A DNA stretch of 50,149 nucleotides, from positions 1 to 50,149 of the forward strand of contig JAPLTN010000037.1 of the NCBI GenBank assembly GCA_026398135.1. The letters are read 5' to 3'. Shown here piece after piece: positions 1 through 50,149 of this stretch. Source of the DNA: Verrucomicrobiota bacterium. Its GTDB lineage: Bacteria; Verrucomicrobiota; Verrucomicrobiia; Opitutales; Opitutaceae. Position numbers and translations under genes: made by a program. Positions within the stretch are counted from its first letter, which is position 1; each line of letters starts with the position of its first letter. Under the pieces are notes generated by a model, which did not search any database, was not told the DNA's origin, and saw only the letters and a list, made by a program, of their open reading frames with translations.

Positions 1-162
1 AAAGTGCGGGTGTTTTTTAGTAACTCCTTCATTCGCACTACAGTATCGGGAGGAAAATCCTTGGGTGGGCGCATAAAAAAAACTCCGGGGCTGCACCCAC
101 TAAAACCAGGTTATTATATCTTTGAAAGCGAAATGGTATGAAACATATCGAAGCCCCTGCCA

Positions 163-1458
163 ATGATACGCCCGCTCACCCTTGGTGCCGCCATCAGCCT
201 GTTTTTGCTGGCCGGCAGGCTTGTGTCGTTTGCGGCCAATCAAGCTCCGGAACTTTACCAAGCGGTGCCTACGCTCACCCTGGCCTCGGGCGCGGCCGCC
301 GCACCGCTAACGCTGTCCAATTACCTGCGCGATCCTGATGTGCCCGGAACAGCCGTGCGCGTTTCGGTCCGCCTCGGGAGTCAGACGGCTGACCTGTATC
401 TCGGGCTTTATGACGCCGCTGCGCCTTTGACGGTGGCGAACTTCAAAAACTACATCATCAGCGGAGCCTATGCCTCGAACTTCTTTCATCGCTCGGTGCC
501 AGGCTTCATTATTCAAAACGGCGGGTTTCGGTTCTTAAGCGATACGACTTACGGAGCCGTGCCGACTTCGTCCGCGATTCAAAACGAACCCGGCATTTCC
601 AATCTTCGAGGCACCATAGCCATGGCGAAGCTTGGTGGAGACCCAAACTCAGCCACCAGCCAATGGTTCATTAATCTGGCGGATAACTCGGCCGACCTCG
701 ACGCGCAAAACGGCGGATTCACCGTCTTCGGTCGAGTGCTGGGAGACGGCATGGCCAACATCGTGGATGTTTTGGCTAATGTTACCCGCTACGATGCATC
801 GGCATTCAATGCTGCCTGGAATGAGATTCCCCTCAACGCCCCTTCTTTGGCCCGGGCGAACTTCATTGAAACAAATGCCGCCCTCGTCTCCCCCCTTTCC
901 TTTCAAGTGACGGTGGATGATCCGACCCTCGTCACTGCGAGCTTAACGGAAGGTGTGCTCCAACTTGCCGGCTCGGCTTCTTTAGCGGGTCAAACTACCG
1001 TGCGGCTCACCACCACGGACCTCGAAGGCGGTGGTCTTGTTTCCTCCTTTCCCGTTACCGTGCTCTCGTCCAGCCCGCGCATCGCGTGGCGGCAAACTTA
1101 CTTCGCCACCACCGCCGACACCGGAACGGCTGCCGATCCCGCCGATCCCGACTCGGATGGTGTTCCCAACCTCCTCGAATACGCGCTCGGCACCGACCCC
1201 AATTCCGCCGCCTCAAACGCACTCCCTTCCGTTTCTCGCCTCACCACGCCGAGCGCGCTCCTCACGCTCACCTACAAGCGTGCCGCCAGCGATCTCGCCT
1301 ATGTGGTGCAAACCACGACAAATTTAGCCGACTCCTCGTCGTGGACCGCAGTTGGCGTCGATCAAGGCATCCCGGCCGGCGACGGGACCACCATCGCGAC
1401 GATTCCCTACACCACCGGCCTGCGTTTTCTCCGTCTGCACGTCAGCATCACGCCTTAA
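163..1458 (+). CDS. Secreted cyclophilin-type peptidyl-prolyl isomerase with C-terminal repeat region
   Basis: The 431-residue protein starts with a signal peptide (about residues 1-25). A cyclophilin domain follows at about 65-205, with FFHR (107-110, catalytic Arg), FIIQNGG (115-121), AMAK (153-156), SQWFIN (166-171) and FTVFGRV (186-192). It should catalyse proline isomerisation on exported proteins. After the domain come a beta-rich region and a DPADPDSDGVPNLLEYALG segment near 325-343. That segment resembles a thrombospondin type 3 or EF-hand-like calcium repeat, common in secreted Verrucomicrobiota proteins. At 431 residues it is more than twice the usual cyclophilin length. I chose the ATG at 163 because it gives a clean signal peptide; the overlapping ORF at 138 is in another frame. 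It lies upstream of rpmH but seems independent. Confidence 0.88.
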   Translation: MIRPLTLGAAISLFLLAGRLVSFAANQAPELYQAVPTLTLASGAAAAPLTLSNYLRDPDVPGTAVRVSVRLGSQTADLYLGLYDAAAPLTVANFKNYIISGAYASNFFHRSVPGFIIQNGGFRFLSDTTYGAVPTSSAIQNEPGISNLRGTIAMAKLGGDPNSATSQWFINLADNSADLDAQNGGFTVFGRVLGDGMANIVDVLANVTRYDASAFNAAWNEIPLNAPSLARANFIETNAALVSPLSFQVTVDDPTLVTASLTEGVLQLAGSASLAGQTTVRLTTTDLEGGGLVSSFPVTVLSSSPRIAWRQTYFATTADTGTAADPADPDSDGVPNLLEYALGTDPNSAASNALPSVSRLTTPSALLTLTYKRAASDLAYVVQTTTNLADSSSWTAVGVDQGIPAGDGTTIATIPYTTGLRFLRLHVSITP

Positions 1459-1569
1459 ATGCGGCTAAATCGCCGCGCCAAAACCACAAACCGGGTAAAA
1501 TCTGAAACCTTTGTTGACACCGCCCGATCCGTGCCGCACTCCCGTCAACCTTTAATCCCTTAATTCGCC

Positions 1570-1707
1570 ATGGATCCCACCTTCCGCCCACATCGTAAGA
1601 AGCGCGCCCGCAAGATCGGCTTTCGCGCCCGCAAAGCCACCCGCGGTGGCCGTAAAGTCCTGGCCGCCCGTCGCGCCAAGGGCCGCAAGCGCCTCACCGT
1701 AGTCTAA
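1570..1707 (+). CDS. rpmH: 50S ribosomal protein L34
   Basis: This 45-codon gene encodes a very basic protein with the L34 core [19 protein letters not shown] and the ending [10 protein letters not shown]34 is a small protein of the large ribosomal subunit. The N-terminus ([14 protein letters not shown]) differs from the usual MKRTFQPS form but has the same length. The ATG at 1570 is the only sensible start. The gene opens the conserved rpmH-rnpA-yidD-yidC block. A TTGACA-like hexamer at 1514-1519 may be a -35 element, but I see no clear -10 box. Confidence 0.96.
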
Positions 1708-1748
1708 GCTTCGGCTTAGCTCCGAGCCGCTCCCTCCCAGTCCGGTAG

Positions 1749-1773
1749 CCGCGACCCTTCGGTCGCGGTTTTT
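1749..1773 (+). terminator. Intrinsic terminator or attenuator after rpmH
   Basis: An 8-bp GC-rich stem (CCGCGACC at 1749-1756 with GGTCGCGG at 1761-1768) closes a 4-nt CTTC loop. Five T residues follow at 1769-1773. It lies between rpmH and rnpA, so it could lower rnpA expression relative to the highly expressed rpmH. Confidence 0.8.
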
Positions 1774-1820
1774 CCGTTTCTGGGCGGAGCGTCTAATCTA
1801 AAGGTATCTTTCTAGTGCCC

Positions 1821-2234
1821 ATGCGTTTCCGTCCCGAGCAGCATTTGCGGCGACAGGGGGATTTCGACCACGTGCGTGCCACGGGGCGTCGCTACGATGC
1901 CGGGGCGTTTGTCGTTTTTCATGCGCCGCGTCGCGTGTCCGCCGCCGCCGCCGGGGAAGCTTCGGTCGATACGGTTGCGCCTGTTCCGGCCGAAAACGTC
2001 GCGCCCGCCCGCGCCGGTTTTGTCGCGTCTCGTTCCGCCGTGGGCAACGCGGTGGCGCGCGCCCGGGCCAAACGGCGCCTGCGCGAGGGCTTTCGCGCCT
2101 GTCAGGCGGCGTTTCCCGCCGGTTACGATTTCATCTTCGTGGCCCGCCGTTCGCTCAATGGGCTTGAACACGCCGCGCTGGAGGAGAGATTTTCCACCCT
2201 CTGCCGTAAACTTTTCCCGTCGAGTGCCCACTGA
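1821..2234 (+). CDS. rnpA: Ribonuclease P protein component
   Basis: The protein (about 137 residues) is the basic subunit that works with the RNase P RNA in tRNA 5'-end maturation. The family signature is visible as [18 protein letters not shown], a variant of the RNR motif, followed by YDFIFVARR. An extra Ala/Val-rich stretch near residues 35-60 makes it slightly long. I prefer the ATG at 1821 to the in-frame GTG at 1815. It overlaps yidD by 11 bp, which suggests translational coupling. Confidence 0.93.
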
Positions 2235-2517
2235 ACCATCTATCCCCGCCGCCGCCGCCATCGCGCCTCGTTGCGATGCGGCCACGCGTGCGCTCGTCGC
2301 TGGAGTGCGAGGGTATCAGTGGGCGGCTTCCCCGGTGTTGCACGTGCTGGCCGGGCCGGGCGGCGGGTGTCGGTTTAGCCCCACCTGTTCGCACTACGCG
2401 ATCGAGGCGCTGCTCACCCACGGGGCTTGGCGGGGAACAGTCCTCGCCACCAAACGCCTTTTGCGCTGTCACCCTTGGGGCCCGCATGGCTCCGATCCGG
2501 TGCCCGCGCGTTTCTGA
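2224..2517 (+). CDS. yidD: Membrane protein insertion efficiency factor YidD
   Basis: The 97-residue protein has the YidD core: [19 protein letters not shown] followed by [18 protein letters not shown]. YidD is a small membrane-associated protein linked to YidC-dependent insertion. The GTG at 2224 is in frame and overlaps the rnpA end. A later GTG near the start of VRGYQW is possible, but the upstream residues fit the usual length better. It lies 36 bp before yidC. Confidence 0.9.
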
Positions 2518-2553
2518 ATTTTTCATCACCACCCGTTCAGCCTACTTTTTTAA

Positions 2554-4356
2554 ATGGATAAGAAGAATCTCACCCTCGGCATCCTCTTCATCGTCGCCGC
2601 CCTATCGACGCTGATCATCGGTGCCAAAATGCAGCCGCCGGCCCCGCCCGCTCCATCCGTCGTGGCCGCTCCGGCCGCCGGTTCCGGGGTCGCCCCCTCG
2701 CCGACGCCGGGCTCGGCGCTGGTCGCCCCGGCCGGCATGCCCGCCACCACGCTTGCCGCCTTGGCCACGGATCGCGAGGACGCCACCGCCACTTTGCTGA
2801 GCAACGAGTACGTGACCGTGCGCCTGACCAATTTCGGCGGCGCGATCCAGGATGTGGCTTTTAAAAAATATCCGGCCCACCAGAACTCGCCCGAGGCCTT
2901 CGTGTTTAACCAGCAGCACGTCGCGCCTATCCTCGCGCTGGCCGAGCTGCCCGGAATGGGAGCGAATACTCGCTTCGAATTGGTCTCCGCCAGCGCCACC
3001 GAGGTGGTTTACCGCACGGTGTTTGAGGAACGCCTGGAAATCACCCGCCGCTACACCCTCGCCGGACCGGAGGGCGACCCCTACCGCATCCGCCACGAGA
3101 CTACGCTGCGCAATCTCACCACCGCCACCATCCAGCCGCCGCGCCTCGCCTTGGAGCTCGGCACGACCACCCTGGTCGGCACCAACGATACCGGGCTTTA
3201 TCTGAACGTCGCCACTTACAACGGGGACAAGGCGGAGGTCATCGAGCGCGCCGATCTGGAGGGGGGCGGTCTGCTCAACTGGATGGGCGTAAGCAGCAAT
3301 CCGCCCAAGGCGCAGTTGGAAAAGCCGGTCGCCTTTCAGTGGGCGACGGTGAAGAACCAGTTTTTCGCCAGCATCTACACTCCCGACCAGCCCGGCCAGT
3401 CGGTCGTCGTGCGCAATGTCGAGCTTCCTCCTTTGCTGGGTAGCACGCGGGCCAATACCGGCATCACCGCCTCCGCCCGGTTCGACCTCGCGCCTTTGGC
3501 CCCCGGCGCCAGCACGAAGCAAAGTGGCCAGCTCTATGTCGGCCCCAAGGAGTACACCCGCCTCGCTAAATTCGAGAAGCGCGAGGACAAGGTCATGCAG
3601 TTTGATCGTTACTTTTTTAACCGCATCTTCCTGTCGGGTCTGGTCTCGCCGCTGCTGAACAAGGCCATGGTCTGGATTCACTCCTGGCCCTTTATCGCGA
3701 ACTGGGGTCTGGCCATCGTGATCATGACCCTCGGGCTCAAGGTGATCAGCCTGCCCTTCACTCTCGCCGCTTCGAAGTCCGCCAAGCGCATGGGCAAGAT
3801 TGCCGAGCCGATGAAGGCCATCCGCGAGAAGTACAAAGACAATCCCAAGAAGCTGAACGAGGCCACCATGGCACTCTTCAAAGAGCACAAGGTAAACCCG
3901 GCCGGCGGGTGTTTGCCGGTGTTGATCACGATTCCCTTGTTCGTAGGTTTCTTCGCCATGTTGCAGGGCACGGCCGAGCTGCGCTTTCAGTCGTTTCTCT
4001 GGGCGCACGATCTTTCCGGGCCGGATACGATCTGGCACATCCCCGGGCTGGGTTTCCCGGTGAACATCATGCCGCTCTTGATGGGTGCGACCATGATCGT
4101 GCAAATGCGCCTGACCCCGCAGCCCACCACGGTCGAGGGGCCGCAGGTGATGATCATGAAGATCATGCCCTGGATGTTTACTCTCTTCTGCTACAACTTC
4201 GCCGCCGCGCTCGCGCTGTATTCCACGGTCAACGGCCTTTTCACCATCGGGCAGCAGTTGTGGGTGAACAAGTATTCCAAAGACGAGGAGCCCGTGTCCG
4301 CCGTCGCGGCTCCCCGCTCCCGCAAGGGCTTGAAAAACGTCACCCCCGGTAAGTAG
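2554..4356 (+). CDS. yidC: Membrane protein insertase YidC
   Basis: The 600-residue protein has an N-terminal transmembrane segment (about 5-23), an Ala/Pro-rich linker and a large periplasmic domain (about 70-350). The conserved YidC/Oxa1 core follows at about 370-580, with the cytoplasmic loop KSAKRMGKIAEPMKAIREKY and several hydrophobic helices. This is the Gram-negative form. It inserts and folds inner-membrane proteins with or without SecYEG. The basic C-terminal tail (RSRKGLKNVTPGK) may contact ribosomes. It closes the rpmH-rnpA-yidD-yidC block, and GC falls sharply just downstream. Confidence 0.97.
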   Translation: MDKKNLTLGILFIVAALSTLIIGAKMQPPAPPAPSVVAAPAAGSGVAPSPTPGSALVAPAGMPATTLAALATDREDATATLLSNEYVTVRLTNFGGAIQDVAFKKYPAHQNSPEAFVFNQQHVAPILALAELPGMGANTRFELVSASATEVVYRTVFEERLEITRRYTLAGPEGDPYRIRHETTLRNLTTATIQPPRLALELGTTTLVGTNDTGLYLNVATYNGDKAEVIERADLEGGGLLNWMGVSSNPPKAQLEKPVAFQWATVKNQFFASIYTPDQPGQSVVVRNVELPPLLGSTRANTGITASARFDLAPLAPGASTKQSGQLYVGPKEYTRLAKFEKREDKVMQFDRYFFNRIFLSGLVSPLLNKAMVWIHSWPFIANWGLAIVIMTLGLKVISLPFTLAASKSAKRMGKIAEPMKAIREKYKDNPKKLNEATMALFKEHKVNPAGGCLPVLITIPLFVGFFAMLQGTAELRFQSFLWAHDLSGPDTIWHIPGLGFPVNIMPLLMGATMIVQMRLTPQPTTVEGPQVMIMKIMPWMFTLFCYNFAAALALYSTVNGLFTIGQQLWVNKYSKDEEPVSAVAAPRSRKGLKNVTPGK

Positions 4357-4473
4357 TCGGGGGCGGATCAGCGTTCGTTTATTTTGTAAGTTTTTAGAGA
4401 ATTCGAATAACTTCAGCTTGAACTCGGAGAAGTTCAAACATCATTGTCATTGTTTAAATTCATTCATTTTTAT

Positions 4474-5211
4474 ATGATTATCTTACGTTTAGGTCTGTTG
4501 TTCGCCCTCTTAGCCATGTTTGGTCTTACTATTGAGGCGTATGCCGAGACCAAGGTTCAGAAGGTGAAGATCACCCGTCAGCCAGTTTCTCGCACCGCAG
4601 AATTAGGCGGTAGTGTTGCGTTCACGATCGCGCACACGGGTGATGGCACGGCGTATATCCAGTGGCGGTTTCAAGGACAGCCGATTGCTGGAGCCACGAC
4701 CAACACGTATCAAATCTCTTCCGTAAAATTATCGGATACTGGTCGCTATGATGCGGTCATAACCACTGCCGCTGGCTCGATTACCACCAAACCTGCCGTG
4801 CTGACAGTGAATCTTGCACCTCCCGCCTTATACGCAGATAATGTGATCTATTTCTCGCTCCGTGTTAGTTCGGCAAAAGAGTCCTTAAACTCAGATGGCG
4901 CCTACGTAATTGGCTTGGGCAACACTGCAAAAGACCCGGAGTCGCCGACCGATCAATATACTTTTTCCTACAAGCGAACCGCCCGCGATAAAGCGGTTTT
5001 GGTAATGGATGGAGCGTACATCGACGAAGACGGAGTATTCATGAAAATCAAGGAAACCTACCAAATAGTATTTACCGGTGTAGATGGGTTCGGGACGCTT
5101 AAAGCAAACACCAACGGTATTGCTATCCTCAACCTGCCGGCCGGTTTTAAACCTAGCCGTCTTACTGTAAAATTTAGCGGAACGCTTGTTTTAACAACGA
5201 GTATACGTTGA
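4474..5211 (+). CDS. Secreted Ig-like domain protein of unknown function
   Basis: The 245-residue protein has a signal peptide (about 1-26, ending near EAYAET). One Ig-like domain follows (about 30-115), with YIQWRFQGQPIAGATTNTYQ and the LSDTGRYDAVITTAAGS strand pair typical of such domains in Verrucomicrobiota surface proteins. The last 125 residues form a beta-rich domain I do not recognise. The ATG at 4474 is preferred to an upstream TTG at 4444 because it starts the signal peptide directly. GC is clearly lower than in the neighbours, which suggests acquired or fast-evolving DNA. The function is unknown; a surface-binding role is only a guess. Confidence 0.75.
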   Translation: MIILRLGLLFALLAMFGLTIEAYAETKVQKVKITRQPVSRTAELGGSVAFTIAHTGDGTAYIQWRFQGQPIAGATTNTYQISSVKLSDTGRYDAVITTAAGSITTKPAVLTVNLAPPALYADNVIYFSLRVSSAKESLNSDGAYVIGLGNTAKDPESPTDQYTFSYKRTARDKAVLVMDGAYIDEDGVFMKIKETYQIVFTGVDGFGTLKANTNGIAILNLPAGFKPSRLTVKFSGTLVLTTSIR

Positions 5212-5417
5212 GCTTGACTGCGTCTGAACATGGCGCGCCGTTTCAAATTACTCAGAGTTTTAATTTGTTGATCCCCTAAGTTTATAAAAGGATGGGGGCG
5301 TTCCTTTCAAAAACGCACGACTTGCGGTCCTCGAAGCATTTGGAAAGAAACCGGCATGAACCGTTTTTTGGGTGTCCTTTTCTCTGCGCCCTGTCCGCAG
5401 AGCGGGCGCGTCAGGTT

Positions 5418-5705
5418 CTAGGTTCCGGTCGCTTCCAAATGCTCGTTTTCTGGTTCGGGAAGCCACTGCCGTAACACTTGGATGAGGTCGCGGATTTCGA
5501 TCAGCTTGCTCACGTAGTCGTTCATGCCGGCGGCCAGGTAACGCTCGCGGTCGCCCTGCATAGCGTTGGCAGTCATCGCGATCACGGGAATCGCGGCGAC
5601 GTCGGCCAGCGGGCGGATTGGCGCATGCAGCGAGTGGTTTCGTAGCCGTCCATCGTTGGCATCTGCACATCCAGAAAAACGAGATCGTAAGGGTGTGGCC
5701 TGTTA
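5418..5705 (-). pseudogene. Frameshifted, 5'-truncated response-regulator receiver remnant
   Basis: Read on the minus strand, one frame gives [20 protein letters not shown], a receiver phosphoacceptor region with the Asp in FLDVQMP. After a net frame change near 5615-5625, another frame gives [20 protein letters not shown], then AGMNDYVSK and a C-terminal tail ending at a TAG at 5418-5420. The conserved Pro after the receiver Lys is Leu (SKLIEI). The 5' part of the domain is missing, and the break lies within a few bases of the inverted-repeat element at 5709. It was probably the C-terminal receiver of a hybrid kinase or a stand-alone regulator, and is now dead. Confidence 0.8.
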
Positions 5706-5708
5706 AAG

Positions 5709-5894
5709 GGGGCTGGCCGCTGTTTATTGATCTTTTAGTAATTTCTACGTGCTGAAAGGCGTAGTGGCTGATTTATTTGAATATGCAGGCTATAAAGGAG
5801 ATAACTCAAAGGTATAATAGTTTGGATTTGCACAGAAATGAATCTCTGAGCGTTTTGCCTGTGGCAGAATGATCAACAAACAGTGGCCAGCCCC
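5709..5894. mobile_element. MITE-like 186-bp element with 24-bp inverted termini
   Basis: The left end (5709-5732, GGGGCTGGCC then CTGTTT-ATTGATC) and the reverse complement of the right end (5871-5894) match at 22 of 24 positions. The interior is AT-rich, without a transposase. A short ATG-initiated frame at 5783-5872 (29 codons, ending inside the right terminus) starts MQAIKEITQRYNSLDLH and may be a gene remnant. I found no convincing target-site duplication. The element abuts the broken end of the receiver pseudogene, so insertion or element-linked deletion may have truncated it. Confidence 0.6.
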
Positions 5895-6420
5895 GAATGG
5901 TTCGGTCTAGCCCAATTTGGAAAGTAGCAAGTAAGCACAGCCGCAGATTGGCAGGGGCCGGGGTGATGGCGCGTTTGCTGTTCATTTGGCCCGCAGTTTC
6001 CGCATGAGGTCGGCGTGTGGGTCCGGGGGCTTTTGAGGCGTTTAGCGATCGTCTAGGTTTAGCGGAGTTATACCGAATTTCCGATGAACTTAGACCTTGG
6101 TTCTACTTTGTTAAAACCCTTAGTAATGAAGGAAATATGGCCACATAAAGCGCAGAAAGCACAAAAGGTCGGTCCGTTTTTGTGTCTTATGCGCCTTTTG
6201 TGGCCCACTTCTCTGAAAGTTCCGTTTGTTCGGTTTCAGATAACAAAGTAGAATTAGGGCTTTTACCGAAAACCCGACCACCGGTTGGGGTTACACCAAG
6301 CGATTTATGGGTCTAAAACCATAGGGGAATGGGTATTAGCTTCGTTGGGGTGGCAGTCGGAAAGCTGCTGAGGGAAAATGGGATAGCACCCGTAGCACGC
6401 GCAGCAATAAAGGTGATTTC
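5895..6420. other. Non-coding, decayed stretch with palindromic DNA
   Basis: No intact gene is visible. On the minus strand, codons ending at a TGA at 5982-5984 read PQKPPDPHADLMRKLRAK, which could be the C-terminal tail of a lost gene. The rest is low in GC and contains the nested inverted repeat annotated at 6101-6253. Confidence 0.5.
6101..6253. repeat. Nested inverted repeats
   Basis: The outer arms TTCTACTTTGTTA (6101-6113) and TAACAAAGTAGAA (6241-6253) are perfect 13-bp complements. Inside them is a larger imperfect palindrome, 6139-6166 against 6177-6205, starting GGCCACA and ending TGTGGCC, with CACAAAA/TTTTGTG at its centre. No reading frame spans it. It may be a MITE or other small structured repeat. 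Confidence 0.6.
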
Positions 6421-7020
6421 TCAGACCAGCGCGATGCGGTGGGTGTGCAGGAAAGCGTCGGCCTCCGGCGAATCCACGAGGTTGGCGACGAAACTTTCAC
6501 GCAGACGTTTGACGATGCCGGGGCGGCCGAAGAGGGCGAGGCAGGGCTGGCTGTCGAAGCGGCTGCGGTAGCGCAGGCCGTCGAAACCGGCGGGGTGTTG
6601 CTGGATTTGCAGGCCCCATTCCTGGGGCACGGACAGCTCGGCATGGGTCAATGCACTGAGATCCACCTTGGCCCGGCCAGCGGTGGTCGCTTCCGTGAGA
6701 TCGCAGAGTTTTAGCGGGGGGACTTTAATCCGACTCAAGGTGCGACTGGTCCAGAGTTTCAGCGATACCGGGGCGCCCGGGTTCAAGATGTCGTCGCCGA
6801 AACGCTCCCAAATACAGGTGTCCGGTTGCTCGGCCAAATACAGCACCGGGAAGGGGCAGTTCACATGGCTGAAGCGGTGTCCGGGATTAAGGCTGAAGAA
6901 TATCGCCGCGAGGCCCGTCTCGTGCAGCCGCCAGAGATCGCACGCCGGATAGAGAGTAACCGGCAGATCGTTTTTCGCGAAGTCGGGGAGAGGTCGGCGC
7001 GTGGGTCGGCTAACGGACAT
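6421..7020 (-). CDS. RES-domain toxin of a type II toxin-antitoxin pair
   Basis: The 199-residue protein matches the RES fold in its order of motifs. These are LWRLHETG with Arg31, GHRF with Arg49, FPVLYLAEQ with Tyr61, Glu72 in CIWERFGD, and GLRYRSRFD with Ser153. Studied RES toxins (MbcT, ParT types) break down NAD+ or ADP-ribosylate a metabolic enzyme and so arrest growth. Which chemistry applies here cannot be told from sequence. The gene starts 21 bp after the antitoxin gene, in the usual antitoxin-first order. The length is normal for the family and no frameshift is visible, so the toxin may be active. Confidence 0.8.
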   Translation of the reverse strand: MSVSRPTRRPLPDFAKNDLPVTLYPACDLWRLHETGLAAIFFSLNPGHRFSHVNCPFPVLYLAEQPDTCIWERFGDDILNPGAPVSLKLWTSRTLSRIKVPPLKLCDLTEATTAGRAKVDLSALTHAELSVPQEWGLQIQQHPAGFDGLRYRSRFDSQPCLALFGRPGIVKRLRESFVANLVDSPEADAFLHTHRIALV

Positions 7021-7041
7021 GGCACGATTAGATCACGTCGC

Positions 7042-7647
7042 TCAGTTGGCTGCGAAACCATGCGCGTCGCGCTGAACTTCTTCGAGTTTGCCTTCGCGCA
7101 AGGCATCCAGCGGCCGCTTGTCGCCGAGCGAAGCGCGTTTGTTGAGGAAAAACAGGATGGCACCCCAATCGTCCAAAGCCGACGAGGCACGCAGGGTCCC
7201 GAGCACCGCTTCCAGACCGGGCAGAGTGCCTTCGGTGCTAAATTGCCAGATAGGGAAGCGAACAGCGTTTTGGCGGGTCTCGCGCCAACCGAGCAGGCGG
7301 TGCTTTTTGAAGCGATCAAGGACGGCTTGCTTGGAGATGCCGCCGAGATAGGCGCGGGCTTCGTCGGCGGAAACGCTTCCGCCCTCGGCCTCCTTGAGTT
7401 GTTCGCGGGCGGCGACGCCGCGCACGAGGGCTCCGGCGAGGCCGCTGCGGGCGCGCTTGGTGGTGGTAAAGTAGTTCTGGGCGGCGAAGAGGAGGATCTG
7501 CGCCAGCTCGGCATCATCGTGCCGGGGGCTGAGGGCCTGAAGCGCGGCCTCGACTTGGGCGACATCGGGTTGCCAGGCCTCGGGAGCGGATTCCGGCAGA
7601 GAGAAGCCTGAAGGAAAACGGGGGGTGGACGCGGTGAGTGTGGCCAT
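7042..7647 (-). CDS. Xre/MbcA/ParS-type antitoxin
   Basis: The 201-residue protein has a central helix-turn-helix-like segment (VSADEARAYLGGISKQAVLD, about 90-110). The toxin-binding C-terminal module follows: RFPIWQFS, a PGL..VL helix, then PLDALREGKLEEV. This layout is standard for antitoxins paired with RES toxins. It should bind and block the downstream toxin and repress its own promoter. A set of TTGTC half-sites lies 18-46 bp upstream of the start codon. The N-terminal 85 residues are variable and I cannot assign them. Confidence 0.8.
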   Translation of the reverse strand: MATLTASTPRFPSGFSLPESAPEAWQPDVAQVEAALQALSPRHDDAELAQILLFAAQNYFTTTKRARSGLAGALVRGVAAREQLKEAEGGSVSADEARAYLGGISKQAVLDRFKKHRLLGWRETRQNAVRFPIWQFSTEGTLPGLEAVLGTLRASSALDDWGAILFFLNKRASLGDKRPLDALREGKLEEVQRDAHGFAAN

Positions 7648-7664
7648 GCAGGGAAGGTCTGTCT

Positions 7665-7693
7665 GCTTGTCAAGTTTGTCAAGTTCGACAAGC
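7665..7693. promoter_or_regulatory. Operator-like repeat upstream of the antitoxin
   Basis: Plus-strand half-sites TTGTC occur at 7667-7671 and 7676-7680, and the inverted GACAA at 7687-7691. The outermost pair forms GCTTGTC/GACAAGC arms (7665-7671 and 7687-7693). The site lies just upstream of the minus-strand antitoxin start at 7647, where autorepression of such modules normally acts. Confidence 0.5.
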
Positions 7694-7710
7694 CGGGGTG
7701 GTTTAGGCTG

Positions 7711-8637
7711 TCAGCATTGGCCGCGTGCTTTGCGGCGGAGTTGCCAGGAGTTGTAGAGGTTGTGCCAGAGCACGTAGCTGGCGGGACCGAGGGCGATGAG
7801 CGGGCTGTACCACGTCATGGCGATCCAGATGGTGAGCAGGGTGTTTTTTTGGCCCAAGCATTGTCCGGCTTCGATGTCGGCGTCGGCCTCGCCGAGGCGT
7901 CGGCCGAGGCGGAATTGCAGCAGGCAGATTACCAGCGCCAGCCCGATGATGACAAAAACCCGCGACCACGGCGGCTGCATGGATTCGCGCAGGAAATGCG
8001 AAGTCTGAGCCGACACCAGAAATAGTACGCCCAGCCAGAGCGCGAAGGAGAAGGTGTTACGCCCGCTCCAGCGCGCGGCGGCCGGGGCCGCGCGGCGCAC
8101 GAGCAGGGCGATGAGCAGCGGGCCAAAAATCGTAAGCATGGTGCCGGCCACCAGCGGCCACGGCGAGGCGCTGCGAGCGGCGTTGCCCACGCCCGCCGGG
8201 GTGATGACGGCGAGCACCGCCGGCAGGTAAACGGCGGCGAACAGATTGGATCCCACCACGCAGATCGCGCCGTAGTCGGCGCGTCGGCCGAGCAGGCCGA
8301 GGATGACCGGCGCGGCGGTGGCGGTCGGCGTGAGCACCACTAGCGCGAGCGAGAGCGCTACCTCGGGGCCGAGCGGGCGCAGGGCGAAGCCAAGGGCCAG
8401 GCCAAGTAGCGGGGGAACGAGAAGCAGCTTGAGGTGACTGCGGCGAAAGCTGGCGGTGTTTAGCTTTAGGCCGAGAAAGGTGAGCCCCAGCATGCCCATA
8501 ATCAGCCAGCGCAGGGCGGGCGAGGCGACGTGGGCGGCAGGCAGGAGCGCCCCGAGCAAGATCGCCCAGAGGATGAGCCAGGTGCGGGAGGTGAGGGTGG
8601 CGTAGCTGCGCCAGATCCAGGCTTCGAGGGCGTTCAT
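7711..8637 (-). CDS. Bile acid:sodium symporter (BASS) family transporter
   Basis: The 308-residue protein is almost entirely hydrophobic helices, about nine or ten. It carries the features LTPTATAAPVILGLLGRRAD in the first half and GQCLGQKNTLLTIWIA in the second, the paired crossover regions of this fold. Family members move organic anions with sodium, but bacterial substrates are mostly unknown and none can be inferred here. The ATG at 8637 gives a normal N-terminus. The gene stands alone, 63 bp upstream of the antitoxin start on the same strand. Confidence 0.82.
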   Translation of the reverse strand: MNALEAWIWRSYATLTSRTWLILWAILLGALLPAAHVASPALRWLIMGMLGLTFLGLKLNTASFRRSHLKLLLVPPLLGLALGFALRPLGPEVALSLALVVLTPTATAAPVILGLLGRRADYGAICVVGSNLFAAVYLPAVLAVITPAGVGNAARSASPWPLVAGTMLTIFGPLLIALLVRRAAPAAARWSGRNTFSFALWLGVLFLVSAQTSHFLRESMQPPWSRVFVIIGLALVICLLQFRLGRRLGEADADIEAGQCLGQKNTLLTIWIAMTWYSPLIALGPASYVLWHNLYNSWQLRRKARGQC

Positions 8638-8967
8638 GGCGACGGTGGACGTTTAAACCATGCGAGTCGGATGCGGGCGAAAAGATCAAACCCTGCGCGT
8701 TTCCTGCGCGAACCGCGCGTTATTCACAACCCGGATTGCCACGAAAAACACGAGAAGTCCCGGTCCAAAATCGTTGCCTCCACCGCGCGCCTGTAGGCGC
8801 CTGAAGCGCTACCTTCGCGCTTGGGTTGTCGTGTTTTTCGCGGCTAAAAAGTTTGAACTGAGTCGTTTCGCGACCCCTTCGTTTACTCCAGAATCAAGCA
8901 CTTGGGGGATTGGTGAACAGGCGGTGCCTGCGCGAACCGCCCCAAAAGACAAGTGTAACCAATTTGG
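8638..8967. other. Intergenic region with two inverted repeats
   Basis: About 330 bp separate the transporter from the glycosylase gene. There is no credible gene. The stretch holds a 107-bp inverted-repeat unit (8738-8844) and most of a long perfect palindrome (8940-8986), both annotated separately. The transporter promoter should lie in 8640-8730, but I see no clear -35/-10 pair. Confidence 0.6.
8738..8844. repeat. Inverted-repeat unit of the CCACGAAAAACACG type
   Basis: The left arm GCCACGAAAAACACGA (8738-8753) pairs with 8829-8844 with one mismatch, leaving a 75-bp interior. It has no reading frame. The arms resemble in style, though not in exact sequence, the GGCCACA palindrome at 6139-6205. 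It may be a small non-autonomous repeat. Confidence 0.55.
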
Positions 8968-8986
8968 TTACACTTGTCTTTTGGGG
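8940..8986. repeat. Perfect 23-bp palindrome overlapping the glycosylase stop codon
   Basis: Arms 8940-8962 and 8964-8986 are perfectly complementary around a single central T. The core GTGTAACCAATTTGGTTAC is shared with 28205-28245, and a variant lies at 17989-18027. Read on the minus strand, the palindrome encodes the last residues (KRQV) and TAA stop of the glycosylase. It could act as a transcription terminator, but no run of T follows it. Confidence 0.85.
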
Positions 8987-9894
8987 GTGATGAGGGGCGG
9001 GGGAGGGGAGGGGTGTTTTTGGGCGCGTTCGTAGGCGAAGAGGTATTGCTGGGCCAGGCCGGCTTGGGGGCCGAAGTGGCGGCGGCCGAAATGGGCGATC
9101 TGGGCCGGCTTCCAGTCTTCGAGGCCGTAGCGGCGCTCCATCGCTTTGATAATCCAGGTATCGACCGGAAACGCCTCTAGCCGCCCCGCGCCAAAGAGGA
9201 GCACGCAGTCGGCGATTTTTTCCCCGACACCGGGCAGGGTGAGCAGGCGCTCTTTCGCCTCGGGGTAGGGCGCGGCTTCGGTGGCATCGAGCCAGCCGGG
9301 GTTCTCGGCGAGGTGGCGGGCGATGCCGGCCACGTGGCGGGCGCGGAAGCCGAGGGCGCAGGCGCGGAGTTGGTCTTCGGATACGGCGGCAAGCTCGTCC
9401 CACGTCGGCAGGGCGCGCGCACCGTGGGGCAGGGCGCGGCCGTGGCGGGCGGCGAGCAGGCCCATCATCTGTTTGATCTGCACGATTTGCTTGGTGGCGC
9501 TGCACACGAAGCCGAGCAGGGTCTCGCCGAAGGGCTGGCGCAGGATGCGCAGGCCGGGGCAGGCGGCCATGGCGGCGGCGAGATGCGGGTCGGAGCGCCA
9601 GGGCAGCGCGTCGGGATCGGCGTCGGGGCCGGAGAGGTAGGCGTGAAGCGCGTTGGCGGTGGCGGGGATGTCGGCAGTGGCGGGGGTGGTGAATTCCAGC
9701 GTGCCGGGCGCGGCGGGGGCGAGGCGAACGCGGACGTGGTGGGCGGACCATTGGCCTTCCAAGCTGCCGTCGGGCTGGGTGTGCCAGCGGAAGGCCTGGC
9801 CGCCGTCGAGCAGCTCGGTGAGCACCGCCGGAGTGAAGGCTACGGCGTGCGGGAGTGGCGGGACGGGACGCCACGGATGCCAGGACGGGCCCAT
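8968..9894 (-). CDS. ogg: 8-oxoguanine DNA glycosylase (OGG1 type)
   Basis: The 308-residue protein has the OGG N-terminal domain with GQAFRW (32-37). The HhH-GPD core follows: LTLPGVGEKIADCVLLFGAG, with catalytic Lys226, then AFPVDTW with catalytic Asp245. It should remove 8-oxoguanine from DNA and cut the strand. The protein is eukaryote-like in length and order rather than short like archaeal OGG2. Its start lies 1 bp after the adaptor gene stop, so it is probably the third gene of the RND operon. Its last codons lie in the palindrome at 8940-8986. Confidence 0.9.
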   Translation of the reverse strand: MGPSWHPWRPVPPLPHAVAFTPAVLTELLDGGQAFRWHTQPDGSLEGQWSAHHVRVRLAPAAPGTLEFTTPATADIPATANALHAYLSGPDADPDALPWRSDPHLAAAMAACPGLRILRQPFGETLLGFVCSATKQIVQIKQMMGLLAARHGRALPHGARALPTWDELAAVSEDQLRACALGFRARHVAGIARHLAENPGWLDATEAAPYPEAKERLLTLPGVGEKIADCVLLFGAGRLEAFPVDTWIIKAMERRYGLEDWKPAQIAHFGRRHFGPQAGLAQQYLFAYERAQKHPSPPPPLITPKRQV

Positions 9895-9895
9895 T

Positions 9896-10942
9896 TCAGG
9901 GGACGAGCTGGCCGTCTTGGAGCAGGGCGTTGGGATTTAAAATGATGGAGGACTCGGCGGTGAGGCCTTCGAGGATTTCGATTTTGGGGCCGAGGTTGCG
10001 GCCGGTGGTGACGGGGGTGAAAGCGACGCGGCCGTCTTTGACCTGGGCGACGTGGGGGCGTCCGGAGCGTGTGGAAAGGGCGTTGACCGGCACGAGCAGG
10101 CGCGGGGGGGCGGAGGCGGCGGGGGCGAGTTGGGCGGTGCCATTGAGGCCGGCGGGGATGGCGAGGCCGGGATTGGGCAGGGTGAGTTCGATGCGCATGG
10201 TGCCGGCGGCGGGGTCGATGATGCCGGCGGTGCGGGCGACGGTGGCGGGGAATTTTTTCCCAGGCAGTTCGGCGAACTCCACCGTGGCGGTCTGGCCTGG
10301 CTGGACTCCGAGGGCGAGGGCGGGGGCGGCGTCGAGCAGGGCGCGCAGTTCGTTGACGCGCATGATTTGGAAGAGCCAGCGGCCGGCGGTGGTGGAGTCG
10401 CCCTGGATGAGGTCGCCGCGGTCGAACTGGCGGTGGGTGACGATGCCATCGAAGGGGGCGGTGATGCGCTGGAAGGCCTGGAGTTGTTGCAGGCGTTTGA
10501 GGTCGGCCTCGGCGGCGAGCAGGTCGGCCTCGGCGGTTTTGGCGTTGGCTGCGCCGAGGTCGGCGGCTTCGCCGGAGAGCACGTTTTTCTCGGCCAGGGC
10601 CTGGGTGCGGCGGAGGTTGGCGCGGGCGAGTTCGGCGCGGGCGGCGGCTTGGGCGACGGCGGCCTGGGCGCGCTCCACGGCGCGGTCGGTCTCCGGTGCG
10701 GCGATGACGGCGAGCACGTCGCCGGCGCGCACGTGATCGCCGATGTCGGCGCGGCGTTCTGCGAGCATGCCGGTGGCGCGGGCGTAGAGGGTGGCCTGTT
10801 CGGCGGGGGCGGTGCGGACGGGCAGGCGCGCACCGGCGGCGGCGGGGGCGGGCTCGGGGCGCGAGAGTTGAAGTTTACCGGTTTCGGCGGCGGATAGGGT
10901 GAGCGCGAGGGTGGCCGCGAAGGTGGCGAGAAGGAGGCGCAT
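9896..10942 (-). CDS. RND efflux periplasmic adaptor subunit (MFP/HlyD family)
   Basis: The 348-residue protein has a signal peptide (about 1-19). A split lipoyl domain flanks a coiled-coil hairpin (about 85-150, Ala/Glu/Arg-rich), with ITAPFDGIVTHR at the second half-lipoyl and beta-barrel and membrane-proximal segments after it. It bridges the inner-membrane pump to an outer-membrane channel. It starts 20 bp after the pump gene and ends 1 bp before ogg. No outer-membrane factor gene is nearby, so a TolC-like protein from elsewhere is presumed. Confidence 0.9.
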   Translation of the reverse strand: MRLLLATFAATLALTLSAAETGKLQLSRPEPAPAAAGARLPVRTAPAEQATLYARATGMLAERRADIGDHVRAGDVLAVIAAPETDRAVERAQAAVAQAAARAELARANLRRTQALAEKNVLSGEAADLGAANAKTAEADLLAAEADLKRLQQLQAFQRITAPFDGIVTHRQFDRGDLIQGDSTTAGRWLFQIMRVNELRALLDAAPALALGVQPGQTATVEFAELPGKKFPATVARTAGIIDPAAGTMRIELTLPNPGLAIPAGLNGTAQLAPAASAPPRLLVPVNALSTRSGRPHVAQVKDGRVAFTPVTTGRNLGPKIEILEGLTAESSIILNPNALLQDGQLVP

Positions 10943-10962
10943 GGGAGGAGAAGGTGGCGTGG

Positions 10963-13900
10963 TTAGGCGACTACGGTGTGGGTATCGTCCTCGCGGGGTT
11001 TGGGCGGCCGGCGTTGGAGGAGGGCGAAGACGAAGGGCACGACGAAGAGGGTGGCGAGGGTGCCGAGGAGAAGACCGCCGATGACGGCGCGGCCGAGGGG
11101 AGCGTTTTGTTCGCCGCCTTCGCCGTGGCCCAGGGCCATGGGCAGGACGCCGAGGATCATGGCGAGGGCGGTCATGCCGACCGGGCGCAGGCGGGTGGAG
11201 GCGGCTTCAAGGGCGGAGGCGGTGCCGGTGCGGCCTTGCTCCCAGAGGTCGCGGGCGAAGCTGGTGACGAGCACGCTGTTGGCGGTGGAGACGCCGACGA
11301 CCATGATGATGCCCATGAGGGCGGGCACGCTGAGCGGGGTGTGTGTTACCCAAAGGGCGAGGAAGGCACCGGAGATCGCGAGGGGCAGCCCGCTGATGGC
11401 GGCGAAGGGCAGGGACCAGGACTGGAAGTTGACCACCATGACGAGGAAGATGAGCACGGCGGAGAGGGCGAGGCCGCCGAAGAGTTCGGCGTAGGCCCCG
11501 TTCATGAGGGCGGCCTGGCCGGCGAGCTCGATGCGGTTGCCGGGCTTTTGTTGTTTGCGCAGCTCGGCCAGTATGGGGTCGAGACGTTTGAGGATGGAGC
11601 CGATGTCGGTTTCCTGGGTGTTGGCGAGCACGGTGAGCGCAGGCAGCAGGGTGGTGCGGGAGACGCTGGCGGTGACCTTGCGTTCGCTGAGTTTGGCGAA
11701 GGCCCCGAGCAGCACGGTGGGTCCGCCGGCGGCGGGGCGGACGGACAGGCTTAGGAGTTGATTAACGTCGATGAGGCGGGAGGGCGGGACCTGCACCTGA
11801 ACCTCGTAGGAAGCGCCGGCGACGGGGTCGGCCCAGAAGCTGGGGGCGACGGAGCCGCCGGAGCCGAGGGTGGTGAGCAGGGCGTTGGTGGCGTCCTGCG
11901 GGGTGACGCCGTAGCGGGCGGCGCGGACGCGGTCGATTTCGAGGTAGAACTCGGGCGCGCCGAGGACCTCGCGCAGGGTGATGTCGACGGTGCCAGGGAT
12001 GGCGCGGAGGCGTTCGCGGAGCTGGTTGGCGAGGGCGAGGTTGCCGGGCACGTCGCGGCCGATGAACCGGATTTCGAAGGCGGTGGGCGCGCCGCCGGAG
12101 AGGGTCTGGCTGGTGGCGTCGGCGGGGCGGAAGAAGGACTCGGTGCCGGGGAACTTGTCCGCGAGCAGAGCGCGGATTTGCTTCATGTAACCGGCAGTCG
12201 GCGCGTGGCCGGGGGCGAGCTGGATCATGAATTCGCCGTCGGCGGAGCCGGAGGACGTGCTCTCGACCCAGGCGAGGTTGCCGAAGGCGGGCAGGCCGAT
12301 GTTTTCCACGATGAACTGGAGGTCGCGGGCGGGGATGGTCTCGCGCAGGGAGCGTTGAATGTCGCCGAAACGGCGGGCGGTTTCGTCGATGCGGGTGCCG
12401 GCGGGAAGGCGCACGAAAAGCTTCATCAATCCGGCGTCGGTGACGGGGAAAAACTCGCGGCCGAGGGTGGCCCATGCGCCGGTGCCGAGTCCGGCGACGG
12501 CAAGCACGAGGGCGGGGATGAGCCAGCGCCGGGCGAGGAAGCGGTCGAGCAGGGCGCGTTGGCGCAGGGCGAGGGCGTCGATGGTGTGCTCGATGGCGTG
12601 GTGGAGTCTGGCCAGGCTGCGTGGCGGGCGGGTGGCGGCGGCGTGCTCGGCGCGGACCTCGGCGGGCAGAAGCAGCGCGGCGAGGGTGGGCACAAGGGTG
12701 CGGGAGAGCACGTAGCTGGCGATCATCGCGAAGATGACGGCGAGGGCGAGGGGCTTGAAGACGAAGGCGGCGGTGCCGGTGAGCAGGAAAATGGGCAGGA
12801 AAACGATGCAGATGCCGGTGGTGGAAACGAACTCGGGGAAGGCTACCTGTTGCGCGCCGGCGAGGATGGCTTCGCGCACGCCCAGACCGGAGGCGATCTG
12901 GCGTTTGATGTTTTCGATTTCGACCAGAGCGTTGTCCACCAGGATGCCAATGGCGAGGGCGAGGCCGCCGAGGGACATGAGGTTGAAAGTCGCGCCGGTG
13001 AGGTTGAGGCCGATGATGGAACAGAGCAGGGCGAGCGGGATCGAGGTGAGCACGATGCAGGTGGCCCGCCAGGAGCCGAGGAAAAGCAGGACCACGAAGG
13101 CGACGAGCGCGCCGACCAGAACGATTTCCTTGAGCACGCTGGCGATGGAAGCGCGGACGAAAATCGACTGGTCAAAGATGGGTTCAATCTTGAGTCCGGG
13201 AGGCGCGGCGGCGCGGATGCCGGGCAGGCGGCCGAGGATGGCGTCAACGATTTCGAGGGTGGAGGCGTTGCCCAGTTTCAGGACGGTGACGATGACGGCG
13301 TTTTGGCCGTTGAGGCGGGCGATGTTGGTGGAGACGGCCTCGCCGTCGCGGACGTTGGCGACGTCGCGCAGGAGCACGAGGCGGCCGTCCACCGAGCGGA
13401 TGGGCAGGTCGAGGAATTCGGGGATGGTGGCGGGGCTGGCGTTGAGGCCGACGCCGAGTTCGCGTTCGCCCTCGCGGAGGGTGCCGGAGGGGAGGGTGAG
13501 ATTTTGGGTGGCGATGGCGCGGCTGACCTCGGTGGCGGAGAGGCCGTAGGCGTTGAGCGCATCGGGGTTGAGATCCACCATGATCTGGCGGGCGGCACCG
13601 CCGTAGGGCAGGGAGAGGCGGATGCCGGGGATGTCTTGCACCTGGCCGCGCAGGGCGAGGCGGGCCCAATCGAAGAGGGCGCCGTCGGTCAGCGAATCGG
13701 AGGAGATGACCAACTGGAGAATGGGGACGCTGGACGGGCTGGTTTGGACGATGAGCGGCGGGGTGGTGCCGGTGGGCATGCGGCGCAGAATGGTTTGCGA
13801 GATGCCCGTAACTTGGGCGAGAGCGCGCTCGATGCTCACGTAGGGCTGGAAACGCAGTTTGATGAGGGCGGTGCCGGCGAGGGTCTCGGAGCGGACCTCG

Positions 13901-14136
13901 CGGAGATCGTCCACGTTATTGAGGATGGCGATTTCAGAGAACGAAGTGACCTTGGCGGCCATCTCGGGGGCGTTGAGACCGTTGTAGCTCCAGACGACGA
14001 GGAGTTCGGGGCTGTCCACCCGGGGCATGATGTCGGTGGACATGCGCTTGGCGGCGAGCAGGCCGAAGAGCGCGATGAGGATCGCGAACACCGCGACGGT
14101 GTATTTGTAGCGGAGGGCGAAATAGACGATCCACAT
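10963..14136 (-). CDS. RND-family multidrug efflux permease (AcrB/MexB-like)
   Basis: The 1057-residue protein has the duplicated RND layout. An N-terminal helix precedes a large periplasmic loop, a bundle of helices, a second periplasmic loop and a final helix bundle. The TM4 proton-relay region near residue 400 reads GILVDNALVEIENI, so the AcrB Asp-Asp pair is Asp-Asn here, as in many divergent pumps. It should export drugs or other hydrophobic compounds using the proton gradient. It is the first gene of a pump-adaptor-ogg operon. The substrate is unknown. The long open frame on the opposite strand is a GC-driven shadow. Confidence 0.93.
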   Translation of the reverse strand: MWIVYFALRYKYTVAVFAILIALFGLLAAKRMSTDIMPRVDSPELLVVWSYNGLNAPEMAAKVTSFSEIAILNNVDDLREVRSETLAGTALIKLRFQPYVSIERALAQVTGISQTILRRMPTGTTPPLIVQTSPSSVPILQLVISSDSLTDGALFDWARLALRGQVQDIPGIRLSLPYGGAARQIMVDLNPDALNAYGLSATEVSRAIATQNLTLPSGTLREGERELGVGLNASPATIPEFLDLPIRSVDGRLVLLRDVANVRDGEAVSTNIARLNGQNAVIVTVLKLGNASTLEIVDAILGRLPGIRAAAPPGLKIEPIFDQSIFVRASIASVLKEIVLVGALVAFVVLLFLGSWRATCIVLTSIPLALLCSIIGLNLTGATFNLMSLGGLALAIGILVDNALVEIENIKRQIASGLGVREAILAGAQQVAFPEFVSTTGICIVFLPIFLLTGTAAFVFKPLALAVIFAMIASYVLSRTLVPTLAALLLPAEVRAEHAAATRPPRSLARLHHAIEHTIDALALRQRALLDRFLARRWLIPALVLAVAGLGTGAWATLGREFFPVTDAGLMKLFVRLPAGTRIDETARRFGDIQRSLRETIPARDLQFIVENIGLPAFGNLAWVESTSSGSADGEFMIQLAPGHAPTAGYMKQIRALLADKFPGTESFFRPADATSQTLSGGAPTAFEIRFIGRDVPGNLALANQLRERLRAIPGTVDITLREVLGAPEFYLEIDRVRAARYGVTPQDATNALLTTLGSGGSVAPSFWADPVAGASYEVQVQVPPSRLIDVNQLLSLSVRPAAGGPTVLLGAFAKLSERKVTASVSRTTLLPALTVLANTQETDIGSILKRLDPILAELRKQQKPGNRIELAGQAALMNGAYAELFGGLALSAVLIFLVMVVNFQSWSLPFAAISGLPLAISGAFLALWVTHTPLSVPALMGIIMVVGVSTANSVLVTSFARDLWEQGRTGTASALEAASTRLRPVGMTALAMILGVLPMALGHGEGGEQNAPLGRAVIGGLLLGTLATLFVVPFVFALLQRRPPKPREDDTHTVVA

Positions 14137-14268
14137 GGCGGTGATTGCGGGGACGGAAACGAGGGACGCAGGTTACGCAATCGACCGTGGAGATTCGCAG
14201 GTCGAGCGAAGCACGGTGGATTGGGGGCGGAGGCCGGGTGTCCCTCCCTGCCGGGCGGACGGCGCTCC

Positions 14269-15243
14269 TCAGGCGGCTTTGGCGCCTTGGGTGACGTAGG
14301 CGAGCTGCACGGCGTCGTGGATGGCCTCGATGCGGGTCTGGATGCTGTCGAGGTATTCGTGGAGGCCGGAGGCTATGATCTTTTTTACCTCGGTGGTTTC
14401 CAGTTCGAGCCGGAGCTGGCTGACGAGTTCGTGGGCGGAGGCGGTGGCGGGGCGGGTGCCGCCGGCACCGATGCGCTGGAGGCATTGTTCGGCCTCGGTG
14501 ATGGCGAAGCGGATGCTGCGGGGGAATGCTGGGTCGCGCAGGAGATAATCGACCACCCTGGCGAGGTCGAGGTCGCCGCGCCGGGAGCGGCGGAAGGCCT
14601 CGAAGGCGGAGCAGGAGCGCAGTACGGAGGCCCATTGGACCATGTCGAGGGCGGAGCCGACGGCCTGCACGCTGGGCAGGATCATGTAATATTTAATGTC
14701 GAGAATGCGGGAGATGTTGTCCGCGCGTTCGAGGTGGCGGCCGAGGTCGTAGAACCACCAGCCGTCGGTGCGTGGGATCATGGCTTCGGCGACGCCGTGG
14801 AAGAGCTGGGTCTGGGTCTTGATCCAGGCGAGGTAGTCGGCGGCGCCGATCTGGGCGTAGCGGGTGAAGTCGTCGTCTTTAAGCCGCAGGTAAAAGGTGT
14901 TGATCGTCTCCCAGAGCTCGGCGGAGAGCTGGTCGCGGATGCAGCGGGCGTTTTCGCGGGCGAAGTTGATGCAGGAGAGGACGGAGGAGGGGTTCTCCTT
15001 GTCGAAGAGCATGAACTCGATGACGGCGCGCTCGGTGACTTTTTCGCCGTAGAGCTCGTGGAATTTCTCGTCGGAGCCGGTGACGAAGACGAGGGGTTCC
15101 CAGGCGCGGGGATCGTCGGCGTCCTGGCGGGATTGCAGGTCGAGGACGAGCTGGGCGTTCACCTCGACGATGCGGGCGGTGTTTTCGGCGCGTTCCAAAT
15201 ATCTCGCGATCCAGTAAATCAAGTTAGCGACTCGGCTTAGCAT
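14269..15243 (-). CDS. Alpha-E domain protein (DUF403)
   Basis: The 324-residue, mostly helical protein opens with MLSRVANLIYWIARYLERAE, the hallmark of the alpha-E family. It also has FARENARCIRDQLSAELWE and WWFYDLGRHLERADNISRIL. These proteins are nearly always encoded beside a circularly permuted ATP-grasp enzyme, as here (15790-17277). They are thought to take part in making or transferring a small peptide-like product. The biochemical role is not settled. The gene is separated from its partner by the four-helix-bundle unit, and no transglutaminase-like third member is visible. Confidence 0.9.
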   Translation of the reverse strand: MLSRVANLIYWIARYLERAENTARIVEVNAQLVLDLQSRQDADDPRAWEPLVFVTGSDEKFHELYGEKVTERAVIEFMLFDKENPSSVLSCINFARENARCIRDQLSAELWETINTFYLRLKDDDFTRYAQIGAADYLAWIKTQTQLFHGVAEAMIPRTDGWWFYDLGRHLERADNISRILDIKYYMILPSVQAVGSALDMVQWASVLRSCSAFEAFRRSRRGDLDLARVVDYLLRDPAFPRSIRFAITEAEQCLQRIGAGGTRPATASAHELVSQLRLELETTEVKKIIASGLHEYLDSIQTRIEAIHDAVQLAYVTQGAKAA

Positions 15244-15267
15244 TTTGGGTGAAGTTGGGTGCGCCTA

Positions 15268-15764
15268 AATGACCAATGACCAATGTCCAATGACCAATGT
15301 CGGTGCGGTGGTTGAAGGTTTCTTTAGCGGGAAGGGGCTTTCTTGGCGGTGCGTTCGCGGCGCAGATTGGCGTCGGTGGTGCGGATGATTTTGCAGAAAA
15401 TCAGGTGTAGTTCGCGGGATTCTTTCCAGAGCACTCGCAGGGTGTCGGCCTCTTTGGCGCAGGCTTTGGCCAACATCCGGCACCAGTGTTTTGTTTCCTT
15501 CGCCTCTTTGCGGCAGATCGCGATTTTATGGCGGAAGTCTGCTTTGGATTCCGCTTCATCGGCCTCGCCGTAGTTGGCGCCCAAGCTGGTGGCGGATTTC
15601 ACAAACTGGGTGATGAGGGGCGCGTTGATCGGCGTGTTTGGCAGGCCAAGACAAAACTCGATAACGGACTCACCAAACACTGCGGTGCGCTTTTCTAGGT
15701 CGTAGGCTAAATCAGCGGATGTAGTAGTTTTCATTGGGCCTTGGTCATTGGGCATTGGTCATTT
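15268..15764. mobile_element. Heptamer-flanked unit carrying a four-helix-bundle gene
   Basis: At 15271-15298 four tandem heptamers read GACCAAT (one is GTCCAAT). At 15732-15759 the opposite orientation appears as CATTGGG, CCTTGGT, CATTGGG and CATTGGT. The two arrays are inverted relative to each other and enclose a single four-helix-bundle gene. The unit sits between the ATP-grasp and alpha-E genes, normally adjacent partners. This is seen in the sequence; mobility is an inference. Confidence 0.6.
15324..15734 (-). CDS. Four-helix bundle protein (S23/IVS family)
   Basis: The protein (about 136 residues, starting MKTTTSADLAYDLEKRTAVF) has the family pattern: FGESVIEFCLGLPNTPIN, ITQFVKSATSLGANYGEADE and a SKADFRHKIAICRKEAKET helix. 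This family is known from intervening sequences in 23S rRNA genes and, elsewhere, as single genes of unknown function related to DGR accessory proteins. I chose the ATG at 15734. The alternative ATG at 15755 would translate the heptamer repeat (MPNDQGP). The basic tail suggests nucleic-acid binding. Confidence 0.85.
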   Translation of the reverse strand: MKTTTSADLAYDLEKRTAVFGESVIEFCLGLPNTPINAPLITQFVKSATSLGANYGEADEAESKADFRHKIAICRKEAKETKHWCRMLAKACAKEADTLRVLWKESRELHLIFCKIIRTTDANLRRERTAKKAPSR

Positions 15765-15796
15765 CGTGTGAGCGCGGCGTATGACGCGCTCACACG
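15765..15796. terminator. Hairpin containing the ATP-grasp stop codon
   Basis: Perfect 12-bp arms (CGTGTGAGCGCG at 15765-15776 and its complement at 15785-15796) enclose an 8-nt loop. On the minus strand the stop codon (GTG TGA) of the ATP-grasp gene falls inside the stem. It is probably a transcription end point. There is no clear T-tract. Confidence 0.55.
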
Positions 15797-17277
15797 ATGA
15801 TTTTTTCCGGGACGGCCGGGGTGGCGTCTTCGTGGTCGGCGGCGAGGACCCAGGTGTCTTTGGAGCCGCCGCCTTGGGAGCTGTTGACCACCAGGCTGCC
15901 TTTGCGGAGGGCGACGCGGGTGAGGCCGCCGGGCATGATTTTGATCGTCTGGCCGTTGAGGATGTAGGGGCGCAGGTCGATGTGGCGGCCTTCGATGACG
16001 TCGCCGCAGACGGCGGGGCAGCGGGAGAGGCCCAGGGTGGGCTGGGCGATGAATTTGCGCGGGTTGGCGATGATCTTGCCGCGGAATTCCTCGATCTGGG
16101 CACGTGTGCTGTGCGGGCCGACGAGCATGCCGTAGCCGCCGGCTTCATCGACGGACTTCACCACGAGTTTTTCGAGGTTGGCCAGGATGTAGGCCATGTC
16201 TTTTTCGTCGCCGGAGAGGAAGGTTTCCACGTTGGGCAGGAGGGCGTCCTGGCCGAGGTAGAACTTGATCATGCGCGGCACATAGTGGTACATCGCCTTG
16301 TCGTCGGCGACGCCGGTGCCGATGGGGTTACAGAGGGCGACGTTTCCCTTGCGGTAGGCTTCGAAGAGGCCGGGCACGCCGAGAAGGGAATCGGGGTTGA
16401 AAACGGTGGGGTCGAGGTAGTCGTCGTCGATGCGGCGGTAGATGACGTGGACGGGGGCGAGGCCGTCGGTGCGGCGCATGTAGACCTTGTCGTTTTCGAC
16501 CACGAGATCGGAGCCTTCGACGATTTCGATGCCCATCTGGCGGGCGAGGAAGCTGTGCTCGAAGTAGGCGCTGTTAAACACGCCGGGAGTCAGCAGCACG
16601 ACGGTGGGCTCGGGCACGTGGGCGGGGGCGAGGTGCAGCAAAAGGGCGAGCAGGTCGCTGGTGTAGGTCTCGACCGGGCGCACGCGGTAGTCGCGGATCA
16701 GGTTGGGGAAAACGCGCTTCATCACCTGGCGGTCTTCGAGCACGTAGGAAACACCGGAGGGGGTGCGGAGGTTGTCTTCTAGCACGCGGTAGGTGCCGTG
16801 TTGATCGCGGACGAGGTCGGTGCCGTTGATGTGGACGTAGAGGCTGCGGGCGACTGGGATGCCGACGAGTTCGGGGCGGAAGTTTTTCGAGGTCTCGACC
16901 ATCTCGCGGGGGACGATGCCCTCCTTGAGGATGCGTTGCTCGCCGTAGATGTCGGCGAGGAAAAGGTTGAGCGCTTCCATGCGCTGGCGCAGGCCGGCTT
17001 CGAGGTGCGTCCACTCGTGGGCGGGGATGATGCGCGGGATGAGGTCGAAGGGGAAAATCTTCTCCGTGCCCTTGTTGTCCGAATACACGGTGAAGGTGAC
17101 GCCGCGGTTAACAAAAGTCTGGTCGGCGGTGCGCTGGCGGGCGAGCAGGTCGCTGATGCCGTCCATCTGTCCGAAGCGTTCGAAAAGGCGCTGATAATGC
17201 GGACGCGGCCGACCGGGGGCGGCAAACATCTCGTCGTAGAATTTATCGGTATCGTAGGCGGCGAAAAGATCGGACAT
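15790..17277 (-). CDS. Circularly permuted type 2 ATP-grasp protein
   Basis: The 495-residue protein has the usual opening, with [18 protein letters not shown] and [20 protein letters not shown]. Later segments include [33 protein letters not shown] and [18 protein letters not shown]. Family members have a rearranged ATP-grasp fold and are predicted to form amide bonds using ATP, working with an alpha-E partner (14269-15243). The product is unknown. The start at 17277 ([17 protein letters not shown]) matches family N-termini. Confidence 0.92.
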
Positions 17278-17334
17278 GGCTGGAAGATAAAGTGGGCGAC
17301 GGGAATGGACTGGCCGGAGGTGGGCCGCGGGTGC

Positions 17335-17856
17335 TCAGGGAGTGGTGGTGGCGACGGAAGGAGCGGCGGCGGCAGGGGGGAGCGACCAGAGGAAACTTTG
17401 CTGCCGGGCGAGCTCCTGGCCACCGGCACCCAGGAGGCGAAGACGCCAGGCGGTGGGTTGAGTTTTCGCATCGGGCCAGTCGGAGCCGGTCAGACCGGCG
17501 AACACGGCGCGGGAGCCCTTGGGCAGGTTTACGGAAAAAAACTTCACCCGGGGGACGTCATCGCCCGGCACGATGTACTCCAAGGCGATAAGCGCTCCGG
17601 GTTGGGCACTCGGCAAATCGAAGCGCGTGAGGAAATAGTAACCGTCACGGGTTTCGGGCTGGCTGCGGACGATCAGCTCGGGGGCGCTTTCTTTGCCGCC
17701 GAAGTATTCCGCGATACGGGTGAACGACGCGGTGGTGCGGTAGGTGGGCCAAATGCGCGCGATTTTCGCCTCCGCCGCCGAGGCGAGGGCGGGCGCGAGG
17801 GCGAGAGCCAGCAAGGCGAAGGCACTTAACAACCGGGAAGGGGGGCATGAACGCAT
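17335..17856 (-). CDS. Secreted protein of unknown function
   Basis: The 173-residue protein has a signal peptide (about 1-27, Leu/Ala-rich, ending near ASAAEA). A beta-rich domain follows, with RIAEYFGGKESAPELIVRSQ and YYFLTRFDLP. I do not recognise the family. It lies 57 bp upstream of the ATP-grasp gene on the same strand, so it may be the first gene of that operon. The end is Ala/Pro/Thr-rich. Confidence 0.6.
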   Translation of the reverse strand: MRSCPPSRLLSAFALLALALAPALASAAEAKIARIWPTYRTTASFTRIAEYFGGKESAPELIVRSQPETRDGYYFLTRFDLPSAQPGALIALEYIVPGDDVPRVKFFSVNLPKGSRAVFAGLTGSDWPDAKTQPTAWRLRLLGAGGQELARQQSFLWSLPPAAAAPSVATTTP

Positions 17857-18186
17857 GGTGCTGGGCTAGATACGCAATGGCCGGGGACGGCACAAGGAGA
17901 GAGGAGAGGGATTTATTATGGTCGGTCGGACCGCAGGTCTTGTGCCACGAAGCCGGTCGCATGAGTCGAATAAATGACATGCCTGCGCCCCGATACAAAG
18001 TAACCCAATAGGTTACTTTGTATCGGGCGGCTGCGAGTTTGGGGAGGCGAGGCGGGGGGGCGTGGCGGATGCGGGCGAGGTGGATGCGGGCGAGGGGGCG
18101 AGGGGGCGGTATTTGCCGTATCCGCGTTCAGCATTGCTCCGTTGCGTCGCGCCTTAGTAATGCTCCCCTTTCACTTTTCCCCTGCG
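17857..18186. other. Divergent intergenic region upstream of uppS
   Basis: About 330 bp separate a minus-strand gene from uppS (plus). The stretch contains the palindrome at 17989-18027 and a two-copy 15-bp purine-rich repeat (GGATGCGGGCGAGG at 18067-18080 and 18082-18095). I see no credible gene. Confidence 0.55.
17989..18027. repeat. 17-bp palindrome with GTAACC...GGTTAC core
   Basis: The arms CCCGATACAAAGTAACC (17989-18005) and the exact complement (18011-18027) enclose CAATA. The core resembles the palindromes at 8940-8986 and 28205-28245, but the outer arms differ. Unlike those two, it lies between divergent genes rather than at a gene end. Confidence 0.8.
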
Positions 18187-18954
18187 ATGTCCAAACCCTC
18201 CGCCCTGCTTCCCGTGCCGACGCACGTCGCCATCATCATGGATGGCAACGGGCGCTGGGCGAAGCAGCGCAGCCTGCCCCGGATCGAGGGGCATAGGCGC
18301 GGGGTGGAGTCGGTGCGCACGGTGCTCGATGCCGCCCGCGCCATTGGCATTCCGGTGGTCACGCTTTATGCGTTTTCGGTCGAGAATTGGCGTCGTCCGG
18401 AGGATGAGGTGGGCGGGCTGATGGAGTTGCTGGAAACGTTTTTGCAGCGGGAAAAGGCCAGTCTGCTCAAGAACAACGTGCGCTTGCGCGCCATCGGCCG
18501 CACCGAAGCGCTGCCGCCACGGGTGCGGGCCGCCTTGCTCGATACCATCGGGGCCACGGCGCACTGTACTGCGCAGACCCTGGTTCTGGCGCTCAACTAT
18601 GGCGCGCGCACCGAGGTGCTCGACGCCGCCCGGGCTTACGCCGCGGCGGTCGCGGCGGGCACCGCTTCGTTGGATGACGCCAATGAATGGGAAGGGTTTG
18701 CGCGTCATCTTTACACTCACGATTTGCCCGACCCCGATCTGGTGATTCGCACTTCGGGCGAGACGCGGGTGAGTAACTTCCTGCTGCTGCAGGCAGCCTA
18801 CGCCGAATTTGTTTTCACGCCGGTGCTTTGGCCGGATTTCGGCCGCGCGGAGTTGGAGGCGGCGGTGGCGGATTATCGCCGTCGTGAGCGGCGTTTCGGG
18901 CAGACCGGCGAACAAGTCACCCTCTCTCCGGCCCTCGCGCCAACCATCATCTAA
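18187..18954 (+). CDS. uppS: Isoprenyl transferase (undecaprenyl diphosphate synthase)
   Basis: The 255-residue protein has the family signatures HVAIIMDGNGRWAKQR (with Asp19), YAFSVENWRRP, LVLALNYGAR and DLVIRTSGETRVSNFLL. It condenses isopentenyl diphosphate units into the C55 carrier lipid needed for peptidoglycan and O-antigen synthesis. The ATG at 18187 (MSKPSALLP) is chosen over an ORF start at 18142, whose leader is not family-like. It heads the uppS-cdsA-dxr-rseP operon, a common envelope gene order. Confidence 0.95.
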   Translation: MSKPSALLPVPTHVAIIMDGNGRWAKQRSLPRIEGHRRGVESVRTVLDAARAIGIPVVTLYAFSVENWRRPEDEVGGLMELLETFLQREKASLLKNNVRLRAIGRTEALPPRVRAALLDTIGATAHCTAQTLVLALNYGARTEVLDAARAYAAAVAAGTASLDDANEWEGFARHLYTHDLPDPDLVIRTSGETRVSNFLLLQAAYAEFVFTPVLWPDFGRAELEAAVADYRRRERRFGQTGEQVTLSPALAPTII

Positions 18955-18999
18955 CTTAACTCAAAACCGCAGCGCCTCGCGCGTTTGCGAATCCTTCCC

Positions 19000-19848
19000 G
19001 TGGGCAAACGCATTTTCAGCACCTTTTTTCTCTGGGCCATCATCATTGCTTGCGTGCACTTTTTTGGCACCACCGGCGCGATCTGGCTGATCGGCGCCGT
19101 GGGCGTGCTGACCCTGCGGGAGTTTTATCAAATGGTGCACCGCATGGGTTTGGACCCGTTTGATAAATTCGGCATGATTCTGGGCGCGTTGGTGATGCTG
19201 GCCCCGGCCTATGCGGAGAAACTGTTGCCTGCCTCGCCGGAGCTGGCCGCTCCGGGCACAATCCTCGCCGCCGCCGTGGTGGTGTTTGCCTTGCGTGTGC
19301 TGGGTGAACGCCGGCCCGAGAACCGGGTGGAAACCCTCGCGTGGTCGCTCTTCGGCGTGCTTTACGTTCCCTTCATGCTTTCCTACCTGGTGCGGGTGGC
19401 GGTGGTGACCGGGCCGCATGAAAAGACCGGGCTGATGCTGGCGATCTGGCTGATCGCGGTATCGAAGTTTTGCGATGTCGGAGCGCTGCTCTCCGGTCTT
19501 GCTTTTGGACGGCACAAGATGGCTCCCGGGATCAGTCCCAAAAAAACCTGGGAGGGGGCGGTTGGCGGCGTGCTTATTTCGGCTGGAGTGGGGGCGGTGC
19601 TGGCACATTTCCTGGCCGGATTTTATCCGACCAACTTTACCCCGCTGGTGGCGGCCTTGGTTGCCCTGCCCATCGCGGTGCTGGCGATTGTCTCGGATCT
19701 GATCGAGTCGGTGATCAAGCGCCGCGCCGACACCAAGGATGCGGGCCAGGCCATCCCCGGGATCGGCGGCATGTTTGATCTTTCCGACAGTCTTATTCTC
19801 ACCGCTCCGGTCGGCTACATCGCCTTCGCGTTGTTGCACGGCCTTTGA
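19000..19848 (+). CDS. cdsA: Phosphatidate cytidylyltransferase
   Basis: The protein (about 282 residues) has several hydrophobic helices. It also has the C-terminal CDP-alcohol synthase signature around KMAPGISPKKTWEGAVGG and IVSDLIESVIKRRADTKDAG, followed by IPGIGGMFDLSDS. It makes CDP-diacylglycerol, the precursor of most phospholipids. The start is uncertain: GTG at 19000, or an in-frame TTG at 18985. It lies 11 bp before dxr. Confidence 0.94.
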   Translation: MGKRIFSTFFLWAIIIACVHFFGTTGAIWLIGAVGVLTLREFYQMVHRMGLDPFDKFGMILGALVMLAPAYAEKLLPASPELAAPGTILAAAVVVFALRVLGERRPENRVETLAWSLFGVLYVPFMLSYLVRVAVVTGPHEKTGLMLAIWLIAVSKFCDVGALLSGLAFGRHKMAPGISPKKTWEGAVGGVLISAGVGAVLAHFLAGFYPTNFTPLVAALVALPIAVLAIVSDLIESVIKRRADTKDAGQAIPGIGGMFDLSDSLILTAPVGYIAFALLHGL

Positions 19849-19859
19849 GCTCCCGCGCC

Positions 19860-21044
19860 ATGTCTTCGGCTCCGTATCCGCGTCGTAAACGCGTTGCCCT
19901 GCTCGGCGCCACCGGTTCGGTGGGCGACAGCACCTTGCGGGTAATCCGCGCCCATCATGAGACGCTGGAGCTGGTCGCGGTGGCCGCGCATGGCAATGCC
20001 GACAAACTGCTGGGCATCGCGCGTGCCTTCGGGGTGCGGCATCTTGCGCTTTACGACGAGACGGCCGCCGCCGCGCTGCGCGCCGCCGGGCCGTCCGCCC
20101 TGCCGCCCGGTGCGGTGGTGCATGCGCCGGGCGTCGAAGGGCTGGAGCAGCTCGCCACTCTGCCCGAGGTGGACGTGGTGCTGGTCGCGGTGGTGGGCAC
20201 GGCGGGGCTGAGGCCCGCGCTGGCGGCGCTGGCGGCAGGCAAGGATCTGGCGCTGGCTTCGAAGGAGATTTTGGTTTTGGCCGGGTCGCATGTGCTGGCG
20301 GCGGCGAAAAAGTCCGGCGCTCGCCTGCTGCCGGTGGATTCGGAGCACAGCGCGGTTTTCCAGTGCATTGAAGGCCGGGCGCACGAGGAAGTGCGGCGGG
20401 TGATTCTGACCGCCTCGGGCGGGGCGTTTCGCGACTGGCCTTTCGCCAAACTGGCCGAGGCCACGGTGGCGGATGCGTTGAAACATCCGAATTGGTCGAT
20501 GGGGCCGAAGATCACGGTCGATAGCGCGACGCTGGCGAACAAGGGACTGGAACTGATCGAGGCGGCGGTGCTTTTCGGGCTGCGTCCGGAGCAATGCGCG
20601 GCGGTGGTGCATCCGCAGAGCATCGTGCACTGCCTGGTGGAGTTTACCGACGGGGCGATGCTGGCCCAGCTCTGCCCGCCCTCGATGACCTTTCCCATCC
20701 AGCACGCCCTGCTTTACCCGTCGCGGGGACGGCGGGGCACGGACCAGGCGCTCTCGCTTGACCGCTTGCTCACGCTGGAGTTTCGCCCGGCGGACGAAGG
20801 GCGTTTCCCGATGCTGCGGCTGGCGCGCGAGGCGATGGTTTGCGGCGGGGCCGCGCCGGCGGTTTACAATGCGGCCAACGAAGTGGCGGTGGCGGCGTTT
20901 CTGGCCGGACGGCTGCCCTTTCTGGGTATTGCCAAGGTGACCGAAGCCACCCTGGCGGCGGTGGGAAATGCGCCGGCGGGTGAACTTTCGGCGGTTCTGG
21001 CGGTCGATGCCGAAGCGCGGTCGTTTGCGGAACGGCAAATTTGA
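19860..21044 (+). CDS. dxr: 1-deoxy-D-xylulose 5-phosphate reductoisomerase
   Basis: The 394-residue enzyme has the NADPH-binding start RVALLGATGSVGDSTL and the active-site regions LASKEILVLAG, LPVDSEHSAVFQC and VILTASGGAFRDWP. WSMGPKITVDSATLANKGLE and a C-terminal YNAANEVAVAAFL follow. It makes 2-C-methyl-erythritol 4-phosphate in the non-mevalonate isoprenoid pathway, feeding uppS two genes upstream. I chose the ATG at 19860 because the alternative TTG at 19845 would overlap cdsA and add residues with no family match. Confidence 0.96.
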   Translation: MSSAPYPRRKRVALLGATGSVGDSTLRVIRAHHETLELVAVAAHGNADKLLGIARAFGVRHLALYDETAAAALRAAGPSALPPGAVVHAPGVEGLEQLATLPEVDVVLVAVVGTAGLRPALAALAAGKDLALASKEILVLAGSHVLAAAKKSGARLLPVDSEHSAVFQCIEGRAHEEVRRVILTASGGAFRDWPFAKLAEATVADALKHPNWSMGPKITVDSATLANKGLELIEAAVLFGLRPEQCAAVVHPQSIVHCLVEFTDGAMLAQLCPPSMTFPIQHALLYPSRGRRGTDQALSLDRLLTLEFRPADEGRFPMLRLAREAMVCGGAAPAVYNAANEVAVAAFLAGRLPFLGIAKVTEATLAAVGNAPAGELSAVLAVDAEARSFAERQI

Positions 21045-21105
21045 GGCCACGCTGACAGTCTTCACGTCCTGTCTGACTTAACTCACTACTCTCCACTTTC
21101 GCCCC

Positions 21106-22545
21106 ATGGATATTTTTCAAATTCTCAGTTCCAGCGCCTGGTCACTGCTCATGATCGCGGTCTTTTTCGGCGGCTCGATTTTCGTGCACGAGTTGGGGCA
21201 TTTCTGGGTGGCGAAAAAACGCGGCGTCAAGGTGGAGCGGTTCTCCATTGGGTTCGGTCCGGCGATTTTCAAATGGGTGGGCAAGGACGGAGTGGAATAC
21301 CGGCTCTCGTGGCTGCCGCTCGGTGGTTATGTGGCGCTGCCGCAACTGGCCGACATGCGCGGGTTGGAGGGCGAGCCCTCGGCGGAGACGGCGGCGCTGC
21401 CTTCGCCCGGCTACACCACGCGTATGCTGGTTTTCGGGGCGGGGGCGTTCATGAACATCGTGTTCGCCTTCGCGCTGGCGACGATCCTCTGGCAGGTCGG
21501 TTTGCCGGCCAATGCCGACACCCAGCGTACGAAGATAGGGCACGTGGCTCCGACTCTGAAGCTGGCGGATGGCCGTGAGGTGCCCAGCCCGGCCGCCGTC
21601 GCCGGCCTGCGGGCGGGCGATATGATCCTTGAGGTGGACGGCAACGAGGTGCGCACCTGGGACGAGATGCGGCAGATGTTGTTTACCGGTTCGGGTCGCA
21701 CGTCGGGCGGCGAGCCGCAGGCGCTGATCACGGTGAAACGCGGCGCGGAGACCTTGGTGTTGACCGCCCGTCCGGTGCTGACCGGCGACGAGGGGATGCG
21801 CACCCTGGGTGTCGCGCCCTGGCAGGAGTTGAAAATCGCCGAGGTGGCGGCGGACTCCGCCGCTGCGCGCGCCGGGCTGAAGGCCGGAGACCGGCTGGCC
21901 TCGCTGGATGGGGTGGCGTTGACGAGTTTTGGGCCATTCGGGGACGGCTTGCGCGCCGCCGCCGGTCGTGCGGTTGCGCTGGAGGTGGAGCGGGTCGGTA
22001 AACTCGTGCCGGTCACTTTGGAGGTGCCGGCCAAGGACAAACTGGCCGAGGGGCTGGGCATCGGTTTCGACGCGGAGGTCATCCTAATCCACCCGACGCC
22101 GTGGAAGCAGATTTCGGACAACGCCCGTATGACCCTGCGCACGTTTTCGAGTTTGCTGAGCCGCGACAGCGACGTGGGTATTTCCAAGTTAAGCGGGCCG
22201 ATCGGCATCGCGCGGGTGTTTCACCTGACGGCACAGACGGACATCCGGCTGGTGCTCTGGTTCACGATTTTGGTGAACGTGAATCTGGCGATTTTCAACC
22301 TGCTGCCACTACCGGTGCTGGATGGCGGGCACATGCTGTTTGCGACGATTGGCAAACTGCGCGGGCGGTCCTTGCCCATCGGGTTTATCCAGCGGGTGCA
22401 GACCGGCTTCGTCGCGCTGCTGTTTACGATGATGATCTACGTTACATTTTTTGACGTGCGCCGCATCGCTCGCGATGGCGCAAGCACGAAGGCGGAGACG
22501 GCGGAAAAGGCCGGGGCGGAGAAAACCGCCGAACCTGCGAAATAA
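21106..22545 (+). CDS. rseP: Site-2 intramembrane zinc protease RseP
   Basis: The 479-residue protein has the HELGH metal-binding motif at residues 28-32 in the first helix, GYVALPQL just after, and one or two PDZ-like regions (about 125-300). The third zinc ligand motif, LPLPVLDGGHM, lies near 400. It cleaves membrane-bound anti-sigma factors or signal peptide remnants. The C-terminal tail is Ala/Glu/Lys-rich and longer than usual. It follows dxr by about 60 bp, the common arrangement. Confidence 0.94.
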   Translation: MDIFQILSSSAWSLLMIAVFFGGSIFVHELGHFWVAKKRGVKVERFSIGFGPAIFKWVGKDGVEYRLSWLPLGGYVALPQLADMRGLEGEPSAETAALPSPGYTTRMLVFGAGAFMNIVFAFALATILWQVGLPANADTQRTKIGHVAPTLKLADGREVPSPAAVAGLRAGDMILEVDGNEVRTWDEMRQMLFTGSGRTSGGEPQALITVKRGAETLVLTARPVLTGDEGMRTLGVAPWQELKIAEVAADSAAARAGLKAGDRLASLDGVALTSFGPFGDGLRAAAGRAVALEVERVGKLVPVTLEVPAKDKLAEGLGIGFDAEVILIHPTPWKQISDNARMTLRTFSSLLSRDSDVGISKLSGPIGIARVFHLTAQTDIRLVLWFTILVNVNLAIFNLLPLPVLDGGHMLFATIGKLRGRSLPIGFIQRVQTGFVALLFTMMIYVTFFDVRRIARDGASTKAETAEKAGAEKTAEPAK

Positions 22546-22547
22546 GG

Positions 22548-22584
22548 CGAAAACCGCACCGACCAGCAGTCGGGGCGGTTTTCG
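22548..22584. terminator. Bidirectional terminator between rseP and gloA
   Basis: The arms CGAAAACCGC (22548-22557) and GCGGTTTTCG (22575-22584) are perfect complements, with an inner CCGAC/GTCGG pair (22559-22563 and 22569-22573). The stem carries AAAA on one side and TTTT on the other. It lies between convergent genes and so can end transcripts from both. Confidence 0.8.
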
Positions 22585-22591
22585 GAAAGCG

Positions 22592-22984
22592 CTATTTGGC
22601 GCGCTGGATCAGCTCGATTTCGTAGCCTTCGGGGGCGTCAAGGAAGGCGATGAGCGAGCCGCTGCCGGTCACGGTGGGACCGTCGGAGAGCGGGTAGCCT
22701 TTGGCGGCGGCTTCGGCGGCGAAGGCGGCCAAGTTTTCCACCTCGAAGGCGAGGTGGGTGAGGTCGGACTGGACTTTTACCGGCTCGGCTTTGCCGTCTG
22801 GCATCTGGCAGAGCTCGATCTCCTCGGTGGAATTGGGCGTGGCGAGAAACGCGAGCTGGGCGCCGCGCGGCGAGGTGTGCTGGCGCGACACCTTAAGGCC
22901 GAGCGCCTCGGTATAGAATTTGACCGAGGCGGCGAGGTCGTTGACGCGGTAGCGGGTGTGTAGGAGGCGGGTGACGGTGGGCAT
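22592..22984 (-). CDS. gloA: Lactoylglutathione lyase (glyoxalase I, VOC family)
   Basis: The 130-residue protein fits E. coli GlxI in size. Likely metal ligands are His9 (LLHTRYRV), Glu57 (EIELCQ), His77 (LTHLAFEV) and Glu124 (GYEIELI). It converts the methylglyoxal-glutathione hemithioacetal to lactoylglutathione. It starts 12 bp after gcvP on the same strand, so the two may be co-transcribed. Another VOC activity cannot be excluded, but all four ligands and the length support glyoxalase I. Confidence 0.88.
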   Translation of the reverse strand: MPTVTRLLHTRYRVNDLAASVKFYTEALGLKVSRQHTSPRGAQLAFLATPNSTEEIELCQMPDGKAEPVKVQSDLTHLAFEVENLAAFAAEAAAKGYPLSDGPTVTGSGSLIAFLDAPEGYEIELIQRAK

Positions 22985-22996
22985 GGAAAAGTGATA

Positions 22997-25921
<2,925 letters not shown>

Positions 25922-26004
25922 GGTTAGGCGGAGACCTTGCGCGCCGGAGGGCGCTCCGCAAACGGAAATAAGGGGCGGAATCGCGGTCGAGCTGCTCGGC
26001 TCGC

Positions 26005-26484
26005 TCAGGGGGTGCGTTTGGCGGCGATGGCGCGGAGTTCTTTGACGGCGAGCAGGTCTTTTTCGCGGCCGACGGCTTCTTTGGCGGTGATGAGGTCGGC
26101 GAGGGAGATGACGGAGTATGCGCGCCCGCCGATCTCGAAGATTTCCGCCTGGTCTCGCAGGCGGCGAAAATCGCCGACGCCTAGTACGGTGGAGAGCACA
26201 TCGACTATACCGTAATCGGTTTCCAGATAGAGGTTTTGCACCGGACCGAATTTGGGAAACTCCAGAAACGAGAGTTTTTGTGGCGTCATCCGGTGCTTGG
26301 GATTCCAGTCGGCGAGCAGGGTGCGTAGTTTTTCGACGGTGGAATCATTCAGCAGGACGCAAATGTCCAAGTCTCTGGTCATCAGGGACGAGCCATGAGT
26401 AACAGCGGCGAAGCCACCGATGATCACGAATTCGAGGCCGGAATCAGCGAGACGGTGGAGAAGCCGGTTGAAGTCTTGGATCAC
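26005..26484 (-). CDS. Nucleotidyltransferase-fold protein (MNT-like)
   Basis: The 159-residue protein has the nucleotidyltransferase start [15 protein letters not shown] followed by TRDLDICV, which supplies the paired acidic residues of the active site. A later acidic position is in [10 protein letters not shown]. Such small proteins occur in MNT-type toxin-antitoxin or phage-defence pairs and as stand-alone genes. The GTG at 26484 overlaps the upstream small gene by 41 bp, which implies coupling. I cannot tell toxin from antitoxin by sequence. Confidence 0.75.
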
Positions 26485-26653
26485 GGATTAAGCGGGCTTG
26501 CTGGAGTTCGAGGGCCATATCGAGGGCCAGGCTATGTTGGAGCCAGCGTTCGGCGGGAGAAAGGGCGAGATTGGACTCCAGCAGGCTGAGGTCGAAGCCG
26601 GCATTTTCCGCAGCCTTAAGGGCTGGATGGATGTCGGTTATCGGGGCTTCCAT
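26444..26653 (-). CDS. Small partner protein of the nucleotidyltransferase
   Basis: The 69-residue protein starts MEAPITDIHPALKAAEN and contains SPAERWLQHSLALDMALELQ, a helical segment seen in small genes preceding nucleotidyltransferase genes. The ATG at 26653 is preferred to an in-frame TTG at 26665. Its 3' end overlaps the next gene by 41 bp. A regulatory or targeting role for the nucleotidyltransferase is an inference. Confidence 0.6.
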   Translation of the reverse strand: MEAPITDIHPALKAAENAGFDLSLLESNLALSPAERWLQHSLALDMALELQQARLIRDPRLQPASPPSR

Positions 26654-26681
26654 GATGCGAAACAAATGGCGGCTCGGTGGC

Positions 26682-28106
26682 TCAGGTCAAACAGGCTCGG
26701 AAGGCGGCGTTGAGGGCGGCGCGGTCGAGGTTTTTGCCGATGAAGACCAAGGTGTTGGTGCGGGCGTCTTTGCCCCAGGGGCGGTCGAACTTGGCGTCGA
26801 AAAGCATGTGCACGCCTTGGAAAACGAGGCGGTTGGGCGAGCCTTTTACGGCGAGCACGCCTTTGCAGCGGTAGATGTCGCCGCCCTTGGTCTTGAGGAG
26901 CTCGCCGATCCAGTCGTTGAGCTTTTTGCCGTCCACCTCGCCCGGAGTGCTGATGCCGACGGAGGTGACGGCGTCGTTGTGGGTGTGGGCGGGGGCGAAG
27001 TCCTGTTGCCAGGCGGGTTTGACAGTCTGTCCCATGACCTCGATGTGGAGGGCGATCTCGCCGTGTTGCTCGAAGGCGACGTAGAGGCCGGGGGCGGCGA
27101 CGGGCAGGCGGAAACGGGCGTGGCCCTCGACGAGTTGCAGGCGGTGCAGCGTGGCGCCGGGGGTGACGGCATCGCCGGGGGCGACCTTGTTTTCCCAGTC
27201 GGCGAAGACATGCACGGCGGCGTCGCGGGCGGCGTCGAGATCGGGCGCGGAGAGGGATTTTACGGGGAGCAGGGCAAGGTCCATCTCGGGCTCGATCTCG
27301 TGGTGGTGGTCGTGGGTGCAGTCGTGGCCGTCAGCGTGGTCATGGTCGTGGTCGTTGCACTCGCCGGGGGCGTGGCCGATTTCGAGGGTGTGCTCGCCGG
27401 AGGGCAGGGCGTAGGCGCCGGCCCATTCGAAGGGGTATTCGGGAGCGAGGAACCGGGGGTTGAGCTCGGTGGCGCGGGAGAGGTTGAAACCGCCGACGTT
27501 GAGCACGGAGGCGAGGGGGACGTCGGCGTTTTGCGCGCGCAGGATGCGGGCGGCCGAATTCATGCGGCGGATACGGGCTTCGAGCTGGTCGAGCTCGGCG
27601 GGGGGAATAAGGTCGGATTTGTTGAGGATGAGCACGTCGGCGAAGGCGATTTGCTTCTGGGCCTCGTCGGTGTCGTCGATGTGCTGCCAGATGTGCTTGG
27701 CGTCCACCACGGTGACGATGCCGTCGAGGCGGAAGGCGGCCTTCATCTCGTCGTCGGTGAAGAAGGTTTGCGCGACGGGGCCGGGGTCGGCGAGGCCGGT
27801 GGTCTCGATGAGGATGCCGTCGAGCCGGTCCTTGCGTTTCATGAGGCGGCCGAGGATGCGGATGAGATCGCCGCGCACGGTGCAGCAGATGCAGCCGTTG
27901 TTCATCTCGAAGAGTTCCTCTTCGGATTGGATGACGAGCTGGTTGTCCACCCCGACCTCGCCAAACTCGTTTTCGATGACGGCGAGTTTTTTGCCGTGCT
28001 GCTCGGTAAGGATGCGGTTGAGCAGGGTGGTTTTGCCGGCGCCGAGGAAGCCGGTGAGCACGGTGACGGGAATGGGGGCGGGTGCGGTGGAGACGGGGGA
28101 GGACAT
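26682..28106 (-). CDS. CobW/COG0523-family GTPase (metallochaperone)
   Basis: The 474-residue protein has the P-loop GFLGAGKTT (19-27), the metal-binding CICC (72-75), the GTPase NKSD (162-165) and a CobW C-terminal domain. A His/Asp-rich stretch at about 245-270 ([19 protein letters not shown]) suggests binding of zinc, nickel or cobalt. Members hand metals to target proteins and are often made under zinc limitation. The start at 28106 (MSSPVSTAP) is chosen because the longer ORF adds a leader with no family match. No cobalamin genes are nearby, so a strict CobW role is unlikely. Confidence 0.88.
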
Positions 28107-28204
28107 GGGCGGAAAGGAAAAGAACGCGGGAGGAGTGGGGCCGCAAGCCCGGCTGAGGTTCGGGCGGATGCGCGATCTGAGGCTGGCAGCGGCCACGCGG
28201 AGCG

Positions 28205-28245
28205 CCCCGGCAAAGTGTAACCAATTTGGTTACACTTTGCCGGGG
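28205..28245. repeat. Perfect 20-bp palindrome overlapping the antiporter stop codon
   Basis: Arms 28205-28224 and 28226-28245 are perfectly complementary around a central T. Twenty-five central bases (AAGTGTAACC to ACACTT) are identical to 8951-8975, while the outer stem is different but still paired. On the minus strand it encodes the last residues (GKV) and TAA of the antiporter gene. Confidence 0.85.
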
Positions 28246-29471
28246 ACGGGGCGGCCGTAGAAGCGGTTGAACATGGGGGTGGCCATGAGGGTGGTGGCGG
28301 CGGCCATGATGACCATGATGGAGAAGAGGGCGGGGGTGATGAGGCCGCGTTCGAGACCGATGTTGAGAATGATCAACTCCATGAGGCCGCGTGCGTTCAT
28401 GAGCGACCCGATGCCGATGGCTTCGCGGTGGCTTTCGCCGCAGGCCCGGGCCGCGAGGTAACAGGCACCGGCTTTGCCGAGCACGGCGGCGGCGAGAATC
28501 ACCAGCGCGATCAACCAGAGGCCGGGGTCGTTGATCAGATCGAGCCGGGTGTTGAGACCCGAATAGACGAAGAAAAGCGGGAGCAGTAATTGCACCGTCA
28601 TGGGTTCGATCTTGGCGCGCAGGCGTTCGCTGAACGGGCCGCGCGGCACGGCGGATCCGAGCAGGAAAGCGCCGAAAACGGCGTAGATGCCGATGGTGTC
28701 CGTAAACCAGGCGGCGAGCATGAGCAGGACGAGGGTGCAGCCGAACATGGCGTGATCGGCCTCGTCACCTCGCTCGGCATAACGCGAGATCGTGCGCAGG
28801 AGGCGGCGGCCCGCGGTGAGAACGACGGCGATCAGGGCCAGGCTGCCGCCGATCGCGAAAAGGGCGATGGACGGGTCGCCCGCGAAGCTCGCCAGCACGA
28901 GCGCGAGCACGCACCAGGCGGCGGCGTCGTCCAGGGCGCCGGCGGCCAGGGCGAGGGTGCCCACGTTGGTGCCGGAGAGTCCGCGTTCGACGATGATGCG
29001 CGCGAGCATGGGAAAGGCGGTGATGGCCATGGCGGCGCCCAGGTAGGGGGCGGCCTGCGCGGCACGGACGCCGGGTTGAAAAAGTCCGCCGTGCGCGAGC
29101 AGCCAGAAGGCGATGAGACAGCCGAAAAGGAAGGGCACGAGAATGCCCGAGGCGGAAACGGCCAGGGCGGAACGCAGGCGGGCGCGCACCAGATCGATCC
29201 GGAATTCCAGCCCGACGACGAACATGTAGCACACCAGTCCGAGCTGCGCGCCGCAGAAGAGCACGGCGCGGGTTTGCGGCGGAAAGAGCCGGGCCTGCCA
29301 GACGGGGGCGAGCAGGCCGAACAAGGAGGGTCCCAAGGCCACGCCCGCGAGCATCTCGCCTACCACCGGAGGCTGGCCGATGCGGCGCGCCAGCCAGGCG
29401 ACGATGCGGCAGGCCAAAAGCACGACGGCGAGTTGCAGGAAAAAACTAACGGATATGGCGAAGGGCGTCAT
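28230..29471 (-). CDS. Cation:proton antiporter (CPA2 family)
   Basis: The 413-residue membrane protein has about 12 hydrophobic helices. Conserved features include GEMLAGVALGPSLFGLLAP near the N-terminus, ALDDAAAWCVLALVLA (the acidic ion-binding pair) in the middle, and SLMNARGLMELIILNIGL near the end. It lacks the C-terminal TrkA-N domain of KefB, so it is probably a plain Na+/H+ or K+/H+ exchanger. The start codon faces the chorismatase gene across about 125 bp. Confidence 0.9.
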   Translation of the reverse strand: MTPFAISVSFFLQLAVVLLACRIVAWLARRIGQPPVVGEMLAGVALGPSLFGLLAPVWQARLFPPQTRAVLFCGAQLGLVCYMFVVGLEFRIDLVRARLRSALAVSASGILVPFLFGCLIAFWLLAHGGLFQPGVRAAQAAPYLGAAMAITAFPMLARIIVERGLSGTNVGTLALAAGALDDAAAWCVLALVLASFAGDPSIALFAIGGSLALIAVVLTAGRRLLRTISRYAERGDEADHAMFGCTLVLLMLAAWFTDTIGIYAVFGAFLLGSAVPRGPFSERLRAKIEPMTVQLLLPLFFVYSGLNTRLDLINDPGLWLIALVILAAAVLGKAGACYLAARACGESHREAIGIGSLMNARGLMELIILNIGLERGLITPALFSIMVIMAAATTLMATPMFNRFYGRPVPGKV

Positions 29472-29597
29472 GCAGCGAGGAGGTTGAGTGCGTTAATAGC
29501 CGAAGATGTAAGGAGGGGGACGCGGCGGTGAAGCAGGCGCGAGGTTAGTTTTTCTACGCTGGTCTCGTCGCGGGCTTGTTTGTTTTCTCGAAGCATT

Positions 29598-30497
29598 ATG
29601 ACGCCGGATGTTGAGCGGTTTCGGTTTGGGTTTGGGACGGCGGGCGAGGCGGGCCCGGGCCTGGTTGTGCCGGTTTTGGGCGGGAGCGAAGGGGAAACGC
29701 TTTTTGCGCAGGCACGCGGGGTGGGGCGGGCGGCGGGATTTGAGTTGTTCGCGGAGGGCGACTGGCTGCTGGGGGTAAGGGTCGAGGAAGCGGCGGCGGA
29801 TTTGGGGGAGCAGACCCGCGTGCTGTACAAGGATTTGCTCGGACTTTTGCGGGCGCGGGGTTTGGCGGCGGCGCGGATTTGGAATTTCGTGCCTGCGATC
29901 AACGCGGCCTCGGCGGAGGGTTTGGAAAACTACCGGGTGTTTTGTCGCGGGCGGGCGCAGGCCTACGAACACGAGCCGGTGGGCATCCCGCCAGCGGCGT
30001 CGGCGGTGGGCGGAGTGAGCGGGCGGCTGGCGGTGTATTTCGCGGCCTGTCCGGTCGAGCCCCGGCGGGTGGAAAACCCTGAGCAGGTGCCGGCCTATGC
30101 GTATCCGCTGGAGTATGGGCCGAGGGCGCCGAGTTTTTCTCGGGCGGCGCAGGTCGCGGTCAACGGAAGGCGGTTTACCTTCGTATCGGGCACGGCGGCG
30201 ATCAAGGGACACGCCACGGTGGCTGCGGAAAACTTGGCGCAGCAGATCGACTGCACGCTGGATAATCTAGGACTGATCTCGGTCGCGTGCGGGCTGGGCT
30301 CCGACCTCGGCGCGGGGGCGGAGGCGGAGCGGCATTTCAAAGTGTATGTGCGCCACGCCGCCGATTTTGAAACGGTGCGCACGGCGTTGGCGGAGCGGCT
30401 GTTCCTTAACGGCGATCAGGTGTGTTGGTTACGCAGCGATATTTGCCGGGCGGAGTTGATGTTCGAGATCGAGGCGACGGTGGTGGAGCAAGGTTAG
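29598..30497 (+). CDS. Chorismatase (FkbO/Hyg5/XanB2 family)
   Basis: The 299-residue protein has the family pattern ARIWNFVPAIN (92-102), GLENYRVFCRGRAQAYE, FTFVSGTAAIKGHATV (193-208) and a C-terminal LRSDICRAELMFEIEA with Cys283. Chorismatases convert chorismate either to a dihydroxycyclohexadiene (FkbO type) or to 3-hydroxybenzoate (Hyg5/XanB2 type). The adjacent operon makes the hydroxybenzoate type far more likely, since it would supply the aryl starter. I chose the ATG at 29598 (MTPDVERF). The gene converges on the operon, and its TAG shares two bases with the TAA of the opposing gene. Confidence 0.88.
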   Translation: MTPDVERFRFGFGTAGEAGPGLVVPVLGGSEGETLFAQARGVGRAAGFELFAEGDWLLGVRVEEAAADLGEQTRVLYKDLLGLLRARGLAAARIWNFVPAINAASAEGLENYRVFCRGRAQAYEHEPVGIPPAASAVGGVSGRLAVYFAACPVEPRRVENPEQVPAYAYPLEYGPRAPSFSRAAQVAVNGRRFTFVSGTAAIKGHATVAAENLAQQIDCTLDNLGLISVACGLGSDLGAGAEAERHFKVYVRHAADFETVRTALAERLFLNGDQVCWLRSDICRAELMFEIEATVVEQG

Positions 30498-31927
30498 CTA
30501 AGGGCGGCGGCGGGGGGGACGATGAAACGGAAGCCGCGTGCGGTGGCTTGTTCGACGACGTGGCGAAGGGCATCGACGCGGATCTCGGGCCGGAGAAACA
30601 GGCCTTCGTGGAAAAGAAGGATGGTGCCGGGGCGGAGGCGGCGCAGGACGCGTTGCGCGACGAGGGCGGGGTCGCGGGCGAAGCTGTCGCGGCTGCGGAT
30701 GGACCAGCCGATGCAAGTGAGTCCGCGCGCGGCGAGGGCGCGGGCAAGCAAGAGGTTTTTGATGCCCATGGGCGCACGGAAGCGGGTGGGTTGAAGGCCA
30801 GCGCCGAAGTTTACGTCGAGCTCACGGGCGAGCTGAGTGGGCGAGTGACGCCAGAGTCCATCGCTCGGGTGGGAACGGGTGTGGTGGCCGATTTCGTGGC
30901 CGCGGCGGGCGATTTCGCGCACCAGGTCCGGGTGCCGCTCGGCGCGTTCGCCAATAAGGAAAAACGTCGCGCGGGCGTGGTGTTTTTCAAGCAGATCGAG
31001 GATGCGCGGGGTGTCGTCGGGGTCGGGCCCGTCGTCGATGGTCAACCAGACCTCGGGGCGGGTGGTTTGAAAGCGCGTGACGACGCGCAGCAGGCCTTGG
31101 GCGTTGGGAGCGAAGAGCTGCCAGAGCACGAGCGCGCCGCCGGAAAGGAAGAGGAGCAGGCACCAAAGGAAGTGCACGCCGGACGACCAGAGCAGGAGCG
31201 AGCAGAGTTTGATCACGGCCACGGCGGCGTAGAGCGGGCGCGGGGTGGCGCAGGCGCGTTCCCGGCAGGGGGTGGCGATGAAATTGAGCGACGCGGCCAA
31301 AGCGCCGAGGGCGGCTCCCCAATAAACATCCAGCGCCACGTGCTGGCGGGTGCCGAGGGTGGCGTAGGTGATGAGAGCGGCCCAGGCGAAGTTGACCACG
31401 CGGGTGATGACGCCGCCGCCAAGGGCGGGGAGCAGGCGCTCGAACCAGAGGGCGGTGAAGATCGCGAAGGCGACGTGGAGGGAGGGGCAGGCGTTGCCGG
31501 ATTGGTCGATGGACTTGAGGAAAAGGAGCGAGCTGTGACGGTTCCAATCGATGGCGGAAACCGGGATGGTCGTCGGGAAGAACCAGAAAAGGGCGAAGCC
31601 CGCCAGACTCAGGCCGAGGCAGCCGAGCGCGAAGCTGAGCAGTTGCCGAAGATCGACGATGACGGAAGCGGCGAGCGAGATGTAGAGCCAGAGCGAGCAG
31701 TAGGGCAGCAGGGTCCAGGGTTGGAACGGGAGGAGGTGGTCGAGCCAGGTGAGCGGCATCGTGGTGACGGGAAACGCGGGTGCACGCAGCAGGGCGAAGT
31801 AGGCGACGAAAAACACGCTCATGCCCGCGCTCGTGCCGAGGCCCTTGGCCCAGGCGTGGGTCAGCATACGACGGAGCAAGGCGCGGGCGGTGAACGCGGA
31901 CTGCGAATCGGCGGGGGCGACGCTCAT
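30494..31927 (-). CDS. PAP2-type phosphatase fused to NodB-type polysaccharide deacetylase
   Basis: The 477-residue protein joins two catalytic modules. The N-terminal membrane part (about 30-265) has the PAP2 lipid-phosphatase signatures PSLHV (148-152) and RQHVALD (194-200). The C-terminal part (about 290-475) has the NodB motifs TIDDGPDP (296-303) and HTRSH (349-353). The pairing suggests removal of a lipid phosphate and an acetyl group from one lipid-linked sugar or a related product. It is the last gene of the 14-gene operon and overlaps the ligase gene by 4 bp. I know of no named protein with this arrangement in aryl polyene clusters. Confidence 0.85.
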   Translation of the reverse strand: MSVAPADSQSAFTARALLRRMLTHAWAKGLGTSAGMSVFFVAYFALLRAPAFPVTTMPLTWLDHLLPFQPWTLLPYCSLWLYISLAASVIVDLRQLLSFALGCLGLSLAGFALFWFFPTTIPVSAIDWNRHSSLLFLKSIDQSGNACPSLHVAFAIFTALWFERLLPALGGGVITRVVNFAWAALITYATLGTRQHVALDVYWGAALGALAASLNFIATPCRERACATPRPLYAAVAVIKLCSLLLWSSGVHFLWCLLLFLSGGALVLWQLFAPNAQGLLRVVTRFQTTRPEVWLTIDDGPDPDDTPRILDLLEKHHARATFFLIGERAERHPDLVREIARRGHEIGHHTRSHPSDGLWRHSPTQLARELDVNFGAGLQPTRFRAPMGIKNLLLARALAARGLTCIGWSIRSRDSFARDPALVAQRVLRRLRPGTILLFHEGLFLRPEIRVDALRHVVEQATARGFRFIVPPAAALS

Positions 31928-33246
31928 TTGAGCAACAGGGCGCGCAGGGCGGCGGGGTCGGGTTTGCCGCGCGGAGTCAGGGGGAAGGCGGCAACGGCGA
32001 CGATGCGCCGGGGTGTTTTCCAGGGGGCGAGTTGCGCGCGGAGCAAGACACGGAGGGGAAGCGGGGAGAGGGGAGTAGCGAGAACGGCGGCGAGGTGCTC
32101 GGGCTCGTCGGGGTGGGGCGCGACGAAAGCGTCCAGAATGCCGGGCAGGCGTCGAAGCTCGGCTTCGAGGTCACCCAGATCGAGTCGGCGGCCGCCGACT
32201 TTGAGCATGCGGCCGGTGCGGCCCAGGAGAACCAGACGGCCATCCGGCTGGAGACGCGCGCGGTCGGCGGGACGGTGGCCGTTCCGGCGGCTGACGGCGG
32301 CACTGGAAACATGGATACGATCGCGTGGACGTTGCGTGATGGTGACGCCTTGGAGGGCGCGGCCGACCCCGAGGCCTTGCAGGGTGTCGTCGCCAGTGGA
32401 GTCGTAGGCGATGCCGCCGGTCTCGGTCGAACCGTAGAAGCTGTGGGGTTTAAGGCCGAACTTCTGGTAAAACGCCTGGCCGGTGGCGGCGGGCAGGGCC
32501 GAGCCGGCGGAGATGACCGTGCGGATGGACCGGAAGGCATCGAGTGTAAGGTCCGCCTCGGCGAGGGCGCGCAGCAAGGCGGGCACGGCGGGGAAAACCG
32601 TCGGGCGGTGGCGGGTGGCGAGGGCGGCGAGCGCGTGGGGCAGCGGGGTATCGGCGCAGACGAGGGCGGTGCCTTGGGCGAGCAAAGGGACGACGAGGTT
32701 GCCCAGGCCGTAAGAGTGTCCGAAGGGGATGATGGCGAGGTTTATGTCGTCGGGCAGGATGCCCATGGTCACGCAAATGTGGCGACCATCGGCGAGCATC
32801 TGGGCGTGGGTGAAGGGGATGGCTTTCGGAGTGCCGGAGGTGCCGGAAGTCACCTTGATCAAGCCGGGGGCCGGGTGGCGGGAAGAGCGCAGCGGAAGCG
32901 AAGTGGGGCTGAGTTCGCCGTTGACCCAGGCGAAGGAGGCGCGGACGGAGCGGGCGAGTTCGTGCTGCCGTTGCGCGGTCTCGGTTGGGTCGAGCGGGAC
33001 GGGCGTGGCTTCGGCGCGGAGGAGGCCGAGGAAGGCGGCGAACCAAGCTGCGCCGTTGGGCAGGGCGAAGGCGACGCGCTGGCGGGATACTGAGGCGGGG
33101 AGCGCGGAGGCGAAGTCGGTGGCGAGGGCATCAAGCGCGGCGCGGGTGTAGGTGCGTTCGGGACCGGACTCGATGAGGGCGGGTGCCGACGGTGAGCGCG
33201 CCACGGTGGCGTTCCAAGCGGAGAGCAGAGAAGTCGGCTCAAGCAT
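31924..33246 (-). CDS. AMP-binding acyl/aryl ligase of the aryl polyene-like cluster
   Basis: The 440-residue adenylating enzyme has the P-loop-like VTSGTSGTPKAIPFTHAQ, FYGSTETGGI, and the C-terminal TPRGKPDPAAL with the catalytic Lys. It is somewhat short for the family. By context it probably activates the hydroxybenzoate starter from the chorismatase for loading on one of the two ACPs. It overlaps the exporter gene by 8 bp and the last operon gene by 4 bp. Substrate specificity cannot be read reliably from the sequence. Confidence 0.88.
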   Translation of the reverse strand: MLEPTSLLSAWNATVARSPSAPALIESGPERTYTRAALDALATDFASALPASVSRQRVAFALPNGAAWFAAFLGLLRAEATPVPLDPTETAQRQHELARSVRASFAWVNGELSPTSLPLRSSRHPAPGLIKVTSGTSGTPKAIPFTHAQMLADGRHICVTMGILPDDINLAIIPFGHSYGLGNLVVPLLAQGTALVCADTPLPHALAALATRHRPTVFPAVPALLRALAEADLTLDAFRSIRTVISAGSALPAATGQAFYQKFGLKPHSFYGSTETGGIAYDSTGDDTLQGLGVGRALQGVTITQRPRDRIHVSSAAVSRRNGHRPADRARLQPDGRLVLLGRTGRMLKVGGRRLDLGDLEAELRRLPGILDAFVAPHPDEPEHLAAVLATPLSPLPLRVLLRAQLAPWKTPRRIVAVAAFPLTPRGKPDPAALRALLLK

Positions 33247-35536
33247 GGTGGCGGAGCGAGAAGAGGTCGGTCTCCACGAAAACGAGGGCGAGGACGACGA
33301 TGAGCGCGACCGAGCTGCCGAGTGAAGCGACGGCGGGAATCGCGCTCAGCGAAAGGGTGGCGAAGGATGCGGCGGTGGTGAGGGCGGATAAACGGATCGA
33401 GGCGAGGGCACCGGGTGAGCCATCGTCGGCGTGGGCAAAGTGCGCGTAGTCGTCGGCCAGACAGACTCCGAGCAGCGCGCCGAGCAGGTGGAAAAGGCCG
33501 AAGGGCTCACCGCGCAAGGCGATGACGGCGAAGGAGAGCGCGGTCGCCAGCAAGGGCAGCGCGGCGGTGCGCAGACCGGTGCGCAGGCCGAGCAGGGCGC
33601 AGGAGATGAGCACGAGCGCGGCGATGCCAGCAAAGCTGAGGCGGCTGGTGGCTACGCGGTAACGAGCAAAGAGGTGATTCAGGCTCTCTATGCCGGAGAG
33701 CGAAAGCGTGTGTTCGTCGTGGGCGGGCGTGGCGGGGCTTTTCGCACGGGAGATAAACCAGACGCCGTCGGAGTTGGCGTGGGCGAGCAAGCCGAGCGGT
33801 CCGGGGAGGGCAGCGAGGGTCTCGCGCGCCAGGTTTTCGTAGTCGGGCGCGGGACGGGTTAAGTGAGCGATTAGGTCGGTTAGGAAAGGTTGAAAAGCGT
33901 CGGGTTCGTAACCGGCGCGGAGGGCGGCGGCGGCGAGGTCCGGACCTAGGCGGGTGAGAGTGGCGCGACCGGCGGGAGAGAGGGCGGCGGCGTAGTCGGC
34001 GGGCAGGGGGAAAAGGGACGCCAGACTGGAGACGGGCGTGGTGTCGGCCAGGGTTTGCCAGTGGGTGCGGGCCTCGGCGAACGAGGCGCCGCGAGTGATC
34101 AGGCTGACGCCGGTGTTGTTTTCGCCGAACGCGGCGCGGATGGCGGCGTCTTCGGCGCGGAGAGCAGGCGAGGGGTATTCCAGTGCGCGCAGGTCGTCGT
34201 TCCAGTGGATACGGCTGAGGCCAAACGCGGCGAAACCGGTAAGCGCCAAGAGCAAGGGGAGGCGGAAACGTCGGGGGCAACCCGCGTGGGCCGGCCAGGC
34301 GCGCGGAGCGAGGTCGAGGTTCGGGAAGGCGGAAAAATACAACAGGGTGGCACCCAGGCCGGTGACGATGCCGGCGGCGACGTAAACGCCGAGTTGGCGG
34401 ACCAAGGGCAGCTCGGATACGACGAGGGTAAGGAAACCTGCCACGGTGGTGGCGGCTCCGCCGAGCAAGGGCAGCAGAAGACGGCGCACGCGGGAGGGGT
34501 AGTTTTCGCCTTCGCGGCGGGCGAGCACGAGGTGGAAAGCGTAGTCCACCGCGACGCCGGAAAGCAGCGAGCCGAGCACAAAGACGAGCACGTGTACGCG
34601 CGGAAAAATCGCGGTGGTGGCGGCGACCGCACCGAGGGTGGATAAGGCGACCAGCGGGACAAGATGCAGCAGACCGAAAATGCGGCGGACGGAAAGGACG
34701 GATACACCGAAAACGGCGGCCAGCGCGACCAGGTTGAGCCAGGAGATTTCGTCGCGGGTTGCGGCTTTGGCGGCGGCGGCAAAACGGTGCACGCCGGTGA
34801 AGCGCACGGTGAGCGCGGGCAGATGGGCGCGGGCGGCGTTTTCGGCGGCGGACAGGGCGGCGAAAACCGGTTGTTGGCCGGCTTCGGAAAGGGGGCCGGC
34901 GCGCGTCTCGGCCCAGACCAGGGCACGACCGGCGAGAGGGGTGGATTGGGTGTCGAGCGAGGCGGTGCGTTCGGCGAGCGCGGGTAAAAGCAGGAGCGGG
35001 TCGGAGGGGATTAACTCGGCCAGGGCGTTGCCGTCGGGTGAGGCGAGGCGGGTGTCGAGGGCGGCGATGGTGCGCCGGGCGAGCCAAGGGCTGAAGGCGG
35101 GGTCGTCGGGCGGGGTGGCGGGGAAAGCGGCGGCGTAGGCGCGGCGTTGTTCGGCGAGCCAGCCGGGCAGGAGCAGATCGATGCGGCGGGCGTGGAGCAG
35201 GCGGCCGAGCGCGTGTTGCCAGGACGGGTCGGCGAGCGGAGTGGCGGCGGCGAAGGCGGGAGAGGCGCGCAAGGCCTCGGCGTGGGCGGAGGTGGCGAGG
35301 GCGAGGGTGGCGGGAGGCGTGCCGGCGGGAGCGTCGAGGACAACGAGGATCACCCGTGACTGGCGTTCGCGGACGAGAGACAAGGCGAGACGGGCCTCGG
35401 GGTCGCGCTCGTCGGCGGGCAGGAGTTCGGTGACGTCGGTGGTGAAGCGTTCGTCCGGGTCCAGACTGAGCAGCCAGGCACCGCAAAGCGCGGCGAAGGC
35501 GAGGAGAAGAAAAAGCGGGCGGCGGGAGCGAAACAC
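33239..35536 (-). CDS. MMPL/RND-superfamily exporter
   Basis: The 765-residue protein has an N-terminal helix, a large periplasmic domain, a helix bundle with SGVAVDYAFHLVLARREG, a second periplasmic region and a final bundle with GVCLADDYAHFAHADDGS. Related exporters in aryl polyene clusters move the pigment lipid from the inner membrane. It starts 6 bp after the LolA-like gene. Together they suggest hand-off to a periplasmic carrier. Confidence 0.88.
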   Translation of the reverse strand: MFRSRRPLFLLLAFAALCGAWLLSLDPDERFTTDVTELLPADERDPEARLALSLVRERQSRVILVVLDAPAGTPPATLALATSAHAEALRASPAFAAATPLADPSWQHALGRLLHARRIDLLLPGWLAEQRRAYAAAFPATPPDDPAFSPWLARRTIAALDTRLASPDGNALAELIPSDPLLLLPALAERTASLDTQSTPLAGRALVWAETRAGPLSEAGQQPVFAALSAAENAARAHLPALTVRFTGVHRFAAAAKAATRDEISWLNLVALAAVFGVSVLSVRRIFGLLHLVPLVALSTLGAVAATTAIFPRVHVLVFVLGSLLSGVAVDYAFHLVLARREGENYPSRVRRLLLPLLGGAATTVAGFLTLVVSELPLVRQLGVYVAAGIVTGLGATLLYFSAFPNLDLAPRAWPAHAGCPRRFRLPLLLALTGFAAFGLSRIHWNDDLRALEYPSPALRAEDAAIRAAFGENNTGVSLITRGASFAEARTHWQTLADTTPVSSLASLFPLPADYAAALSPAGRATLTRLGPDLAAAALRAGYEPDAFQPFLTDLIAHLTRPAPDYENLARETLAALPGPLGLLAHANSDGVWFISRAKSPATPAHDEHTLSLSGIESLNHLFARYRVATSRLSFAGIAALVLISCALLGLRTGLRTAALPLLATALSFAVIALRGEPFGLFHLLGALLGVCLADDYAHFAHADDGSPGALASIRLSALTTAASFATLSLSAIPAVASLGSSVALIVVLALVFVETDLFSLRHHA

Positions 35537-35542
35537 GGCGGA

Positions 35543-36163
35543 TCAGCGGAAGTAGCGGACGAGTTCCTCGGGGGAGAAACGGGGGTCGAGTTGCGGCGGC
35601 TCCAGGGCGATCTCGGTGCGGAGCCGGGCTGTCTTGGCAAGAATGATGCGGGTAAGGCGCTCGGCCCGGCCCAGCAGGGTGAGCTCGCGGTAGGTGGAGA
35701 CGGCCTCGGGGCGGCGGGTGAAGACGAGGGCCCAGGAGTTGTCGGGATTTTCCGTGGCGGTGAGGGCGTAGGATTTCTCCAAGGTGGCTAGGTCGAAGAC
35801 AAAGAGAGCGTGGAGGAGGCGCAGGTCGGCGGTGGCGTCGGCGGGCGCGGTTTGTTCGCGTCCGTCGGGGTGGCGGAGGAGGAGGCCGTTTTCGTCCAAA
35901 ATAACGACGGGGGCGCGGGGTTGGGCGTAGGTGAGGCTCAGGCCCCGGGCGCGGTCGATGCGCACGGTGCCGGTGACGATGACGGCCGTCTTTTTCAGCG
36001 GAGTGAAGCGGCTTTCAGTAAAGTCGCCCATGAGAGTGAGCGGCCGGGCCAGCGATTCCAGGCGGGTGCGGGCGGCGGCTGGGAGTTCGCTCGTGAAAGG
36101 TTCGATGGCGAAGAGCGGTGAGCTGAGGCCGAGGAGAAAGACGTAGAGCAGGCGGAGGTTCAT
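35543..36163 (-). CDS. LolA-like outer-membrane lipid carrier protein
   Basis: The 206-residue protein has a signal peptide (about 1-19, ending LFAIEP). The following pattern fits LolA-like proteins: GDFTESRFTPLKKTAVIVTG, then RGLSLTYAQPRAPVVILDEN. Such carriers appear in aryl polyene clusters and are thought to ferry the lipid-linked product to the outer membrane. The ATG at 36163 overlaps the preceding glycosyltransferase stop by 4 bp. Confidence 0.8.
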   Translation of the reverse strand: MNLRLLYVFLLGLSSPLFAIEPFTSELPAAARTRLESLARPLTLMGDFTESRFTPLKKTAVIVTGTVRIDRARGLSLTYAQPRAPVVILDENGLLLRHPDGREQTAPADATADLRLLHALFVFDLATLEKSYALTATENPDNSWALVFTRRPEAVSTYRELTLLGRAERLTRIILAKTARLRTEIALEPPQLDPRFSPEELVRYFR

Positions 36164-36942
36164 CGGCTGGACTTTCGGGCGTGAAGGCGGCGACGGGTGG
36201 CAAGGATGGCCGGGAACGTGACGAGCAGGCGCAGCAGCAGGCGGGTGTGGAGCCAGATCATGCGGAGGTTGTCCCGGACGTAGTGGAAGTGGGATACGCC
36301 GCCGTCGGCCTTGGCGATGTAGCGGCAGGGGGCGGGGAGGTTGAGGGGCGGGACGCCACGCCAGAAAAGGCGGACGGCGATCTCGGGGTCGAAGTCGTAG
36401 CGGCGCGCGGAGCGGAGGGCGGAGAGGGCGGCGTGGGTAGGCGCGACAGGGTAGACGCGAAAGCCGAAGAGCGGATCGCCGATGTCGCGGCCGAGGCATT
36501 CGAGGTGAACGAGACCGACGCTGAGTTTGCGGCCGTAGAGGCGTTCCAGCGGCACCTCGGGTCCGAAAACGGGACGCCCCAGAATGAGGCATTCGGGCTG
36601 GGCGGCGGAGGCGGCCATGAAGGGCGCGATGTGGTCGATGGGGTGTTGGCCATCGGCGTCGAGCACGAGGGCGTGGGTGAACTTTTCCGCGAGCGCGAGG
36701 CCGAGGCCGTGGAGTACGGCGGCGCCTTTTCCGGAGTTGTTGGGAAGCTTGAAAACACGCAGGCGCTGGTGGCCGAGTTCGGTGGCGAGGGCGGAAACGG
36801 GGGTGTCGGAGCCGTCGTCGGAGCCATCGACCACGACCCAGACGGGCGACCAGACGGCGAGGGCTTCGCGCACGGTGCGCAGGAGGCGGGGGCCGGTGTT
36901 GAAGCTCGGGATGAGGACGAGGTGGGTGGCGGAGGCGGTCAT
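36160..36942 (-). CDS. Family 2 glycosyltransferase
   Basis: The 260-residue protein has the GT-A pattern: HLVLIPSFNTG at the start, VVDGSDDGSD (38-46) and the metal-binding VLDADGQHP with Asp95 and Asp97. A C-terminal hydrophobic stretch (HTRLLLRLLVTFPAILA) may anchor it to the membrane. In this cluster it probably adds a sugar to the polyene lipid or its head group. The acceptor is unknown. Overlaps of 4 bp on both sides mark tight coupling. Confidence 0.86.
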   Translation of the reverse strand: MTASATHLVLIPSFNTGPRLLRTVREALAVWSPVWVVVDGSDDGSDTPVSALATELGHQRLRVFKLPNNSGKGAAVLHGLGLALAEKFTHALVLDADGQHPIDHIAPFMAASAAQPECLILGRPVFGPEVPLERLYGRKLSVGLVHLECLGRDIGDPLFGFRVYPVAPTHAALSALRSARRYDFDPEIAVRLFWRGVPPLNLPAPCRYIAKADGGVSHFHYVRDNLRMIWLHTRLLLRLLVTFPAILATRRRLHARKSSR

Positions 36943-37664
36943 GCGCGGAGTCGTTGGGCGACGTGCTCGGTCAGGGTGGCGACAGGCAGGGCCGGGTCGA
37001 ACGGGATGTGTTCTCCGAGGGTGAATTCGAAGTGTCCGGGCAGCGGGGGGAGTTTCCACCAAGGATGCGCTTTGCGGGCCATGAGCGGGCTGGAGCGCAC
37101 GTGGATGAGCTGAAGCGGGGCGCGGGCGCGGCGGGCGATGAGGGCGAAGCCGGGGCGGAGCGGGTTGAGCTCCACGCCGGGGTTGGTGCGGGTGCCCTCG
37201 GGGAAAATCAAAAGGGAGCGCCCGGCTGCGACGCAGGAGGCGGCGCGGCGGATGCCGTCCACCCCGGCATCGCCGGAGACATAACCGCAGAGCAGGGCGG
37301 CGGGGCCGATGGCGGGGTGTCGGAGCAGGGCGGATTTAAAAATGCAGACGGTGTCGGTCAGGCGCGCGAGCAGGAACGGGGCGTCAACCAAGGTGGGGTG
37401 GTTGACGACGTAAACCACGCCGCGCGGCAAGGGGCGGTCGAAGCCTTTGAAGACGACGTCCACGACCCCGGAAGCGTGCATCCAGCGCAGCCAAAAATCG
37501 AAAAACCAGCGGGTGATGGCGCGGGCGCGCGGGCCAAAACGCTCGCGGTGCGGAAGGAGGAGAAAAGGGGCGCAGCCGAAGTTGAGGGCCAGTCCGCCCA
37601 GGCCGAAGAACAGCCATGAAAGGTAGTAGGCGAGGGGAAGCCAGAGGCGGAGACGGAGGCTCAT
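36939..37664 (-). CDS. PlsC-type 1-acyl-glycerol-phosphate acyltransferase
   Basis: The 241-residue protein begins with two hydrophobic segments. It has the acyltransferase HX4D motif (NHPTLVD, His89 and Asp94) and FPEGTR (154-159). In housekeeping roles this family makes phosphatidate. Here it may transfer the polyene acyl chain from ACP to a glycerol-like or lipid acceptor. The ATG at 37664 overlaps the upstream gene by 4 bp. The longer frame in the same phase has no family match in its leader. Confidence 0.86.
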   Translation of the reverse strand: MSLRLRLWLPLAYYLSWLFFGLGGLALNFGCAPFLLLPHRERFGPRARAITRWFFDFWLRWMHASGVVDVVFKGFDRPLPRGVVYVVNHPTLVDAPFLLARLTDTVCIFKSALLRHPAIGPAALLCGYVSGDAGVDGIRRAASCVAAGRSLLIFPEGTRTNPGVELNPLRPGFALIARRARAPLQLIHVRSSPLMARKAHPWWKLPPLPGHFEFTLGEHIPFDPALPVATLTEHVAQRLRA

Positions 37665-38578
37665 GGTCGGGCGGGGGCTTCGAGGTTGAGCGGCCGATAG
37701 TTGAACCACAGATACGGGTCGGCCCGCAGGAGGGATTCCACGAGGTCCAGGAAAACCTGGAAGTGGGCGCGGGCGGATTCCAGGTTGCGGGCGCGAGAGA
37801 CGGAGGGATCGGGCAGCCAGCGCGGGGAGCTGTGAATGACGGATTCGCCGGGTGCGCCGGGCACGCCGACGCAGAGGTAGACGGGGCGGCCAAAAATGAT
37901 GGCGAGGTGATAGATGGTGAAAGGAAAGAGACGGCGCGCGCCGAGAAACTGGAAAGGCTCGGCGCGGGAGCTGTGTTCGAGGCGGTCGCACTTCAGGGCG
38001 AGGGATCCGCCGGCGGTGATGGCGTCCTTGAGCGCGAAGAGCAGGTTTTCGCCCTCGTTTACCCACACAAAGGAAACCCAGCGGCCGAAGGTGGCGCCGA
38101 GTTTTTCGACATCGTGGGAATTGCCGACGCGCAGGCGGACCATGGAGACGCGGCGCTGCTCCTGTCCGCCGAAGAGAAAGCCGACGAGATCGGAGTGCCC
38201 GACATGGAACGTGCCGAGCAGGGCGTCTTCGGGGGTGTCGAGAAAACGGCGAAAGTCTGAGCAGCCCGGCGCGAGCACGCCGCGATGGGGGCGGCCGTCG
38301 GCGACGCGGAGCTTGAGCATGAGCATTTCCTCGAAGGCGAAGAAATGGCGGAAAACCTCCCGGGTGGCGGGTTCGCGGCCGAGGATCACGCGCAGGTAGG
38401 CGCGGGAGTGGCGGCGTTGTTCGCGCATGTTCAGCAGGGCCACGGCGGTGCCAAAGGCGCGGGCGGGACGGAAGAGGGGCTCGGGCACCCAGCGGTCGGC
38501 GAGGCGGAGAAAACGGTAGCCCCAGCTTGGGCCCGGATTGCGGGCGGGCGTAGCGGCGGCTGGGGCGGGCGCGTTCAT
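37661..38578 (-). CDS. LpxL/HtrB-like acyltransferase
   Basis: The 305-residue protein shows the HX4D-type motif (FHVGHSD, His125 to Asp130) and later GGSLALKCDRLEH, FPFTIYHLAIIFGRPVYL and a C-terminal LWFNYRPL. This matches the lysophospholipid/lipid A acyltransferase superfamily. Such an enzyme occurs in aryl polyene and flexirubin-like clusters. The ATG at 38578 overlaps the preceding gene by 4 bp. Its donor is probably the polyene-ACP; this is inferred from context. Confidence 0.8.
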   Translation of the reverse strand: MNAPAPAAATPARNPGPSWGYRFLRLADRWVPEPLFRPARAFGTAVALLNMREQRRHSRAYLRVILGREPATREVFRHFFAFEEMLMLKLRVADGRPHRGVLAPGCSDFRRFLDTPEDALLGTFHVGHSDLVGFLFGGQEQRRVSMVRLRVGNSHDVEKLGATFGRWVSFVWVNEGENLLFALKDAITAGGSLALKCDRLEHSSRAEPFQFLGARRLFPFTIYHLAIIFGRPVYLCVGVPGAPGESVIHSSPRWLPDPSVSRARNLESARAHFQVFLDLVESLLRADPYLWFNYRPLNLEAPARP

Positions 38579-39234
38579 GACCAATCGATACGGAGTCGCC
38601 GGGTTTCGGATACGACGGAATTGAAGGGGCGGCGCGCTTGCAGAAGATCAAAAAACGCCGCCTGGGGCAGCGGGTGCGAGGTCCCGGCTGGAGGGGCGGT
38701 TTCGAGGGCGATACGGCCGAGCGCGTCGGTGGACGATGTGGAAAGGGCGAGGGCGTAGGCGAAGGTGCGGTCGCTGGCGCGGCCTTTTTCCAAGAGCCAG
38801 CCGCCGCGTTCCTCGCCGCCGCAGAGCACGACGCGGGGGGCGTCGCAAAGCAACGCGACGAGTAGGGCGCGGGCGGGCAGATCGAGGTCGCCGGTGACGG
38901 GAAAAAACTGGCGCACGGCGTGTTGCCGCAGGATGAGGTTTTGCTGGACGGCGCTGGGGTGGATCGAGGTTTGGAACAGGGTGGGGCTCGGGTTGGGGAA
39001 GCTGTCGAGGTAGCCCTCCAGGGTGCGCGTCTCGGCGTAGGTCGAGGCGTACACCACGGTGTCGGATTCGCAGAGTTGAAGCGGCGCGAGGGTGGTGCCG
39101 AGGCAGAGCCCGAGCTGGGTCATACGGCGGGTGCTGTTCTTGGGGAAGTGGTCCTTGAGGCGTTCGCGGGTGGCGAGGGCGTCCTCGGTGGCGGCGTCTT
39201 CCAAGTGGAGAGCGGTGATCCAGCGTTCAAGCAT
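38575..39234 (-). CDS. Short ketosynthase-like protein (Ketoacyl-synt_2 type)
   Basis: The 219-residue protein has HFPKNSTRRMTQLGLCLGTT, YASTYAETRTLEGYLDSFPN, SIHPSAVQQN and ALLCDAPRVVLCGGEE. These resemble the N-terminal part of a ketoacyl synthase. No catalytic Cys-His-His set is evident and the C-terminal half is absent. Similar short proteins sit in aryl polyene clusters beside full ketosynthases and may be structural partners. The ATG at 39234 overlaps the preceding gene by 8 bp. Family assignment is from pattern only. Confidence 0.65.
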   Translation of the reverse strand: MLERWITALHLEDAATEDALATRERLKDHFPKNSTRRMTQLGLCLGTTLAPLQLCESDTVVYASTYAETRTLEGYLDSFPNPSPTLFQTSIHPSAVQQNLILRQHAVRQFFPVTGDLDLPARALLVALLCDAPRVVLCGGEERGGWLLEKGRASDRTFAYALALSTSSTDALGRIALETAPPAGTSHPLPQAAFFDLLQARRPFNSVVSETRRLRIDWS

Positions 39235-40333
39235 GACGGAGTATAAGGGCGGCGTGGGCGCCGCCGAAGGCGTTGCTGGTGCAGACGACGGCGTCGAAGG
39301 AAGCGAGGTCGAAGGGCGCGAGCGCGAGGTCGGGCGAAAAGCCGGGGGCGGAGGAGCCGATGGTGCCGGGGGCGCGACCGGCGTGGAGGGCGGCACGGGC
39401 GAGCGCGAGTTCGACCAAGCCGCAGCTGCCCAGCGTGTGGCCGAGTGCGCCTTTCCAGGAGACGAGGGGGGCGCCGGGGAAGGCGGCGGAGAGCGCGGCG
39501 GCTTCAAGGCGGCCGGCTTCGAGGGTGCCGGTGCCGTGGCCTTTTAACCAGACCCGGCGACCGGCGAGCAGGCGGGGCAGCCCGGCGAGGCAGTGGGCGA
39601 AACCGGTGCCGTCGGGCCGGTTGGCGGTGAAGTGGTGCATCTCGTTGTAGAGGCTTTGGCCTTCGATCACGAGGTCGCCGCGGTCGCGAGTGAGCACGGC
39701 GAAGGCCGCGCCGTCGCCGAGGCCGATGGAGCCGTTGGGGCGGTCTTGGTAGGGGGCGGGGAAGTCGGCGTTGAGGATTTTCAGGGCGTGAAACCCCCCG
39801 GCGACGAAGGGGCTGATGAAATCGAAAGAGAAGACGAGGACCTCATCGGCGAGGTTGGCGGCGACCAGGCGCGAGGCGTGCAGCAGGCCGAGGTGGGCGG
39901 AGACGCAGGCGTGGGAAAACACCGTGACATCGGGGCCCCAGCCGAGGGCGGCGGCGACCTGGTTTACGCAGTGGATGGGGGTGGCGTAGTCGAGGTGGTT
40001 TTCTCCGCCCCGGCGGCGGTAGGCGTGGAGGTGGCTGACCCCAAAATTGCTCCCGGTGACGACCACGGGGCGGCGGGGCGTGCCCCAAGCGGTTTCGGGG
40101 ATGCGGGCGGCGAGGGTGCGCAGGAGGGGGAGCCAGGAGGGCGGCAGGGTTTCGTCGTAGGCGTGGCCGGGGCAGAGCGCGATGGGGACGAGATCACCGC
40201 CTTCGACGCCGTGGACGGGCACGGGCGCCAGTGCGGAGCGACCGGCGAGCAGGGCGGCGAGGGTGGCGTGTTCGTCGCCGAAGGCCGTGAGGGTGCCGCA
40301 GGCGGACAAGTGAATCGGCGGCAAAGCGGACAT
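39227..40333 (-). CDS. Beta-ketoacyl synthase (second of the cluster, short form)
   Basis: The 368-residue protein is a divergent ketosynthase. It has Cys143 in FSHACVSAHLG, His266 in KGHGTGTLEAG, and Lys294 and His299 in WKGALGHTLGSCG. The Cys-His-His set is kept, so it is probably active rather than a pure chain-length factor, although about 50 residues shorter than its partner. The ATG at 40333 lies 13 bp after the second ACP gene. It probably pairs with the enzyme at 40649-41914 for polyene extension. Confidence 0.85.
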   Translation of the reverse strand: MSALPPIHLSACGTLTAFGDEHATLAALLAGRSALAPVPVHGVEGGDLVPIALCPGHAYDETLPPSWLPLLRTLAARIPETAWGTPRRPVVVTGSNFGVSHLHAYRRRGGENHLDYATPIHCVNQVAAALGWGPDVTVFSHACVSAHLGLLHASRLVAANLADEVLVFSFDFISPFVAGGFHALKILNADFPAPYQDRPNGSIGLGDGAAFAVLTRDRGDLVIEGQSLYNEMHHFTANRPDGTGFAHCLAGLPRLLAGRRVWLKGHGTGTLEAGRLEAAALSAAFPGAPLVSWKGALGHTLGSCGLVELALARAALHAGRAPGTIGSSAPGFSPDLALAPFDLASFDAVVCTSNAFGGAHAALILRHA

Positions 40334-40346
40334 GCGGCGGGTCGGC

Positions 40347-40622
40347 TCAGGCGGGCAGGCGGGCGGGGTCGGCGTGGGCGCGCAGGTAGGCGCTGAGCGC
40401 GGTGACGCTGGCGAGCGCGGTGCGGGATTCTTCGCTGCTGGCGATTTTGATGCCGAATTCTTTTTCCAGCCGCACCACGAGTTCGAGGGCGTCGATCGAG
40501 TCGAGGCTGAGGCCGCCGCCGACGAGGGGCTCGTCGTCGGGAATGGAGGCGGGGGTGATGTCCTCAAGGCGGAGGGTTTCGACGATGAGGACTTTGAGTT
40601 GGTGGTTGAGAGGATCGGGCAT
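40347..40622 (-). CDS. Acyl carrier protein (second of the cluster)
   Basis: The 91-residue protein has the phosphopantetheine site in GGGLSLDSIDALELV with Ser42, and the acidic helical ACP layout. It carries growing or starter acyl groups on a pantetheine arm. The ATG at 40622 (MPDPLNHQLK) is preferred; the same frame is open further upstream inside the previous gene, but without a family match. It is one of two ACPs in the operon. Confidence 0.92.
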   Translation of the reverse strand: MPDPLNHQLKVLIVETLRLEDITPASIPDDEPLVGGGLSLDSIDALELVVRLEKEFGIKIASSEESRTALASVTALSAYLRAHADPARLPA

Positions 40623-40648
40623 GGCGGGAGCGGGAGGCGAGCAGGGTG

Positions 40649-41914
40649 TTAGACGGCGGCGCGGAGAACAAGGGAGACGTTGGCCCCGCCGAAGCCGGAG
40701 CTGTTTTTCAAAGTGAAGCGGGGGCGGCGGGAGAGGCTGGCGCGGGGGAGGTCGAGGCCTTCGCAGATGGGATCGGGGTTGAGCAAGGTGGGATTGCCCG
40801 GGGTGAACCCGTGGTGCGAGGAGAGCGCGCAAAACGCGGTTTCGAGCGCGCCGGAGAGGGACAGGCCGTGGCCGGTCTGGCCCTTGGTGCTGCTGATGAC
40901 GGGGCGGTGGCCAAGGGCGGAGAAGGTAGCGCGCAGGGCGAGGGCCTCGGCGCGGTCGCCGACAGGCGTGGAGGTGGCGTGGGCGTGGACGTAGTCGATC
41001 TCGCCCGGGGAGAGGGCGGCATCGCGCAAGGCCCGGCGCATGGCTTCGCGCAGGCCTGCGCCTTCGGGGTGGGAGGTGGCGACGGAGTGGCCGTCGGCGG
41101 CCTGGCCCCAGCCTATGAGCTCGGCGTAGATGCGGGCGGAGCGGCGGGCGGCGAGCGCGGGGCTTTCGAGTACGAGCACGGCCGCGCCGCCGGTGGGCAC
41201 GAAGCCGTCGCGACCGGTATCGAAGGGACGCGAGGCGGTGGCGGGGTCTGCGCTAGTGGAAAGGGCGCGCATGGGCACGAAGGGCAGGATGGTGTCGGCG
41301 TTGAGCTCCTCGGCACCGACGACGATCATGCGTTCCTGGCGGCCGAGGCGGATTTCATCGAGGGCGTAGCCGAGGGCGTGGGTCGATGACGTGCAGGCGG
41401 AGACGAAGCCGGTGACTGCGCCGGTGATGCGGTAGTGGGCGGCGAGGTTGAAATTCAAGGTGCCGGCGATGGAGGAAACGACCGCGAAGGGGTTGCCACG
41501 CTCGAAACGGGAGGCGCGGGCCTGGGTGAGGTTATGATGACTGAGGAAGGCGGAGCCGGCGGAGGCGCAGAAGAGACCGGTGGTGCCGTCCTGGAGATCG
41601 GTGGCGGTGAGGCCGGCGTCGGCGAGGGCCTGTTCAAGGGCGTGAAAGGCATACACGCCGTGGGGGGCGAGGCCGCGCAGCGTCTCGCGCGGAAGGTTGC
41701 AGGCGGTTGGCCAGGTCCAGTCGCGGTAGTTGGGTGAATCGACTGCGAAGCCGTGGACGGGGGCGGCGACTTTTAGCGGAATGGCGGGGTTGTCGTAGAG
41801 GGAGTGGGTGACGATGCCGGAGCGGCCGGTGCGCAGGGCGTCGGCCACGCTGGCGGAGTCGTTGCCCAGGCAACTGATGAAGCCGAGGCCGGTGATGCAG
41901 GCGGAGCGAGGCAC
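40649..41914 (-). CDS. Beta-ketoacyl synthase, FabF/FabB type (first of the cluster)
   Basis: The 421-residue protein is a full-length condensing enzyme. It has Cys174 in SACTSSTHALG, His312 in HAHATSTPVGD, Lys344 and His349 in KGQTGHGLSLSG, and a GFGGANVSLVL ending. It should extend the ACP-bound chain by two carbons per cycle using malonyl-ACP. It lies 7 bp after the first ACP gene and 26 bp before the second. Its place in the cluster points to aryl polyene rather than membrane fatty-acid synthesis. Confidence 0.93.
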   Translation of the reverse strand: MPRSACITGLGFISCLGNDSASVADALRTGRSGIVTHSLYDNPAIPLKVAAPVHGFAVDSPNYRDWTWPTACNLPRETLRGLAPHGVYAFHALEQALADAGLTATDLQDGTTGLFCASAGSAFLSHHNLTQARASRFERGNPFAVVSSIAGTLNFNLAAHYRITGAVTGFVSACTSSTHALGYALDEIRLGRQERMIVVGAEELNADTILPFVPMRALSTSADPATASRPFDTGRDGFVPTGGAAVLVLESPALAARRSARIYAELIGWGQAADGHSVATSHPEGAGLREAMRRALRDAALSPGEIDYVHAHATSTPVGDRAEALALRATFSALGHRPVISSTKGQTGHGLSLSGALETAFCALSSHHGFTPGNPTLLNPDPICEGLDLPRASLSRRPRFTLKNSSGFGGANVSLVLRAAV

Positions 41915-41921
41915 GGGCGGA

Positions 41922-42269
41922 TCAGGCGGAGGGCCGGGCGGGGCCGATTTTGCTTAAAACGAAGGCGCGGAGGTCGGCGACGGTGTGGATGCGGCGCAGG
42001 TCGTCGTTGGAAATGGATACCTGGTAAAGGTCTTCGATGAAAAAGATGATCTCGGCGAGGACGAGTGAGTCGAAGCCGAGGTCTTCGACGAGGCGGGAGG
42101 TTTCGGGGAGGTTTTCGGAGTATTGCGCGCGGATGTTCGGGGGAAGGTGAAAGGCAACGATGGCGATCACCACGGTGGCGAGGGCGTGGGGGTCGCGGTC
42201 CGAGAGCCAGCGGGCGTGGGCTTCGCGGATGGCGGAGGGAAAAGAGTTTAAAGGGGAGACGGTGCACAT
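41922..42269 (-). CDS. Acyl carrier protein (first of the cluster)
   Basis: The 115-residue protein has an N-terminal extension and the carrier core VEDLGFDSLVLAEIIFFIED, with the phosphopantetheine Ser68. The core is hydrophobic for an ACP, which may reflect an aryl or polyene cargo. It overlaps the upstream halogenase-like gene by 22 bp. Two different ACPs suggest one for starter loading and one for extension; this is an inference. Confidence 0.88.
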   Translation of the reverse strand: MCTVSPLNSFPSAIREAHARWLSDRDPHALATVVIAIVAFHLPPNIRAQYSENLPETSRLVEDLGFDSLVLAEIIFFIEDLYQVSISNDDLRRIHTVADLRAFVLSKIGPARPSA

Positions 42270-43864
42270 ACGGCGGAAGTGGAGGTGGTGGCCTCGGGAG
42301 GCGCGGGGCTAGTGTGCGGGGTGGCGAACCAGCAACGCCAGCCTTCGCAGAACTCCAGTCGCAGGTAGGCGCCGACGGCTACGAGCAGGCGGAGCGGGAG
42401 CGTCCAGGTGAGTTCGTAGGAGCGAAAACCGCAGTAGCGGCGGTCATTGCTTTGGCCCCAGGTGCCGCGGGCGAGGCGGGTGCGGGCGATGGCGGCGAGG
42501 CGGCGATTGTAGAAGGCCATGAAGCGGGCGAACGGGGCGCTGGTACGGGATGCGAACGAAGGGGTTTCGAGGGCGGCGGCACCGTTGCGGAAAGGTTGGG
42601 AAACGACGCCGAGGTAGTAGAGGCCGAGGTCGAGCCGGAAGGCCAGGGTCATGAGCTGGTGGTCGCCCAGGTAGTAATATTTGTCGCGGTAAACGGCATC
42701 GAACCAGCGGGCGTAGGAGGCGGCGAACCGGGTATTGTGAAGCTCGATACGCGGGGCCTTGGGTTTGCCGCGCACGGAGCCGTCGATGAGGGCGGCGGCG
42801 GCGCTGGCGGTGTAGGCGATCCAGTCCATGCCGGGTGAATAGAAGGGGTCGATGAAGGCGGCGGCGTCGCCCACGAGCACGAAGCCGTCGCCGGCATAGC
42901 GGGTGGAGTGGTAGGCGAGGTTGCGGCGGAAGTGGGTGTCGTTGGGCCGCCAGACGGCGCCGGCCATGAGCTCGCGGGCGGCGGGGTGGGCGAAGAGCAT
43001 TTCGCGAAGACGCGGGCCGAGGCGTTCGCCTTCGGGCAGGTCGAGCAGGCGCTGGTCGTAGACGACGCCGACGCTGGTGTCGCCGCCCTTGAGCGGGATC
43101 ATCCAGGCCCACCAGCCGAGGCCGACGAGGTGGTTGGTGGCGGTGTGGCGAAGGGCTTTGGTGCGGCGGGACCAGGCGGGGAATTTTACCGCGAGATCGC
43201 GGGAGTCCCAGTTTTTGACCCCGCTCCAGCGCGTCCAGACGGCGGCGGTGGGGTGGGCGGGATTGGGGCGCAGCCAGTTCTGGCGGCGGGCGAGCAGGGC
43301 GGAGAAACCAGAGGCGTCGATGACCCAGCGGCCGAGCAGTGGCGAGGTGGCAGCGTTGGCGGACGAGGATGTGGCGGTGGAGGCGGAGGGTGTTTCCCAG
43401 GTGACGGTTTGCAGGCCGCCGGGATTGAGGGAGACGTCGAGCACGCGGGCGGGGCGGAGCAGGGAGGCTCCGGCGGCGACGGCACGGGCGAGGACTTCCT
43501 CGTCGAGCACGGCGCGGTCCACCTGGTAGCCGGGCAGGCGGACGTTGTAGCCGGGGCCGGTTTCGCTGCATTCGCCGAGGGTGGTGGCGCGCGGGTTGTG
43601 GAACCAGAAGCGGAGGCCCTGTTTGACGTAGTGGTGTTCGTTGAGGTGGGCGGTGAGGTCGAGCACGCGGCCGAGAAAGTAGGCGCTGACCTCGACGGTG
43701 GATTCGCCCACGCGGCGTTTGAAGGTGGAGTGACGCTCAACGATAAGCACGCGCAGGCGGGGGTTGCGCCGCAGAAGGAGCAGGGCGGTCGCGGCGCCGG
43801 AGAGCGCGCCGCCGATCACGATGGCGTCCCAGGGTTGCTCGCTCGGTGGCGGGTGCGGGTTCAT
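42248..43864 (-). CDS. FAD-dependent halogenase-like oxidoreductase (larger)
   Basis: The 538-residue protein has an FAD-binding start (AIVIGGALSGAATALLLLRR) and GESTVEVSAYFLGRVLDL. The Lys81 position (HHYVKQGLRFWF) and WAWMIP (252-257) match the WxWxIP signature of flavin-dependent halogenases, and GDAAAFIDPFYSPGMDW follows. Enzymes of this kind use reduced FAD and halide to halogenate aromatic rings, but related reductases and hydroxylases share the fold. By context the substrate would be the aryl head of the polyene. The ATG at 43864 overlaps the preceding stop by 4 bp. Confidence 0.78.
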   Translation of the reverse strand: MNPHPPPSEQPWDAIVIGGALSGAATALLLLRRNPRLRVLIVERHSTFKRRVGESTVEVSAYFLGRVLDLTAHLNEHHYVKQGLRFWFHNPRATTLGECSETGPGYNVRLPGYQVDRAVLDEEVLARAVAAGASLLRPARVLDVSLNPGGLQTVTWETPSASTATSSSANAATSPLLGRWVIDASGFSALLARRQNWLRPNPAHPTAAVWTRWSGVKNWDSRDLAVKFPAWSRRTKALRHTATNHLVGLGWWAWMIPLKGGDTSVGVVYDQRLLDLPEGERLGPRLREMLFAHPAARELMAGAVWRPNDTHFRRNLAYHSTRYAGDGFVLVGDAAAFIDPFYSPGMDWIAYTASAAAALIDGSVRGKPKAPRIELHNTRFAASYARWFDAVYRDKYYYLGDHQLMTLAFRLDLGLYYLGVVSQPFRNGAAALETPSFASRTSAPFARFMAFYNRRLAAIARTRLARGTWGQSNDRRYCGFRSYELTWTLPLRLLVAVGAYLRLEFCEGWRCWFATPHTSPAPPEATTSTSAVCAPSPL

Positions 43865-45141
43865 GGGGAGGGCGCGGGGTCGAGGCTGAGGCGGGGAACG
43901 AGGGGCAAGGGGCGCTGGAGGCGGCAGACGAGGAGGAAGAGCCGGAAGCGCCACCAGAGGGCGAAGTTGAGGTCGGCGTGGCCGGCGACGATGGAGGTGA
44001 TGCCTGGCGCGAGACCCCACGGGGGGCGGGGGCACATGAAAACGGAGAAGCTGTCGTCGTCGTAAAAGGCTTCGATCAGGCGGTGGAAAACCGAGGCGGG
44101 TTTCCGGCATTCGCGGAGATGGCGGGCGCACTCGGCGGCGCGGAACGGACGGTTTTGGCGGGCGGCCTGGATGACGAGGGCGGCGGCGTGTTTGGCGGAG
44201 CGAAGGGCGAGGTAAACGCCGGAGGAGAAAATGGGGTCGAGGAAGCCGCCCGCGTCGCCCGCGAGGATATAGCGACCGGCGGCGACGCGGCGGCGGTAGT
44301 AGCTGTAGTCGGCGGTGACGTGGTAATCCATGGACGGTTCGGCGCCGTCGAGCAGGCGGCGCAAGCGAGGGGTGCGGGCGACGACGGCGGCGAAGTGGGC
44401 GGCGGGGCTTTGCCGGCCGGCCTTGAAGGCGGCCTGGGTGGTGACGAGGCCGACGGAGGTGTGATCGGCGTCGATGGGGATGAGCCAGAACCAGCCATCG
44501 GGCAGGCGGACGATGAGGGTATCGCCGCCGGCGGGACCGGGGTCGCGGGCGACGTTGGTAAAGTGGTTGTAGATCGCGAGGCGGCGGGCGAAGGCGGCGG
44601 GGGCCAGGTCGGCCTTGAGCGCGTGGGGAAAAAAGTGGTCGCGGCCGGTGGCGTCGATCACGTAGCGGGCGCGCACGGAGACGGTGTTGCCCTGGGTTTC
44701 GAGGTCGGCGGAGTGGGTGTCGGCCTCGGTGCGAAGGGCGCGCACGGTGGTGGCCTGGCGCACCTCGGCGCCGAGCTCGCGGGCGTGATCGAGCAGGAGG
44801 GTGTCGAAGCGGGCGCGATCCACCTGGCAGGCGCTTTCGAGGCCGGGAATGAGACCGGTGGAGAAATCGACCTTCTTTTCGGCGTCGCCCGCGCCGAGGT
44901 AGAAGCGGGCGCCGAATTTTTCGATGAAGCCGGCCCGGGTGACTTTTTCCCAGACACCGAGTTCGCGCAGGAGTGCGTTGCCCGCCGGGAGGAGCGACTC
45001 GCCGATACGAAAGCGCGGGAAAGTGGATTTTTCCACGACGAGGGTGCTGAGTCCGGCTTGCCGGGTGCGGATGGCCGCGGAGGCCCCCGCAGGTCCGCCG
45101 CCGACAATGAGCACGTCGTAGGGTGTTTCGTTGTTTAACAC
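43861..45141 (-). CDS. FAD-dependent halogenase-like oxidoreductase (first operon gene)
   Basis: The 426-residue protein has the dinucleotide-binding start VLIVGGGPAGASAAIR, the GESLLPAGNALLRELGVW helix, Lys75 in FIEKFGARFY, and WFWLIP (217-222), again the WxWxIP signature. GDAGGFLDPIFSSGVYLAL is the second FAD motif. It is the likely first gene of the operon, starting at a GTG (45139-45141). Xanthomonadin-type clusters contain halogenase-like genes, and both proteins here fit that pattern. Other flavin oxidoreductase activities remain possible. Confidence 0.78.
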   Translation of the reverse strand: MLNNETPYDVLIVGGGPAGASAAIRTRQAGLSTLVVEKSTFPRFRIGESLLPAGNALLRELGVWEKVTRAGFIEKFGARFYLGAGDAEKKVDFSTGLIPGLESACQVDRARFDTLLLDHARELGAEVRQATTVRALRTEADTHSADLETQGNTVSVRARYVIDATGRDHFFPHALKADLAPAAFARRLAIYNHFTNVARDPGPAGGDTLIVRLPDGWFWLIPIDADHTSVGLVTTQAAFKAGRQSPAAHFAAVVARTPRLRRLLDGAEPSMDYHVTADYSYYRRRVAAGRYILAGDAGGFLDPIFSSGVYLALRSAKHAAALVIQAARQNRPFRAAECARHLRECRKPASVFHRLIEAFYDDDSFSVFMCPRPPWGLAPGITSIVAGHADLNFALWWRFRLFLLVCRLQRPLPLVPRLSLDPAPSP

Positions 45142-45289
45142 GATGGGCTAAGAATGGTCAGCAAGCTCGGCTGAGAAAATGGGGTCAAGTACCCTGCTGT
45201 TGCGCTGATTATTGCGCCAGGTGACGGCGGTGCGGGTGCTTGCGTGCGGGGTGGCGGGATGGTTGGGTGGCGGGCTTTAAATTGTACCG

Positions 45290-45721
45290 ATGACGCTCCC
45301 CGAGAAACGCCAAGCCCTGATCGAAGACCTGACGACCCTGCCGGACGCGGAGGAGCGGTTCACCTATTTGCTGCAAAAGGCGAAGAAGTGGACGGCGATG
45401 GAGCCGGGTTTGAAAACGGAGGCGCGTTTGCTGCCCGGGTGTGTGTCGCGCTTGTGGCTGGCGATGGAGTATCGCGACGGGCGGTGCTGGTTTCAGATGG
45501 AGGCGGAGGCGATGATCTCGAAGGGCATCGCGGCGGTGGTGTGCGGGTTTTACCAAGGCGAGACGCCGGCTGATATCCTGGCCAACGAGCCGGATTTTCT
45601 GGCCGAGGCGGGCTTGACGCAGGTGTTGTCGGCCAATCGCAGCAGTGCGCTGGCGAACCTGCGCAAACGCATCCGGGCCTTTGCCGAGGCGTGTCTGGCG
45701 GGCGCGGTGACGGAGGTTTGA
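45290..45721 (+). CDS. sufE: SufE family cysteine-desulfurase partner
   Basis: The 143-residue protein matches SufE in length and key residues. Cys51 in LLPGCVSRLW is the sulfur acceptor, and LSANRSSALANLRKRI forms the C-terminal helix. It accepts persulfide sulfur from SufS and passes it on for Fe-S cluster assembly. No suf operon is nearby. It diverges from the large operon across about 150 bp, which must contain both promoters. Confidence 0.92.
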   Translation: MTLPEKRQALIEDLTTLPDAEERFTYLLQKAKKWTAMEPGLKTEARLLPGCVSRLWLAMEYRDGRCWFQMEAEAMISKGIAAVVCGFYQGETPADILANEPDFLAEAGLTQVLSANRSSALANLRKRIRAFAEACLAGAVTEV

Positions 45722-45828
45722 GGGGGGTAGCTGGTGAAGGCGTGGAGGCCGCAGAGCTGAGTCCACGCTCTGCACTTGTGAGTGGAAGAATTCATACAAC
45801 GAGATACTTCGCTGCGCCGGCCACGCGT

Positions 45829-46995
45829 TTACTCGATGGCTTGCAGCGCTTGCGCCAAGGTAAACACGTTTATCGCCTCGGTTTGCTCATTCATTTTATA
45901 GCGTTCGTTACCGGGGTACACGACAAAGCGCATCGTCGGGGAAAGATCGTCACACGCTACATGAAACCCGCGCTCAACCTTGGGCGCGGAGCTGCGTTTG
46001 ACCTCAATGGCCCAGAGTTCTCCGGTCGGCAGCGTTAGGACTAGATCGATTTCGTGGCCGTTGGAGGTTCGGTAAAAGTTCGCCTCGGTGCCGCGCGGAG
46101 CAGCACAGATTAGCGTTTCAATAACGAACGCTTCCCAGCTGGCCCCGACCACTGGATGCCCGAGCAGCTGTTCTTTATTCCGTATCAACAGAAGCGCATG
46201 AGCGATGCCGCTGTCCCTGATGAATACCTTGGGCGACTTGATCAGACGTTTGCCGACATTGCGGTGCCAGGCGGGCAGACGGCGAACGAGCAGAAGATCG
46301 ACGAGCAGATCCAGGTAGCGGGCCACGGTTTTGCCATCGACGCCGAGGCCTTCGGCAAGCGATGCGGCATTGTGAAGGCCAGTTTGATTATGCGCCAGCA
46401 TGGTCCAGAATCGGCGCAGTGTTTCGGCGGGGATTCTGGGTCCAAATTGCGAGATGTCCCGCTCCAGGTAGGTGCGGATAAAATCAGTTCGCCATTCATA
46501 GCTGGTTTGGTCGTCCGCTGCCAAAAAACTGGAGGGGAAACCGCCGCGAACCCACAAAGCGGCAGTCTGTTCGGCTGCGGTTTCCAGCACGTCAAACGGG
46601 CTTAGCTCGAGGTAGGAGATGCGTCCTGCAAGGCTTTCGCCCGACTGTTTCAACAGATCGATGGACGCGGATCCCAAAAGAAGAAACTGCCCGCTGGTGC
46701 GACCTTGACGACGGCCCTGATCGATCAGGCCGCGCAAGGTCTGGAACAGCTCGGGTGTACGGTGAACCTCATCAAGGATGACGAGCTTATCCTGGTGGTC
46801 GCTGAGATAGCTTTTCGCGTCTTCGAGTTTGGCGCGATCCGACACGTCTTCTAGGTCGAGGTAGATCGAGGGGCGGGTGGCCCCAAGTTCTAGGGCAAGG
46901 GTCGTCTTACCCACCTGACGGGGTCCGAGTAGTGCGACGGCAGGATTACGGTCCAGTGCTCTTATTAGATCAGGGTAAAGGCGACGGCGATTCAT
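45829..46995 (-). CDS. ATP-binding protein with DUF4143 nuclease-like domain
   Basis: The 388-residue protein has the Walker A GPRQVGKTT near residue 24 and Walker B KLVILDEVHR. The C-terminal DUF4143 region has GASWEAFVIETLI and a nuclease-like GHEIDLVLTLPTGELWAIEVKR (acidic residues plus EVK). Members are common single genes in bacterial genomes, often mobile, and their function is unsettled; roles in conflict systems are suspected. Its GC is lower than its neighbours. An 11-bp inverted repeat lies immediately upstream of the ATG and may be an autoregulatory site. Confidence 0.87.
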   Translation of the reverse strand: MNRRRLYPDLIRALDRNPAVALLGPRQVGKTTLALELGATRPSIYLDLEDVSDRAKLEDAKSYLSDHQDKLVILDEVHRTPELFQTLRGLIDQGRRQGRTSGQFLLLGSASIDLLKQSGESLAGRISYLELSPFDVLETAAEQTAALWVRGGFPSSFLAADDQTSYEWRTDFIRTYLERDISQFGPRIPAETLRRFWTMLAHNQTGLHNAASLAEGLGVDGKTVARYLDLLVDLLLVRRLPAWHRNVGKRLIKSPKVFIRDSGIAHALLLIRNKEQLLGHPVVGASWEAFVIETLICAAPRGTEANFYRTSNGHEIDLVLTLPTGELWAIEVKRSSAPKVERGFHVACDDLSPTMRFVVYPGNERYKMNEQTEAINVFTLAQALQAIE

Positions 46996-47032
46996 CTATG
47001 TAAATATGGCACATAATTCCGTATTTGCATAG
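46996..47032. promoter_or_regulatory. Inverted repeat abutting the DUF4143 ATPase start
   Basis: CTATGTAAATA (46996-47006) and TATTTGCATAG (47022-47032) are complementary apart from one mismatch, with a 15-bp spacer. The repeat begins directly next to the start codon (46993-46995, minus strand), in an AT-rich region extending to about 47090. It is a plausible operator or recombination site. Confidence 0.45.
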
Positions 47033-47233
47033 ATTTTCTTAAGATATTGTTAATTAAAAATTAGTTATTATGATTTTTCTATGGATTAAGCGGATTTAGA
47101 CCTGAGTCGGCATGATATGTCGCGACGTGAGACGGAGCGAAACGGGGGCGAAAATAAGGAAAGTCTAATCTGCGGGGGCGGGGTTTCTAAGGCGGGGAGG
47201 TGTAGGATGGGGCGAATTTAATCCGCCTTACTC

Positions 47234-48010
47234 ATGAGCAAAATACTGGTTTGGGATCTTCCGGTTCGTCTTTTTCATTGGACCTTCGCCGGTTCGCTCT
47301 CGGGCGCGATGGCTATCGGGTTTTTGGTCGATGACGACAGTCCGCTGTTTCAGTTTCACATGTTGCTCGGGTTGGTGGCTGCTTTTGCCTTGGCGGGGCG
47401 GCTGGTGCTTGGGGTGGTGGGGTCGCGTTACAACCGGTTTTCCTCGCTGCCTTTGGCTCCGGGCGAAGTCGTGGCGTATTTGGTGGGCTCCGTGGTGGGT
47501 GGCGCGAAACGATACATCGGGCACAATCCGGGGACGGCGGTGGTCTCGCTGGCCATGTTCGCGCTGGTGCCGCTCTTGATCGCGAGCGGGGCGGGCTGGA
47601 TGGGCGGGCTGGGCGAGGAGCTGCACGAGGGGCTGGCGATTGCGTTGCTGGTGGCGATAGGCGCTCACTTGGTGGGTATCGCCTGGCATACGGTGCGGCA
47701 TCGGGAGGCCATCGCTCTGTCCATGATCACGGGGCGTAAGGACGGACCGGAGGGGGAGGGCTTGAAGAGCGCTCGTCCGGTCTGGGCGCTTGCGATGTTG
47801 ATCGGTGGCGGGGCGTGGGTGGCGGCGCTGTTTGCCAACCATAATACGGCGGCGGGAACGGTGAAGCTGCCGCTGCTCGGCACGGTGGTTTCGCTGGGCG
47901 AAAACGAGGGCGCGGAGGGCGGCGAGGAGAATGAAGGCGGCGCGGGCAAAACGGTCGGGGGCGGGAAGAGCGGCGAACGTGGGAAGCACGGGGAGAAGGA
48001 CGACGATTGA
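47234..48010 (+). CDS. Cytochrome b561-like membrane protein with acidic tail
   Basis: The 258-residue protein has a first-helix DLPVRLFHWTFAG, FHMLLG and GHNPGTAVVSLAMF, then a pair of His-containing segments (EELHEGLAIALL and GAHLVGIAWHTVRH). This matches four-helix diheme cytochrome b561 proteins. They pass electrons across the inner membrane. The C-terminal 35 residues are low-complexity and rich in Glu, Gly and Lys, which is unusual. It lies 76 bp before the metal ATPase on the same strand, so the two may be co-transcribed. Confidence 0.85.
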   Translation: MSKILVWDLPVRLFHWTFAGSLSGAMAIGFLVDDDSPLFQFHMLLGLVAAFALAGRLVLGVVGSRYNRFSSLPLAPGEVVAYLVGSVVGGAKRYIGHNPGTAVVSLAMFALVPLLIASGAGWMGGLGEELHEGLAIALLVAIGAHLVGIAWHTVRHREAIALSMITGRKDGPEGEGLKSARPVWALAMLIGGGAWVAALFANHNTAAGTVKLPLLGTVVSLGENEGAEGGEENEGGAGKTVGGGKSGERGKHGEKDDD

Positions 48011-48086
48011 GCCAAGCGCCAATCCGCACCGGCAGCCGTTTGGCGTTGGTGCGCTCATGTCTGAACAAAACTAGGATTTCAAAATT

Positions 48087-50149
<2,063 letters not shown>

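Follow-up and report, generated by a model that had tools for sequence, protein, structure and literature searches.

An aryl polyene-type gene cluster of Opitutaceae without recognisable ketoreductase and dehydratase genes

Aryl polyenes (APEs) are yellow pigments of the membrane with antioxidant action. According to their published accounts, the APE clusters of E. coli, Xanthomonas, Lysobacter and Azoarcus carry a ketoreductase and dehydratases. We analysed a 50,149-nucleotide stretch of DNA, referred to as the window, from an Opitutaceae bacterium (contig JAPLTN010000037.1). As reported for the xanthomonadin and arcuflavin clusters of Xanthomonas, Lysobacter enzymogenes and Azoarcus sp. BH72, the window contains a chorismatase of the XanB2/Hyg5 superfamily, an AMP ligase, an acyl carrier protein (ACP), a ketosynthase (KS) with a short partner resembling a chain-length factor (CLF), acyltransferases, LolA and exporters (PMC3949708, PMC3691225). 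It shares a glycosyltransferase and a polysaccharide deacetylase with the Azoarcus cluster (PMC3949708), whose genes are described at two separate places, whereas those of the window lie at one. A halogenase is reported for Xanthomonas and Azoarcus but not for Lysobacter, and the window has two halogenase-like genes (PMC3949708, PMC3691225). A FabF/FabB-like KS and the fusion of PAP2 to the deacetylase are additions of the window. The xanthomonadin and arcuflavin clusters are described with a ketoreductase and with one dehydratase or two, whereas the cluster in the window has none of these.

In Verrucomicrobiota, antiSMASH "arylpolyene" regions have been reported in Opitutales bins from turtle ants (PMC8277422), Oceaniferula flavus (PMC9865893) and Congregicoccus parvus ASA1, which forms whitish-yellow colonies (PMC12193912). 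These regions share the phylum and the product-class label with our locus, and Congregicoccus and the turtle-ant bins also belong to the same taxonomic order. The parts of these reports available to us held no discussion of gene content, missing reduction genes or product. APE regions in Opitutales were already flagged; what appears to be new is the architecture without reduction genes, of which we found no description in the literature. We also found no published chemistry for these Opitutaceae-type clusters.

The operon consists of 14 co-directional minus-strand genes from 45141 to 30494, and the chorismatase gene is convergent with it, the 3′ ends overlapping by 4 bp (Table 1). All 15 genes have intact open frames in the window. 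Codon-position GC backed most of the operon genes, and Pfam matches were obtained for 12 of the 14, g07 and g08 having none. The sequence-only reading had described a chorismatase facing a tight 14-gene operon, which was confirmed by frames, codon-position GC, Pfam and the gene order repeated in related genomes. Its chorismatase start agrees with the internal ATG at 29598 of an ORF that opens with TTG at 29580. It had counted eight overlapping junctions, five of them of 4 bp. We found overlaps at 9 of the 13 junctions (six of 4 bp, two of 8 bp and one of 22 bp); the discrepancy arises because the start-codon choices differ. Its gene list covered 12 operon genes and left out the first two, which are flavin-dependent halogenase-like. 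A Na/H exchanger gene lies beside the cluster (28230–29471), and a link to the Na/H antiporter arcG of Azoarcus was considered and set aside. Some flanking genes are presumably radical SAM or UbiE-like, judged from such features as frame size or motifs rather than by a family search.

Table 1. Genes and closed dehydratase slots of the cluster (window coordinates)
Feature	Coordinates	Strand	Evidence or remark
g01 flavin-dependent halogenase-like, 426 aa	43861..45141	-	family search, conserved motifs
g02 second, more divergent flavin-dependent halogenase-like, 538 aa	42248..43864	-	
g03 acyl carrier protein 1	41922..42269	-	weak ApeF match, E 0.010
g04 ketosynthase KSa, FabF/FabB-like	40649..41914	-	best E. 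coli APE match ApeR
g05 acyl carrier protein 2, ApeE-like	40347..40622	-	E. coli ApeE, 47% identity over 77 columns
g06 ketosynthase KSb, ApeO-like	39227..40333	-	catalytic Cys and two His kept
g07 short chain-length factor, ApeC-like, 219 aa	38575..39234	-	profile and fold
g08 LpxM/PatA-fold acyltransferase, counterpart of E. coli ApeJ C-terminal half	37661..38578	-	
g09 PlsC-type acyltransferase, ApeD-like	36939..37664	-	
g10 family 2 glycosyltransferase, counterpart of ApeJ N-terminal half	36160..36942	-	
g11 LolA-like carrier	35543..36163	-	
g12 MMPL exporter, ApeM-like	33239..35536	-	
g13 AMP-forming ligase, ApeH-like	31924..33246	-	
g14 PAP2 phosphatase fused to NodB-type polysaccharide deacetylase	30494..31927	-	
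g15 chorismatase, FkbO/Hyg5 family	29598..30497	+	convergent with operon
Closed slot g09/g10 (ApeI-like dehydratase site in deeper Opitutia)	36939..36942	-	4-bp overlap
Closed slot g12/g13 (ApeP-like dehydratase site in deeper Opitutia)	33239..33246	-	8-bp overlap

The comparison with characterised proteins showed that the APE-defining pair, an ApeO-type KS and a short ApeC-type CLF, is present. The best PDB match of KSb was Acinetobacter baumannii ApeO (7f28_B, E 2.5e-17), its catalytic residues were invariant across homologues, and PF00109 did not detect it. At E ≤ 1 the g07 family profile hit nothing in the PDB but two ApeC sequences, and in a fold search with the g07 model ApeC chains took ranks 1–3 (E from 4e-10 to 2e-7), ahead of a further match at 1.7e-5. 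In addition to KSb, six proteins (g04, g05, g09, g10, g12 and g13) matched E. coli CFT073 Ape proteins by BLAST at E ≤ 2.3e-14, including ACP2 to ApeE (3e-19) and the ligase to ApeH (1.3e-14). By profile, g08 matched the second half of ApeJ, and the match of g11 to ApeL was weak (phmmer 2.5e-5). The cluster has a dedicated ACP with a predicted aryl-acid ligase of APE type, and a lipid-attachment and export set (ApeD-, ApeJ-, ApeL- and ApeM-like). The sequence-only reading would have been refuted by best matches of ketosynthases and ligase outside APE pathways, and the outcome was mixed: the closest relatives of KSb and the short KS are APE proteins, whereas FabF/FabB structures outscored ApeR in the PDB search with KSa, and the ligase reached the cut-off of none of the best 25 of 88 NCBIfam models. 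KSa was missing, with ACP1 and ACP2 adjacent, in three related loci (L043, L061 and L070). On these similarities, the assignment of the cluster core to the APE family is well supported.

Relative to apeA–R of E. coli CFT073, the window has counterparts of ApeC, D, E, H, J, L, M, O and R and a weak one of ApeF (g03), and no match to ApeI, ApeP, ApeQ, ApeK, ApeB, ApeG, ApeN or ApeA was found in it. ApeJ is one protein in E. coli, whereas the window splits it into g10 and g08. E. coli obtains its starter through UbiC, whereas the window has a linked chorismatase, with halogenase-like genes added. The earlier family match to aryl polyenes and xanthomonadins holds for the synthase core, the ACP, the ApeD-, ApeJ-, ApeM- and ApeH-like proteins and the chorismatase, but does not extend to the ketoreductase and the two dehydratases, which the cluster lacks. 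The gene order described as unusual is real, yet it recurs across the whole family. The PAP2-NodB gene is real as well; it is a single ORF also in L043 and L048 and nearly so in L044, and elsewhere PAP2 and NodB are separate genes or NodB occurs alone. A polysaccharide deacetylase is, however, already reported in the Azoarcus arcuflavin cluster (PMC3949708).

The chorismatase carried Gly204 and Cys289 (positions counted from its TTG codon), which were invariant in 46/46 sequences including that of the window, while FkbO has Ala at both positions. PDB entry 5ag3, labelled "putative pteridine-dependent dioxygenase", is taken here to be Hyg5. The residues are typical of the 3-hydroxybenzoate-forming (Hyg5) type and suggest this activity, and the product of a chorismatase is reported not to be accurately predictable by alignment (PMC3949708). 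The best solved relatives of g01 were CmlS, ChlB4, an entry named "Halogenase", 3nix and PltA. The WxWxIP and FxxPxxSxG positions were kept in 21/21 g01 homologues and the putative catalytic Lys, so named by reading the motifs rather than by a family search, in 19/21. Family and motifs of g01 fit a flavin-dependent halogenase, and g02 may be a divergent one. Related flavoproteins also carry out other reactions.

Searches with Pfam, NCBIfam and E. coli Ape proteins recognised no ketoreductase, dehydratase, thioesterase or methyltransferase in the cluster. ApeQ was the best match in none of 80 related loci, many of which ended at contig ends, and other short-chain dehydrogenase (SDR) matches occurred in 4 of them. 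Dehydratase profiles were built from 9 ApeI-like and 6 ApeP-like sequences and searched, unfiltered, against the ORFs of 80 + 20 loci, which excluded a dehydratase hidden inside another gene. Hits were obtained solely in L103 and L112–L119, plus a chance-level match in L117 (E 0.062), and none in the 68 Opitutaceae-type loci, 35 of which show both slots. The loci with hits are APE clusters of deeper Opitutia (Cerasicoccus, Pelagicoccus and Opitutales MAGs), which have a similar core order, a KSb of the same family (49–53% identity) and, in most, a ligase and chorismatase. They differ in carrying an ApeI-like dehydratase, an ApeP-like one or both, always in the same two slots where these can be seen, whereas both slots are closed in the window. 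The matched stretches lay 318–405 bp apart at the g09/g10 slot in 9 deeper loci with the dehydratase and 417–439 bp apart at the g12/g13 slot in 7. Among the 43 clusters with both slots visible, dehydratases were present in 0/35 of the Opitutaceae type, whereas 7/8 of the deeper Opitutia had both. No ketoreductase match was found in the deeper Opitutia stretches fetched.

A contig end or assembly gap was rejected as the cause: the operon is internal to the 50-kb contig, and six single-contig genomes had no more dehydratase-profile matches than other genomes. Recognisable dehydratases were also absent from the deep lineages L102 and L120, so more than one clade lacks them, which counts against a single loss; L111 was too short for its slots to be judged. 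Given the starred branches of a quick KSb tree with long branches, the dehydratase state must have changed twice or more, and this tree cannot separate gain from loss. The ketoreductase and dehydratases are most likely absent through loss.

The ApeI and ApeP profiles gave 2–3 matches per genome in each of 16 APE-positive genomes, chosen out of 65. The matches were identified one by one in 1 of the 16, the window's genome, where they were its three FabA/FabZ-family genes, the same as found by PF07977. A displaced dedicated dehydratase may be among the matches of the other 15. One frame, on contig C73, was presumably LpxC-FabZ, a name given on such features as frame size rather than by a family search. 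The FabG of the window's genome matched ApeQ with 178 bits.

We consider it probable that the operon makes a xanthomonadin-like APE glycolipid of the outer membrane, with FabG- and FabZ-type enzymes of fatty-acid synthesis substituting for the ketoreductase and dehydratases that the cluster has most likely lost. In this pathway, g15 would convert chorismate to 3-hydroxybenzoate, which g13 would load on ACP2, as suggested by ApeH and ApeE. KSb and g07 would elongate it with malonyl units, probably assisted by KSa and ACP1, and housekeeping FabG and FabZ would reduce and dehydrate each keto group. One or both of g01 and g02 may halogenate the ring. The lipid would be built by g09 and dephosphorylated by the PAP2 part of g14, while g10 would add an amino sugar and the NodB part of g14 would remove its acetyl group. 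The polyene would be moved from the ACP onto the lipid by g08 and exported by g11 and g12, by analogy with ApeL and ApeM. The amino-sugar and lipid steps follow what Grammbitter et al. reportedly described in 2020. The whitish-yellow colonies of Congregicoccus parvus ASA1 are in favour of such a pigment. Yellow colonies have other causes too, and the APE-positive isolate EW11 has the proposed name "Albicoccus", which counts against the pigment reading. Borrowing from fatty-acid synthesis is also not automatic, since deletion of the cluster ketoreductase in Lysobacter is reported to give white mutants (PMC3691225).

The missing steps could instead come from one unlinked set rather than from general fatty-acid synthesis. 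A run on contig C102 combines a FabA-like dehydratase and an SDR with an ACP and a KS that are paralogues of g03 (59 bits) and g04 (445 bits), respectively. However, dehydratases of this type (E ≤ 1e-20, best E-values listed) were widespread in the family with or without the APE cluster, in 60/65 genomes with strong KSb and 117/135 others, and five APE-positive genomes (G118, G191, G109, G149 and G103) matched only weakly, G149 being 98% complete. Presence of this dehydratase is not tied to the APE cluster, and it was rejected as a dedicated partner; supply by the C102 unit as a whole seems unlikely.

Somewhat more doubtful still is that reduction was lost altogether, so that the Opitutaceae KSb-CLF became a reduction-free type II synthase making an aryl polyketide that stays unreduced or is reduced only in part and is then put on a lipid. 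The empty slots of the 35 fully visible clusters and the lack of an ApeQ-like best match in the 80 related loci would fit such a change, and we speculate with little confidence that a halogenated, unreduced aryl polyketide lipid could result. To our knowledge, this product class is known from no member of the enzyme family. Nevertheless, deeper clusters with dehydratases share the synthase core, acyltransferases and export genes, the catalytic residues of KSb are invariant, and a Pfam search saw no cyclase or aromatase domain in the operon. Decay into a remnant without function could also explain genes missing relative to deeper relatives and a KSb in no more than 3 of the 10 genomes sampled from the genus group of the window, its own genome among the 10. 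It is very improbable given 15 intact genes, catalytic residues kept across dozens of loci and the recurrence of the same reduced set in many genera.

The family-wide absence of these genes with the synthase kept suggests that an APE synthase can share the reduction enzymes of fatty-acid synthesis, or that its product changed. Naturally paired clusters, one having dehydratases and the other lacking them, offer a way to ask what dedicated dehydratases do. Both alternatives, sharing and a changed product, are directly testable in cultured relatives.

Codon-position GC bias, Pfam matches (12 of the 14 operon genes, plus the chorismatase) and a gene order kept in relatives showed that the 14 minus-strand genes (g01–g14) and the convergent chorismatase gene (g15), proposed earlier from the sequence alone, are real. 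The tightness of the operon was borne out, but its counts were revised from eight overlapping junctions, five of exactly 4 bp, to 9 of 13 and six, and start-codon choice matters for these numbers. The first two operon genes, unnamed at that time, are flavin halogenase-like. The window makes up a whole contig (C4, 50,149 bp) of a 3.39-Mb genome that is in 117 contigs and 99.86% complete. The closest match of the second ketosynthase, KSb (g06), is 97% identical and lies on a Verrucomicrobia MAG contig (L041), followed by Verrucomicrobiota and Opitutaceae MAGs.

Coordinates of the cluster, its flanks and features in the same genome or in related loci
Sequence	Coordinates	Strand	Feature
Window	45141–30494	minus	Operon g01–g14
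Window	29598–30497	plus	Chorismatase g15
Window	45829–46995		Cluster flank: AAA-type ATPase-like ORF, by eye
Window	26682–29471		Other cluster flank: Na/H exchanger and CobW-family protein
L019	13237–13998		Methyltransferase-like gene (UbiE-like by eye) adjoining ACP1
L025	14158–14886		As in L019
L052	8726–11771		KSb and CLF beside a SufS-like cysteine desulfurase
L037 (contig C102)	10382–13459		ACP-dehydratase-KS-SDR unit
L036 (contig C52)	751–4460		FabZ-like, then enoyl-reductase-like, FabH/OleA-like and alpha/beta hydrolase-like genes (translations read)
L030 (probably the L073 locus)	13725–15269		ORF in the MMPL-ligase slot: radical SAM protein by reading, CxxxCxxC motif
L116	11352–12404		ApeI-like dehydratase and PlsC-type acyltransferase in one ORF (deeper cluster)
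L113	5583–6719		As in L116

The operon proteins were compared by BLAST with the annotated aryl polyene (APE) cluster region of E. coli CFT073, for which the Ape gene names were taken from a table in PMC8253772. The best matches (all E 2.3e-14 or better) were ApeR for the first ketosynthase, KSa (g04), ApeE for ACP2, ApeO for KSb, ApeD for PlsC, the first half of ApeJ for the glycosyltransferase (g10), ApeM for MMPL and ApeH for the ligase. LolA (g11) matched ApeL by phmmer only (2.5e-5). Pfam and NCBIfam searches gave no match for g08 or the short g07. The g08 family profile aligned with residues 258–548 of ApeJ (hhalign probability 95, E 2.7e-8), so that ApeJ, fused in E. coli, is two genes here; the fold matches of the predicted g08 structure (mean pLDDT 87) were LpxM and PatA acyltransferases. 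At E ≤ 1, the g07 profile (17 sequences) had two matches only among 177,635 distinct PDB sequences, 6qsp_B (2.2e-4) and 7f28_A (0.0074). The g07 model (mean pLDDT 83) ranked 6qsp_B, 7f28_C and 7f28_A first to third by fold (E 4e-10 to 2e-7; next 1.7e-5). The title of 6qsp names ApeO with ApeC, and 7F28 is ApeO-ApeC (PMC8358021). The top PDB match of KSb was 7f28_B.

By the sequence-only reading, an APE cluster would be refuted by ketosynthases and a ligase with best matches in fatty-acid or other pathways, together with a lack of polyene pigment. KSb sides with the APE enzymes, whereas many FabF/FabB entries outscored the ApeR entry 7f27 for KSa, which counts against the APE reading. KSa is not a strong marker in either direction because ApeR is itself FabB-like and ApeO-ApeC alone gave a fully elongated polyene (PMC8358021). 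KSa is missing from three related loci (L043, L061 and L070), in which the ACP1-ACP2 gap is 13–72 bp, suggesting that the ApeR-like ketosynthase is dispensable. The arrangement listed for L052 also occurs in L050; a LolA-like match is near and most other cluster genes are unmatched, so the synthase core is separable from its operon.

Pfam, NCBIfam and the CFT073 comparison recognized no ketoreductase, dehydratase, thioesterase or methyltransferase in the operon. In contrast, the characterised clusters of Azoarcus, Xanthomonas and Lysobacter own a ketoreductase and one or more dehydratases. The Azoarcus table gives the reductase arcH and the dehydratases arcI and arcS, together with the halogenase arcA, the chorismatase arcB and the polysaccharide deacetylase arcN, the genes lying at two genome places; a ketoreductase and a dehydratase are given for Xanthomonas (PMC3949708). 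The Lysobacter cluster includes a single ketoreductase along with two dehydratases (PMC3691225).

The family was sampled by 20 regions around high-ranking KSa matches among 200 family genomes. The KSb-CLF core was found in 16 of these regions, dehydratase matches in none of the 20, and a FabG-like gene beside the cluster in one core-bearing region (L022). A KSb alignment scan of an 84,980-species collection yielded 106 relatives. The top 80 were retained and sorted by KSb identity and tree place: 68 loci are Opitutaceae-type, and 12 are deeper (L102, L103, L111–L120). In the deeper loci, an ApeI-like sequence, as its own ORF or as a fused domain, lies between PlsC and the glycosyltransferase, and an ApeP-like ORF between MMPL and the ligase. 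With filters off, the dehydratase profiles found ApeI-like matches in nine loci and ApeP-like matches in seven. All of these loci are deeper; the 68 Opitutaceae-type loci and the 20 sampled regions gave no match. An ApeP match in L117 (E 0.062) was at chance level and was ignored.

Both slots were visible in 43 of the 80 loci, with both dehydratases in 7/8 deeper loci and neither in 35/35 Opitutaceae-type loci. Measured between matched stretches, the PlsC-GT slot spanned 318–405 bp where an ApeI-like match was present (nine deeper loci), compared with <200 bp in 54/56 Opitutaceae-type loci; the MMPL-ligase slot was 417–439 bp in seven deeper loci and <200 bp in 32/37. The wide-slot exceptions (L043 and L059 for PlsC-GT; L069, L072, L073, L076 and L079 for MMPL-ligase) had no dehydratase matches. 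A stretch of ~1.5 kb fills the former MMPL-ligase dehydratase slot in L072, L073, L076 and L079. Among the deeper loci, L120 is without either dehydratase and its slots are narrow (52 and 40 bp), L102 gave no PlsC match and has a narrow MMPL-ligase slot, and L111 is too short to judge. On a quick KSb tree (80 rows, long branches), the dehydratase label requires three changes, compared with a shuffled mean of 9.5 (0/500 as low). The tree itself gives no direction; we read the change as loss, given that both enzyme kinds occur in E. coli and in the published clusters.

ApeI and ApeP profiles were also run over 16 APE-positive family genomes (six single-contig), chosen from 65 with a strong KSb, and gave 2–3 matches per genome. 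In the window's genome, contigs C73 and C52 matched both profiles and C102 ApeI only, the same three places as PF07977; in the other 15, the matches were compared by frame size, and most were in frames of similar sizes. The C52 gene set resembles an FAS or olefin-type set. The KS of the C102 unit is a paralogue of KSa (445 bits) and its ACP of ACP1 (g03; 59 bits). The C102 dehydratase had matches at E ≤ 1e-10 in 194/200 family genomes, weaker FabZ-level ones included, and at 1e-20 or better in 60/65 strong-KSb genomes and 117/135 others. KSb was found at E ≤ 1e-15 in 69/200 genomes, four of them weak. The best ApeQ-like protein in five stretches of the window's genome was its FabG (178 bits).

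The best PDB sequence for the chorismatase was 5ag3 (1.7e-42), which we take to be Hyg5, and FkbO (4bps) scored 1.6e-35. In the alignment, the SGTA stretch of g15 has a Gly and its DICR stretch a Cys, with Ala at both sites in FkbO. These two residues putatively correspond to Gly-231 and Cys-318, a Gly and a Cys typical of the 3-hydroxybenzoate-forming type. Both residues were invariant in 46/46 sequences, including the window. The chorismatase reaction is not accurately predictable by alignment alone (PMC3949708).

The closest entries to g01 were CmlS, ChlB4 and further halogenases; the matches of g02 to halogenase entries were weak, with 3e1t at the top (4.3e-18) and radH next. WxWxIP and FxxPxxSxG, presumably the halogenase motifs, were invariant in the g01 (21/21) and g02 (23/23) sets. 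The putative catalytic Lys was present in 19/21 of the g01 set; the two sequences that lack it are probably copies of g02 collected as second-best, because L053 and L113 show a g02 best match only. The pair is not universal, with best matches in 19/80 (g01) and 23/80 (g02) related loci, many cut by contig ends. The methyltransferase-like gene of L019 and L025 is a possible ring O-methyltransferase.

PAP2-NodB matches occurred in 19/80 related loci. PAP2 and NodB form one ORF in the window, L043 and L048, nearly so in L044, two adjacent ORFs in L047 and separate genes in L078, L088, L095 and L104, with NodB alone elsewhere. The fusion hints at dephosphorylation and deacetylation on one lipid-sugar intermediate. 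Grammbitter et al. (2020) reportedly described an aryl polyene lipid with galactosamine-phosphate-glycerol.

In the accessible text of the open literature, aryl polyenes or xanthomonadins of Verrucomicrobiota and Opitutaceae appear as antiSMASH mentions only. Congregicoccus parvus ASA1 (genome announcement PMC10927696) has whitish-yellow colonies and an arylpolyene region, one of six antiSMASH regions described as showing little similarity to clusters already known (PMC12193912). Opitutales bins of ants have two aryl polyene clusters in all (PMC8277422), and Oceaniferula flavus, of another verrucomicrobial genus, has one (PMC9865893). The same accessible text of the open literature gave no account of the missing reduction genes.

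Judged from its sequence, the cluster encodes an APE-type synthase together with envelope attachment and most resembles the clusters of xanthomonadin and arcuflavin. By in-cluster ketoreductase and dehydratase it falls outside the canonical APE clusters, and by its KS-CLF core it is predicted to be APE-like in working. We infer its product, halogenation and sugar. In E. coli, pigment was lost in most core-gene deletions, the results for apeI, apeP and apeQ not being itemised in the accessible part of the paper (PMC8253772). In Lysobacter, housekeeping enzymes did not make up for the ketoreductase, because its deletion gave white mutants (PMC3691225). The reduced cluster form is common to a family, and the Opitutaceae seem either to rely on housekeeping enzymes or to make another product.
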